Origin: Allolobophora icterica
Taxonomy: Eukaryota; Annelida; Clitellata; Crassiclitellata; Lumbricidae
Reading direction: 5' to 3'
DNA length: 64,000 nucleotides
NCBI GenBank assembly: GCA_963556255.1
Contig: OY744613.1
Coordinates: 50,217,745-50,281,744 of the forward strand
Part shown: one piece after another, positions 1 through 64,000 of the stretch
Numbering within the stretch: position 1 is the stretch's first letter
Layout: each line of letters opens with the position of its first letter
Translations under genes and position numbers: made by a program
The notes under the pieces: model-generated
The model's input: only the letters and a program-made list of their open reading frames with translations
Database searches by the model: none
What the model was told of the DNA's origin: nothing

Positions 1-793
1 CCAAGTTGCGGACGATGGAAGTGTAGGTGTAAGCAGGGAATTTATAGAAATAATTTTCCGACCAAAAAATCATACAGACGATTTATCAACCTAAACTACG
101 GTTTTACCACCCTTTTCTTCAATTTCCAGTATAATATGGTTTTACATAAAAGATTTGCTCTGCTTCCACCTATTAAGGCTTGTAGCTATTCGCTCCGCCC
201 CCGCCCGCATAGTCGTGAGATTCCTAAAGCTGATGCGTTGTCCCGGAGAAGTGTCATCACCAGAATGCCATGCCTAAAGTAAAATAAATATGGACGTTTT
301 CTGTCATTTTCTGTAATTTTGATAATCGCCTACTGACAATGTTCCCTTCCCTATTATCTCTTTTATCAAACTCCATATCCTACTCAACACGGTTATACGT
401 TTTTATATTATGTTTCGTGCACCTCTTTTTTTTATTAACCTGTTTGTCAGCCACAGTGCGTTTACAGGTGGCTTATTAAATAACATACTTACTTACTTTT
501 TAGATTTCAATGCGAAATCATTGCGAACGACACTCCACCGTTAGATGGCAGGAATGATGTTTATCCAACTTCCATTTAAATGTTTTTATATCCTTAGTGA
601 ACGCCATCTTGATTAGATTTACAAAGGCAATTTTAAAACATAATTATGTTTTCTTTATTACAGTCGTTTGAGTGAGTTGTATTAACTTCTCTTTCTAATT
701 TTCTCTTGAAGCATAGTTTAATAAATTTATATTTGATAATTACAAGTCGACAAAAGAAAATTGCTATATCAGTATCAAATCAGCGGTCGTGAA
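1..793 (+). repeat. Duplicon A, 5' module (left half)
   Basis: This stretch matches the upstream modules of duplicons B (about 41305-42405), C (50190-51050) and D (59180-59468). Shared landmarks are CCAAGTTGCGGACG at the start, GGCAGGAATGATGTTTATCC near 550, and the run ending ATCAGTATCAAATCAGCG at 786. In B and C the text continues directly into AGGCTGGTGCCCTGC. Here it stops at 793 and resumes at 10262, so about 9.5 kb was inserted. The segment from 130 to 503 is an extra LINE tail not present in B or C. Confidence 0.75.
130..503 (+). mobile_element. LINE 3'-end fragment
   Basis: Relative to duplicons B and C, this block is inserted after CATAAAAGATTT. Its plus strand begins with a short reading frame, LLPPIKACSYSLRPRPHSR, which resembles the extreme C-terminus of non-LTR reverse transcriptase ORFs (Y-x-LRPR-x-H). 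A non-coding part follows and ends in the short tandem tail ACTTACTTACTT. Such microsatellite tails are typical of CR1/L2-like LINEs. It is 5'-truncated. The exact boundaries are approximate. Confidence 0.5.
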
Positions 794-840
794 TGTAAAT
801 GTACGCGATTTTCTATATAGCGACCGTATATGGCCTGGAT

Positions 841-941
841 GCGTGTTTCCTTTTCCCACCGTTGTAGAAGGATGTAATTAATATTCATAAACCTCTTTCG
901 CAAATTAACTTGAATATGCATACAATTAAGCCTATCAGAGC
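841..941 (+). repeat. Left terminal inverted repeat of the MULE
   Basis: It pairs with 10065-10163 in reverse complement. Identical stretches include GCGTGTTTCC, CCCACCGTTGTA, ATTAATATTCATAAAC, CTTGAATATGCATA and GCCTATCAG. About a dozen substitutions and one single-base indel separate the two arms. Confidence 0.85.
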
Positions 942-1197
942 TCTTCATGCATATTCATTAACTTTGTGGGACATTCAGCTCAGCATTATGGGCAAGCTTC
1001 AAATACTTCTCGAAAACATTGTCGCATCAAATCGAAAATACATTATTCTCATAGGGTTCCTGAAAATTAATTGTATTACATAAAGTTCTGTAGGTTCTGT
1101 ACAGTATTTTTATTGCAACCTGTACTGATACATTTTACCGAATAAATAAATAATAATACATGTGAAAATAAAAATAAATTAATAAATAATAAAATAT

Positions 1198-1850
1198 GGT
1201 TTACGCTTTCCATGTTTTCGGTCCATAGTGTTAGTATTGTGAAATGTTTGGTCAGAGAGTGGGGGATTGGAATTCAGCAAGGGAATTGTGTAGCTTTCCA
1301 TGTTTTCGGTCCGTAGTGTTATGTAGAATTGTTAAATCTTTGATCAGAGAGTGGTGGATTAGAAATCAGCATAAGAATTGTGTGGCTTTCCATGTTTTCG
1401 GTCCGTAGTGTTAGGCCTATGTAGAATTGTTAAATCTTTGATCAGAGAGTGGTGGATTAGAAATCAGCATAAGAATTGTGTAGCTTTCCATGTTTTCGGT
1501 CCGTAGTGTTATGTAGAATTGTTAAATCTTTGATCAGAGAGTGGTGGATTAGAAATCAGCATAAGAATTGTGTGTGTTTCCATGTTTTCGGTCCGTAGTG
1601 TTATGCAGAATTGTTAAACCTTTGGCCAGAGAGTGGTGGATTAGAATTCAGCATAAGAATTGTGTACAGCTTTTCATGTTTTCGGTCCGTAGTGTTAGAA
1701 TTGTTACATTTTTGGCCAGAGAGTGGGGGATTGGAATTCAGCAAGGGAATTGTGTAGCTTCTCATGTGTTGGGTCCGTAGTGTTAGAATTGTTAAATTTT
1801 TGACCAGAGAATTGGGGATTAGTATTGAGCAAGGGAATTTGACTTGACAC
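1198..1850 (+). repeat. Satellite block, about 7 units of 87-99 bp
   Basis: Units start with (G)CTTTCCATGTTTTCGGTCC near 1205, 1292, 1384, 1483, 1578, 1671 and 1758. Each continues with a TAGTGTTA...GAATTGTTAAAT segment and AGAGAGTGG.GGATT. One unit alone carries six extra bases GGCCTA at 1414-1419. The block lies inside the MULE. No coding sequence is supported here; the open frames are by-products of the repeat. Confidence 0.85.
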
Positions 1851-2744
1851 TTGACACTTGTTTATTTGGTAACCAAACTTTACAGTTAAAGCAGAAACAT
1901 GAATTATTATTATATTCCAAATTTTGGCTACAAATGACCCCGCTACAAGGGCCACCTGGGTAGTAGTACAGTAAGTGGAAAGCAGTCAATCATCAATCAT
2001 TCTTAACTCAATACTTAATTAAAGCCTGTAAGTATAATTATCATTGTACAATGTTTTCACTGTTCATAACAAGAACTTAACTAACGCCAAGATAACATAA
2101 CCTGTGATCAATCATGTGAACATTTATAATAATTCCGTGGATTAAACTTTTAGAGAAAACCTCAGCTTATTCATGACCTAAATACATACTTTCATGCCAA
2201 ATTAGCCCACACACATATATGCACACTTATACCCACTTGCACCCAAGCGATACAACCTACTTATACACCTGAAAGCACTCATACCTTTTCATAGCCCTAC
2301 ATTATATGCATGCGTGTCAACAACACACATACACTCTCACATACATACACGCAACACGCATACAAACACTTAAACAAACATACATAGATACATACAGATT
2401 AGCACATGTCCACACCAAATTGATTACACAATCTGCAGAGGAGTAAATTAACCCTTCTGTAAAATATATCAATTCATAAAATGTGACGTGACAGTACATC
2501 CGTATGATGTATTATACAGTGCATTTAATATGCAATAAGATAGAGGTTCCCCAATGAAACCCTTAAGAGATTATCTAACACAGTTGAGAAGTAAAATACT
2601 TCATTGTAATTGAAAAATAGTTCACATCAATGCATCTGTAAATTAGGTAATATCCGTGCATTCACAGTAGGCTACATCATTGCATTCCTAGGACAGGTTG
2701 CGACAACACAATCATTAAACAAGCTGTACAAAATTTAAAAAAAT
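1851..2744. other. Non-coding stretch inside the MULE
   Basis: I see no gene here. The part from about 2200 to 2400 is rich in ACACATAC-type simple sequence. The remainder is AT-rich unique-looking sequence. Confidence 0.6.
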
Positions 2745-3087
2745 AAACAATGCGTCAATGGTGCATGTTACACCAATGCCTCAACAGAGCAGGTTTCACA
2801 GAGTGATTATGAATTAGATACTCCTTTGCACTATAGGAGAGACTACTAACTAGGCTACAGTGTAGCAGATTACACATGTAATAATAAGCGAAGGCAGTGT
2901 TAATCCGATAACTATAAACAATGCATCAATGGTGCATGTTACACCAATGCCTCAACAGAGCAGGTTTCACAGAGTGACTATGAATCAGATACTCCTTTGC
3001 ACTATAGGAGAGACTACTAACTAGGCTACAGTGTAGCAGATTACACATGTAATAATAAGCGAAGGCAGTGTTAATCCGATAACTATA
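2745..3087 (+). repeat. Tandem duplication, 2 x 171 bp
   Basis: Copy one (2745-2915) and copy two (2916-3086) are nearly identical, differing for example by GCG/GCA near the start and ATTAGATAC/ATCAGATAC in the middle. The high similarity indicates a recent tandem duplication within the MULE. Confidence 0.9.
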
Positions 3088-3119
3088 GCAGTCACCGGCA
3101 TTTTAAGAAGCAAATCCCA

Positions 3120-5235
3120 ACAATCAAATCAAATTGGATCAGAATTTTTAGCTATCAACCAGGAGTGAACTTTTCTTTTAAATAAGTGCATATTGGAGAC
3201 TCTGCGGATCTCTTCAGGTAGTGCATTCCAAGCTGAAGGACCTGTGATTCTAATCGAGTATCTACGGGAGTTAGTGCGTGCAAAAATAGTTCGAATGAGG
3301 GATGGATTTCTGTTGTAGGAGTGAACATCAGCAGTGAAAGTAAAAAGGTTATTATATTTTTTGGGTAATGTTTTAAATATGTAATGGTGCATAAACTCAT
3401 TGATCTGTTTTTGTTTAATCTGGTCAAGTTTTAATACTCGTTAGTCAGTGAATAAAGGGTCCGTATGAGCAGAATAAGAGGAGCCTGCTATGATGCACAC
3501 AATTCTTTTTTGAAGTGTTATTACTTTGTGCAGTCGATGAGCATAGTTAGAACCCCAAATCTTTGTGCAGTAAGCAAGATAAGGATAAATCAAAGTATAA
3601 TATAAAGTCTAACTTTTATAGGTATTAAGTAAGAAACTCGAGATATAACACCTATGTTTTTTGCTATTATAGGAGGCTATTTTCTCTATATGGTCCTTCC
3701 ACGTAACAAACTGGTCTATGTAAACACCCAATCATTTGGCAGAGGTTACTTGTGGAATTTCCACAGTATCCATTACAATTTTACCTGTTTTAAGAGGTAA
3801 TGATTTCCTGTGAGATCCGAACAATATGTAATTGGTCTTTTTTAAGTTCAAGGATAATTTATTTACTTTGAACCAAATCATTAAATTTATAAGCTCTTTA
3901 TTCATCATGCTATACAAATCGTCATAAGAACCATGTGAAAAGAAGACATTGGAATCATCAGCAAATAGTATGAAGTGAAGAACTGACGATGCATTAGGTA
4001 GGTCATTTATATATAGTAAAAATAGAAGAGGACCTAGAATTGACCCCTGTGATACACCATACTTAATTATTCTGAATTTAGATGCCTTATTATTACATTT
4101 TACCTGTTGGTAACGCGAGGTAAGGTAATCTTTAAACCAGGATAGTGCAATTCCCCTCACACCATATCTTTCCAACTTGCATATGAGGATGTGATGATCC
4201 ACAGTATCAAAAGCTTTTGATAGGTCTAGAAATAATCCTATGGAATGAACATTATTTTCTATGGCTTGTGTTAGTTTGTCATGCATATCGATAACTACCA
4301 TTGCTGTCGAGTGCCCCGACCTGAACCCATGTTGGGAATGAAATAAGATATCAGATTTTGATACATAGTTATATAGTCGTTGATACATGACTTTTTCAAG
4401 AAGCTTCAAGAAGAATGGCAATATGGATATAGGCCTATAATTTTCAAGCTCGTCCCTGTTTAAAGATGGGGATAATAGTAGATCTGTTCATGTTATTGGG
4501 AACTACGCCAGTTGCTAAAGAACAATTTATTATTTCCCAAAGTGGGTTTGCTAACATTTTAAGGTTAGGACTAATAATACTTGGGTCAAGCAAGTCAGAC
4601 CCTTGACTGCGAGTTATTTTAAGAGTACCGTTGATCTCAAGTAATTCCTCAGGAGAGGTTGGGAGGGCTGCAAGAGTTCAAAGGTGCTGGAGTAAGATAT
4701 TCCAGGGGTGAATCATTTGAGGTGGGAATCTTTGATGCTAGGTTATGTGCAATACCTGTAAAATAATTATTAAACTCCTCAGCAATCTCTTCATTGTCAG
4801 TAATTAACCTGCCATCCCTTGTGATGCTTTCTACTAGAGATTCAGAGGGCTTAGCATTAATTATGGATTTAATGATGTTCCAGGTTTGTTTTATAACATT
4901 ACTATATTTAGTAAACTGAGTGGCATAAAACAATTTTTGAGCCATGATCTTAATTGATTTAAATTTGTTTCTATATATAAGAAATTTGTTTTTATTACTC
5001 AAAGTAGGTTTTTTTTATATATTTTAAATATAGATTGTTTTTTTCCTGCAGGACTTAAGTAGGCCTTTTGTCATCCAAATATGGTTCATTGAGGATCTGC
5101 GCTTTATTTTGTTAGTTAGTGGAAATGCTTGGTTATAAATCCCCGTAATTATCATCAAAAAATTATCGTAAGCCTTGTTCGGATCATTTAAATTACAGTA
5201 ATCATAGACTATGGTAACGTCCTGCTGCTCAGTAG
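3120..5235 (-). mobile_element. CR1/Jockey-group LINE, RT half, 5'-truncated
   Basis: The minus strand encodes a contiguous but broken non-LTR retrotransposon ORF2. In order it shows the linker before the RT (4649-5230), fingers/palm (3732-4421 and just upstream), the thumb and connecting region with WGSNYA and LQKRIV motifs (about 3430-3730), and the C-terminal domain with ITGPSAWNALPEEIR (3129-3392). The endonuclease half is missing. At about 5235 the sequence changes abruptly into a different LINE. Confidence 0.8.
3732..4421 (-). pseudogene. LINE reverse transcriptase, palm domain
   Basis: This open frame of 229 codons is the core of a non-LTR reverse transcriptase. Visible motifs are SQHGFRSGHST, LDLSKAFDTVDHHIL (first catalytic Asp), YGVSQGSILGPLLFLLYINDL, and the catalytic FADD box, followed by the thumb motif WFKVNKLSLNLKKTNYILF. 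FADD in place of YADD is normal in this group. The frame is interrupted on both sides by stops and shifts, although protein similarity continues through them. An isolated active-site segment cannot transpose, so I call it a pseudogene. It forms part of the LINE at 3120-5235 and carries no host function that I can see. Confidence 0.8.
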
Positions 5236-6712
5236 TATTCCTCCCATTTCGTATTGGAATTTCTTTATTGGTTTTTCCCATGTGTATAACTGAGCATTTC
5301 TCTGTGATGAACATCATCTGCCAATCCTCGGCCCAACTGAAGAATATATGCCCTAATGTTCCTTTTGGCTTCTTAAACAATTTATACTTGTGTCCCCAAG
5401 TTGCCTTGTTTGCCTTGTGCTAATTCAAAGAACCTCTTCCATTGCAGTGCTTCCTTTCCATTGATAATCTTATAGGCTTCGATTAGATCTCCTCTGCTCC
5501 TCCTTCTCTCCAATGTTGTCAATCCACATCTTTTCACCCTTTCTTCATGGCTCAAACCTTGTAGCCCCAAATCATTTTTGTAGCTCTTCTTTGCACTTTC
5601 TCCAGTTTTCCATGTCCTGTGTCAGGTATGGATTCCATCCCTGGATGCAGTATTCCAACTGTGGCTTAACTAGTGATTTGAACAACCTCATTGTTGTATC
5701 CTTGTCTCTGGTGTTTATGCTGAGTTAGCCTTTTTTGATTCCTCAGCACATTGCCTTGAAAGGTTTGCACTCTTGTGCATAGTCACACCCAAGTCCCTTT
5801 CTTCAACATTCACTTTCAACACCTTACCCCCGTTTCATATGAGACATGTTGTTTCTCTTCCCCATATGCATCACTGAGCACTTTTCCAAATTAAAGAGCA
5901 TTTGCCAGTCTTATGACCATCTGAACATTCTTCTTAGATCTTCCTGCATGGTATGGTATCTGTGAATTATAAAGCACCTCTCACAGTGTGAACCATTCAG
6001 AGGCACTCTCAGCATTACAGAAAAGACTTTAAACTATGAACAAGAGAGAGACAGAACCTAACAAGTAGAGTCCCACGCAGTACCAAGGGAAAGGAGTTCC
6101 ATAGACCTCAAAGAAGTCCAACAGAATTGTCAAACACGAATGGCCTCTGGTAAATCCATGTTCACTGCCATTTATAATATCATGCGCATTTAAATGCTCC
6201 ACTATATTATCCTTAATAATTCTTTCCATGACCTTGCACACCACACTGGTTAAACTGACTGGTCTGTAGTTACCTGTATCACTTCTATTTCCCTTTTTAA
6301 ACAACATTTGGCACTATGAGTGCATCCTTCCATGTCATGATTCATTTCCATCTGACAACCTGATGATCACTAGTACTAAAATGCTCCCCCACACTCACAT
6401 TCTAAACCATATATTCATCTGCTGTTAGAGCTAAGTTCAAAATGTTGTTTCCTCTGGTTGGCTCTGTGACATGCTGCTGCATAAACATGGCACTAACAAA
6501 ATCTATGAGAATCTTATGTTCTTCTCTCTCCGCTTCCAAGTTTACCCAATCAATATGATAGTTGAAGTCTCCCGTAATTAAGGACGTTTCCTTATTGGCC
6601 ATGTCTAGTAGTTTGCATAATCCTTGGTCAACTTCTTCAGTGGTAACAGGTACCCTATAGCAACTTCCCACAAGCATCATAGATTTGTTAAATTGAATTT
6701 CACACCAGACAC
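5235..6712 (-). mobile_element. CR1-like LINE with internal deletion
   Basis: On the minus strand the order is: an AP-type endonuclease part with the GDFNYHIDW motif (6402-6680); RT fingers reading NYRPVSLTSVVCKVMERIIK and GFTRGHSC (6029-6307); then a jump straight to the thumb (DWQMLFNLEKCSVMHMG, about 5860-5940) and the C-terminal RRRSRGDLIEAYKIING (5382-5570). The RT catalytic centre is deleted at about 5950-6029. A second thumb fragment (DWQMMFITEKCSVIHMG) at 5240-5340 is fused to the neighbouring LINE. Confidence 0.75.
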
Positions 6713-7812
6713 TTTCTATTACTTTACATTTACATTATTCAAGTGTTAATTTTAGCCACCTGTACATTTGTGAAAATGGCTATGTCTTGTGCATTACACA
6801 ATGGCACTACAGAAATTTTAAAATAATAAGAAATCTTACTGAATTTCCACATGCCTTCCACGAGGACCTCCAGTAAACGTATTCATTTTAAGCACTCTGG
6901 CTTGTTAACGTTTCCCTGAGCAATCTGGTTTTCCCACTAGAGCTGATTCTTCTGGTACAGGGTTTAGTACATGTAGTACAACTTGGGACACAAAGTTCAA
7001 AAGCGTTTACCTTCGTTAACAGTATGTGTTAACATGCATCATTCGGTATCATTCACATCCCTCAGCTTCTTGTAAATCACACTCAATAATTGTTTAAGTG
7101 ATCTGCCTCCTTGTTTTCACAAACAAACCAAAATTTATGCTGGACTAGGCTACTTATTTTAACACTATCATAACATACTGCATTTAAAAATAATACATTC
7201 TGAGAGGTTTAATACAGGGTTATATAAATGCGCATTCACATGGTTACATAGAAGTACTGGTCTACTGGAAACCTTTTGAAATACAGCTTCCTATAAAAGA
7301 TGCTTATGCTATAAAAGAGTTTTCCAACCTCCAGTTACCACAAACAAAAACATCCCGTATCTGGTTTTCATCATACAGTAACTGCACTGTCCTAGAGTAA
7401 ACAGAAACTTGGATTAGTATGTAACCTTTTCCTTACTCCCTCACTAATTAATAAGATGCAGGCAATAAAATTAACATTAGCAGAAGCACAGGTGTCCAAC
7501 AGACAAACAGACACAAATTCTGAGCCAGCATCAACAAAGTCCACAAAATCAACTGTACTTTGCTGTGAAAACATTACACCAGGGAGTAATTGCATTTCGA
7601 AAAAACTCACATAACATTGTTGGCAAGTCATTATTTTTAAACCTGTCATTTCTATTGTTTCATGGTTAGAACTAATTCTTCAACTGTATGGATATTTTAT
7701 CTGAATTATTCATAGAAATTTTTCTGCGTCTGTACTCGTTGGAATTCTTCAGTTTTCTTGTGCTTGGATTCTTCAGTTTTCTTGTGCTCATATGCACCAT
7801 CATTTGTATTAA
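6713..7812. other. Non-coding stretch inside the MULE
   Basis: No supportable gene. A short direct duplication (GGATTCTTCAGTTTTCTTGTGCT-like, near 7741 and 7767) precedes the transposase remnant. Confidence 0.5.
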
Positions 7813-8570
7813 GACATATTCCACAAGCAATATGGGCCAGCATCAGTATGTGTCCATCTTGAGGACATACAGCATCGCTTAGACGAATACAACCAGCCCA
7901 CAGCTGATGGAACAGAACAGATATTTGCAGGGATGTTAATTGACAGAGAAGATGTGATTGTTGCAATTTGTACTCCATTAATTAATCGCATCCATCATTT
8001 AGTTAAGCACAGTGGTGAGCTGGTTTTCATGGATGCTGGTGGAAGCATGGACTGCCACAACTATAGATTGTCTCTTATACTAATGCACTCTGTTGCTGGT
8101 GGTTTACCACTTTGGGTACTCATTGTCCCCAGCAAGAAGGCCTCGGCAATCAAGTTACCTCTAGAAGTATATAATATAGTAGACTCTTGGATAGCAGCTC
8201 ATGTTATGGATGCGGATTGAATGGCCCCATGGTTTTATGACTGACAACTCAAAGTCTGAGCAGATTGCAATAGCAGAGGTGTAGCCTAATGCAATTCTGC
8301 TACTTTGCATATTTCACGTTCCTCAAGCTTATCGGCGTCACGTGTGTGCGAATGAAAATGGTGTCCAGAAGGCTGATCGACCATTTCTTTTCAGTATAGT
8401 GAAGGCAGTGGTATATGCATTGTTCAATTGAAGACTTGGATGAGTTGTTCAGCAAGGCAGTGAATGACAAAACAGTGAAGAAATATCCAAAAGTGAAGAA
8501 ATATCTTCAGGCATTATACGAGCACAGCACACAGTGGGCTTTCATTCAGATATGCTGATCAAGTGTAAAT
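7813..8570 (+). pseudogene. MULE-type transposase remnant
   Basis: From 7813 the frame reads HLEDIQHRLDEYNQP and runs through 7933-8219 with LVFMDAGGSMDCHNYRLSLIL (first catalytic Asp) and GGLPLWVLIVPSK. After one frameshift near 8216 it continues GFMTDNSKSEQIAIAEV (second Asp) and LLLCIFHVPQAYRRH, the C-x2-H box typical of MULE transposases. It then reads KAVNDKTVKKYPKVKKYLQALYEHSTQWAF to about 8570. Broken points are a TAA at 7810, the frameshift, a TAG at about 8282 and a stop near 8429. The N-terminus and most of the C-terminus are missing. Its presence inside an element with 9-bp target duplications supports the Mutator assignment. Assignment rests on motif reading only. Confidence 0.7.
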
Positions 8571-9018
8571 CTTTAGACCTAGAAATGCAAGCATGAAATT
8601 GAGTATTCCAATAATAACACTAATAAAAATATATATAAATGTTTATTCATGAATCATGGTAGCAAATACAAATAAAAAACTGTTGAAACAGATGTCATAT
8701 TCATATCATTAACATGATAAACAAAATTCAACATAATGAAACGCTAAGTTCTTAGGTGTCGAAACACACAACAGTCTAGTTTCTTCCACAGTGTGTGCGT
8801 GTAAATTTGAGGTCTGAGTGAACAAATAGCTCCAATTAAAAAGCATCTGAGGAGCTTAGTGAGTGCAATAATACGTAAAAGGCAAATATCCCCATTAACA
8901 CTAGATATAAACCTTAAACTGTTAACTCATATCAACTATAGGACATGATTTCACTGTCATGCATTTAACAAAATCTGCTACTTCAAAACGCACTGTAACC
9001 ACCTCTATATATGTTATT
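8571..9018. other. Non-coding, AT-rich
   Basis: I see no gene or clear repeat in this stretch. Confidence 0.5.
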
Positions 9019-9026
9019 AATTTGAC

Positions 9027-9425
9027 CAGTGGCAGTTCTAGAATTTTTGAACTGGGGGGTTAAATATTGCTTTAGCCCCTCTCGTTGAAAAGTTCATCTT
9101 TTAACTTATAAGCTTCTCTTTTTTACTTCTCACAATGAATTTATCCATTTATATTAATTTATGTATGTGAAATGCTTGTGCATGCTCCAAACGGATTCTA
9201 GTCCACACTGTTCTCTATATACAATCATACCCGTCTGCATGTACAGCATACACTATGGTACACAGAAGCTGTAACCAGGCAAACAAACATTGTAGGCAAT
9301 GTATTGTATGGCTAAATTAAACGTTAAACTTGAGGTTAAAATGTGTATGGGGACTAAGAAAAACTGAAGGGCTAACTTTCCAGCTAGGGGGCTACAGCCC
9401 TTAGCCCCCTCTAAAACCGCCACTG
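9027..9425. mobile_element. hAT-type MITE, 399 bp
   Basis: The ends are CAGTGGCAGTTCTAGA and, in reverse complement, CAGTGGCGGTTTTAGA. The flanks AATTTGAC (9019-9026) and AATTCGAC (9426-9433) form an 8-bp target duplication with one transition. CAGTGGCG-type ends with an 8-bp duplication define hAT elements. There is no coding capacity. Confidence 0.8.
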
Positions 9426-9472
9426 AATTCGACTTAGAGAGTACAACAGATGCAGTTTTTTTTATCAATGAA

Positions 9473-9930
9473 GTAAATTGAAGCATTTTCTGTAGGGTTC
9501 TACGTGTCATAGATTTATATCAATACTCAATAATTTTTCTAAAATTTAAGGGAGTTAACGTTATGTTCAACTATGAAATCAATAGCCTAACAATAGTCAT
9601 AATGCATATTTCATATAATATTATGGGTCTGTAAATTGAAGCATTTTCTGTAGGGTTCTACGTATTATAGATTTATATCAATACTCAATAATGTTTCCAA
9701 AATTTAAGGGAGTTATCGTAATGTTCAACTATGAAATCAATAGCCTACCAATAGTCATGTTTATTTCATATACTTTATTATGGGTCTGTAAATTGAAGCA
9801 GTGTCTGTAGGGTTCTACGTGTTATAGATTTTATATCAATACTAAATAATTTCCAATATTGTAGAGTGTTAGCGTAATGTTTAACTATGAAATCAATACC
9901 GAGTAAAGCGTATTTATTATATTTTATCTC
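9473..9930 (+). repeat. Tandem repeat, 3 x about 157 bp
   Basis: Units begin GTAAATTGAAGCA at 9473, 9631 and 9787. Each contains GTAGGGTTCTACGTG, TTATATCAATACT and AACTATGAAATCAATA. The third unit degrades at its end. Confidence 0.85.
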
Positions 9931-10064
9931 ATGGTTGGATCGCATTGCTAATCGATATCGCAAACTGCAAATAATCACGGACGCCATTTTCCCTGCTAAG
10001 GTCTTATGCATATTAATAAGTACTGCGTCTGATATGGTTGGCGTCACGTGACCTGTTTTATTGG

Positions 10065-10163
10065 CCCTGATAGGCTGAATATATGCATATTCAAGCTCAT
10101 TTGCGACTGAAGTTTATGAATATTAATGAAATCCTTGTACAACGGTGGGAATCGGAAACACGC
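10065..10163 (-). repeat. Right terminal inverted repeat of the MULE
   Basis: Reverse complement partner of 841-941. It is followed directly by the target duplication GGCCTGGAT at 10164-10172. Confidence 0.85.
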
Positions 10164-10349
10164 GGCCTGGATCCTGCTCACTTTTCAATCAATTTAACAG
10201 GTGAGATCCTTCACCACCGCTGCCCGTTTGAATGGGTGCCACGCCATTTAACTGCGCCATTAGGCTGGTGCCCTGCAATTGTCCTTCGAATTGTGCTTTA
10301 GAAGTTCGGAAATTACGATTACGATTACTCAACCAAGAAAAGACCTGAC

Positions 10350-11010
10350 CCTTTCATACCGTTGTTGACTAACTCTTCGTCTCTCTCCTTCACATCCCAC
10401 TCTTCTGTCAGCAATCTTGGCATTACTTTTGACCCACATATCTCCGTCTCTAATCACATCTCCAACCTCTCGTGCTCATGTGTCATCAATATTCGTGACC
10501 TTAACCGCGTCCGGCCCATGCGCCTCCTTAAAACTGCCTCCACCATTGCTACCTCCATTGTTCATTCAACGGTGGATTACTGCAATCCCTTTTCCTCCAC
10601 CTAGAATCCACCCAAAGAAAGCGTTTGCATCTTATCCAAAACTCACTAGCCAGAGCTGTCAATAGAACGCCCAAACATCATCATATCACTCCCATCCTCA
10701 AATAATTCCATTTGTTAAAAATCCCAGACTGAATCCACTTCAAAGTACTATCACTAACCTACAACTTCCTTCAATATTCCAAGTCCGAATACCTCCGCGA
10801 TCTTTTCACCATCCAGGAAACCCGCTCCACCCGATCATCCTCCCATCAATCTTTCTCGACCTCCAGGCACTACTCATCTCAAGTTCTCCAACCGAGCCAT
10901 ATCCAACACAGCACCACGTACGCCTCTGGAATGGTCTCCCCCTCAATTCCACAGATTCTCCCTTCTGCCATTATCATTGCAACCTATCTTCCATCCTCCT
11001 GCTTGTACTC
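10350..11010 (+). mobile_element. LINE 3' fragment in duplicon A
   Basis: The frame SNLGITFDPHISVSNHISNL...TASTIATSIVHSTVDYCN (10362-10604) is the thumb and post-RT region of a CR1/L2-group reverse transcriptase. Degenerate LQLIQNSLARAV and EYLRDLFTIQETRSTRSSS motifs follow in shifted frames. The same fragment sits at the same place before ZNF B, C and D, so it predates the duplications. Confidence 0.75.
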
Positions 11011-11550
11011 CTCTATGTATCGCCGCCGGACTATCCACTGAGAATTGAAGATTCTCCTTTCAAGAAATTCTACCCCAACACACGTGATCTTGCGCCTGCC
11101 AATTCTCGCCCTAAACGATACCCGCCTTAACAGCTGTCCTGCCTCCTCTCTTGACCTGGCACCCATGGTAACCGAACTCGGGCCTCCTTTGGACTGCTCT
11201 AAAGTTGGAAGACCTCCTCTGATTTGACGCAGCGCTCGTAAAAAGGCTGGTGCCTTGCTCTTGGCCTTTGAGTGGACCTTAGAAGCTTGGGGATTACGAT
11301 TAGTGATGAACGCAACTTATACTCGTTTTGGTGCACATATGTTCATAAAAAGACTATCTGTTATGAATTGAAGAAGAACTCTTCTTAACTACTAAACATC
11401 ATATGATAATTTCATACTGTCAGTTTAATGCACGCAAATTTGTACTAATTGTAGAAAACACACAATCATATTGTATGTGACAATATGTTTTCAAGCCTGA
11501 ATCGTCAACGGGTGGATGCAAACAAACTTTACCAGAGGAAAGCCATACAA

Positions 11551-12978
11551 ATGCAATCTGTGTCACAAACCATTTGCACCGTTATGTCATCCAAAATACC
11601 ACACAAGATCCACAGTGGAGAAAAACCATGTGAGCGTGAAATATGTCGCAAAGCATTTGCAACCAGCAGTCTTCAAGAAATCCATAAAACAACCCACACT
11701 GGAGAAACACCATACAACTGCAATTTATGCAATAAATCGTTTTCACGAATTAGCGGTCGTCGTGTCCATTCAAGAACTCACACTGGAGAAAAACCGTACA
11801 TGTGCAGTTTATGTAATGCTACATTTGCATATAAAAATAGTCTGAAATTCCATACAAGAGTCCACACTGGAGAAAAACCATACATTTGTAATATATGTCA
11901 CAGAGCATTTGCACAGCAAGGTCACCTGAAAGTTCACACAAGAACACACACTGGAGAAAAAGGATACAGGTGCAATTTATGTGAGAAATCATTTGCACAC
12001 AGTTCTGTTCTGAAAATGCACACCAGAACCCACACAGGAGAAAAACCATACCTGTGTAGGTCATGTAACAGAACATTTTCACGAAATGATGAACTCAAAG
12101 TTCACATAAGAATGCACACTGGAGAAAAACCATACATTTGTAATATATGTCACAAAGCATTCGTAAACAAGAGTCACCTGATAGCCCACACAAGAACCCA
12201 CACTGGAGAAAAACCATACAAGTGCAGTTTATGTGAGAAACCATTTGCACATCATTCTCTTCTGAAGAGACACAACAGAACCCACACAGGAGAAAAACCA
12301 TACCTGTGCAGATTATGTAACAGAACATTTGCAATTAATAATGATCTCAAACTTCACATAAGGACACACACAGGAGAAAAACCATACAAGTGCCATTTAT
12401 GCAAGAAAACATTTACACAACATTATCATCTGAAAAAGCATACAAGAATCCACACAGGAGAAAAACCATACCAGTGCAGTTTATGTGAGAAAGCATTTGC
12501 AGGGAGCTATACTCTTAAAATCCATACAAGAACCCACACTGGAGAAAAACCATACCTGTGTATTTTATGCGAAAAAGCATTTAGGGATATGCAGAGTCTC
12601 AAAAAGCATGTTAAAATCCACAGTGCTGATAAAGTGTACAAGAATAAATTTCGTCATAGCAGTGTGTCAGGCATGACTGATAGATACCCCAATGAAGATT
12701 CGAAGTTGTCAAGAAGAAAAGAAGCCATGCAAGAAATGTCTCGTAAGAATAAAAAGAAAAGCATTCAATATGAGAAACAACTTTATGCAGGCCAATCAAC
12801 AATTAGCGTTGCAATGAATAATTCGTGTATGAGACCTTATGGTTGTGGATTGTGTGATGACATGTTTGAAATTGGAAAGGAGTTAATAGAACATTGCGAA
12901 TATCACTACTGTGAAAATCCCAAGAAAGACACTTTTCTGGAACTCTTTGAAATGCGTCTCCTAAGCTACTTTCCTTGA
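11551..12978 (+). CDS. C2H2 zinc-finger protein, ZNF A
   Basis: An open frame of 475 codons encodes a probable nuclear DNA-binding protein. Twelve fingers of 28 residues lie at about residues 27-363, joined by TGEKP linkers. The first has lost its first Cys (Arg in its place) and is probably non-functional. A conserved tail follows (DKVYKNKFRHSSVSGM...), containing a separate C2H2 unit at about 430-452 ([24 protein letters not shown]) and ending [16 protein letters not shown]. No KRAB, SCAN, BTB or ZAD domain is visible. I chose the ATG at 11551 because ZNF B, C and D share it; an in-frame ATG at 11485 is unique to this copy. The DNA under residues 1-26 is an old finger read out of frame. Whether it is expressed, or has upstream exons, cannot be seen. 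Confidence 0.8.
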   Translation: MQSVSQTICTVMSSKIPHKIHSGEKPCEREICRKAFATSSLQEIHKTTHTGETPYNCNLCNKSFSRISGRRVHSRTHTGEKPYMCSLCNATFAYKNSLKFHTRVHTGEKPYICNICHRAFAQQGHLKVHTRTHTGEKGYRCNLCEKSFAHSSVLKMHTRTHTGEKPYLCRSCNRTFSRNDELKVHIRMHTGEKPYICNICHKAFVNKSHLIAHTRTHTGEKPYKCSLCEKPFAHHSLLKRHNRTHTGEKPYLCRLCNRTFAINNDLKLHIRTHTGEKPYKCHLCKKTFTQHYHLKKHTRIHTGEKPYQCSLCEKAFAGSYTLKIHTRTHTGEKPYLCILCEKAFRDMQSLKKHVKIHSADKVYKNKFRHSSVSGMTDRYPNEDSKLSRRKEAMQEMSRKNKKKSIQYEKQLYAGQSTISVAMNNSCMRPYGCGLCDDMFEIGKELIEHCEYHYCENPKKDTFLELFEMRLLSYFP

Positions 12979-15813
<2,835 letters not shown>

Positions 15814-16066
15814 CAGTGCTTTTTTTTCTAGAAAAAAAGGTTCCGGAACGGAACAATAGGTTCCGGAACGCAACAATTATGGGCAGGCAAAAATCACCAC
15901 AAAAACGGGATTGGGGTTGGGAGGGGTCTCAATAAACACTGAAAACAGTTTTAAAACACTTAAATTAAATTAAAATAACTAAATTATTGTTTTAATTATT
16001 AAAATAAATAAATTATTTTTAGTAGCTGAAAAAGGTGCCGAAACGCCGTTCCGAAAAAAAGCACTG
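15814..16066. mobile_element. hAT-type MITE, 253 bp
   Basis: The ends CAGTGCTTTTTTTTC and (reverse complement) CAGTGCTTTTTTTCGG flank an AT-rich centre. GTTTTAGC at 15806-15813 and 16067-16074 is a perfect 8-bp target duplication. A related half copy lies at 59043-59165. Confidence 0.9.
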
Positions 16067-16457
16067 GTTTTAGCACATTTTTTGCACTCCATTTTTTAAT
16101 TCGTTCAGCCAGAATTTTCTGACAAAGAAGACCAACCGACAGACATAATCCAATAACTGAAGCCTTGAATGCTTTGCTTTCAACACATCGTACTACTGCG
16201 TAGCGGTCGCATGTCACTCACAATGTACTGAATTTATCAGATCGTCGACTTCATCACATCACGGAATTACTGCGGACAAATGACTTCGCAGCGATCCTAT
16301 CCAGGCGAACATGTACAATCGGGTGCCCACGTACTATGTGGGTGGGTGTCTTTGCATCGTGAGGGTCGGTTAGGGTTAGGACGAGCGTCGTGAGGGTCGG
16401 TTAGGGCTTAGGGATAGGCAGGGCCGGATTAACCCTAATCATACCGGATGGGGTCTT

Positions 16458-16695
16458 GGTAATCCTGGGCTTTAGCGTCCGAAACTATTTACATTGTATG
16501 AGCGATGAAAACATTTGATAGTAAAACTTGAACTAGAAGTTGGAAGATTGATGAAAATATTCAGGAAACTAGAAGCTGGATAATCGATTAAAATATAAAT
16601 GAAACTAGAAGTTGGATGAACGATGATTATATATTGTATATTGTATTAGAACGTTTCAATGAAAATAGTTTCTGACGTTAAAACCCAGGATTACC
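16458..16695. mobile_element. Core-repeat element, end type 2, 238 bp
   Basis: The ends are GGTAATCCTGGGCTTTAGCG and, in reverse complement, GGTAATCCTGGGTTTTAACG. The 8-bp flanks GGGGTCTT (16450-16457 and 16696-16703) are identical. The interior is several copies of the shared core (AACTAGAAGTTGGA and GATGAAAATATT words). No coding capacity. Confidence 0.85.
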
Positions 16696-16712
16696 GGGGT
16701 CTTTTGGCACCA

Positions 16713-16805
16713 TCCTTTTTACGAGCGCTGCGTCAAATCAGAGGAGGTCTTTCAACTTTAGAGCAGTCCAAAGGAGGCCCGAGTCCTGTTACCATGGGTG
16801 CCAGG
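16713..16805 (-). repeat. Inverted fragment of the ZNF duplicon
   Basis: The sequence TTTTTACGAGCGCTGCGTC...CATGGGTGCCAGG is the reverse complement of 11156-11247. It shows that a further, inverted and mostly lost duplicon copy existed here. Confidence 0.8.
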
Positions 16806-16988
16806 TAACTTTGGTCTAAAAGTGGGGTGGGGTACCAATTTCATACACAACTGAGGCAAGGCTGATACTGCGATCTCGGGGAAGGCACAATAAAATATTG
16901 ATTGCATTGTTCATAAAGTGGAGGTACGGTACCCCAATTCAAAAAGTGGGGTTACGAGTACCCTCGCACCCCACAAATTACGCCTATG
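16802..16988 (+). mobile_element. hAT-type MITE, GGCGTAA family, copy 1
   Basis: It resembles 31940-32146 and, inverted, 36153-36346. Landmarks are GGTCTAAAA, GTGGGGT, CACAATAAAATATTGATTG and CCACAAATTACGCC. Its left end has lost a few bases. No target duplication is visible here. Confidence 0.75.
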
Positions 16989-17289
16989 CTATGTCAGCAT
17001 TATCCCATCTATGTTCTGTGGACTAATATAAGGCCTAGGTTAGGCTACCCTGTTGTTTCTGCAGGACTAACTGTGCTATAAGAACATTGATACTGCTCTG
17101 TAACGACGTAGGACGTCATTACTGGTAAAGATAAACATTTAAAAATTACAATTACATTCCACGTCCAACATGACAATGAGCAAATAGATCTCTGCTTAGA
17201 AAACTATGGAGCAGAAGCGTATGTAGGATCTGCTTGAAATCAATATGCGTTTTAGACTTTCTAAGAAAGATTATTTATTTACACCATAA
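16989..17289. other. Non-coding stretch
   Basis: I see no gene or recognisable element here. Confidence 0.5.
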
Positions 17290-17425
17290 AATTATATTAA
17301 CGAAATGACACTCAGTTGGTCATCTTCAAACATCTGAGCAAAGTTATCTTCATCAAGTGAGTAACACACATGGAGATTGTGCTCCACATAGTCCTTTTCT
17401 ATTGAAACATTTCATTGCGTATTAT
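17290..17425 (-). pseudogene. Relic of the ZNF C-terminal domain, copy 1
   Basis: On the minus strand the text reads KDYVEHNLHVCYSLDEDNFAQMFED in one frame. This parallels the tail of ZNF B ([26 protein letters not shown]). Stops and a frameshift are present upstream. It suggests that the minus-strand ZNF gene once ended with the same C-terminal unit as the plus-strand genes. Confidence 0.5.
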
Positions 17426-17929
17426 GTGCTTTTAATTGCTTTATTGTTTTTGTGATAATTGATTACTCTTAGACGTAGTTATTCAGTTAGACATATATAG
17501 TTGATTGCTTACTGAATGTTTTGGTTTTTTTGACACAGCTCCAAAGGGATATGAACTTTCCCATACACAGCAAGTTGCCGAAGGGTTGAACTTCTGAAGG
17601 GATGAATTTTTTCTCACTTTTTATTTTATAATGAATATTTCCAATACACCTTTGGTTACCAGTACAGTACTAACAGCAACATAAGCAAAATGACAGGATT
17701 AAGATAGCAGTAGATAAAAGTCATTACATGTCTAATGTTCACTATACTGTATCAATTGTATTTCCAATCTATTGTATTTCCATTTATGCAAAATCCAGCA
17801 TAGAATCATGCAAACGACTGTAAAGAAAGGGATAGCAGCAGTGGGTGAGAAATCTTCCTAAATATTATAATGGAATTTACTTTATTTACAAGAAACAGTC
17901 TCTTTTCAACTTGAAAGTAGATTTGCAAA
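17426..17929. other. Non-coding stretch between two ZNF tail relics
   Basis: I see no gene here. The AT-rich sequence probably contains decayed 3' untranslated sequence of the minus-strand ZNF gene. Confidence 0.4.
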
Positions 17930-18075
17930 GTGTTGCAATTCAGTTGATAATCTTAAATCACCTCAGCAAAGTCAATTTCGCTTGTAGAATATACAAAATT
18001 GGAAACACTGCTCCATAAACTCCTTTTCTCTTTGTAACATTTCATTGCATAAAACACATCCATATGCCTCCAGTC
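17930..18075 (-). pseudogene. Relic of the ZNF C-terminal domain, copy 2
   Basis: The minus strand reads YGCVLCNEMLQREKEFMEQC, matching [20 protein letters not shown] of ZNF B. After a shift it continues VYSTSEIDFAEVI, parallel to VCYSLDEDNFAQMF in copy 1. Frameshifts and stops show that it is non-coding now. Confidence 0.55.
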
Positions 18076-18189
18076 AGAAAGACTCAACAGCAGCAACAAC
18101 TCATGTCTTATTCCAAAAAACTTACAGATATCCTTTTTCTGTCATATACGTTTTCATTTCATCATTTTAAGTATCAATCTACTTAAAAT

Positions 18190-18598
18190 TGTTGTCACAC
18201 AATTTGCCTACGTGTGGTTTTCCTGTATTTATGGGTTTTTAAATGCTTACATGATCAAGCTTAAGAGGAAACTCCCTGTGACATGATTAACACTTATATG
18301 GCTTGTTTCCAGTGTGGGGTCTGATATGATACCGCAAATACTACTGCATCCAAATGGCTTTTGGACATACTTCACTTTTTTTTCCAGTATGGGTTATGCA
18401 TGGTCATTTAGTTGACTCTTTTTTGTAAATTTGCTTTTCCACATAGTTCACGGTTAAATGGTCTTTCTCCAGGATGGATCCTCTCATGACGACTCAAATT
18501 ACTACCAGACGAAATCGATTTTCGACATATTTGTGTGTTTCTTGTGGTCATTTAAAACACCTCCACAAAGTAAATGCTTTTCTGCATAGTTCGTATTT
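18190..18598 (-). pseudogene. Decayed zinc fingers of the minus-strand ZNF gene
   Basis: Finger words persist in mixed frames on the minus strand, such as GRPFNRELCGKA and finger/linker pieces near 18300-18350 (THTGNKPYKC-like). Several stops occur. This is the continuation of the gene at 18599-20175 after it lost coding function. Confidence 0.6.
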
Positions 18599-20175
18599 CT
18601 AAAGTTGTTTTCCAATGTGGCTTTGTGTGCAGAAGTTTAGTTTCCCATTTGATGCAAACATCTTTCCACATACATCGCATGTGTAATGTTCTTCAAAAAT
18701 ACGATAACTAATGTGCACATTCAATAATCTAATATACCGGGTACTTAAACTTTTGTCACACAAATGGCACTTGTGTTTTTCTTCTTCACCATGGCTTTTT
18801 ATGTGCTCTTTCATATCTCTAGATTGTGCAAATTCTCTCTGACAGAATGGGCATTTGTATGCCTTTCTCCTATATGCCATTGTTTGTGTATCCCTAGTTC
18901 AGAATAATTTTTAAATATTCTGTCACATAACTCGCATTTGTGTGGTTTCTGTCCTGCATGGGTTCTTCTGTGACTTTTTAGTACATCACTTCTTGCAAAT
19001 GCTTTTCCACACAATTCACACTTGTATGGTTTCTCACCAGTGTGTGTTCTTATGTGGTCATTTAGGTGACTCATGCGTAAAAACGCTTTTCCACATAGTT
19101 CACACTTGTATGGTCTTTCTCCAGTGTGGATCCTCTGATGCAAACTCAAATAACTACTACATGAAAACAATCCGTGACACACCTTACACTCGTTTGTCTT
19201 TTCTCCTGTAAGCCTTTCTTTGTGTGTCTGTAGATCATAAGAATTTTTAAGTCCCCTGTCACATAACTTCAATTTGTGTGGTTTCTCTCCAGCATGGGTT
19301 TTTGTGTGATTCTTTAGTACATCATTTCTTGCAAATGCTTTTCTACACAACTTACATTTGTATGGTCTTTCTCCAGTGTGGGTTCTTATGTGGACATTTA
19401 GGTGACTTTTTAGTCTATATGCTTTTCCACATAGTTCACACTTGTATGGTCTTTCTCCAGTGTGGATCCTCTCATGGTTTTTCAGAGTAGTACTATACGA
19501 AAATGATTTCTGACATACTAGGCATTTGTATGGCTTCTCTCCAGTGTGCGTTCTTTGGTGGGTATTTAAAGCACTTAGACATGTAAATGCTTTTTCACAT
19601 AGTTCGCATTTGTAGAGTTTATTATTCTTCTGTGTGTTTTCTCGACTATGGCTGTTTATGTGCTCCTTCAAATCGCCAGGTTGTGCAAATGCTTTTTCAC
19701 AGTACTGGCATACGTACGGCTTTTCTCTTGCATGCCATCGCTTATGTGCCCATAGTTCGGAAGAACTTTTAAATGATCTTTCGCATAACTCGCATTTGTG
19801 TGGTTTCTCTCCAGTATGTATTCTTCTGTGAAGCGTCAGCTGATCACTCCTTGCAAATGCTTTATCACAGAATTCACACTGGTATGGTTTTTCTCCAGTG
19901 TGAATTCTTTTGTGGTCATTTAGATGACGTCTAACTAAATAAGCTTTTCCACATAGTTCACACTGGTATGGTCTTTCTCCAGTGTGAACTCTTATGTGTT
20001 CAGTTAGTGTAATTCTAAGTGAAAATGCTTTTCCACATAGTTCACACTTGTACGGTCTTTCCCCTGTGTGAATCCTCTCGTGACTACTCAAGCTACCACT
20101 GGACGAAAACGATTTGTGACATACTTGACATTTGTATGGCTTTCCTCCGGTGTGTGTTCTTTTGTGGACATTTAA
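18599..20175 (-). pseudogene. C2H2 zinc-finger gene, 3' part (interrupted)
   Basis: From the TTAA at 20172-20175 the minus strand reads [16 protein letters not shown] and continues through about 15 fingers to 18811. After a frameshift near 18880 three more fingers follow to a stop at 18599. Several fingers have lost ligands, for example HKLKLC and LTGEKT. The piece joins exactly to the 5' part at 21201-22689: removing the 1025-bp element and one TTAA gives [10 protein letters not shown] in frame. An internal ATG at 20091 could start a shorter product, but there is no sign of a promoter. The probable former function is sequence-specific DNA binding. Confidence 0.75.
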
Positions 20176-21200
20176 CCCTCAGGCTACCAAGGTTTTTTTG
20201 TGACATCGGCTACCAAGGGGGGGGTGGTTACCACCCCCCCCCCCGGAATTTCGTGTTTGGTTTAAGATATCATATCATGTAATACAGCATTAGATTCAGC
20301 ATTCATTTCTGAAAAGAATGGTATATTTAGTTGTAAAATATATGAATGCATCTCGAAATTATATAGTTTTTAACAAAGGCACCGGTCCATTTAACGATAT
20401 ATGATATTATCCCACACAATTTGTACTATTTGGATAAAAAGATATAAATGATGTGTGTTTTGATTATGAACTATGTATCCAAGAATATTCTAAATATAAT
20501 GAGGCTTAAATTTCAACAATACAAACTATTCCAAAGTCTGTTTTAGTTACAGGCAAAACCTAGGCTAAAGGCATGCAGCTATATCAACATGAAACAAGAA
20601 ATTATGTAATTTTTCCCGGCAGTCAAAAACGTCAGTGGTCCTTGCAGTTATTGCAAGTTACTTTCATTGTTTTGTGCGAATGCTTCCTGCAAACCGGCTT
20701 CTTGAACACTTCACAGCACTGCTTTACTCTGTTAGTATTCTGCTTCAACTGTTTATAGCCCTTCCCCATACCCAACCATATCGGTTTACGTTGTGATGTT
20801 GCAACAGTGATTTTCACACTGAAAAAGAGTATTATTATTCATTATGATCACTTCCGGTTATCAAAAGACAAACAACTAAGAACCAAATATATCCCTACAT
20901 TCCCTCTAAAGAATGGCATAGTTGTTTCTCTTCCAGAAAGAATAATGAATACCTTTATAGTCGACAACAGCTAACAGCTGACAAGAGAAATTCCTGATTT
21001 CATAAGTGGTACCTAGGCTATATCGGGTATAACTTTTTTATGGCGTGGGATATCATCACGACTTTTACCTCAAAATTTGCACAAATGGACCCCCTACAGC
21101 TACCTAAAATGTCAAAATTATATTCCATGTGCTAAAAAAAAATTTTCCAGAAAAACGTAGGGGGGGGGTGGTAACCACCCCCCCCTTGGTAGCCCGAGGG
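20176..21200 (-). mobile_element. piggyBac-type element in the ZNF gene, 1025 bp
   Basis: It is flanked by TTAA at 20172-20175 and 21201-21204. The ends are CCCTCAGGCTACCAAGG and (reverse complement) CCCTCGGGCTACCAAGG, each followed by a subterminal TGGT.ACCACCCCCC palindrome. TTAA targets with CCC ends are the piggyBac signature. Internally it keeps the C-terminal part of a transposase (20632-20817). It interrupts a zinc finger between Leu and Asn. A partial relative lies at 24674-25223. Confidence 0.9.
20632..20817 (-). pseudogene. piggyBac transposase C-terminal Cys-rich domain
   Basis: A 61-codon frame reads KPIWLGMGKGYKQLKQ and ends with a cysteine/histidine cluster, CCEVFKKPVCRKHSHKT..VTCNNC. 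The spacing resembles the C-terminal cysteine-rich (RING-like) domain of piggyBac transposases, which binds the element ends. The catalytic DDD domain is absent, so the copy is non-autonomous. A sister frame with a few changes is at 25008-25202 (plus strand). Confidence 0.6.
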
Positions 21201-22689
21201 TTAAAATACTTCTACGTGTAAATGCTTTTTCGCATAGTTCGCATTTGTAAGCTTTTTCTGCAGTGTGGATTCGTGTGTGGAAGTTTAGTTTGTCAGTTGT
21301 TGCAAACATCTTTCCACATTCTTCGCATTCGTAAGGTTTTTCACCACAGTGATCACTAGCGTGAAGATTCAATGATCTAATATCTTTAAAGGCTTTGTCA
21401 CAAACTTTACACTTGTGTCGTTTTTCTCCACTGTGCCTTCTAATGTGATGCTTCAAATATCCAGAGTGTGCAAATACCTTTTCACAGAATTGGCATTTGT
21501 ATGGCTTTTCTCCTGTATGCCTTTGTTTATGTATACATAGTTCAGAAGGAGTTCTAAATGTTTTGTCACATAACTCGCATTTGTGTGGTTTCTCTCCAGT
21601 GTGGGTTCTCGTGTGATATGTTAGTAGATAACTTTTAGGAAATGCTTTATCGCAGAATTCACACTGGTATGGTCTTTCTCCAGTGTGGGTTCTTATGTGG
21701 TCTTTTAATTGACTTCTTTGTGAATATGCTTTTCCACACAATTCACATTGGTATGGTCTTTTACCAGTGTGGATCTTCTCATGACGACTCAAGTTACTAC
21801 TACATGAAAACGATTTGTGACATACTTGACATTTGTGTAGCTCCTCTCCAGTGTGTTTTCTTTTGTGGTGATTCAAAGAACTTCCACATGTAAATGCTTT
21901 TCCACATAGTTCGCATTTGTGAAGTTTTTCTGCAGTGTGGATTCGTGAGTGGACGTTTAGTTTGATAGTTGTTGCAAACATCTTTCCACATACCTTGCAT
22001 TTGTAAGGTTTTTCACCACTGTGATCACCAACATGAAGATTCAATGATCTAATAAACTTAAAGCTTTTGTCACACAATTTACACTTGTAAGGTTTTTCAC
22101 CACTGTGATCACCAACATGACTATATAATGATCTAATATCTTTAAAGGCTTTGTCACAAACTTTACACTTGTGTCGTTTTTCTCCACTGTGCCTTCTAAT
22201 GTGATGCTTCAAATATCCAGAGTGTGCAAATACCTTTTCACAGAATTGGCATTTGTATGGCTTTTCCCCTGTATGGCTTTGTTTATGTATACATAGTTGA
22301 GAAGGAGTTCTAAATGTTTTGTCACATAACTTGCATTTGTGTGGTTTCTCTCCAGTGTGGGTTCTTGTGTGATATGTTAGTTCATTACTTCTTGCAAATG
22401 CTTTATCACAGAACAGACACTGGTTTGGTCTTTCTCCAGTGTGGGTTCTTATGTGGTCTTTTAATTGACTTCTTTGTGAGTATGCTTTTCCACACAATTC
22501 AAACTGGTACGGTTTTTCTCCAGTGTGGGTTCTCATGTGGCAGCTTAGTTTAGAACGTACTGCAAATGTCTTTCCACATAAATCACAACTGAATAGTTTT
22601 TCAATATGGTGTTTCCTCTTGTTTCTTTCAGAATCCTCTGTTGGTCCTGACTCACACAATCCTTGGTCTTCATTCACGATGGGCAGCAT
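21201..22689 (-). CDS. C2H2 zinc-finger gene, 5' part
   Basis: The ATG at 22689 opens a frame (MLPIVNEDQGLCESGPTEDSE...) with a short acidic N-terminus, then sixteen fingers of 28 residues and the first half of a seventeenth, which ends at the TTAA of the inserted element. Finger 2 lacks its first Cys (YQFELC). The fingers form a higher-order repeat: the DNA at 21461 and 22217 is the same at a distance of 756 bp, exactly nine fingers. As it stands the frame reads 27 codons into the element (TLGLPRGGWLPPPPYVF...) and stops at 21118, so a truncated 523-residue chimeric protein is possible. No KRAB, SCAN or BTB domain is visible. Confidence 0.7.
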
Positions 22690-23123
22690 TGTCTTTGTAG
22701 TGAATTAACGAGCTAACTTTTTGTTGTACTGATGTCATTTGTTAATCGTCTTACACGTTGTAATGAACAACTTTCTTTCTTGCCTTTAAATTCTCCAATG
22801 CTGATTCTTCACATCACTTTGAGAAATTAATTATAAATTCCATTTCTTCCGACGAAAGCTATTGCTGTTAAAGTAAACATCTCAAAATCATTTTAATACC
22901 TCAAACGGGGATAAAGCATTATTTTTGCAGTATCTATTAACTGTACAGAGATCCGATCTCAAAGTCGAACGACCAATTGACTGAGGCAGAGTAATCACAT
23001 GACTCTTGAGCAAGTCTTCCACATGTAAAGGAAGTCAATTTATCATTGTTTCAATTCACAAAATTTACTAAATGCAACATGATTACAAATCAAATCATAT
23101 AATTATTGGCAAACATGTACTAT
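22690..23123. other. Upstream region of the minus-strand ZNF gene
   Basis: No gene is seen. This would hold the promoter or an upstream intron. No clear TATA box is recognisable. Confidence 0.4.
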
Positions 23124-23127
23124 AGGG

Positions 23128-23672
23128 GTGCCTATCTACTATAGATCTGGGTGGGTGTCTTAGCATCGTGAGGCTCGGTTAGGGTCAGGGTAGGTGTCAT
23201 GAGGGTCGTTTAGAGCAAATGCCGGACAGTTTTGCCCCCTGGACATATTCCCTTGGGACAGTTACCCCCGGACAATTCCCCCCCCCCAAATCTCAGTAGG
23301 TCATTCCGCCCTGGACAAATTCCCACTCTGTGGATTTATGTATGTGTGTATGTATGTATATATGTATGTATGTAAGTATGCATGCATGTATACATGCATG
23401 TATACATGTATGTATACATGTATGTATACATGTATGTATGCATGCATGTATGTATGTTATATTGAGGGTGAAATGTTCTAGTATGGGGGAAAGTGTCCAG
23501 AGGGTAACTGTCCGGGGGGAATATGTCCAGGGGGTAAATGTCCGTTCACCGGTTAGAGCTTATGGTTAGTGTTAGTGTAGCATAGATGCATTTGTGCGAC
23601 TAAAAAGCTATACCTTGACTGGAAGGTGGATTTTAAAATTCATGGCTCTGGTTAGGCACCCCGATAGTATAC
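23128..23672. mobile_element. Inverted-repeat element with a nested foldback element
   Basis: The left end GTACTATAGGGGTGCCTA and the right end, in reverse complement GTATACTATCGGGGTGCCTA, form imperfect inverted repeats. The interior holds GTGCGACTAAAAAGCTATACC and a GGAAGGTGGAT word shared with the element at 55813-56172. A second element (23217-23552) is inserted in it. Confidence 0.55.
23217..23552. mobile_element. Foldback element with long G/C-rich arms
   Basis: The two arms, each about 60 bp and built from repeats of GGACA.TT.CCCCC type, are inverted. Between them is an ATGT/CATGTATA-rich microsatellite (about 23336-23458). TTAGAGC at 23210-23216 and 23553-23559 is a 7-bp direct repeat flanking it. 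The architecture resembles the element at 34511-34757. Confidence 0.65.
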
Positions 23673-24670
23673 GTTCGCCTGTTTTTTGCATACAGTATAG
23701 ATTGTATAGATCGCTAATCCTGCTACACTCCATTATTTATATAAATCCACTCCTACAATTTGTTCTGATAACGCTTTTAAAACTGTTTGTTCAATAAATT
23801 AAGCAAAATGAAGCAGTAATTTTTTTTTATCTAAAGTCTAGTATCAAAGTCACATTGATCTAATAGTATGCTATAAACTTAGAATATAAATAATCACAAT
23901 CTTCTACCAGTGAGATTTCAAGTGAGCAAGCACATGGTTAGGATTCGTTGCGCTTTGCGGGAGGTATGAGGCAGATGAAGAGAATTTGCACACGATTTAG
24001 AAATAATATGAAACAGTTAATTTACAATCACTTTAGAAATATATGAGAAATTAATGCAACGCTAAGGCATACCATTATTAGAAGAAAACTTCATTATCTC
24101 TTTTTTCCTTTGTTAAATTCTTTAACATGGCGTAAATTTAGAAGAAAATATGTGAAGTAAAAGTTGGATAAGAATTATGAAATGATTGCCCCTCTAGCGA
24201 TCAATTTATCTGCACCATTATTTCATTGGGCCACCGAAAACGTCTTCTATGGGTCTTTAATCGACAAAGATGGTCATCAATTAGTACACAATAATGTCAT
24301 TTAAGACTTGCCGGAGAGTTGCCGCTTCAAGTAAAGCCCTAACAAAAGGTAATGAACGGTGAACCGAAGGTTAACCATCATCCGAACAAGGGGGTCTGGC
24401 CAGACCTCCCTGCATATATTTGTTGCATAAGTTTTGTAAATATAATATTTTCTCAAAACGCTTTTATGACTTTGTTGCTATGTTATTGTTCAGCAACGAT
24501 GAGTGCATCTAAATGACCAAAAAGACTGAGTGCTCAGGAGACACTGAGTTAATACCGGCTGAAGTCATTTACATGGAATAGCACTCTAATTTTATGAAAA
24601 CGCAAAGAGGAGATAAACCATGCATAAAATTATGTCATTTCCCTCAATTCAAAGTGCTAATTCTTGTGCT
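23673..24670. other. Non-coding stretch
   Basis: I see no gene or clear repeat in this AT-rich stretch. Confidence 0.5.
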
Positions 24671-24673
24671 TAG

Positions 24674-25223
24674 CCCTCGGGCTGTAACCACCCCCCTAGG
24701 TTTTTCTGCCAAAAACTTTTAGCACATGGAATATAATTTTGACATTTTGAGGTAAAAGTCGTGATGATATCCCACGCCATAAAAAAGTTATACCCGATAT
24801 AGCCTAGGTACCACGTTTTGGAATCAGGAATTTCTCTCGTCAGCTGTTAGCTGTTGTCGACTATAAAGGTATTCATTATTCTTTCTAGAAGAGAAACAAC
24901 TATGCCATTCTTTAGAGGAATGTAGGGCTATATTTGCTTACTTAGTTATTTATTTGTCTTTTGAAAACCGGAAGTGATCATAATAAATAATAATACGCTT
25001 TTTCAGTGTGAAAATCACTGATGAAACGTCACAACGTAAACCGATATGGTTGGGTATGGGGAAGGGCTATAAACAGTCGAAACAGAATGCTAACAAAGTA
25101 AAGCAGTGCTGTGAAGTGTTCAAGAAGCCGGTTTGGAGGAAGCATTCGCACAAAACAATGGAAGTAACTTGCAATAACTACAAGGACCACAGATGTATTT
25201 GACTGCCGGGAAAAATAACATAA
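24674..25223 (+). mobile_element. piggyBac-type element, truncated copy
   Basis: It starts with CCCTCGGGCTGTAACCACCCCCC and is collinear with the reverse complement of 20630-21190. It contains the Cys-rich transposase end at 25008-25202. The TTAA expected at the left is now TTAG, and the other end is cut off at the ATCT microsatellite. It serves as an outgroup for the copy inside the ZNF gene. Confidence 0.75.
25008..25202 (+). pseudogene. piggyBac transposase C-terminal fragment
   Basis: A 64-codon frame (KPIWLGMGKGYKQSKQNANK...CCEVFKKPVWRKHSHKT) is nearly identical to the minus-strand frame at 20632-20817. One ligand Cys is Trp (KPVW) and another is Tyr (CNNY). This indicates decay without selection on metal binding. 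No catalytic domain is present. Confidence 0.6.
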
Positions 25224-25497
<274 letters not shown>

Positions 25498-27066
25498 ATG
25501 AACTTATATAGCGCCCCTTCGAGAAATCTACTCAGTGGCTCTTCCGACCCAGGCCCGGTCAAAAAGAAAGGTCTTAAGAAGTCCATAGAAAGTACCTGAG
25601 AGGTCTATAGGGAGAGAGCGGAGGGAGGGATGGAGGTCATTCCAAGCGGTAGGACCCATCACGGAGAATGCCCTACGCTGCGCCATAGCAGTATGCGCAT
25701 AGAAGACAGCAACATCACCCCGGGAGGCCGAGCGCAAGGCACGGCCCCCCGCACAAGCGGAAGTTAAAGTAAAGAGCTCGCAGAGGTAGGCCGGGGCCCG
25801 CCCTAGGACACAGTGCCACGCCATGGTGGAGACCCTGTAATGAATGCGATGCTGGGCAGGTAGCCAATGGAGAACGTCTCGCATAAATTCAGAGACGTGG
25901 TCAAACCTGGAGATACCGCCAACCAAGCGTGCAGCCGACCGCAAAACCCTCTCTAGACAAACAATGCGAGTCTGAGGAAGTCCAACAAAGAGAGAGGAGC
26001 AATAATCCAAACGATTGACAATAAATGCATGTACCAGAGTGGAAGCCGTGGAGAATGAAAGGGAGCGGGAGACAACACGCAGTTGGCGCAGTTGATAATA
26101 ACAAGCACGAGTCAGTTCATGAATGTGCTTAGAAAAGGAGAGTTCTTGGTCAAGAATGACACCTAGGTCACGAACAGAAGTAGAAAAGGTAAAGGAGGGG
26201 AATTCAGTGGCAAGAAACGTCAAATCAAGCTTGGCGAGTTGTTGACGAGTGCAAAACCATAATGTACTGAGTCTTCGAAGGATTGAGACGCAGACGATTA
26301 GATGACATCCAGGCATTAAGGGTGGAAGTAGCATCTGACACAAGCCGAACAGCAGCAGCAGCCTCATTGCAGAGTAGTGAGTGTAAGACTGGAGGTTATC
26401 GGCATAGCTGTGACTCGAAAGCGAGCAGGATGCAAGAAGAGAGCCTAGATCAGCCGTGAAGAGAATGTAAAGTAGAGCACCAAGAACAGAGCCTTGGGGG
26501 AGGCCAGAAGGAGCAGGAAGCCAGAGGGAACGAGAAGAGCCAAAGACAACAGAGGAGGAACGATCAGAGAGGTAGGATGCGAGCCAGGCAAAAGGTAAGG
26601 CCGTGATTCCAAACGATAAAGAAAGGAGGCGCAAGAGAATATCATGATCGACGGAGTCGAAGGCGGCGCTCACGTCGTAAAGGGCCAGAAGAGTAACCTC
26701 GGCTCTATCAATGGCACAATAGATATCAGAAAGAAGATGATGAAGAAGGGTATCAGTAGAGTGCCCCTTGCGAAAGCCAGATTGGCATGGAGGGAGTAGC
26801 TTGTTAGAATCGAGATAGTTAAACAATAATTGCCTAGCTACCAACTTTTCAACAATTTTAGATATGAAAGTGACATTAGCTATAGGCCTATAGCTAGATG
26901 CCGTAGACGGGTCAAGACCCGACTGCTTGAGAGTAGGCGTGATGATCGATCTTTTCTGCGAGGCAGGAAGAACTCCTTCACGACGGGATGTATTGCAGAG
27001 AAGAGTTAAGAGCGGAAGGAGAATGTCGATCGCTTCGCGAATTAGAAACGAGGGTAGAGGATCGAG
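25498..27066 (-). mobile_element. L2/CR1-group LINE, 3' half
   Basis: The minus strand runs from GVLPASQKRSIITPTLKQSG and SSYRPIANVTFISKIVEKL (about 26840-27060) through the RT to the C-terminal domain and a short 3' end (GGCGCTATATAAGTTCATG). The endonuclease half is missing. Shorter relatives are at 30783-31300 (minus), 40990-41341 (minus), 47495-48110 (plus) and 49965-50210 (minus). Confidence 0.8.
25528..26844 (-). pseudogene. LINE reverse transcriptase
   Basis: An open frame of 438 codons carries QSGFRKGHSTDTLL, LYDVSAAFDSVDHDIL (catalytic Asp), SGLPQGSVLGALLYILF, and YADN where the family has YADD, so one catalytic Asp is replaced by Asn. Between about 26230 and 26400 two compensating frameshifts hide the usual WMSSNRLRLNPSKTQ segment, which is still readable in another frame. 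The thumb and C-terminal parts (FSVMGPTAWNDLHPSLR) are normal. The frame extends upstream without Met to about 27063. The loss of YADD and the shifts make it inactive. Confidence 0.8.
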
Positions 27067-27282
27067 CTAAGAAGAATTAGGCTGAGAGGCAAGCACCATA
27101 CGTGTTGGGATTTGGGTAAATGCCACCGGGTGGTCCTACCTAGCGGGATACCATCCCTTATGGATCTCCCTGAGTTCAACATCTGACCGATATATGTCAA
27201 TCGAAACAATGTGAATGTAGCTGATATTGGCTGTACGATGACTAATTTCTGTGTTTCATCTTTTGTACTCTAATGTTATGTT
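27067..27282. other. Non-coding with an element end
   Basis: CGTGTTGGGATTTGGGTAAATG at about 27109-27130 matches the right end of the element at 55813-56172, so a fragment of that family ends here. No gene is seen. Confidence 0.5.
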
Positions 27283-27587
27283 ATGTTATGTCATTTATAT
27301 GGGATCTCATTTACTCTGAACAAGCACATCAAAACCCATACACGAGAAAAAGCATCAAAGAAGGAACACAAGTGCGAATTCTGTGACAAGTCGTTTAAAG
27401 ACGCTTCCAAGCTGATAACGCACTTGAGGATTCATACGGGAGAGAAAGCGTACAGTTATACACATGCAATTTATGTGAGAACTCATTTACAGTTAAATTT
27501 AATCTGAATAGACACATGAAAACTCATACAGGGGAAAAGCCTTACACATGTCAGTTATGTCTGAAGTCATTTGCAGAGGATGCAACT
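27283..27587 (+). pseudogene. Divergent small ZNF gene, 5' part
   Basis: The frame starts within a finger ([16 protein letters not shown]) and continues [26 protein letters not shown]. After a frameshift near 27455 it reads [40 protein letters not shown]. At 27587 a hAT element interrupts it. The ending ATLMLHMRTHTRESLN resumes at 28685. The finger sequences differ from both other ZNF groups in this window. The frameshift and missing first Cys pair point to a pseudogene. Confidence 0.65.
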
Positions 27588-28684
27588 CAGTGGCGTAGAA
27601 AGGTTTATGGGGGCCCTTGTGCAGAGCTTCCATGGTGGGCCCCTTGAACCCTCTTCGATTTGAAACAACAAAAACGCTGTGCAAAAGCGCTGGGCCTTTT
27701 GCATATTTGCACCGTGAGATATAGACCCCTATGCAAATATCATAAATCGCACCGTAAATTAAATATTAATTAAATAATTACATTTTAATTATTTCCTCCG
27801 ATTTATTTTTAGAAAACATTTTTTTATTTCCCAAGCTAACATAAAAATTGAACTAGGCATAATTAATCTAAAAACATTGTTCCATCTGCTAACACTGCTA
27901 AAGTGAATTATCCACACTTAAATTCTGTCAAATTGTGAAACAGTTGCTTTGGTTGATAAAAATAACGAAACAATTTAACAAATTGGACAAGTGTTTAGTC
28001 TACGGTAGGTCTAGTTTAGAAAGAAGAATCAGAAAATTCCGAAGAGTTAAAACGTTCGTTTGCCAGCCTTCTCTTGTGCAAAAAATATCTACCACTTTTG
28101 AAGTGTCAAGCTTTCTGGCATGTTCATTTTCAATTGACAACGTTGCCAAGTCGCTCAGCCGCTCTTCTGACATTGGAAATCGTAAATAGTTTTGATTAGC
28201 TTCAATTTTGAAAATGATGGTTCACACGTCGCAACAGTCATTATGAAATTGTCAATTTAAATTAGGCCTACACAAGGTACTACAAAGTAATAATATTCCA
28301 TACTGCATAGTAAAAAATATCAGCAAAAATTCTATAAATTTTAAACATGTCGCCGTCGGTCATGACATCAATATATTTATACGTCAGTAAAACTGCTTCC
28401 GTCCAAAGACTGCATAAAGAATTTATTATGGCACACTGGTTGTTTACTAAATCATGCATTTGGACATTCCAGCTTTAGAATCAGCCAATAAAACTATTGA
28501 GTCGAGTCATTTGAGTGTGTATACAGAAGCCTACTGTGTACGCTGTTGCTAACTTGCTTTACATGTAGATTTAGGTCTACTTGCATTTTAGGCTAAAAAT
28601 GACTCTACTCGCTGCCAGGGGCCCTCTAACCGCCGGGGGTCCTTGTGCACTGCACAACCTGCACAACCCATTGCTACGCCTCTG
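27588..28684 (-). mobile_element. hAT element in the small ZNF gene, 1097 bp
   Basis: The ends are CAGTGGCGTAG and (reverse complement) CAGAGGCGTAG. ATGCAACT at 27580-27587 and 28685-28692 is a perfect 8-bp target duplication. Inside, the minus strand keeps the hAT dimerisation region. Without the insertion the ZNF frame reads SFAEDATLMLHMRTHT. Confidence 0.92.
28010..28265 (-). pseudogene. hAT transposase C-terminal (dimerisation) remnant
   Basis: The minus strand reads MTVATCEPSFSKLKLIKTIY and then, after a one-step shift, RFPMSEERLSDLATLSIENE and ARKLDTSKVVDIF. This is the signature of the C-terminal dimerisation domain of hAT transposases (CERSFSKLKLIK...SEERL..LALLSIE). The catalytic domain is missing. 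It belongs to the element at 27588-28684. Confidence 0.75.
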
Positions 28685-28733
28685 ATGCAACTCTTATGTT
28701 GCACATGAGAACCCATACTAGAGAAAGCTTGAA
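28685..28733 (+). pseudogene. Divergent small ZNF gene, 3' end
   Basis: The reading frame resumes after the hAT element as ATLMLHMRTHTRESLN and stops at a TAA at 28731-28733. It completes the last finger (C..C from the 5' part, H...H here). Confidence 0.7.
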
Positions 28734-29013
28734 TTAAAGAAATGACTGGTGATAGTTTTATTTGGAATGCAATGCTTCGTGGTTCAGCGACATGGTTTCA
28801 GTAACGAACCTGGAGGCTTATAAAAATATTTTTGGAAAAAATATTTAAAGCAGGTGGGATATCATGGAGCATATTTCAAGTTTTTTGTTGTCTGGTGCAT
28901 GAATTGACAACAGTGGTATTACAATAGAGAAAGACAGTGTAAACGGATTAGTCACATAGGAAATGCAATCCTTAAAAAATGCTTAAGTGTAGAGGCCAAG
29001 CGAGGAATTCTAT
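28734..29013. other. 3' flank of the small ZNF gene
   Basis: AT-rich non-coding sequence with no recognisable feature. Confidence 0.4.
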
Positions 29014-29278
29014 AAAAAAATATCTAGACGTATGCTGCTGGACTTATGTGTAAAAGAGGCAGAAACGGCCCCAATGAAGCAGAAAATGCTTTTAACAGCT
29101 GTTTATTAAAGATTATTTCGACATGACGTAACATGGACATTCAGTTCGTTCTTTGGTATTTCCTCGTGCTTGCAAAGTTTATCTTTCCAAAAGATGGATG
29201 ATCCTAATTAGAAAACGTTCTTCATTCAGCTTTAACATAATTTACTTCTTCGGATATTATGCCTTTGTCCATGTTTTT

Positions 29279-29518
29279 TCATAAGTGCGTAGTCATCATA
29301 AGATCTTCAGAGAAATATTGTGTTTCGGCAGCACCGGAATGAGACAGCTGTTTATTGTTATACCTGAACCCCACTGTATGGAATTCTTTGCTTAATGACC
29401 TAACTAAATTACCAGTGTAAGGGTCATATACACTTTTGTTTGTTGCCCACACTGGATAATGTGAAAACATTGCACACAACAACAAAATTACGAACACGTA
29501 GGCCGGACTACTTGCCAT
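29279..29518 (-). CDS. Small predicted secreted peptide, 79 residues
   Basis: The frame begins MASSPAYVFVILLLCAMFSH. This is a typical signal peptide, with a hydrophobic core at about residues 7-17 and a likely cleavage after VWA. A mature part of about 54 residues follows (TNKSVYDPYTGNLVRSL...), ending SEDLMMTTHL, without cysteines. A TATA box (TATAAAA, 29543-29549) lies about 25 bases before the ATG and AATAAA (29102-29107) about 170 bases after the stop, so a compact intronless gene is plausible. Homologous but decayed copies occur in the three other modules, which share NL(V/I)RSL.KEFHTVG. I do not recognise the family. It may be a real multicopy gene, or one exon of a larger gene carried along by duplication. 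Confidence 0.5.
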   Translation of the reverse strand: MASSPAYVFVILLLCAMFSHYPVWATNKSVYDPYTGNLVRSLSKEFHTVGFRYNNKQLSHSGAAETQYFSEDLMMTTHL

Positions 29519-29542
29519 TTTAATGAAAACGTGAGTCTTTTA

Positions 29543-29549
29543 TTTTATA
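29543..29549 (-). promoter_or_regulatory. TATA box of the small secreted-peptide gene
   Basis: TATAAAA on the minus strand lies 25-31 bases upstream of the ATG. The paralogue in copy 2 (near 34230) has lost it (ACAAAAAAAAA), together with its ATG. Confidence 0.45.
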
Positions 29550-29813
29550 CAAGCGAATTAACTTTAAATGCAGACTGCAGAGAATTCCGAATTCATATTT
29601 ACAAAAGTTCTTCATGCAAAATATTTCAAATGCCTTTTGTATTTTATAAAAACCAATTTGCTCAGAATTTCTGACCAAGACATGCCTTGTGGGACCTCAT
29701 ACAAATGTCGCCATGTGCAAAATACTAACAACAGTTGCTGAAGTCGCTGGCACACACCGTAGCTTTTCACGCAGTGGATTTAACCCTCGTAGCATGTTGG
29801 GGTCCATATACGG

Positions 29814-30485
29814 GGTAAACGTAGGCCTACGTTTTAGCGTAATTAATTAGTGGACGAAATGTCCACGTTCGCTTTAGCGTAATTAATTATTGGAAGCTGT
29901 ATGAGCGATGAAAATAGAAATCAAACTGGAAGCTGCATGAGCGATGAAAATATGAGTCAAACTGGAAGCTGGCTAAGCGATGAAAATGGAGATCAAACGA
30001 GAAGCTGGGTGTGCGAAGAAGGTAATCCTCCAGGTTAGGTGCGTTAATTATATGTAGGCTACACTCTTATAGTGGATAGTTATCAGCAATTGTGATGACT
30101 GATGAAAATATAACTCAAACTAGAAGTTGGATGATTGATGAAAATATTATTGAAACTAGAAGCTGGATAAATGATGAAAATATTGCTTAATAAAACGGAA
30201 ACTAGAAGACTTTGGAATTGCGATGAAACTATATCGTTTAACGCCGATATCATTGCCGTGGATGAGCGATGAAAACATGTCATAGTAAAACTTGAAATAG
30301 GAGCTGGATATGCGATGAAAATGAGCTAAAACTGGAAGCTGGATGGATGAACGATTAAAACGTGTAATATTAAACTAAACTAGAAGCTGGAAGGTGGATG
30401 AAATAATTATTTACGCTATTCATTTTATCGAAATCCTGCCAATAATTAGGCCTAATTACGCTAAAGCGTACGTTTAGGCCCTACC
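29814..30485. mobile_element. Core-repeat element, end type 1, copy 1
   Basis: The ends begin GGTAAACGTA...CGTTTTAGCG and finish CGCTAAAGCGTACGTTTA...CC. The interior has about nine copies of the core words AACTGGAAGCTGGAT and CGATGAAAATAT. The target duplication is TCCATATGG on the right (30486-30494) and TCCATAT-AC-GG on the left (29803-29813). Compared with 41397-42044, it has extra GGCCTA or similar at four places (29824, 30057, 30449, 30477). Confidence 0.85.
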
Positions 30486-30782
30486 TCCATATGGACCCCA
30501 AGCGCGTTTTCATTTAAATAAAAGGCAGGGATACCGTACATTTAAGAAGCTGAAATTTTATGACTTTTCATCATTTATGGCTAGGAATAATTCCTGTTAA
30601 AATAAATATTCCACACCACTTGTGGGCCCTGGTATGAGATGATTATAGCCTACACTTGAGGTGTTGGGGTCCAAATGGACCCCAATGGTAATAATGCATT
30701 TGGAGACAACACAGAAATTTAATTTTGCAACTTAATTCAAGATTTTACATTGCAGTGTCATTGGTTTAGTTTATGTAACAAT

Positions 30783-31300
30783 ATATTTGTTCATTCATTC
30801 ATTCATTCTGAGAATTTATATGGCGCCCCTTCAAGTTACATACATACTCAGGAGCACTCCCAGTCAAACAACGGCTAAAAAGAAAGACTTGGAATGATTT
30901 ATGTAACGCAGGAAATTGTTCAGAGGGAGTATAGGCGCAGTTCCAGCGGGAGTCCATTCCAAGTAGAGGGACCAACAACTGAGAAATCCTGACGCTGCCT
31001 AGTAGAAGAACGAGGACATGGGACCAAGAGCAACCCTCTGGTCGAGGAGTGAAGTGCCCGACGTGCTACGACGTCGGACACCGGACGGCAAAGGTCGCGT
31101 AGGCAAGATGGGGCGCAGTCAAGAAGACAGCGAAAGAGTAAAGCAGCGACCCGACAGGCTGGGCAATAGGGAGCCAGCGTAACACATCGCGCATATAGGC
31201 AGAGACAGGAGCATACTTGGAGTCACGCCCGACGAGTCGAGCAGTTGAGCGTAGAACCCGTAGCTACTCAACGAGTTGGAGCTCCTCAATCACATGATAC
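30783..31300 (-). mobile_element. LINE 3' end with (ATTC)n tail
   Basis: The start is the short tandem TTCATTCATTCATTC, then GAATTTATATGGCGCCCCTTC, like the end of the LINE at 25498. Minus-strand post-RT coding relics follow. It is inserted in the piggyBac element. Confidence 0.75.
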
Positions 31301-31483
31301 AGAGAGAAGCAAATGAAAAAGAAGCGTGTGATATGGACTGTTTGTAGCAATTTGTACTGTTGTAAACTATATTGATATTTATGTATGTGTTACTCAGTTT
31401 CAACACAATTTAGCTCTTGGTTTTGTGTGATTACATAAGTTCATGACAAAAAAATATAGATAGCAACCAACATCAAGCCAGAC

Positions 31484-31614
31484 CTCAAAGAAAATGTGGT
31501 AGGCGCAAATTATTCACTTAAAGAAGACAAAAAATACGGACAGTTTGTGGCAAATGTAGATCCTTTGTAAGTGATGGACGCAGTAATTTGGTGTGCACAT
31601 CATGCGAAAAATGA
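31484..31614 (+). pseudogene. piggyBac transposase Cys-rich C-terminus
   Basis: The frame PQRKCGRRKLFT, one stop, then RRQKIRTVCGKCRSFVSDG and LVCTSCEK, ending at a TGA, has the C-x2-C...C-x2-C pattern of the piggyBac C-terminal domain. It lies next to the right end of its element, as in intact piggyBacs. The rest of the transposase is lost. Confidence 0.6.
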
Positions 31615-31939
31615 TGTAAACAACGTGTCAGATGCGTTTGTACTAGAGTTTAGTATTTTTTGGCCTATCATAAAAACAGTATAAATCTTGATGTGACTGT
31701 TGTAGTTGTATGCTCAGGAACATAAGTAGTCATAGGTAGACAAGTATACTCGACTACCACCTTCAGTAGATATTCTAAATATTACTATAAGAGGCACAAA
31801 AATTACTAAATACAGGGACAAGTTTGAAATTTTAGTAATTTCCCTGCCTTCTTGCTTTTTCTTTTTCAGTTCCTTTAATCACCCAATAACGTCATAACAA
31901 CTGCCACCTTTTTATTAGAAAGCAAAACAGTATATGACC

Positions 31940-32146
31940 GAGGGGCCTAACGTTGGTCTAAAAAGCGGGGGGCACCAATTTCTTACATGTAGGCTATACA
32001 CGAAGCAAGGCGGAGACCGCGATCTCTGGGATAGCACAATAATAAAATATTGATTGGCATTGTTCAAAAGTGGGGGGTACGGTACCCCCAGTCCAAAAAA
32101 TAGGGGGGGGCAGGTACCCCTCGCACCCCCACAAATTACGCGTATG
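31940..32146 (+). mobile_element. hAT-type MITE, GGCGTAA family, copy 2
   Basis: ATATGACC at 31932-31939 and 32147-32154 is a perfect 8-bp target duplication. The body contains GGTCTAAAAAG, ACACGAAGCAAGGCGGAGAC, AATAAAATATTGATTGGCAT and ACAAATTACGCG. It sits within the piggyBac element. Confidence 0.85.
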
Positions 32147-32507
32147 ATATGACCACATATCCTATTGCTACTACATAACGTTCTACCAATAATCCGTTGG
32201 TTTTAACATTGGGGTCCATAATTATGGATCCCAACACCCTAAGTGTGACTAACTTAGCGACATACTACGAGGGTTAAATGTACAAATCTTGAGCCTTTTT
32301 TAAATCCTCCCATGGTTTATCAGACCGTCAGGCTCGGGAAAAAAGTTTCGGCAGGGCTTCCAGATACATCATAACTTAGTTTGCTGCTGTCGATGGGTGT
32401 TCCTGACCAACAAGATTTGTATCCGTCCGTAGGTATTTGTCGTAGGCTATGATGCATATAGGCTTGATAATTTTTTTAATTCTTGAGTTTTGTTTAATGA
32501 CTTCATA

Positions 32508-32640
32508 TTGACAGTCGGTCTTGGTCTTGGTATTGCGAGACCAAGACCAAGACTTTGAACCTCAAGACCAAGACCAAGACTTTTAAAAACGAACTCGAGT
32601 GCATTCGAGACCAAGACCTTGGTGTCGAGGACAAGTCTTC
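32508..32640 (+). repeat. CTTGGT/ACCAAG repeat block, copy 1
   Basis: It is built from GGTCTTGGTCTTGGTATTGC followed by its inverse, and AAGACCAAGACTTTGAACCTC units. Relatives are at 34926-35097, 37360-37448 and 49750-49910, always beside a secreted-peptide module. Function unknown. Confidence 0.7.
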
Positions 32641-33615
32641 GAAGAATTCTCCTCCGTCCTTGAGTTTCTTGTCACTCGCAATACTCAACTCCTCATTCTC
32701 GGCGACTTCAATCTACACCTGGAGGACCCTACCATTCCTACTTCGTTACGATTCCTCGAACTTCTCACTCAGTTTGGCCTCCGCCAGCACGTCAATCAAG
32801 CCACACATCAACTTGGTTGATGGCTTGATCTCGTCATTACCTCTGATGACGACCAAGTTACGGACCTTCTCATCCTTCCTCCTACGATCTCCGATCATTC
32901 GTATCTCAAATTTACTCTACCATCAGTTCACCTACAGCCAATCCACTCCATTCGGAAGATGCGAGGATGGAAATCGTTTGACTCTCAGGCTTTCAGCGTC
33001 GCTATCAGAGACTCTCTCCTCTCGTCACCGGGTCCTGCACTTGACATTCTCACGGTTCCTCAATTATTTGATCTCTACACCTCCACCGTTACCAGTCTGC
33101 TGGATTCCATGCTTCCATGTCGTCAAGTAAAGACCCGTCATCGACCATTGGCCGTCTGGTTCGACGCCGACTGTCATAAACTTCGCCGTCGCACCCGTTG
33201 CTTGGAGCGACGCTCTCGCTGGACCAAGGATCCTAATGACCGATTGGCTTGGATTACCCGGCTTCGTGCCCTTCATCGTCTCTACCATCGCAAGGAGGCT
33301 GCTCACTGGGAGAAGCTGGTCTCACGCAATAACAAAAACACAAGACGCCTTTGGTCTTCCATCTCGGGTCTACTGGGCCGGCCTTCTCATCCTTCAGACA
33401 TTCCTGCCTTCTCCGCAAATGAATTCTTGACTATGCTCACGGAAAAGACTGACCGACTCAGAGCCTCCACATCGGATGCTCCTCCACCGACGTTTACCAC
33501 AACGTCTTCTGCTTTTGACGATTTCCGACCCATATCGGACTCGGACCTTCGTACAGTTCTTTCATCAGTTAATATAAATTCTTGTGAATTAGATCCTCTT
33601 CCCCCTTTCATCTAG
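32641..33615 (+). pseudogene. LINE endonuclease fragment
   Basis: The plus strand reads LLILGDFNLHLEDPTIPTS (endonuclease GDFN motif), WLDLVITSDDDQ, ISDHSYLKFTL (the SDH motif of AP-type endonucleases), then the linker to the RT (HRPLAVWFDADCHKLRRRTR, 32959-33615). There is one early stop and a frameshift near 32820. The RT is missing: at about 33614 the sequence joins secreted-peptide module copy 2. It probably belongs to the same L2/CR1 group as the LINE at 25498-27066. Confidence 0.75.
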
Positions 33616-34925
33616 ACGTATGCTGCTGGACTTATGTGTAAAAGAAGCTGAAACGGCTACTATGAACTTAAGGAACAGAGAAAATATCTTCAATGGATTT
33701 ATGGACGTATACGAGGGTCGAACACTGAAGAAGCATAAAATGCCTTTAACAACTGTTTTATTGAAGGTTATCTCTACATGACGTAACATCTCCTGCTCAA
33801 CATCGCAGTCAGTTTCTTCTATGGTACTTCCCTGTGCTTGCAAAGTTTATCTTTCCAAAAGATGGATGATCCTAATTAGAAAACGTTCTTCATTCATGTA
33901 CCAGTTTCAACATAATTTACTTCTTCGGATATTTATGCTTTTGCCCATGTTTTTTTCATAAGTGCGTAGTCATCATTAAGCTCTTCAGAGAAATATTGTG
34001 TTTCGACAGCAACGAAATGAGACAGCTGCTAATTGTGATAACTGAACCCCACTGTATGGGATTATTTGCTTAATGACCTAACTAAAGTAGCAGTTTAAGG
34101 GACACGTACACTTTTATTTGTTGCCCACACTGGATAATGTGAAAACATTGCACACAACAAGAAAATTACGAACACGTAGGCCATAGGCCTACTACTTGCA
34201 ATTTTAATGAAAACGTGAGTCTTTTTTTTTGTTCAAGCGAATTAACTTTAAATGCAGACTGCAGAGAATTCCGAATTCGTATTTACAAAAGTTCTTCATG
34301 CAAAATGTTTCAAATGCCTTTTGTATTTTTTAAAAGCGAATTTGCTCAGAATTTCTTACCAAGACATGCCTCGTGGGACCTAATACAAATGTCGCAATGT
34401 GGAAAATACTTTCCACAGGTGCTGAAGTCGCTGGCACACACCGTAGCATTCAAGCACTGGATTTAAATGTACAAATCTCGAGCCTTTTTAAAATCCTCCC
34501 ATGGTTTATCTGGATACGGAAATTTCGCCCCCGGAAGATTCGCCCCCGACATTTCGCCCCCGGGAAGATTCGCCCCCCGGAAGTTTCGCCTCCGGGATCT
34601 ATGATGAAAATGTAACTAGAAGACTAGAAGTGGGATCTATGATGAAAATGTAACTAAGACTAGAAGCTGGATCGACGGGGGCGAAACTTCCCGGGGCGAA
34701 ATGTCGGGGGCGAATCTTCCGGGGGAGAATCTTCCGTAGGCGAAAAGTCCTAGAACCGGTTTATCAGACCGTCTGGCTCGGAAAAAAGTCTCGGCAGGGC
34801 TTCCAGATACATCATAACTTAGTTGCTGCTGTCGTCGGGTGTTCCTGACCAAGAAGATTTTTATCCGTCCGTAGATGCATTTAGGCTTGATAATTTTTTT
34901 ATTTCTTGAATTTTGTTAAATGACT
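33614..34925 (-). repeat. Secreted-peptide module, copy 2
   Basis: Collinear with copy 1 (29014-32507 without its piggyBac). The peptide frame is dead: the ATG is TTG, the TATA box is lost and stops are present in 33960-34210. It carries the foldback element 34511-34757, absent from copy 1. Confidence 0.85.
34511..34757. mobile_element. Core-repeat element with TTCGCCCCC arms, 247 bp
   Basis: GGTTTATC at 34503-34510 and 34758-34765 is an 8-bp target duplication. Copy 1 of the module has the uninterrupted site (ATGGTTTATCAGACC, near 32312). Inverted arms of about 70 bp consist of TTCGCCCCCGGAAGA-type repeats. The centre is two copies of the shared core (ATGATGAAAATGTAACTA, AGAAGCTGGAT). Confidence 0.92.
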
Positions 34926-35097
34926 TCATATTGACAGTCGGTCTTGGTCTTGGTATTGCGAGACCAAGACCAAGACTTTGAACCTCAAGACCAAGACCAA
35001 GACTTTTGGTCTAAAGACCAAGACCAAGACCAAGACTTTTAAAAACGAACTCGAGTGCACTCGAGACCAAGACCTTGGTCTCGAGGACAACAAGTCT
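34926..35097 (+). repeat. CTTGGT/ACCAAG repeat block, copy 2
   Basis: As copy 1 but with one extra AAGACCAAGACCAAGAC unit. It abuts the duplicon fragment that follows. Confidence 0.7.
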
Positions 35098-35775
35098 GGT
35101 GAAATCTATCAGAGTTTGAAATAGGTTCAATTGAAACTGAGCTCGTCGAATGAAAACACGACAATCAAACATCATCAACAAAAGGGACCAAAGGTCCGGC
35201 TAGCCAGGACGTTTGCGTAAGACATGATGTATTTCGGCCAATTGTGAATGATGATGTCGAGTGATGATTATCTTAACTATCAAATAACAAATTTATAACT
35301 ATCAAATTTTATCTTAACTATCCAATAACTAAATAATAACAATCAAAAAATCAATAATAAAACCAAAGTAGGACTACAAAACTGCAACAAACGCAGATTT
35401 CCGTCAACGTTGTGCTCAACTAGCAACACGAGTTGTAATTTCGTGAGGTAATTGCTAATCTGTAGTATTAGGCCCATACAGACGAGAAATTATTTATATA
35501 GGTCATTTATTTAACTAGAATTTTGTGACGCCCCTTGTAGAACGTGGGTGCGCAGCTCTCGTTTCAAGGGCTGAAAAGAGGGTAATATACGAATACTATA
35601 ACTGTGTTCTCTTATTATAAACTAAACACTTTATGTACACAAAAAGTATTCACTTCATAGAATAGAATAGAATATTCTTTATTTATTCCTTATAGAATAT
35701 TCCCCAATTTATATTGTTTTTACCAATAGCGTTTCAGTTGAAAACTAACAGCTAGTTATTGATGCTCTCTAATCA
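35098..35775 (+). repeat. Duplicon distal-module fragment
   Basis: The first part matches the 3' flank of duplicons (CAATCAAACATCAT). From 35208 it matches 48150-48660 (CGTGGGTGCGCAGCTCTCG, AAGAGGGTAATATACGAATACTATAAC). A short (AGAAT)n LINE-like tail is inserted at about 35659-35728. It is the remnant of a duplicon preceding B. Confidence 0.75.
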
Positions 35776-36080
35776 AATTTTGTTGGGCAATTCTACTCGA
35801 TTAGTACGAATAGTACCAACAAAAGTAGATTTCTTTGTCTTCAGAACATCTCTAGCTTGGGCCAGCGAGGTGCAAAGATTATCAGTGGTAATGTTGCGAC
35901 CTCCACATTCAAGAGGTTGTATGAGCTGACGGACAACGTTTCCTCCCAGATCTTTGGTTGAAGCTGCATCAGCGCTTTCTTTGCTGCAATATATGCTGGC
36001 GTTGTAGGCCTACACTTACTTCGTTTCAGCGTCGCAGCACATTCATAACTTCATGCCGTATTTTGCCGGCTTTGACGGCT
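35776..36080 (-). pseudogene. piggyBac transposase DDE-domain fragment
   Basis: The minus strand reads KPAKYGMKL, CCDAETK, AYNASIYCSKESAD, DLGGNVVRQLIQPLECGGRNITTDNLCTSL and FVGTIRTNRVELPNK. This is the catalytic core of a piggyBac transposase, including the conserved Asp of ITTDN. Stops interrupt it near 36008 and 36050. Removing the six bases GGCCTA at 36007-36012 restores the family word VYNASIY. The likely 5' end of its element is the TTAA with CCCTTCGTCGGGCG at 36660-36683. The 3' part is missing. Confidence 0.8.
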
Positions 36081-36683
36081 CATATTGTACAAATTTGCAC
36101 CGACCTCGATATGGAGCGAGCCTTTCGTCATTTGTGAGGAATGGCCCTGGAACATAGGCGTAATTTGTGGGGGTACGAGGGGTACCCGTACCCCCATTTT
36201 TGGACTGGGATACCGTACCCCCACTTTTTGAACAATGCCAGTCAATATTTTATTATTGTACCTTCCCAGAGGTCGCAGTCTCGGCCTTGCTTCGTGTATG
36301 CAATAAACTGGTACCCCCCACTTTTTAGACCAAAGTTACGCCTCTGCCCTGAAATCATTGCACCTTGAGCGTTGTGTAAATAGGAACAATAAATAAGCAA
36401 GTAATATCGTGGGTTTTGTGCAACTTTAGACTGTCTAATGACAAAGAAACATCAATTATTAGTTCTGGGGTCAAAAATGACCCCATGACCTTAAGTGTAT
36501 AAATGTCTTGTAATTTTTTTTCCATCTAAAATTCGCATGCATACTCAACTGCAATACGTAGAGACAACCTATACAATAATTCTCGTAAAAGACCAAGGCA
36601 GCCATTTCAGTTTTTAACATCGATTCATGGTTTGAAAATGCACTCTGGGGTCATTTTTGACCCCACGCCCGACGAAGGGTTAA
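36081..36683 (-). mobile_element. piggyBac element, 5' end, with a MITE insertion
   Basis: On the minus strand the element begins at TTAA (36680-36683) with CCCTTCGTCGGGCGTGGGG, then a GGGGTCA...TGACCCC palindrome (two copies, at 36474 and 36650). It leads to the transposase fragment at 35776. A GGCGTAA-family MITE (36153-36346) is inserted. Confidence 0.7.
36153..36346 (-). mobile_element. hAT-type MITE, GGCGTAA family, copy 3
   Basis: The ends are CATAGGCGTAATTTG and (reverse complement) CAGAGGCGTAACTTTG. CCCTGGAA (36145-36152) and CCCTGAAA (36347-36354) form an 8-bp target duplication with one mismatch. Confidence 0.85.
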
Positions 36684-37358
36684 TGCACTGCAAATGAATT
36701 ACCAGTTTAAGGGTCATGTAAAATTTTATTTGTTGCACACACTGGATAATATGAATAGGCCTACATTGCACATTATACACTGTGTGCAACAAATAAAATT
36801 TTACATAACTTTGAAACTGGTAATTTAATTAGGTCATTAGGCAAAGAATTCCATACAGTGGGTTCAGTGATCACAATAAAACAGCTGTCTCATTCCGGTG
36901 CTACCGAAACATTTATATTTCTCTGAAGATCTTACGACGTGACTATAAGCTTATGACATAACATTGACAACAGCATAGACACCAGAAGCAGTAAATTATG
37001 TTGAGACTGGTACATGAATGAAGAATGTTTTCTAACTAGGATAATACGTCTGTTGGAAGGATCAGTGGTTAAAGTGGTTTTGGTGAGCAGTGGGAACGCC
37101 GAAGAAGAGTTTCATTGGAACGCATGCGTGAGCAATGGGAACGCAAGCAAAGAATTTCGAGAGCAGTGGCAACGCCGTCCCCACCGTTCCTACTCCACTT
37201 TAACCCATGGGAAAGATAAACTTTGCAAACACAAGGAAGTACCACAGAACAAACCGATTGAGCAGGAGATGTCACGTAATGTAGAGATAACCTTTAATAA
37301 ACAGTTGTTAACGGCATTTTCTGCTTATTAGTAAGGAATAGAAGTCTCGATATTATTA
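36684..37358 (+). repeat. Secreted-peptide module, copy 3 (start of duplicon B)
   Basis: The relic frame TGNLIRSLGKEFHTVG and KQLSHSGATET is readable at about 36800-36930, without start codon or signal peptide. AATAAA persists at about 37292. A hairpin made of two inverted copies of ATAAAATTTTACAT...GTGCAACAAA surrounds 36720-36815. A 147-bp MITE is inserted at 37063-37209. Confidence 0.75.
37063..37209. mobile_element. Short MITE with 8-bp target duplication
   Basis: The ends are CAGTGGTTAAAGTGG and (reverse complement) CATGGGTTAAAGTGG. The flanks GGAAGGAT (37055-37062) and GGAAAGAT (37210-37217) differ by one base. Copy 4 at 49575 has the empty site. The interior repeats the word CAGTGGGAACGC. 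Confidence 0.75.
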
Positions 37359-37359
37359 T

Positions 37360-37450
37360 GATTGTTTGGGTCTTGGTCTTGGTCTTAAGGTTCAAGGTCT
37401 TGGTGCTGAGGTTTAAAGTCTTGACAACAAGACTGGATATTTCGGGGCAG
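37360..37450 (+). repeat. CTTGGT repeat block, copy 3
   Basis: GGGTCTTGGTCTTGGTCTTA followed by AAGGTTCAAGGTCTTGGTGC units, then GACAACAAGACTGGATATTTC, as in copy 4 at 49750-49910. Confidence 0.7.
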
Positions 37451-38202
37451 TACCCAGCAAACACACCCGCACGGGTCCCTTGTGGGTTTCATCCGGTTTG
37501 ACGGTACGGCCTTCTCGCGGTTTTTGACCACGGTTTGCGTAAGGGACCCTTACGGTCCAGCCCGCGTCGGTGGCGCCTCCTACCGGTATTCGTATTTCTA
37601 CCGCCGGTCCGCCATTTTGTGTGCCTGCCGTTTCGAATGTACACATATTTGACAGATCGCGATGTGTTTCTGTGAAAAGTAAGATTACGTTATATTTATT
37701 ATAGGCCTACTAATGAACCTATATCTGCGTATATTAACAGTTTCTGTAAATGCTGTAGGCCTATTTAATTGTGGTCGGGATAGACGAAACGGAGATTGCA
37801 GTGGGTTAGGGTCAGGGCTGTAGTGGTAAAATTAGAGGTGAGTACACGCTACGGGTTAGTTTTCCGAAACAAATTAGAGGTGAGTCTACGCTACAGTATT
37901 TTGTGAGTATACGCTACAGTATTTTAATATAAATAAATATAACTATTTGGGAGGTGAGTAGGCCTATACGGTCTCTAGAGGTGAGTACACACTGTATAGT
38001 GTATACCCGCGTATACCCTCGACTACAGCCCTGGTTAGGGTTATGGACTGTACGGTAAACTTGCGCTATGAGGGTCCTAATGTTATGGTCTGACCCAAAT
38101 TCAAGGGGCTATGTATTACTGTGTGACAAGAGGTCGCACCTTAACACTAGTTAGCGCCCAGACACCAATAAGGCTATTTAAATGAAAGCACATCGACAAA
38201 TA

Positions 38203-38469
38203 TTCAGCAGCAATGACGCTAGTTTTCAAGTTTATCCGTGTTAGATGTTGACATCTCTCAGTTAAGTCGCATTAAAGTTTCATTTAAACATTTTGAACAT
38301 TTATCCAATAAATGTAGCTTAAAGTTTCATAGATTATACTTGAACGTTTAGCTTAAACTTCCTATAAATTTAGCTTAAAGTTTCATTTGAACATAGTATC
38401 CTTTAAATTTAGCTTATACATTGTTGAACGTTTACAATAAACTTGAAAACTAGCGTAATTGCTGCTGAA
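38203..38469. mobile_element. MITE with 31-bp inverted repeats
   Basis: TTCAGCAGCAATGACGCTAG at the left pairs with TTCAGCAGCAATTACGCTAG read on the other strand from 38469, and the pairing continues through TTTTCAAGTTTAT. The interior repeats the word AGCTTAAAGTTTCAT. A 2-bp AT target duplication is possible but not certain. Confidence 0.75.
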
Positions 38470-38533
38470 TTAAACATTGCAGCTGCCGTGACCATCAAAA
38501 CTGGATAGTTGTCGAGATCAATAAGTACTGCAC

Positions 38534-39493
38534 CAGTGTGATTCTCGTTAACGTTAACGATAACGAAAATGTTCGTTAACGAACCAAAAATGATTTCGTT
38601 AACGATAACTATAACTGTAACTAAAAAATATCATTAACTATAACTATAACTATAACGAAAATAACACTAACGAAAATTCATCGGTATTTTCGTTATTGAA
38701 ATAAAAAAGTGCATTATCGATAAACATGACAAATTTAATCAAACGCGATATTTTATTCGTTTTAAGCTATCCTGTTTATTGTTCCGAGATAGAATGAGAA
38801 AATGTGCTGCATATTCTCCTTCCCAATATTCTGGTTTCTTTTCGAAAATCTAATATTTCGCGTTTCTTTTTGATGGAAAGATGATTTTTTCTTTCGATTA
38901 TAAATTTTAGAGTGAGAAACTTGTTTTGATTTTAATTTTCTATGTTCAAATTAGAAATGTTCATAATAAAAATCAAATTGAATACACATTTAAGAGAAAA
39001 CGAGATTGTATTTATTTAATGGGAAAAATCCATTAAATATCTGTGACAGACAGTGATTGGGCCTACACAAGTACTGTAGCCATTAAGTATCAAATTAAAA
39101 TCTGAATAACAACTTTTGTTTTTTGGCAATTTCAGTTTTTTGCATGTTAGAGTCAGATATATGCTGAGGGTGGAGTTATTTTCTTTGAGATAATTTTGTT
39201 AGGGGGTCCTTGAATGTTTGACAGTTGATGACAAGGGAAGGAGATAAAAAAACTGCCTAAAATTTGCTGACATAATTAATCGATGACCCTATATATGGAA
39301 CGGGAGGAGTGCCATTGGGTCACTTGTAATTATGTACTAACTAAAATTAACTAAAATAAAAGTCCAGTAACTATAACTATAACTATAACTAAAAAATAAT
39401 ACTAACTATAACTGTAACTATAACTAAAATAAAAAACCATTAACTATAACTGTAACTGTAACTAAAATAAAATCTGTAAGGAGAATCACACTG
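38534..39493. mobile_element. hAT-type element, 960 bp
   Basis: The ends are CAGTGTGATTCTCGTTA and (reverse complement) CAGTGTGATTCTCCTTA. TACTGCAC at 38526-38533 and 39494-39501 is a perfect 8-bp target duplication. Both subterminal regions are runs of TAACTATAACTA words. No transposase frame. Confidence 0.92.
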
Positions 39494-40016
39494 TACTGCA
39501 CTCTGTGAAGATGAGAATGACGATATTGCAGGGCTTCATGCAACAAGAGTCGACAACGTTGAAGACTAGTCTGAGAAATTTTCAAGTACACAACCATTTA
39601 ATTGTCTTTGTGATGTAGTTATAATATCTCTGCAATCCTTAATGAACTGATCGAAAACAAGGTGCAATTAGAATATTTTAAACGGGAGTACGTGTTGAAC
39701 AAACATATTAAAAAGGCCATGATTCTGTAGAATGAAATGGTTTCTTAGTTACTTTTATATGAATGATTCACTCTTAAGCTTTGCATTCACTAGTTCTTAG
39801 TAGCTTGGTAACAGCCTGTGTGATTGACGGGTGTAATGATTACATTTTGTTTTATTATGTTACATTAGTCACCATTGTGCAGGCAGTGTCTCTAAATATT
39901 GTCATTTAATAACAGAAAGAGTTTTTGGAATAATACCATTTTACAATACAAATCAGAGCACATCAAATTCTTAATTCTTGTTCTTTGTAACTTGTTATTT
40001 TTAATCTAAATGTTGC

Positions 40017-40238
40017 ATGTTTGAAATTTCAGGTTCGGTAAAACATAATATTGCTACCAAGGACAGCACGAGGAAAATGGTTGAAGACGAGTTGGCCATT
40101 TGGTTTGGTAATGCTAGGGATCATGGCACTGGAGGCCGCCAACTATTGAAATCGGCGCCATTCAAAGAGACCGAGTCAGAGTCGATCAGTGTTGATCAGG
40201 AGTTCACCAACACTGCTGATGACATTATTGTTAAATGA
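40017..40238 (+). CDS. Unrecognised short frame inside the TA-flanked element
   Basis: A 73-codon frame (ISGSVKHNIATKDSTRKMVED...) rich in charged residues, followed by a TGA. TTTCAG directly before GTTCGG (40031) looks like a splice acceptor, so the frame may be the last exon of a gene carried by the 3.5-kb element. EDELAIWFGNARDH loosely recalls helical C-terminal domains found in transposon-borne proteins, but I cannot name a family. No membrane segment or metal-binding motif is present. Confidence 0.3.
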   Translation: MFEISGSVKHNIATKDSTRKMVEDELAIWFGNARDHGTGGRQLLKSAPFKETESESISVDQEFTNTADDIIVK

Positions 40239-40391
40239 AATTACAGAGCAGATCGACTGCATGATTACTTTACTTTATTAAATTGACTTTATTAAATTGA
40301 TGTGTCATTTAACGCTTTTGTTGATTATTTATTGCTTTAACTATATAGCACAGTTTACAGTACAGTTTGCATAGTATACTGTAAACTGTGC

Positions 40392-40759
40392 CACTGGCAG
40401 AGTTCTTGTTTGACAGGTGGGGGCGACGTTTTTGAACTGATCAGGTCAAAAAAAGAGTTTTGAACTGATCTGCTCAAAAGAGGTATAAAAAAACTGGGGT
40501 GACTTTTTTGCTGTTTCCTAAAAATTTGGGGGTGGGGGGCAGATGTATGGTGTGTGCCCCTACTGTTCAAGGGGGTCTTGTCCCTTTTGAACTGATCTGG
40601 TCAAAAAGAGTTTTGAACTGATCTGCTCAAAAAGAGATTAAGAAACTGGGTTGACTTTTTTGGTGTTTCTTCAAAATTGGGGGGGGGCAGATGTATGGTG
40701 TGTCCTCCCCACTGTTAAAAGGGGTCTTGTCCCCCTCGACCCCTGGATCGCCGCCCATT
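40392..40759. mobile_element. hAT-type element with internal tandem duplication
   Basis: AACTGTGC at 40384-40391 and 40760-40767 is a perfect 8-bp target duplication. The ends are CACTGGCAGAG and (reverse complement) AATGGGCGGCG. The body is two tandem copies of about 155 bp (GAACTGATC.GGTCAAAAAGAG ... GGTCTTGTCCC). A relative is at about 15255-15440. Confidence 0.8.
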
Positions 40760-40989
40760 AACTGTGCTAAACTGGGTATCACTTTTTAGTCATCTGGGAA
40801 TGAACTGGGAATGAACTGGGATGCCCGGCGGGATATCCCGTATGGGTCCCGTACGGAAACCGCGGACAAAAACCGGCGGGATCCCGCCGGGTATCCCGTA
40901 CGGGTCCCGTATGGCAACCCGCATGGGACCCGTATGGGTCCCGTGTGGGTGTGTTAGCTGGGTAGTCTGCTGAGATTTAGACACAACAG

Positions 40990-41341
40990 GAAGGATCTAA
41001 TAACGAATGCGCACGGCAATATAGGGAGACAAGGCAGGACGTCAAGCATGTGAGTAGAGATATGGGCAAAGCGTGGCAGTCGAGCGATGAGCCTAGCAGA
41101 TGCATTTAGAACAGATTGAAGGGGGAAAGACGCTGCTTATAGGGAGACTCATGAGAAGCGAGTTGCAGTAGTCCAAGCGTGGGCACACAAATGCGTGAAC
41201 TATGATGGTAAAGACAGGTGAGAACGAGTGTCTGATGGCCCTGAGACGCCTCAGTTGAAAGAAATAGGAGGGAGTCATGTTGGAGATATGCTCTGTGAAT
41301 GTGCGACGCCCAAGTCGCGGACGGTGGAAGAGTTGGTGCAA
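40990..41341 (-). mobile_element. LINE fragment upstream of ZNF B
   Basis: The minus strand reads HISNMTPSYFFQLRRLRAIRHSF and FVCPRLDYCNSLLMSLP (41093-41341), the post-RT region of an L2/CR1-group LINE. The same fragment lies at 49965-50210 in duplicon C, so it belongs to the duplicated unit. Confidence 0.75.
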
Positions 41342-41396
41342 GCAGGTAATTTAGAGAAACAATTTACCAACCTATAAATTATACAGACAATTTACC

Positions 41397-42044
41397 GGTA
41401 AACGTACGTTTTAGCGTAATTAATTATTGGACGAAATGTCCACGTTCGCTTTAGCGTAATTAATTATTGGAAGCTGTATTAGCGATGAAAATACAAATGT
41501 AACTGGAAGCTGGATTAGCGATGAAAATATAAGTCGAACTGGAAGCTGGATTAGCGATGAAAATGGAGATCAAACGAGAAGCTGGATGTGCAAAGAAGGT
41601 AATCCTCCACGTTACGTGCGTTCATTATATGTACACTCTTATAGTGGATAGTTGCCAGCAATTGTGATGACTGATGAAAATATAACTCAAAATAGAAGTT
41701 GGATGATTGATGAAAATAGTATTGAAACTAGAAGCTGGATAAATGATGAAAATATTACATAATAAACGGAAACTAGGAGTTGGAATTGCGATGAGACTGT
41801 ATCGTTTAACGCCGATAATTATCATTGCCGTGGATGAGCGATGAAAACATTTCATAGTAAAACTTGAAATAGAAGCTGGATTTGCGATGAAAATGAGCTA
41901 AAAGTGGAAGCTGGATGGATGAACGATTAAAATGTGTAATATTAAACTGAACTAGAAGCTGGAACGTGGATTAAATAATTATTTACGCTATTCATTTTTC
42001 CGAAATCTTGCCAATAATTAATTACGCTAAAGCGTACGTTTACC
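41397..42044. mobile_element. Core-repeat element, end type 1, copy 2, 648 bp
   Basis: CAATTTACC at 41388-41396 and 42045-42053 is a perfect 9-bp target duplication. The ends GGTAAACGTACGTTTTAGCG and (reverse complement) GGTAAACGTACGCTTTAGCG match for about 34 bp. The interior has nine or more copies of the core. Duplicons A and C give the empty site. The 9-bp duplication is Mutator-like. Confidence 0.95.
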
Positions 42045-42404
42045 CAATTTACCAACCTTACCGTCCTCTTCTTCAATTTCCATTACAATACGGCTTTGAA
42101 TAAAAGATTTTTTTAATTTTATTGCGAAATCATGGCGAACGACATTCCACTGTAAGATGGCAGGAATGATGTTTATCCAACTTCCATTTAAAGTGTTTTA
42201 TACCCATGGTTAACGCCATTTTGATGAGATTGACGAAGTCAGTATTAATAACTACGTTTTCTTTATTACATTCGTTCGAGTGAGTTATATTAACTTCTCT
42301 TTCTAATTTTCTCTTGAAACATAGTTTATTAAATTTATATTTAATAATTAGAAGTCGACAAAAGAAAATTGCTATATCAGTATCAAATCTGCGCTCGTGG
42401 ATAG

Positions 42405-43110
42405 GCTGGTGCCCTGCGCTTGTCCTTCGAGTTGTGCTTTACAAGTTTCGAGATTACGATTACGAAATCAAGAAAAGACCTGATCCTTTCATACCGTTAT
42501 TTACTAACTCTTCTTCTCTCTCCTTCAGCTCACTACTTATCTCCGTCAGCAATCTTGGCATTACTTTTGACCCACATATCTCCATTTTTCATCACATCTA
42601 TAACCTCCCGCGCCTCTTTGTCATGAATATTCGTGACATCGACGGCATTCGGCCCACGCACCTTTTTAAAACTGCCTTCACCATTGCTACCTCCATTGTT
42701 CATTAAAAGCTTGATTACTGCAATTCCCTCTTCCCCAACCTTGAATCCACCCAAAGCAAGCGTTTGCAGCTTATCCAAGCTCACTACCCAGGGCTGTCAG
42801 TAGAACGCCCAAACGTCATCATATCACTCACATACTCAAATCATTCCATTTGCTAAAAATCCCAGAGTGAATTAACTTCAAAGTCCTATCACTAACCTAC
42901 AACTCCCTGCAATATTCCAAGCCCGAATACCACCGCGATCTCTTCACCAGACAACCCGCTCCACCCGATCATCGTTCTCGACCCCCAGTCACTACTTATC
43001 TCAAGTTCTCCCGCCTAGTCATATCCAACACAGCAACCCACCTCTGGAACGATCTCCTCCGTTAGTTCCACATATTTCTAGGTTCCTCCACCATCACCAT
43101 TGAAACCTGT
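42405..43110 (+). mobile_element. LINE 3' fragment in duplicon B
   Basis: SNLGITFDPHISIFHHIYNLPR and TAFTIATSIVH are homologous to 10362-10604. Later post-RT words occur in shifted frames. Confidence 0.75.
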
Positions 43111-43461
43111 CCTCCATCACCGTGCTCATGCTCTTCTATCTATTGCCCCCAGACTGCCAATTATTCTCGACCTAAACGACAGCCACCTTAACAGCTGCTC
43201 TGCCTCCTCTTTTGATCTGGCCCCGTGGAAACTGGACTCGAAAATCTTTTGGACTACTCTAAAGTTGGAAACCTCCTCTGATTTGACGCCGCGCTTACCT
43301 ACTAAACACCAGATGAGAATTTCATACTGTAATTTTAATGCACGCGAATTTGTACCAATTGTAGAAGAACACACAAGCACAATGTGTGTGACAATATGTT
43401 TTCCTGCCTGAATCGTTAACGCGTGGAGCGAAACAAACTTTACCAGAGAAAAGACATATAA

Positions 43462-44739
43462 ATGCAATCTGTGTCACAAAGCATTTGCACAGCTATGTCA
43501 TGTGAAAGACCATACAAGATCCACACTGGAGAAAAGCCATGTGCGTGTGAAATATGTCACAAAGCATTTGCAACTAACAGTCTTCGAGAATGCCATAAAA
43601 CAACCTACTCTGGAGAAACACGATACAAGTGCAATTTGTCCAATAAATCATTTTCACGCCTTAGTAATCTTCATGTGCATTCAAGAACCCACATTGGAGA
43701 AAAGCCGTACAAGTGCAGTTTATGCAGTGCAACATTTGCACATAAAAGCTGTCTCAAGTACCACACAAGAGGCCACAATGGAGAAAAACCTTATACGTGT
43801 AACATATGTCACAAAACATTTGCACATCAAAGTAACCTAACAAACCACACAAGAACCCACACTGGAGAAAAACCATACAAGTGCAATTTGTGTGAGAAAG
43901 CATATGCACAGAATTTTCGTCTGAAGAGGCACTCCAGAACCCACACAGGAGAAAAACCATACCTGTGTAGGATATGCAACAAAACATTTGCAAAAAATGG
44001 AGATCTCAGAGTTCACATAAGAATACACACTGGAGAAAAACCACACAAGTGCAAGTTATGCAATAAACTCTTTTCACGCCTTAGTAATCTTCATGAGCAT
44101 TCAAGAATCCACACTGGAGAAAAGCCTTACATTTGTCGTTTATGTAATGCCACATTTGCACATAGAAGCGGTCTGAAATACCATACAAGAGTCCACACTG
44201 GAGAAAAACCATACATGTGCGATATATGTCGCAAAGCATTTACACAGCAAGGTCACCTGAAAGTTCACACAAGAACACACACTGGAGAAAAACCATACAA
44301 GAGCAATTTATGTGAAGAAGCATATAGGCATATTGATACTTTAGAAAAACATATAAGATTCCACAGTGCTGATAAAGTTTACAAGAATAAATTTCATCAT
44401 ACCAGTGTGTCAGGCATGACTGAGAGATACCACAATGATGATTCGGAGTTGTCAACAAGAAAAGAAACTATACAAGAAACTTTGTCTAAGCATAACAAGA
44501 AAACCATTCAAAGTGAAAAACAACTTTATGCAGGTCAGTCAACAAGTAGTGTTGCTGTAAATAATTCGTCTATGAGACCTTATGGCTGTGGACTGTGTGA
44601 CGAGATGTTTGAAATTGGAAAAGAGTTCATGGAACATTGTGAAGTTCACTACTGTGAAAATCGCCAGAAAGACACTTTTCTGGAACTCTTTGAAATGCAT
44701 CTCTTGAGATACCTTCCTCGAACAAGTAAAGCAATTTAA
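43462..44739 (+). CDS. C2H2 zinc-finger protein, ZNF B
   Basis: An open frame of 425 codons encodes a probable nuclear DNA-binding protein. Ten fingers of 28 residues lie at about residues 27-307. Three are damaged: finger 1 ends in Tyr instead of His, finger 2 has a Ser for Cys (YKCNLSNKSF), and finger 10 reads YKSNLC. The tail carries DKVYKNKFHHTSVSGM and a C2H2 unit ([24 protein letters not shown], about 374-396), ending [23 protein letters not shown] stop just before the ATG makes 43462 the only possible start. Its closest relative here is ZNF C (shared KLFSRL.NLHEHS finger). Loss of zinc ligands in several fingers suggests relaxed selection. Confidence 0.72.
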   Translation: MQSVSQSICTAMSCERPYKIHTGEKPCACEICHKAFATNSLRECHKTTYSGETRYKCNLSNKSFSRLSNLHVHSRTHIGEKPYKCSLCSATFAHKSCLKYHTRGHNGEKPYTCNICHKTFAHQSNLTNHTRTHTGEKPYKCNLCEKAYAQNFRLKRHSRTHTGEKPYLCRICNKTFAKNGDLRVHIRIHTGEKPHKCKLCNKLFSRLSNLHEHSRIHTGEKPYICRLCNATFAHRSGLKYHTRVHTGEKPYMCDICRKAFTQQGHLKVHTRTHTGEKPYKSNLCEEAYRHIDTLEKHIRFHSADKVYKNKFHHTSVSGMTERYHNDDSELSTRKETIQETLSKHNKKTIQSEKQLYAGQSTSSVAVNNSSMRPYGCGLCDEMFEIGKEFMEHCEVHYCENRQKDTFLELFEMHLLRYLPRTSKAI

Positions 44740-47000
44740 TTCAAAAGTTACTCTTTTCTATGTGTTAATGTTACACCTAGTAAAGTTGATTAGCATTTGC
44801 GAATATGTGCAGAGATGAGTTTCTTCATTGGTGAGAAAGACAGAAAATCAATAAGTTCTCCTGTCTTCAATGCATGAACCAGATCAATACAGATGTCATA
44901 TTCAGAAAAGAAGAACATGAATAGGGAAAGATCATTCTATACGATAAGGAGGGCTAATGAGTGAAAATCGGAATCAGAATTAAATTCTTAAAATGGTGAA
45001 AAGTTTCATAAGTAAACATAAGAAACAAAGAGCATCTGAAGTCTCATTGACTCATGTTTTCAATAAAAGAGGGAAATATATTGGAAGGTCAATGAATAAG
45101 TGAGGAGTTTCTGTGCTTTGGTGAAGGAAGATTCAACACAGGTTATTACAATGGAGAAAATACATTTGACCTGAACTGATCACTTACTCTTTTAGAATTC
45201 ACTCTTCAAGATAGTTCGTGAAGGAACAATTGAAGGAAGGAAAATGGCATGGGATCCTAGATGAATTCGTTTCAGTTTGATGAGTTATAGCAAAGCAGAT
45301 GGTGATAAAAAAAAACTGTCTAGGAATGGCATAGACAAGAGACATTTGGTTCATTGGATTCCTGGACGTTCCTGAAAGTAGAGCACTGAAGACGTTTAGC
45401 AGACTGGACATTTTGTTCAACATAAGTTACAGCATATTATTTTGAATATTTGCTTCCAAGTTTCCTTGGAGATGACAGACCTTCATATCTTCAGCAAAAT
45501 ATTACACATGTTTCTCTCGCACCAGAACAGGACACCTCTTTGTCATAGTACCTTTATTGAATTCTTTACGTGATGACCTAGTTAACTGTGCACCACAGTT
45601 TCATTTACAGCGTTGCTTCTTCACGATTGACTAATGTTTTTCTCTAGTAAACATATTTGACGTCACACTTTACTTGCACAGTGAAGGGAGCAGATAAACC
45701 ATGTAACTGTTGGAAATGCTATACTCACAGTTTTTATTAGGTGACAGTGTTAGCAGGACTTTCCATTGTGTCTCGCCTTCGGGTTCCTATTCAAATATAT
45801 CTTTCATGAACTCAAAAATTGAGCAATACTATGTTTAGTGGAACCGTCCTAGCTAAGCGGGATCTCGTTTCCCTTTTATCAGCCTATTGACTAGCTATTG
45901 TAGCCAATAATGCTAATTAACGTTGTACTTGTAAATGCTAAAAGGCTTAAATACAGATTGATTTGATTTGATTTGATCATGCCATGCATTGTTGTATTCC
46001 TGCTCCTTTGATGCAAGCGAATCCGTGATGGTCATTGGTCATGGTAACTGGGTTATAATCTATATATGGCACCACATTTACGTGTGTGTTTTTCACATAA
46101 CACAGAACCATCAGATAGACACGGTCACAGGCATGCATACATCTGTCCCTCTATGGTCTCCTAAGAACCGCATATTGTTCTTCGTTCTCCACTCGATCTC
46201 TGGCTCTTGAAGTTTGTGAGGTAGGACGAAAATCGGTACTTGTCGGTTTCACGACCACCAAATTCGTGTCGGTTTCACGACAACCAAATTTTCATCGTTC
46301 ATCCCGCTCCTAGTTTAATTAACATTTTGATCATTAATCCCGCTTCCAGTTTAATTTACATTTTAATCGTTCGTTCCGCTTCCATTTTAATTTACATTTT
46401 AATCGTCATCCCGTATCTAGTTTAATTTACATTTTAATCGTCATCCCGTATCTAGTTTAAATTTACATTTTAATCGTTCATCCCGCTTCCAGTTTAATTA
46501 ACATTTTAATCGTTCATCCCGCTTCCAGTTTAAATTAACATTTTAATCGTTCATCCCGCTTTTAGTTTAATAACGTGAAATATAAAGTTAACTTAATGTT
46601 GTGGTGTTTTCTTTCGGTGTGTTTGGTGGTCGTGAAACCGACAAGTAGGCCTACCCGAAAATCGTACGCGAATTTGCCTCTGCAAACTTTTTTTATATTT
46701 CAGACTTCCATAGGGCCTAACTTTTGATCTAGAGCAGCTACACACAATTAGTTTTCGGTTTTGAGTTCTAAGCAATGCACAGATTTACACAGTTAAGCAA
46801 CATTTGTTGTCTTTGATATGAACAATTAACCACAGTTGTTGAAAAGTGTCAAAACAGTTTTTGTTTGAATCTTCGTATCTTCAGCAAAGTAAGTAACATT
46901 GTAAAAGTTACCTAAGCTACATTGCTGTTAAATGTATCAGAGGTTGAAGTAGGTTCCATTGAAATTCAGCTGGTCAAATAAAAACAGAACAATCAAACAT
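44740..47000 (+). repeat. 3' flank of duplicon B
   Basis: Collinear with 12979-14596 and 54457-56600. It includes the (GATTT)n retro-tail at 45957-45978 and an inserted core-repeat element at 46236-46655. No gene is seen. Confidence 0.75.
46236..46655. mobile_element. Core-repeat element, end type 4, 420 bp
   Basis: CGAAAATCG at 46227-46235 and 46656-46664 is a 9-bp (at least 8) target duplication. The ends read GTACTTGTCGGTTTCACGAC and (reverse complement, without the extra GGCCTA) GGTACTTGTCGGTTTCACGA. The interior repeats TTTTAATCGTTCATCCCGC and TTCCAGTTTAATT, the inverse of the shared core. A and C lack it. Confidence 0.9.
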
Positions 47001-47494
47001 CATTCATAAAACAATATACATTAGGCCTATAGCCTATGTCATAATGTATACTATATATAATGAAGTCATTCACTCTGCATCAAGAATTCACCAAAAAATT
47101 TATAAAGGTGTTTTCAAACTTAGCCTACTTAACCTGGAACGACAAATTTGCATGAAAAGCCCTAAACATAGCTTAGGCCTAACTAGCGATATTCAATCAA
47201 AATGTGTAATATGGAGAAGAAATTTCTCTTAAGCTCCAGACATCAAAATATATCCCAAAAAAAATATAAGTAAATGGCCATTATCTGGCTGAACAAAAAT
47301 TAACTCATCTAGTGTAACAAAGAGCCTTGTAGCCTAATCTTTCTAGCTCTTGAAACTGGGGTTAACGTAAAAGAAATACTTTCAAAATAAAAATAATGGC
47401 TTACAGAAGTCAGTTATTCGGTAAGCAAAGTAAACAGGTTGACAAATTTCATCAAATTAGTATAACCAGCTTACCCGTAGCTGTTATTATCAAC
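47001..47494 (+). repeat. Duplicon B, region beyond the shared 3' flank
   Basis: It matches 56600-56778 plus 57726-57913 and 58814-58880 in duplicon C once the Helitron and the LTR-like insert are removed. No gene. Confidence 0.7.
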
Positions 47495-48110
47495 TGCGCC
47501 AGTTGCGGCTTATTTCTCGTTCTCTGTCTCATGATGCTACTGTCATCCTTATACATGCTTTTGTAACAAGCAGGTTGGATCACTGCAGTGCGATCTTGGT
47601 TGGTCTGCCGCTTGGATTGGTTGGCCGCCTCGACCGGGTTCTTCGGTCAGCTGCTCGGGTCATTGGACACATCCCTAAATATGCCCCTATTTCTGCATAC
47701 ATGCAGAAATGCCTGTTTCGCAGCGTATCTGCTATAGGGTTGCTGTACTGGTATGGCGCTGTCTCTTAGGCTGTGCCCCGGCCTATCTGTGTGAGCTCTG
47801 CCGCCCGGTCTCTGATTCAGTTGGTCGGCGTGCTCTTCGGTCTTCTTCCGGGGGAGAACTTTTAGTCCCTCGGGCTCGCTCCACAATTAGGTAACGCCGG
47901 GCTTTCTCTATAGCTGGGCCCTCAATTTGGAATGGTCTTCCATTAGAGGTTCGCCTTCTCCCTAGGGGTAACACATCTGCTTTTTACAAGCTGCTCAAGT
48001 CTAATCTCTGTTGCCGTGGCTGGGCTGGGAGCGCTTCTGAGTAGGTTTCTTGAAGGTGCGCTATATTAAATTTTTGAATGAATGAAATGAATGAATGAAT
48101 AAAATTTAAA
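47495..48110 (+). mobile_element. LINE 3' end with (GAAT)n tail
   Basis: The plus strand reads LRLISRSLSHDATVILIHAFVTSRLDHC, LDRVLRSAARVIGHIP, CLLGCAPAYLCELCRP and IAGPSIWNGLPLEVR in shifting frames. It ends GGTGCGCTATATTAAATTTT plus GAATGAATG repeats. It is the same group as the LINE at 25498-27066. Confidence 0.8.
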
Positions 48111-48119
48111 TGTTACACA

Positions 48120-48660
48120 GGAGACCCAAAGGGGTGAAAGGTCCCGCTGAGAACGTTTGCGTAGGACACGATGTTTTTCGGCGAACTGTGAATGGTGAAG
48201 TTGAGTGATGATGATCTTAACTATCAAAAAACTAAATAGGCCTAATAACAATAAAATAACCAATAATGAAACAAAAATACAAAACTGCAACAAATGCACA
48301 TGTACTGTGCAACATTATGCTCAACTAACAATACGAGTCGTAAAGGTCATTGCTAGATGATATAGTTTTATATAATCTGTAGTATTAGGCCCAGAGAATC
48401 GGTATAGGTGCTACAGACAAGAAATTATTCCATAGGTCATTTATATATCTAGAATATTATAACTCTCCTTGTTGAACGTGGGTGCGCAGCTCTCGTTTCA
48501 AGAGCTGAAAAGAGGGTAATATACGAATACTATAACTTCTGTTCTCTGGCATTATAAACTAAACAATTTACGGACACGAAAACTATTCACTTAATTTTTC
48601 AGTTTAAAACTAACAGAAAGGGGCTATAGTTATTGATGTTCTCTAATCAACTTGACTATG
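48120..48660 (+). repeat. Duplicon B, distal module
   Basis: Collinear with 35208-35775 and, in its first part, with 58915-59036. It marks the right end of duplicon B; the next secreted-peptide module begins at about 49222. No gene is seen. Confidence 0.7.
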
Positions 48661-48842
48661 AAATCTGGTGCGATTACCCTATTTCTGGTCAACAATAACT
48701 ATACTTTGATTTGAAACGTTTAACAATCAACTTCTAATAACAAACAATACTTCAATCAATCAAAGAAACATATTAGTGGGAATCAAATGAGCAAGACCCG
48801 GTAACGCGGTCACGTAATTTGTTATATCGATCAATCAATTAG

Positions 48843-48898
<56 letters not shown>

Positions 48899-49221
48899 CC
48901 AATATCTCTATTGCTGGCAATGACAATCAGTAACACAATCTCTGCGAACTCAAACAATCCAAAGAGAAATACGTTAAAATAGGGAACCAAAAAACTGAAG
49001 AAATAGTTAAGAAAACAATTAACTGTTAATTCGGATAAATTTAGATCAACAGAAGTATCAAGTTCCTTTAGAACTAATAGGCCCCTATGTCATCGATGGC
49101 AATGGGTGACCCTAAAGGAACGGTAGTCCCGCTAGGTAGGGTTACCCGACTATGTTAAATTCCATATATAAATTAAATATAGAGTTTTATCAGACACGTG
49201 TTTCGTAATTTGTTTGTTATG
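48661..49221. other. Spacer between duplicons B and C
   Basis: Non-coding. It contains a (CAAT)n microsatellite at about 48835-48898, probably a retroelement tail like the one in ZNF C. Confidence 0.55.
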
Positions 49222-49748
49222 TGAATACATTGCAAATAAATTACCAGTTAATGGGTAATGTAAAATTTTATTTGTTGCACACACTGGATAATGTGAATAC
49301 ATTGCACATTATACACTGTGTGCAACAAATGAAATTTTACATGACTTTTAAACTGGTAATGTAATTAGGTCATTAGGCAAAGAATTCCATGCAGTGGGTT
49401 CAGTGATCACAATAAACAGCTGTCTCATTCCGTTGCTGCCGAAACATCTACATTTCTCTGAAGATCTTATGACGTGACTATTAGCTTATGACATAACATT
49501 GACAACAGCATAGACACAAGACGCAGTAAATTATGTTGAAACTGGTACATGAATGAAGAATGTTTTCTAACTAGGATAATACATCTTTTGGAAAGACAAA
49601 CTTTGCAAGCACAAGGAAGTACCACAGCACAAACTGAATGAGCAGGAGATGTCACGTAATGTGGGCTAGAGATAACCTTTACTAAAACAGTAACTGTTGT
49701 TAACGGCATTTTCTGCTTCTTAGCAAGGGATAGAAGACTCGATATGAT
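49222..49748 (+). repeat. Secreted-peptide module, copy 4 (start of duplicon C)
   Basis: Similar to 36684-37358 including the hairpin of GTAAAATTTTATTTGTTGCA words. The peptide frame is broken and has no signal peptide. Confidence 0.75.
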
Positions 49749-49749
49749 T

Positions 49750-49910
49750 GTGATTGTTTGGGTCTTGGTCTTGGTCTTAATGTTCAAAGTCTTGGTCTTG
49801 AGGTTCAAAGTCTTTGTCTTGAGGTTCAAAGTATTGGTCTTGGTCTTGAGGTTCAATGTCTTGGTTTGGAGGTCTAAAGTCTTGACAACAAGAATGGATA
49901 TTTCGGGGCA
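49750..49910 (+). repeat. CTTGGT repeat block, copy 4
   Basis: Six tandem units of the type AAGTCTTGGTCTTGAGGTTC, followed by GACAACAAGAATGGATATTTC. Confidence 0.8.
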
Positions 49911-49964
49911 GTACTCTTCTGAAATTTAGACACAAAAATGAGGATCTTATAACGGATACGCACG

Positions 49965-50210
49965 GCAATATACATGTAGGGATCCAAGGCAGGACATCAA
50001 GCATGTGAGTAGATATATGGGCAAAGCAAGGAAGTCGAGCGATGAGCCTAGCAGATGCATTTACAAGAGATTGAAGGAGGAGAGACGCTGCTTAGGGAGA
50101 CCTATGAGAAGCGAGTTGCAGTAGTCCAAGCGTGAGCAGACAAATGCGTGTACTATGACGTTGGGGAAATGCTCTGTGAATGTGTTACGCCCAAGTTGTG
50201 GACGGTGGAA
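49965..50210 (-). mobile_element. LINE fragment upstream of ZNF C
   Basis: Homologous to 40990-41341 (CATCAAGCATGTGAGTAGA, GTTGCAGTAGTCCAAGCGTG). Confidence 0.7.
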
Positions 50211-50518
50211 GAGTAGGTGCACGCAGGGAATTTAGAGAAATAATTTACCAACCTATGAATCATACAGACAATTTACCAACCTTACCGTCCTTTTCTTCAA
50301 TTTCCATTATAATACGGCTTTGCATAAAAGATTTTTGGAATGTTATTGCGAAATCATGGCGAACGACATCCCACCGTAAGATGGCAGGAATAGTGTTTAT
50401 CCAACTTCCATTTAAAATGTTTTATACCTTTTGATATCGCCATTTTGATGAGATTGACAAAGTCAGTATTAATAACTACGTTTTCTTTATTGCATTCGTT
50501 CGAGTGAGGGTAATCCTG

Positions 50519-50921
50519 GGTTTTAGCGTCCGAAACTATTTTCATTGAAACGTTCTAATACAATATACAATATATAATCATCGTTCATCCAACTTCTAGT
50601 TTCATTTATATTTTAATCGATTATCCAGCTTCTAGTTTCCTGAATATTTTCATCAATCTTCCAACTTCTAGTTCGAGTTTTACTATCAAATGTTTTCATC
50701 GCTCATACAGAGGAATAATATCGGCACTAAAACGATATATTTTCATCGCAATTCCAACTTCTAGTTTGACTTTTATTATGTAATATTTTAATCATTCATC
50801 CGGCTTCTAGTTTCATTGATATTTTCATCAATCTTCCAACTTCTTGTTTGAGTTTAACTGTGAAACGTTTTCATCGCTCATGCAATGTAAATAGTTTCGG
50901 ACGCTAAAGCCCAGGATTACC
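50519..50921. mobile_element. Core-repeat element, end type 2, 403 bp
   Basis: The ends are GGTAATCCTGGGTTTTAGCG and (reverse complement) GGTAATCCTGGGCTTTAGCG. CGAGTGAG (50511-50518) and CGGGTGAG (50922-50929) are the duplicated target with one mismatch. The empty site exists in duplicon B (TTCGAGTGAGTTATATTAAC). The interior contains inverted core repeats. Confidence 0.9.
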
Positions 50922-51206
50922 CGGGTGAGTTATGTTAACTTCTCTTTCTAATTTTCTCTTGAAACATAGTTTTTAAATTTGTATTTGATAATTACAAGTC
51001 GACAAAAGAAATTTGCTATATCAGTATCAAATCAGCGCTCGTGAATAGGCTGGTGCCCTGCGATTGTCCTTCGAATTGTGCTTTATAAGTTATGAAATTA
51101 CGATTACGCAACCACGGAAAGACCTGACCATTACTATATCATTTTCACTTCCGACTCTTCTGTCAGCAATCTTGACCAACATATCTCCTTCTCTAATCAC
51201 ATCTAG

Positions 51207-51841
51207 TTAAACGTACGCTTTAGCGTAATTAATTATTGGCAGGATTTCGAAAAAAAATGAATAGCGTAAATAATTATTTCATCCACCTTCCAGCTTGTAG
51301 TTTAGTTTTAATTTTACACGTTTTAATCGTTCATACTTCCCGTTTTAGCTCATTTTCATCGCACATCCAGCTTATATTTTAAGTTTTACTATTAAATGTT
51401 TTCATCGCTCATCCACGGCAATGAAATCGGCGTTAAGCGATTATAGTTTCATCGCAATTCCAACTTCTAGTTTCCGTCTTATTATGTAATATTTTCATCA
51501 TTTATCGAACTTCTAGTTTCAATAATATTTTCATCAATCATCCAACTTCTAGTTTCAGTTATATTTTCATCAGTCATCACAATTGCCTAAAACTATCCAC
51601 TATACAGTAAGAGTTAAAGCACCTAAACTGGAGGATTCCCTTCTTCGCATATCCAGCTTCTCGTTTGATCTCCATTTTCATCGCTAAGCCAGGTTCCAGT
51701 TTGACTTCTATTTTCATCGCTCATCCAGCTTCCAGTTTGATTTTTATTTACATCGCTCATACAGCTTCCAATAATTAATGACGCTAAAGCGAACGTGGAC
51801 ATTTCGTCCAATAATTAATTACGCTAAAACGTACGTTTACC
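51207..51841. mobile_element. Core-repeat element, end type 1, copy 3
   Basis: The left end AAACGTACGCTTTAGCG has lost its first bases. The right end CGTACGTTTACC is intact. CACATCTCC follows at 51842-51850, and the left flank CACATCTAG is a degraded copy of it. It lies inside the LINE 3' fragment of duplicon C. Confidence 0.85.
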
Positions 51842-52420
51842 CACATCTCCAACCTCCCGTGCTCTGTGTCATCAATATTCGTGACCACTGCCGCGTCCGG
51901 TCCATGCACCTCCTTACAACTGCCTCCACTATTGGTACTTCCATGGTTCATTCAAAGGTGGATTACTGCAACTCCCTCATCCTCAACCTTGAATCCACCC
52001 AAAGCAAGCGTTTGTAGCTTATCCAAAACTCAATACACAGGGCTGCCACTAGAATGCCCAAACATCATCATATCTCTCCTATCCTCAAATCATTACATTG
52101 GCTAAAAAGCCCAGAGTGAATCAACTTGAAAGTCCTATCACTAACCTACAACTCCTTATAATATTCCCAGCCAGAATACCTCCGCGATCTCTTCACCATC
52201 CAGGAAACCCGCTCCCCCGATCCTCCTCCTATCAGTCTTTCTCGACCTCCAGTCACTACTTATATGAAGTTCTCCAACCGCGCCATATCAAACACAGCAC
52301 CGCGCCTCTGGAATGATCTGCCCTCTCAATTCCACAGATTTACCCTTCCGCCATCATCATTGCAACCTGTCCTCCATCATCCTGCCCATGCTCCTCTATC
52401 TATCGGCCCCGGACTATCCA
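51842..52420 (+). mobile_element. LINE 3' fragment in duplicon C
   Basis: Homologous to 10450-11010 (VINIRDHCRVRSMHLLTTASTIGT and later post-RT words). The element 51207-51841 split it from its first part at 51046-51206. Confidence 0.7.
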
Positions 52421-52907
52421 CTGAAAATTGAAGTTTCAGCTTTTCAACAAATTATACCCTGACTCATCTCCGCCTACCAATTCTCGCCCTAAACGATACC
52501 CGCCTTAACAGCTGTCTCCTCTCTTGACCTGACACTCAAGGTAATCGGAATCGGGCCTCCTTTGGACTGCTGTACAGTTGGAAGACCTCCTTTGATTTGA
52601 CACAGCGCTCGTAAAAAGGCTGGTGCCATGCTTTTGGCCTTTGAGTGGAGCTTAGAGGCTTGGAGATTAAGATTAGTGACGAACGCAACTTATACTCGTT
52701 TTGGGTGCACATATTTTCGTAAAAGGGATGATTTGTTGGGAATTGATGAAGTACTCTTCTTACCTACTGAACATCAGATGATAATTTAATACTGTGATTT
52801 TAATGCTAATTGAAGAAACACACAAGAGCGCAATGCATGTGACAAAACGTTTTCCTGCCTGAATCGTCAACGCGTGGATCCAAGCAAACTTAACCAGAAA
52901 AAAGACA

Positions 52908-54456
52908 ATGCAATCTGTGTCACAAAGCATTTTCACAGCTATGTCATCTGAAAGAACATACAAGATCCATACTGGAGAAGAAAAATACGAGTGTGAAATA
53001 TGTCACAAAGCATTTGCAACTAGCAGTCTTCGAAAACGTCATAAAGCAACACACACTGGAGAAACTCCATACAAGTGCAATTTATGCAATAAATCGTTTT
53101 CACGAATTAATGGTCTTCATGTCCATTCAAGAACTCACACTGGAGAAAAGCCGTACACGTGCAGTTTATGCAGCGCAACATTTGCACATGCAAGCAGTCT
53201 GAAGTACCACACAAGAGTCCACAATGGAGAAAAACCATACATTTGCAATATATGTCACAAAACATTTGCACATCAAAGTAACCTAATAGATCACACAAGA
53301 ACACACACTGGAAAAAAACCATACAAGTGCAATTTATGTGAGAAAGTATTTGCACACAGTTCTGCTCTGAAAAAGCACACTAGAACCCACACAGGAGAAA
53401 AACCATACAGGTGCAATTTATGCGAGAAAGCATTTGCACAGACTTCTGGTCTGAAGAGGCACACCAGAATCCACACAGGAGAAAAACCATACCTGTGTAG
53501 GTTATGCAACAAAACATTTGCACAAAATGAAGATCTCAAAGTTCACATCAATCAATCAATCAATCAATCAGTTTATTGACTCATCAAACATTACATAAAC
53601 AAACACATTAGGTTAAACAAAATAGTACAAACTCTTTGTAGCAAAGTGCATTTATAACCTGAGCTTACAGTACGAGACAATGAGTCAGCCGAAAAGGATC
53701 AATAGACCCGCTAACAACTCGGCTGGCTCATTTACCAGTCTATTTTGTGTTAACTCAACGCACATGAGAATACACACTGGAGAAAAACCATACAAGTGCA
53801 AGTTATGCAATAAACTCTTTTCACGCCTTGGTAATCTTCATGAACATTCAAAAACCCACACTGGAGTAAAGCCTTACAAGTGTATTTTGTGTAATGCCAC
53901 ATTTGCACATAAAAGCAGTCTGAAATACCATACAAGAGTCCACACTGGAGAAAAACCATACATGTGTAATATATGTCGCAAAGCATTTACACAGCAAGGT
54001 CACCTGACAGAGCACACAAGAACCCACTCATACAAGTGCAATTTATGTGAAGAAGCATGTACGCATATTGACAGTTTAAAAAAACATATAAAATTTAACA
54101 GTGCTGATAAATTGTACAAGAACAAATTTCATCATAACAGTGTGTCAAGCATGAGTGAGAGATACCCCAATGATGATTCGGAGTTGTCAACAAGAAAAGA
54201 AACCATACAAGAAATTTCGTCAGAGCATAACAAGAAAACCATTCAAACTGAAACACAACTTTATGCGGGTCAATCAACAATTAGCGTTGCAATGAATAAT
54301 TCGTGTATGAGACATTATGGTTGTGGACTGTGTGATGACATGTTTGAAATTGGAAAGGAGTTTATGGAACATTGTAAAAATCACTACCGCGAAAATCCAC
54401 AGAAAGACACTTTTCTGGAACTCTTTGAAATGCATCTCTTTAGCTACTTGCCCTGA
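52908..54456 (+). pseudogene. C2H2 zinc-finger gene ZNF C, broken by a retroelement
   Basis: The ATG at 52908 opens MQSVSQSIFTAMSSERTYKIHTGEEKYECEIC and six intact fingers. The seventh (YLCRLCNKTFAQNEDLKVHI) is cut at 53548 by a 212-bp insert, which ends the frame at 53579. Coding sequence resumes at 53766 ([15 protein letters not shown]) in another frame with three more fingers and the family tail to 54456. The tenth finger has lost its linker (RTHSYKC) and the eleventh its last His (KFN). The C-terminal C2H2 unit [20 protein letters not shown] is retained. A truncated protein of 223 residues could still be made. Closest relative: ZNF B. Confidence 0.8.
53549..53760 (-). mobile_element. Short retroelement insert in ZNF C
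   Basis: CACAT at 53544-53548 and 53761-53765 is a 5-bp target duplication. On the minus strand the insert ends AATAAACTGATTGATTGATTG, a polyadenylation-like signal followed by an (ATTG)n tail. This suggests a SINE or a truncated LINE 3' end. The total shift (217 bases) disrupts the frame. Confidence 0.75.
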
Positions 54457-56600
54457 ACAATTAAAGCAATTTTATTCAAAACTTACTCTTTTCTATGTGT
54501 TAATGTTAAATCTGCTAAAGTTGATTTGCAGATGAGATGATTTGCAGAGATGAGTTTCTTAATTGGTGAGAAAAAACAGAAAATCAATAAGTTCTACTGT
54601 CTTCAAAACATGAACCAGATAAATACAGATGTCATATTCAGAAAAGAAGAACACGAATAGGGAACAATAAGGAGGGCTATTGAGTTAAAAGATGAATCAG
54701 AATTAAATTTTTTAAATGGTGAAAAGTTTCATAAGTAAACATAACAAACAAAGAGCATCTGAAATCTGAATGACTCGTGTTTTCAATGAAAGACGGAAAT
54801 ATATTGGAAGGCCAATGTGCTTTGGTGAAGGAAGCTCCAACACCGGTTATTACAACATTTGGAGAAAATACATTTGACTTATCACTTATTCTTTTAGAAT
54901 TCACTGTTCAAGACAGTTCATGAAGGAGCAGTTGAAGGACGGAAAATGGCAGGGAATCCAAGATGTATTCTGTTGAGGTTGATGGGTTTAAACGAAGCAG
55001 ATGGTGATAAAAATTTGTCTAGGAATGGCATATAACAGAGACATTTGGTTCATTGGATTCGCGGACGTTCCTGAAAGTAGAGCACTGAAGACGTGTTGCA
55101 GACTGGAGATTTCGTTCAACACAAGTTACAGCATATTATTTTGAATATTTGTTTCCAAGTTTCCTCGGAGATGACAGGTCTTCATATCTTCAGCAAAATA
55201 TTGCACATGTTTCTCTGTCACCTGAACAAAACACCTCTTTGTTGTAGTAGCTTTATAGATTTCTTTACGTGATGACCTAGTTAATTGTGCACCACAGTTT
55301 CATTTACAGTGTTACTTCTTCACGATGTACTGTTTTTCTCTAGTAAACATTTTTGACATCACACTTCACTTGCACAGTGAAGGGAGCAGATAACAAATTT
55401 AACTGTTGGAAATGCTATGCTGACAGTTTTTATTAGGTGACAATGTTAGCGATACTTTCCATTTTCTCGCCTTCGTATTCCTATTCATGAACTCAAGAAT
55501 TTAGAAATATTATGTTCAGTGGAATCGTCCTAGCTAAGCGGGATCTCGATTCCCTTTTATCACCCTATTGTAGCGAATAATGTTAATTAACGTTGTACCT
55601 GTAAATGCTAAAAGGCTTCAATACAGATTGATTTGATTTTATTTGATCATGCCATGCATTGTTGCCTTCGTGCTCCTTAGTTGCAAGAGAACCCTTGATG
55701 ATCATTGGGTCGTCATATGACACCACATTTACACGTTTGTCTTTCACATAACCCTCAGGTACACACGGTCACAGCCATACATACACCGGTCACTCTCTGG
55801 TCTCCTAGCAATCCCAAATCCCAACACGTATAGCAGTTCCTAAAAACCTAGGGCTTAGGTTTAGGGTCAGTGTAGCCTTTGCATTTTGTGCGATTAAAAA
55901 GCTATACCTGTGAGTGGAAGCTGGATATTTTTGCAACTAAAAGGCTATACCTGCGAGTGGAAGCTGGACATTTGCATTGGAAAAATTTAATTCGGCTGAG
56001 AAACAACCAAAAAGCAACTAACAAATTTAGAAATATTATTTGCGAATAAAAAGTTATACATGCGATGCAAGCTGGATTTATTCATTGGAGCAATTTCATA
56101 ATTTATTCCAAACCAATTACGGTGAAAATAAATTTTGAATATCTATGAACTGCTGTACGTGTTGAGATTTGGGTAAATGATAACCGCATATTGTTCTTCG
56201 TTCTCCACTCGATCTCTGGCTGTTGAAGTTTGTGAGGTAGGACGAAAATTGTACGTGAATTTGCGTCTGCGATTTTTCTTGTATATTTCACACTTCCATA
56301 ACTTTTGATCTAGAGCAGCTACACACATTTCATTTCCAGCTTTGAGTTCTACGCACCGCATAGATTTACAACATGAAGCAAATTTGTTGTCTTTGATATG
56401 AGCAATTAACCACAGTTGTTGAAAAGTGTCAAAACAGTTTTTGCTTGAATCTTCGTATCTGCAGCAAAGTAAGTAACATTGTAAAAGTTAGCTAAGCTAC
56501 ATTGCTGTTAAGTCTATCGGAGGTTCAAGTAGGTTCCATTGAAATTCAGCTGGTCAGATGAAAACACAACAATCAAACATCATTCAGATAATAATACATA
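54457..56600 (+). repeat. 3' flank of duplicon C
   Basis: Collinear with the flanks of A and B. It carries the (GATTT)n tail near 55627 and an inserted element at 55813-56172. No gene is seen. Confidence 0.75.
55813..56172. mobile_element. Inverted-repeat element with 27-bp ends
   Basis: CCCAAATCCCAACACGTATA at the left and (reverse complement) CCCAAATCTCAACACGTACA at the right, then GCAGTTC on both, define the ends. B and A lack the block between CTCCTA.CAA and CCGCAT. The interior repeats AAAAGCTATACCTG and GAGTGGAAGCTGGA words, a second version of the core motif. Confidence 0.8.
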
Positions 56601-56778
56601 ATAGCTTATATCATATATACTATGTATAATGAAGTCACTGACTCTGCATCAACAACTTCACCAATATGTTCCATATTTTTGATGGCGTTTTTAAAACTTA
56701 GCCTCCTTAACATGGCATTCACGACAAATTTGCACGAAAAGCATTAAACACAGTTTAATTAGCGATCCACAATCAAAA

Positions 56779-57725
56779 TCTATATAAATAAAGCGAGATT
56801 TCTGTGTGTGTGTGTGTGTGTGTGTGTCTGTTTGACCTGGATTAACTTCTACAATTTTCAACCTTTTCACTCCAAACCTTCACTACCGTGTCGGCCTCGG
56901 CATCGGACACCCAGTGGAGGGGTTCGCGTACCCCCTTTTGACCGCTAACATGGTGAAAATCCCCCAAAACTCTACCCAACCGACCGTCCGTCACGCCACT
57001 GCAAAGCGGTTCTATTTATGGCGCCGGTATTCCCAACGTCATTGATAATGGGCATAACGACACCGTCCCTCACGCTGTCTTCCACTGCCAAGCGGTTCTA
57101 TTTATGGCGCGGGTATTCCCAAACGTCATTAATAATTTGCACAACGACGTTGTTTACTTTCGCACAAAATTTAATTACGATCGATTCGAACTATATTCAT
57201 CGTCTTACAGCAAAATTGTATGTTCAAAGACTTTGCACAACTAAGGGCAGTCACGGCTAGATTTCTGGCGTTTTCTTTAAGCCGCCAACGCCGGGTTCAC
57301 CCTCTTCGACTGCGAAGCAGTCAGTCGACGGGAGACTGCGAAGCAGTCGTCGCCAGAGGCCGACTACGAAGCAGTCAGTCCACGCCGCAGTCTCCCCCAC
57401 AGGTCGCCTAAATTTCTTCCTTATTCGCTACACGGATTTAAACTTATACCTAAATTTGTTGCTTATTCGCTACAGGGATTGAAACTTATAAAACCCGGGC
57501 AACGCCGGGTAAACCTGCGTTTTCTTTAAGCCGCCAACGCCGGGTTCACCCTCTTCGACTGCAAAGCAGTCAGTCCACGGGAGACTGCGAAGCAGTCTCC
57601 CCCACAGGTCGCATAAATTTCTTCCTTATTCGCTACACGAATTTAAACTTATACCTACATTTTTTGCTTATTCGCTACAGGGATTGAAACTTATAACCCC
57701 GGGCAACGCCCGGTGAACCTGCTAG
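56779..57725 (+). mobile_element. Helitron, non-autonomous, 947 bp
   Basis: It starts TCTATATAAATAAAGCGAG after an A and ends in a GGGCAACGCCCGG hairpin followed by CTGCTAG before a T. That is the Helitron rule: 5'-TC, 3' hairpin plus CTRR, insertion between A and T. Duplicon B has the empty site AATCAAAATGTGTAATATGG near 47190. The 3' third is duplicated (57275-57512 and 57513-57725), including a second terminal hairpin at 57492. It contains no helicase. Confidence 0.93.
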
Positions 57726-57914
57726 TGTGTAATATGGAGAAGAAGTTTCTCTTAACCTCCAGACATCAAAATATATAAAAATAAAAATAGAAGTAAATGG
57801 TCATTTTCTGGCTGAACAAAAATTAACTCACCTAGTGTAACAAAAAGCCTTGTAATCTTTCTAGCTCTTGAAACTGGGGTTAACGTAAAAAAAACACTTT
57901 AAAAATGAAATGGC

Positions 57915-58812
57915 TGTAGCGAATACTATTTCTTATCAAATGACTTGTTATTTAATTTAATAATTAAATTAAGGTTTAGTATAAGATAGCTAATGTAAGC
58001 GGCGTTTATCTAAGAAAAGCGGTGCTATATAAATAAAACTTAGTTTGAGTCAACAGCCGTTGAGCCAATATGGATATGATGACGTGGAGGAAATACTACG
58101 TATGCGTTACAATAACAACCAGGGAAGCCAACCAATGAAATGTCACGGGGCAGTGTTCGAATAGACATGAAACAGTTATGGCGACTGTTTGAGATTTCTT
58201 CACGATCGGGATGTTGAATTGAACGTTGATTCGTTAGCCAAATAACGAATAGTTCGTCAAATCTGTGTGCTTACCATTAAGCAACAGAGGTAACATTTAC
58301 AGCGCTCGTTTTGCTGTAAGTTTCGTCGATTGACGTTGAATAGAAATTGCGTTCGAACTGTTGACTGCCAATGTCAAGTGGGATAAACAGATTTTCCGCA
58401 CGGTATTATGAATCGTCATTTCCTACGATAACTACAAGAAAGATCTACCAAACTACGCCTAGAAATGGACATGGTTGGAATAACTCAAGATACGATCTCA
58501 CAGCGATCTACGGAGATGGTCTGACAATTTACTCTACAACGGCTCAGATAAGGAATATAATAAAACTAATCCTTAAATTAAATACGCCGCTTTTAGGTAG
58601 ATAAGGTTTTATTGCTTGTAAAATGAAAGAATTGTCTTATTTTAATACACATATATTGCATCAAATCTGCAGAAACAATTGATCTCATTTAAAATGGAAT
58701 TATACATTAGATGTAATGTGAATGTTAATCTTTAACCCCTGGCACGAACGCTAAAGTACCGTTATATAAAATATAGCCACTACTGTACTGATTTCTGTAA
58801 GCCATTGTAACA
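57915..58812 (+). mobile_element. Possible solo LTR, 898 bp
   Basis: Duplicon B has ATGGCTTACAGAAGTCAG without this block. The block starts TGTAGCG and ends TGTAACA (TG...CA), with ATGGC at 57910-57914 and 58813-58817 as a 5-bp target duplication. A TATA-like box (CTATATAAATAAAA) is near 58030. Against it, the last 21 bases are the inverse of the flank that follows. A short frame (58371-58604) has no recognisable domain. Confidence 0.5.
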
Positions 58813-59042
58813 ATGGCTTACAGAAATCAGTAGGCTTATCATTTATTCGGTAACCAAACTAAACAGGTTGACAAATTTCATCTATTACAAAATTTAAATA
58901 TTAGACAGGAAACCCAAAAGGCTCAAAGGCTCCGCAGCCAGCACCATCTGAATACTTAGCATTGGACACGAATCACGATCGATGTATTTCGACCAACTGT
59001 GAATGATGAAGTTGAGTGACGATGATCTTAACCACTGACCAG
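58813..59042 (+). repeat. Duplicon C, distal module start
   Basis: It matches 47394-47450 and 48120-48225 (AACTGTGAATGATGAAGTTGAGTG). It is cut at about 59042 by a MITE fragment and joins duplicon D. Confidence 0.65.
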
Positions 59043-59165
59043 TGCTTTTTTTCAGCCGGGACGGCGTTCCGGTACCTTTTTCAGGTACTAAAGAATATTA
59101 TAGTTAATAATAAAAACAATAATTTTATAATTTTAATTTAATTCAGTGTTTTGAGCTGTTTTTAT
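59043..59165. mobile_element. hAT MITE fragment (relative of 15814-16066)
   Basis: CAGTGCTTTTTTTC, CGGGACGGCGTTCCGG and the AT-rich body match. The other end is missing. Confidence 0.6.
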
Positions 59166-59179
59166 TGAGATTTCCTTAG

Positions 59180-61130
59180 GTTTTATTGCTAAATCATGGC
59201 GAACGACATTCTACCGTAAGATGGCAGGAGTGATGTTTATCCAACTTCCATTTTAAATGTTTTCATACCCTTAGTCATCGCCATTTTGATGATTGACAAA
59301 GGCAATATTAATAACTACGTTTTCTTTATTACATTCGTTCGGGTGAGTTATATTAACTTCTCTTTCTAATTTTCTGTTGAAGCATAGTTTATTAAATTTA
59401 TATTTGGTAATTACAAGTCGACACAATAAAATTGCTATACGTGTATCGAATCAGCGCTCGTGCATAGGCTGGTGCTTTGCGCTTGACCTTCGAGTTGTGC
59501 TGTAGGAGTTTGGAGATTACGATTACGATTTTCGAAATCAAGGAAAGACCTGATCCGTTCATACCGTTATTGACTAACTCGGTAAAACCGTAGTTTACGT
59601 TGGTAAATTATTTCTGTGCAGATAAAGCCGTAGTCTAGGTTGGTAAATTAGTATTTCTATATAGATAACTAACCGAAATTAGATGTTGGATGATCGATAA
59701 AAATCTTTCATAATAACACTCAAACTAAAAGTTGGAATTGCGATGAAAATATATCGATTTTGTGCCGAAATTATTTACATCGCATGAGCGATGAAAACGT
59801 TTCACAGTTAAACTCAACAAGAAGTTGGAAGATTGATGAAAATATCAATAAAACTACAAGCCGGATGATCGATTAAAATATTACATAATTAAAGTCAAAC
59901 TAGAAGTTGGAATTGCGCTGAAAATATATCGTTTTAGTGCCGATATTATTCCCGTGTATGACCGATGAAAACATTTGATAGTAAAACTCGAACTAGAAGT
60001 TGGAAGACTGATGAAAATATTCACGAAACTAGAAGCTGGATAATCGATTAAAATATAACTGAAACTAGAAGTTGGATGAACGATGATTATTAATTGTATT
60101 ATTGTATATTGTATTAGAACGTTTCAATGAAAATAATTTCGGACGCTAAAACCCAGGATTACCGAGCGATGAAAACATTTCATACTAAAACTTAAACTAG
60201 AAGCTGGATAAGCGATGAAAACATTGTTGGAAGATCGATGCAAATACAGCTCAAACTAGAAGATGGATTATTGATGAAAATATTTCTTTAAAAAAATTGA
60301 AACTAGAAGTTTGATGATTGCATAGCGGAAACCGAATATAATGCATAGAAATGATTTACCAACCTAGACTTCAGACAGACAATTTTAATACCAACCTAAA
60401 CTACGGTTTTACCGACTAACTCTTCGTCTCTCTCTTCTGTCGGCAATCTTGGCATTACTTTGACCCACATATCTCCTTCTCTAATCACATCTCCAACCTC
60501 CAGTTCTTATGTGTCATGAATATTCGTGACCTCCACCTTCTCCTTTGAGTTGTGCTTTAGAAGTTTCGAGATTACGATTACGATTGCGAAATCAAGAAAC
60601 GACCTGATCCCATCACACCGTTATTGACTAACTCTTTGTCTGTATCCTTCACTTCCGACTCTTCCGTCAGGAATCTTGGCTATTACTTTTGACCCACATA
60701 TCTCCATTTTCAATCACATCTACAACCTCCCGCGCCTCTGTGTCATGAATATTCGTGACATCGACGGCAGTCGGCCCACGCACCTTATTAAAACCTATCA
60801 CTAACCTACAACTCCCTACAATATCCCCAGCCCAAGTACCTTCGTGATCTCTTCACCATTCAGACAACCCGCTCCACCCGATCATCGTCCTATCTCAGCC
60901 TTTCTCGATCCGCAGTCACTACTTATCTCAAGTTCTCCAAACTAGTCATATCCAACACATCACCACACCTCTGGAACGATCTCCCCGTTAGTTCCACATA
61001 TTTATAGGTTCCTCCACCTTCACCATTGCAACCTGTCCTCATCATCGTGCTCGTGCTCTTCTATCTATTGCCCCCAGACTATCAGTCTGCCAATTATTCT
61101 CGCCCTAAACGACAGCAACCTTAAAAGCTG
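59180..61130 (+). repeat. Duplicon D, 5' module and LINE fragment
   Basis: The start AAATCATGGCGAACGACATT matches B and C. The LINE 3' fragment runs from about 60424 to 61130, with one internal duplication of its first part (GATTACGATTACGATT at 59520 and 60570). A core-repeat element is inserted at 59581-60413. No intact gene. Confidence 0.75.
59581..60413. mobile_element. Core-repeat element, end type 3, 833 bp
   Basis: GACTAACTC at 59572-59580 and 60414-60422 is a perfect 9-bp target duplication. The ends are GGTAAAACCGTAGTTTACGT and (reverse complement) GGTAAAACCGTAGTTTAGGT. The interior consists of more than ten core copies and also includes a type-2 right end (AAACCCAGGATTACC at about 60148-60162), so one family has been absorbed in another. 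Confidence 0.95.
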
Positions 61131-61495
61131 CTCTGCCTCCTATTTTGATCTGGCCCCCAGGAAACAGGACTCGAACCTCTTTTGGACTACTCTAAAGTTG
61201 GAACCTCCTCTGAATTGACGCCGCGCTCATAAAAAGGCTAGTGCCTTGCTCTTGGTCTTTGCGTGGAGCTTAGAAGCTTGGAGATTACGATTAGTGATGA
61301 ACGCAACTTATACTCGTTTTGGGTGCACATATTTTCTTAAAAGGACTATCTGTTGGGAATTGACGAAGAACTCTTCTTAACTACTAAACATCAGATGATA
61401 ATTTCATACTGTCAGTTTAATGCACGCAAATTTGTACTAATTGTAGAAAACACACAATCATATTGTATGTGACAATATGTTTCAAGCCTGAATAA

Positions 61496-62794
<1,299 letters not shown>

Positions 62795-63020
62795 AAAGTA
62801 AAGCAATTTATTTCAAAAGTTACTATTTTCTATGTGTTACTGTTACAACTACTAAAAGTTGATTAGCATATGTGAAGATGAGCAGGGGCTAGTTTTTCAT
62901 TGGTGAGAAAAACCGAGAATCAGTTAGTTCTACTGTCTTCAGCACATGAAGCAGATAAATACAGATGTCATACTCAGGAAAAAATGAATATGGAAAGATC
63001 ATTCTATAAAATAAAGAGAG

Positions 63021-63484
63021 CAGGAGCGTTGCCAGACTTCAATTCAAGAGGAGGCAACTATTCTTGTCAAAAAATTTGATGACCTTTTTTGAGGAATTTC
63101 TTTGCCAAAACACATTTGATGACCTGCTTTTGGGATTTTCTCCACCAAAAATTTGATTACCTTTTTTCGGAATTTCTCCACCAAAACATTTGATGACCTT
63201 TTTTGGGAATTTCTTCACCATAAAATGTGCTCACCTTTTTGGGGGAATTTCTCCACCAGAACATTTGATGACCTTTTTTCGGAATTTCTCCACCAAAACA
63301 TTTCATGACCTTTTTTTGGCAATTTCTTCGCCAAAACATTTCATGACCTTTTTGGGAGATTTCTTCCGTTCAAGAGGAGGCAACATCCACCTCTAATCTG
63401 GTTTACTTGAGGATGCAGGGCTACACCCCAAGGACACTTTTAAAATCTAAAAACCAAGAGCGCCTCAATGTAGCTATGCCTATG
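63021..63484. mobile_element. hAT-type element carrying a minisatellite, 464 bp
   Basis: AAAGAGAG at 63013-63020 and 63485-63492 is a perfect 8-bp target duplication. The ends CAGGAGCGTTGCCAG and (reverse complement) CATAGGCATAGCTAC are degenerate hAT ends. Duplicon A has the empty site (AAAGAGAGCTAATGAG, about 13203). Confidence 0.85.
63077..63370 (-). repeat. Minisatellite, 8 units of about 37-40 bp
   Basis: Units contain TTTGATGACCTTTTTT.GG and AATTTCTCCACCAAAACA. It forms the interior of the hAT element. The minus-strand frames are repeat artefacts. Confidence 0.9.
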
Positions 63485-64000
63485 AAAGAGAGCTATCAGG
63501 ACAAAACTGAATAAGAATTGAATTTTAAAACTGGTGAAAAGTTCATCTGGAGGATAGCATTGTAAACATGTGATACACGGAGTATCTGAAGTTTCAATGA
63601 CTCATGTTAGATAAAAGAGTAACATACGGTGGAAGGTCAACGAATAAATGGGGAGGTTCGGTGCTTTGATGCAGGAAGATCGAACACTGGTAATTACGGT
63701 AGATTGCAATGCATTTGACCTTAAATAATCACCTATTCTTTTAGAATTCACTCTTCAAAATAGTTCGTATTAAAGGAACAATTGAGAGAAGGAAACTCGC
63801 AGGAAATCCAAGATGTATGTCGTTCAGGTTGATGAGATGAGTTATAAAGAAAGAAGATGGTGCTAACTAACATTTGTCCAGGAATGGCATAGAACAGAGA
63901 CATTTAGTTCATTGGATTCGTGGACTTCCCGAAAGTAGAGCACTTCAGAAGACGTTCAGCAGACTGGACATTTCGTTCAACATAAGTTACTGCTTATTAC

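What the first reader, a model, noticed from the sequence alone, without database searches (positions are those of the whole stretch)
1412..48244. Precise GGCC-type micro-insertions that duplicate a TA (TA to TA-GGCC-TA)
Comparing paralogous copies inside the window shows exact additions after a TA that recreate the TA. Six-base GGCCTA occurs at 1414 (one of seven satellite units), 29824 and 30449 (core-repeat element copies), 34186 (peptide module copies 1/2), 36758 (modules 3/4), 46648 (one of two inverted ends), 47176 and 48239 (duplicon B against C and the 35.3-kb fragment), and 36007 (removal restores a conserved piggyBac word). Variants are GGCTA at 30057, GCCTA at 47332, GGGCCTA at 46713 and GGCCCTA at 30477. 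Thirteen independent events, all at TA and all built of G(1-3)C(1-3), are hard to explain by ordinary indels. They look like footprints left when a TA-targeting transposon (Tc1/mariner logic) with GG..CC ends excises, or like a templated repair product. If general, this would explain why TAGGCCTA is so common here.
Basis: partly seen in the sequence, partly recalled or inferred. Interest (0 to 1): 0.92.

Follow-up and report, generated by a model that had tools for sequence, protein, structure and literature searches.

The report
TA-targeted GGCC micro-insertions across a genome
In this animal genome a recurring mutation splits a TA and leaves TA-GGCC-TA; it has happened very many times and recently, and looks like the scar of an unidentified TA-cutting mobile element or enzyme.

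Summary
TAGGCCTA: 16 in the window (0.36 expected), 273,201 in 1.12 Gb (reversed control 7,459); TAGGCCCTA/TAGGGCCTA: 65,378 (control 2,168). They are insertions: a Tc1-like copy with 2 substitutions carries the insert, 8 relatives lack it. At one TA of a repeat end 8 of 10 genome-wide inserts are TA-G(1-3)C(1-3)-TA; a nearby non-TA point had 2 inserts, neither of this type. Only TA is duplicated, not the 15 other dinucleotides. Flanks favour G-TA-C symmetrically; variants share hot spots.

The excision-footprint idea is the best lead, unproven: no GG..CC-ended element was found in what I sampled, the classical footprint TAGGTA/TACCTA is not enriched, nor are footprint words of the Tc1/mariner families examined. 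The main rival is a TA-cutting enzyme plus about two G added per end. My paper searches listed no report of it.

The parts
1412..1419 (.). TAGGCCTA in 1 of 7 units of a 92-bp satellite (the other six lack it)
   Evidence: alignment
28263..28270 (.). TAGGCCTA, no paralogue alignment covers it; state not tested
29822..29829 (.). TAGGCCTA in the left end of a core-repeat element; empty in both other window copies; 312 exact empty ends genome-wide
30055..30061 (.). TAGGCTA (GGC insert) in the same element copy; empty in the 41.4-kb copy, the 51.2-kb copy has a deletion there
30447..30454 (.). TAGGCCTA near the right end of the same copy; empty in two other copies
30475..30483 (.). TAGGCCCTA at the right tip of the same copy; the 41.4-kb copy reads CGTTTAC
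   Evidence: weaker because at the element border
34184..34191 (.). TAGGCCTA; paralogue at 29.5 kb lacks six bases, with two substitutions
36005..36012 (.). TAGGCCTA inside a broken gene read as piggyBac-like; state not tested
36756..36763 (.). TAGGCCTA; paralogue at 49.3 kb empty
37702..37709 (.). TAGGCCTA, no paralogue alignment; close to 37756 and 37959
37756..37763 (.). TAGGCCTA, no paralogue alignment
37959..37966 (.). TAGGCCTA, no paralogue alignment
46646..46653 (.). TAGGCCTA at the right TA target duplication of a 407-bp element with perfect 24-bp TIR (left TA at 46237)
46711..46719 (.). TAGGGCCTA; paralogues at 56.3 kb (TA) and 14.3 kb (AA) lack it
47022..47029 (.). TAGGCCTA followed directly by TAGCCTA; paralogue at 56.6 kb lacks it, not clean
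47174..47181 (.). TAGGCCTA; paralogue at 56.75 kb empty
47330..47336 (.). TAGCCTA (GCC insert); paralogue at 57.85 kb empty
48237..48244 (.). TAGGCCTA; fragment at 35.3 kb reads TA, A/T-rich alignment
4430..4437 (-). TAGGCCTA that is NOT an insertion: YRPI codons of an RT ORF
26883..26890 (-). TAGGCCTA that is NOT an insertion: YRPI codons of a second RT ORF

Best explanation
Shown: a recurrent, heritable mutation acts on TA, best when flanked as R-TA-Y (G-TA-C most favoured), duplicates the TA, and leaves between the two TAs about two G followed by about two C, with 1, 3 or sometimes 4 on one side. It was active recently and concentrates in hot spots. Inferred: a Tc1/mariner-type transposase opens TA with a 2-nt stagger. 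The scar is either the excision footprint of an element whose ends are 5'-GG...CC-3', each flank keeping two terminal bases, or an insertion that failed and was trimmed back to them. Repair keeps both overhangs (fill-in or cross-gap synthesis) instead of annealing them, with slips of one base. The source element is rare, unsampled or extinct.
For: TA only: TAGGCCTA 49 vs 2.5 expected in masked 244 kb, while none of the other 15 XY-GGCC-XY words comes near it (highest counts AAGGCCAA and its complement, 11 vs 7.4). Symmetric flank choice over 66 sites: outward +1 C 52 vs 26, G 7 vs 23.5, p 6e-9; against a CCTA-context control p 8e-6 (54 sites, codon sites included). One TA of the core-element end takes GGCC, GGC, GCC, GGCCC and GGGCC (8 of 10 inserts, one of them followed by CGTA; the other two are CGTA and CCCCGGTA), with 312 empty ends; a non-TA point three bases on had 2 inserts genome-wide, neither of this type (its fixed flanks were longer, 24 against 19 bases, so fewer copies could match). 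The same types arose elsewhere in those copies (L078 GGCC, L079 GGCCC, L082 GGC). Recent: L045 has the insert in a Tc1-like element with 2 substitutions to the family majority over 641 columns, 8 of 9 copies empty. Spectrum in the 180 kb outside the window peaks at two per side: excess about 32 for GGCC, 14 for GGC/GCC, 8 for GGCCC/GGGCC, 3 for GGCCCC/GGGGCC; none for GC, GG/CC, GGGC/GCCC or GGGCCC. TA duplication and 2- or 3-nt overhang footprints are known for Tc1/mariner (PMC3878927 and PMC7827188, passages). DDE_3 transposase genes with open frames are present (150 scored of 1,803 candidates).
Against: No GG..CC-ended TIR element passed the filter in 242 kb, nor in the Tc1/mariner families whose ends were read. 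Classical footprints keep one overhang; TAGGTA/TACCTA is 50 vs 55 expected, in the window 15 vs 22. Footprint words of the families examined are not significantly enriched: TACAGTA 28 vs 24.5, TACGATA 21 vs 18.3, TATAGTA 28 vs 21. Other palindromes TA-XYY'X'-TA show mild excess too: TACATGTA 16 vs 4.3, TACCGGTA 5 vs 1.3, TACGCGTA 4 vs 1.2, so GGCC may not be the only string. In the window TAGGGCTA is 3 vs 0.8 and TAGCTA 15 vs 9.8, a slightly broader spread than outside. Clusters can be tighter than 100 bp, tighter than the local hopping described for P elements or Sleeping Beauty in PMC7827188 (passages).
Confidence: 0.48

Rival explanations
1. A host process without a transposon: a germline nuclease opens TA leaving a 2-nt 5' TA overhang. 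The overhang is filled in, giving two TAs; a template-independent polymerase adds about two G to each 3' end, and end joining fuses them to TA-GG|CC-TA.
For: Product geometry G(n)C(m) is what two G-tailed 3' ends give; the ratios fit independent sides of 1, 2 or 3 G (my arithmetic). Hot spots. No source element found. Spo11 leaves 2-nt 5' overhangs (PMC12918824, passages).
Against: Spo11 itself is not known to be restricted to TA (recalled), and no other dinucleotide shows a comparable duplication. A tailing enzyme would be expected to leave many ends with zero G, yet TAGGTA/TACCTA is not enriched.
Confidence: 0.27
2. The scars come from other TA-directed mobile DNA: either an element class with 5'-staggered ends (fill-in gives both GG and CC), or an ultra-short unit inserted as such.
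For: Retention of both GG and CC fits filled 5' overhangs better than 3' overhangs (inference). TA specificity.
Against: No such element seen in the sampled DNA; no known TA-specific superfamily of this type comes to mind (recalled).
Confidence: 0.15
3. TAGGCCTA is the ancestral state (for instance a binding site) and is lost by random 6-bp deletions.
For: A palindromic octamer could be a selected site (inference).
Against: In the core family 312 ends are empty against 10 with an insert; 6 of 7 satellite units and 8 of 9 Tc1-like copies are empty; the length variants at that end all restore TA; TAGGCCTA was identical between paralogues at 0 of 8 sites.
Confidence: 0.03
4. Assembly or library artefact, or chance excess of the word.
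For: None seen.
Against: Spread over the genome: 30 sites in 12 of 16 stretches of 10 kb, one per chromosome-sized contig; one-step derivatives are also enriched (TAGACCTA/TAGGTCTA 14 vs 3.3), as are length variants; there is a target preference.
Confidence: 0.02

Closest known systems
Tc1/mariner excision footprints (Sleeping Beauty C(A/T)GTA, Hsmar1 T(T/A)A, Himar1 ACTA; table in PMC3878927, passage read)
   Same: TA duplicated, a few bases left between the two TAs, symmetric target preference.
   Different: Both 2-base halves are kept (4 bp) instead of one annealed overhang; ends would be GG, not seen in the families examined; no element found; counts in the hundreds of thousands.
V(D)J-type N additions by TdT / Pol mu (recalled, no call)
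   Same: G-rich additions at both 3' ends give G(n)C(m) in the joint.
   Different: Number is sharply two per side and zero is not enriched; site is fixed at TA; RAG signals were not sought.
Spo11 double-strand breaks with 2-nt 5' overhangs (PMC12918824, passages read)
   Same: 2-nt stagger, hot spots, germline.
   Different: Spo11 is not TA-only (recalled); in the passages read, end joining at Spo11 breaks gives deletions, duplications or fill-in, GGCC is not mentioned.
piggyBac TTAA excision (PMC3878927, passage read)
   Same: Short A/T target site duplication.
   Different: Excises without a footprint; TTAA, not TA.

Membership tests
Tc1/mariner excision footprint | TA target duplicated on both sides of the scar | tested here: met
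   Only TA among 16 dinucleotides: 49 vs 2.5; clean empty sites
Tc1/mariner excision footprint | Bases left equal the terminal bases of a resident element flanked by TA | tested here: inconclusive
   No GG..CC-ended element passed the filter in 242 kb; five families read begin CAG, CGA, CAG, TAG, CAG; most of the genome not examined
Tc1/mariner excision footprint | Product of one overhang length (annealed overhangs) | tested here: not met
   TAGGTA/TACCTA 50 vs 55 expected; the product keeps both halves
Tc1/mariner excision footprint | Symmetric sequence preference around the TA | tested here: met
   +1 C/G preference, p 6e-9, 66 sites
Tc1/mariner excision footprint | Tc1/mariner transposase genes with open frames in this genome | tested here: met
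   PF13358: 150 matches over the cut-off, several with open frames of 346-363 aa; activity itself not testable here
Tc1/mariner excision footprint | Dependence on transposase and end joining | not testable with these tools
   needs experiment
Spo11-type meiotic break repair | 2-nt duplication at many different dinucleotides | tested here: not met
   no comparable enrichment of the 15 non-TA words
Spo11-type meiotic break repair | Clustering in hot spots | tested here: met
   gaps under 500 bp 16 vs 6.3 expected, P 4e-4; variants co-cluster, 10 of 42 within 100 bp vs 1.1; whether these are meiotic hot spots was not tested
N addition by a TdT/Pol mu-like enzyme | Broad length spread including zero | tested here: not met
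   peak at two per side, zero side not enriched

The most novel reading that the evidence does not exclude
An undescribed germline process specific to TA adds about two G to each opened end and rejoins them. It has written of the order of 0.3 to 0.4 million TA-GGCC-TA type scars into one animal genome and was recently active in hot spots. It is either the scar record of a very active hidden element or a host enzyme system.
Probability: 0.4. Interest if true: 0.9.

Novelty: new variant of a known kind. Interest (0 to 1): 0.77.

Why it matters
Single-class indels at this scale would make a genome-wide, directly readable record of a DNA-breaking process in an animal germline. Each scar marks one event at a known TA, with the repair outcome preserved. 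If it is a transposon footprint, it counts past jumps of an element that is otherwise unseen here. If it is a host enzyme, it is a new mutational mechanism. It also explains a common palindromic octamer that could otherwise be taken for a regulatory motif.

Tried and rejected
Viral-contig scan for three clustered TAGGCCTA: 11 contigs; several are tandem repeats at the hit, L008 reads as a phage from its ORFs, the others were not looked at beyond the hit and ORF length; no use. Protein search with an RT ORF: 1,206 relatives, 120 listed, no organism named, not pursued. Paper searches, listings only: 'TAGGCCTA' anywhere, 182 papers, 40 listed, none about the motif by title; footprint/mariner/GGCC terms, 0; GGCCTA with sea urchin and repeat, 16 papers, 15 listed, none relevant by title; footprint and end-joining terms, 0; whole-word motif forms, 30 papers, 20 listed, none relevant by title; some searches were for background (7, 2 and 2 papers). 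Candidate source L043 (TIR starts TATAGGGTG): rejected; of 20 further end windows 17 matched and 15 reached the tip, 14 reading TATAGGGTG and one TATAGAGTG, so its end is TAGGGTG after the TA and not GG. Two inverted pairs starting TA-GG in the window were set aside because their symmetry runs on outside the TA: 21014/24804 inside 480-bp arms and 59636/60364, 11 bp; the second is not firmly excluded. TACATGTA as a sister footprint: 103,057 vs control 55,934, one clean event at 49973; it clusters a little with itself (5 gaps under 500 bp vs 1.6) but not with TAGGCCTA (1 of 47 within 100 bp, 1.25 by chance), so kept apart. Spo11 as such: rejected for TA-only specificity. Telomerase healing (TTAGGG): considered, rejected, since it predicts three G and T's (recalled). 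Genome counts of TAGGCTA and TAGGGCCCTA (120, 124) and a PF03184 search were sought but did not complete.
Full report
What was checked. The window is C13:50,217,745-50,281,744 of a 1,117,693,669-bp, 328-contig assembly whose name is not given. The window carries C2H2 zinc-finger ORFs and two RT ORFs that match RVT_1 (non-LTR type and animal origin are my reading). All listed strings are at the stated places. Among octamers seen at least 8 times, TAGGCCTA has the highest excess after the TAGATAGA-type microsatellite (16 vs 0.36 by an order-2 model, 0.72 by order 3). Two of the 16 are plain codons of the RT word YRPI (4430, 26883).

Are they insertions? Self-alignment gave clean gaps of TAGGCC, TAGGC, TAGCC and GGGCCTA. 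Multiple alignments show the empty state in the majority: 6 of 7 satellite units, both other core-element copies at 29822 and 30447, and paralogues of 36756, 46711, 47174 and 47330. Of 13 events, 8 are clean, 4 weaker, 1 untested. In 242 kb held, TAGGCCTA sites with a paralogue were exactly empty in 4 of 8 and identical in 0 of 8; other TA-N4-TA sites were empty in 6 of 393 and identical in 147. Among 114 clean gaps of 3-14 nt, 7 were TA-G(n)C(m)-TA (one outside the window, L021), 8 other TA-x-TA, 12 tandem duplications and 87 others. So the class is prominent, but most short indels are of other kinds.

Genome scale. TAGGCCTA: 273,201 sites, one per 4.1 kb; control 7,459 (the control word holds a CpG, so it is not an ideal control). 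TAGGCCCTA plus TAGGGCCTA: 65,378; control 2,168. TACATGTA: 103,057; control 55,934. In 18 stretches of 10 kb taken elsewhere without looking (16 at 3.0 Mb of one contig each, two others), tandem repeats masked: TAGGCCTA 34 vs 1.84; TAGGCCCTA/TAGGGCCTA 9 vs 0.57; TAGGCTA/TAGCCTA 27 vs 13.3; TAGGCCCCTA/TAGGGGCCTA 3 vs 0.16; not enriched: TAGCTA 27 vs 27.4, TAGGTA/TACCTA 50 vs 55, TAGGGCTA 2 vs 2.1, TAGGGCCCTA 0. In the window itself TAGGGCTA is 3 vs 0.8 and TAGCTA 15 vs 9.8. The genome-wide counts of TAGGCTA and TAGGGCCCTA were sought but did not complete.

One TA seen many times. The core-repeat element at 41397-42042 belongs to a young family (2,702 candidate places; the 40 scored are full copies 98-100% identical). 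At the TA in its left end, all inserts of 1-12 nt with exact flanks number 10 genome-wide. Eight are of the class (GGCCTA three times, one of them the window's own; GGCCTACGTA; GGCTA; GCCTA; GGCCCTA; GGGCCTA); the other two are CGTA and CCCCGGTA. Exact empty ends number 312. A point without TA three bases on has 2 inserts, one extra T and the CGTA copy again (the fixed flanks there were 24 bases against 19, so the two counts are not on the same base). Nine of these ten places were fetched, the tenth being the window's own; five gave a near-full alignment to the 41.4-kb copy (L075, L076, L078, L079, L082), one a poor partial alignment (L080) and three none (L077, L081, L083). The five show three more independent events: L078 GGCC, L079 GGCCC, L082 GGC.

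Recent activity. In L045 a 635-bp Tc1-like element (insert included) carries TAGGCC at AAGCAAG-TA-CCACT; the 8 relatives fetched are empty. The L045 copy has 2 substitutions from the majority over 641 columns; the relatives have 3 to 8, one (L074) 43. L045 holds 6 TAGGCCTA in 2.2 kb.

Specificity. Of the 16 words XY-GGCC-XY only TA-GGCC-TA stands out (49 vs 2.5; the next highest count, AAGGCCAA/TTGGCCTT, 11 vs 7.4). TAGGCC is followed by TA in 98 of 162 cases, both strands counted. Over 66 sites the first base outward is C 52 (26 expected), T 44 (42), A 29 (41), G 7 (23.5), p 6e-9; the third base leans to T, p 0.02; the others are not significant. Part of this sample (L012-L019) was fetched because it held the word, L038-L046 because of transposase matches, and no site was required to be a proven insertion; the two codon sites and two overlapping loci were dropped.

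Clustering. On C1:47-752 kb, gaps under 500 bp number 16 vs 6.3 expected (three sites of an apparent tandem series dropped, P 4e-4). TAGGCCCTA sites lie within 100 bp of a TAGGCCTA in 10 of 42 cases vs 1.1 at random; TACATGTA in 1 of 47 vs 1.25. So the length variants belong to one process and TACATGTA seems not to, on this one 0.7-Mb stretch.

Mechanism. Shown: TA-specific, TA-duplicating, G(n)C(m) insertion, recent, in hot spots. The excess counts fit two independent sides with about two G each; by my arithmetic, roughly 16% one, 75% two, 10% three, and zero not needed. This is inference. A templated two-base end explains the sharp peak; a free tailing enzyme explains it less well. Tc1/mariner enzymes duplicate TA and leave 2- or 3-nt ends (PMC3878927, PMC7827188, passages). 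But their footprints usually keep one overhang, and that product is not enriched here. The ends of the Tc1/mariner families read begin CAG (L038, L041, L045), CGA (L039) and TAG (L043); L040, L042, L044 and L046 gave no clear TA-flanked ends. Their footprint words are not significantly enriched. No GG..CC-ended element passed the filter in 242 kb, which leaves room for a family of low copy number and for one 11-bp inverted pair set aside by the filter (59636/60364). I therefore put 0.48 on a transposase scar, 0.27 on a host nuclease with G addition, and 0.15 on other TA-directed DNA.

Scale estimate (inference): taking off the order-3 background, about 0.26 million GGCC events and about 0.06 million GGCCC/GGGCC events; with the three-base variants perhaps 0.4 million.

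Novelty. Five paper searches of the held library listed no description of this word or process (listings only, not all hits listed). As scars left at TA it is a new variant of a known kind. If the source proves not to be a transposon it would be new in kind.

Noticed in passing
49973-49978: CATGTA inserted at a TA (TA to TACATGTA) against the copy at 41.0 kb; the word is only modestly frequent genome-wide and does not cluster with TAGGCCTA on the stretch tested.
   Followed up: partly
1205-1839: Satellite units differ by TA to TATGTA as well (three of seven units lack the four bases), a form recalled for Tc1 footprints in C. elegans.
   Followed up: no
46237-46645: 407-bp element with perfect 24-bp TIR flanked by TA; holds a 36-bp tandem repeat at 46288-46571.
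   Followed up: no
L043 673-2259: Tc1-like element with 200-bp TIRs (2 mismatches) and end TA|TAGGGTGACTC; 17 further ends 94-99% identical, so young.
   Followed up: partly
L046 and rows: 11 of 150 DDE_3 matches sit in open frames of exactly 911 aa on eight contigs: a young multi-copy element of unusual size.
   Followed up: no
G000:C3:43.86-43.92 Mb: Local array of DDE_3 copies with matches on both strands.
   Followed up: no
20597-21076 and 24744-25228: Inverted repeat arms of about 480 bp, 93% identical, around a zinc-finger ORF; both arms hold TAGGCTA/TAGCCTA, at 21014 and 24800.
   Followed up: no
C1, TAGGCCTA pairs 11-20 bp apart (e.g. 735307/735318): Some events lie within tens of bases of each other (5 gaps under 50 bp vs 0.7 expected), tighter than expected for local hopping; unexplained.
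   Followed up: partly
L001-L011: Clusters of three TAGGCCTA within about 80 bp occur in IMG/VR contigs, partly as tandem repeats.
   Followed up: no
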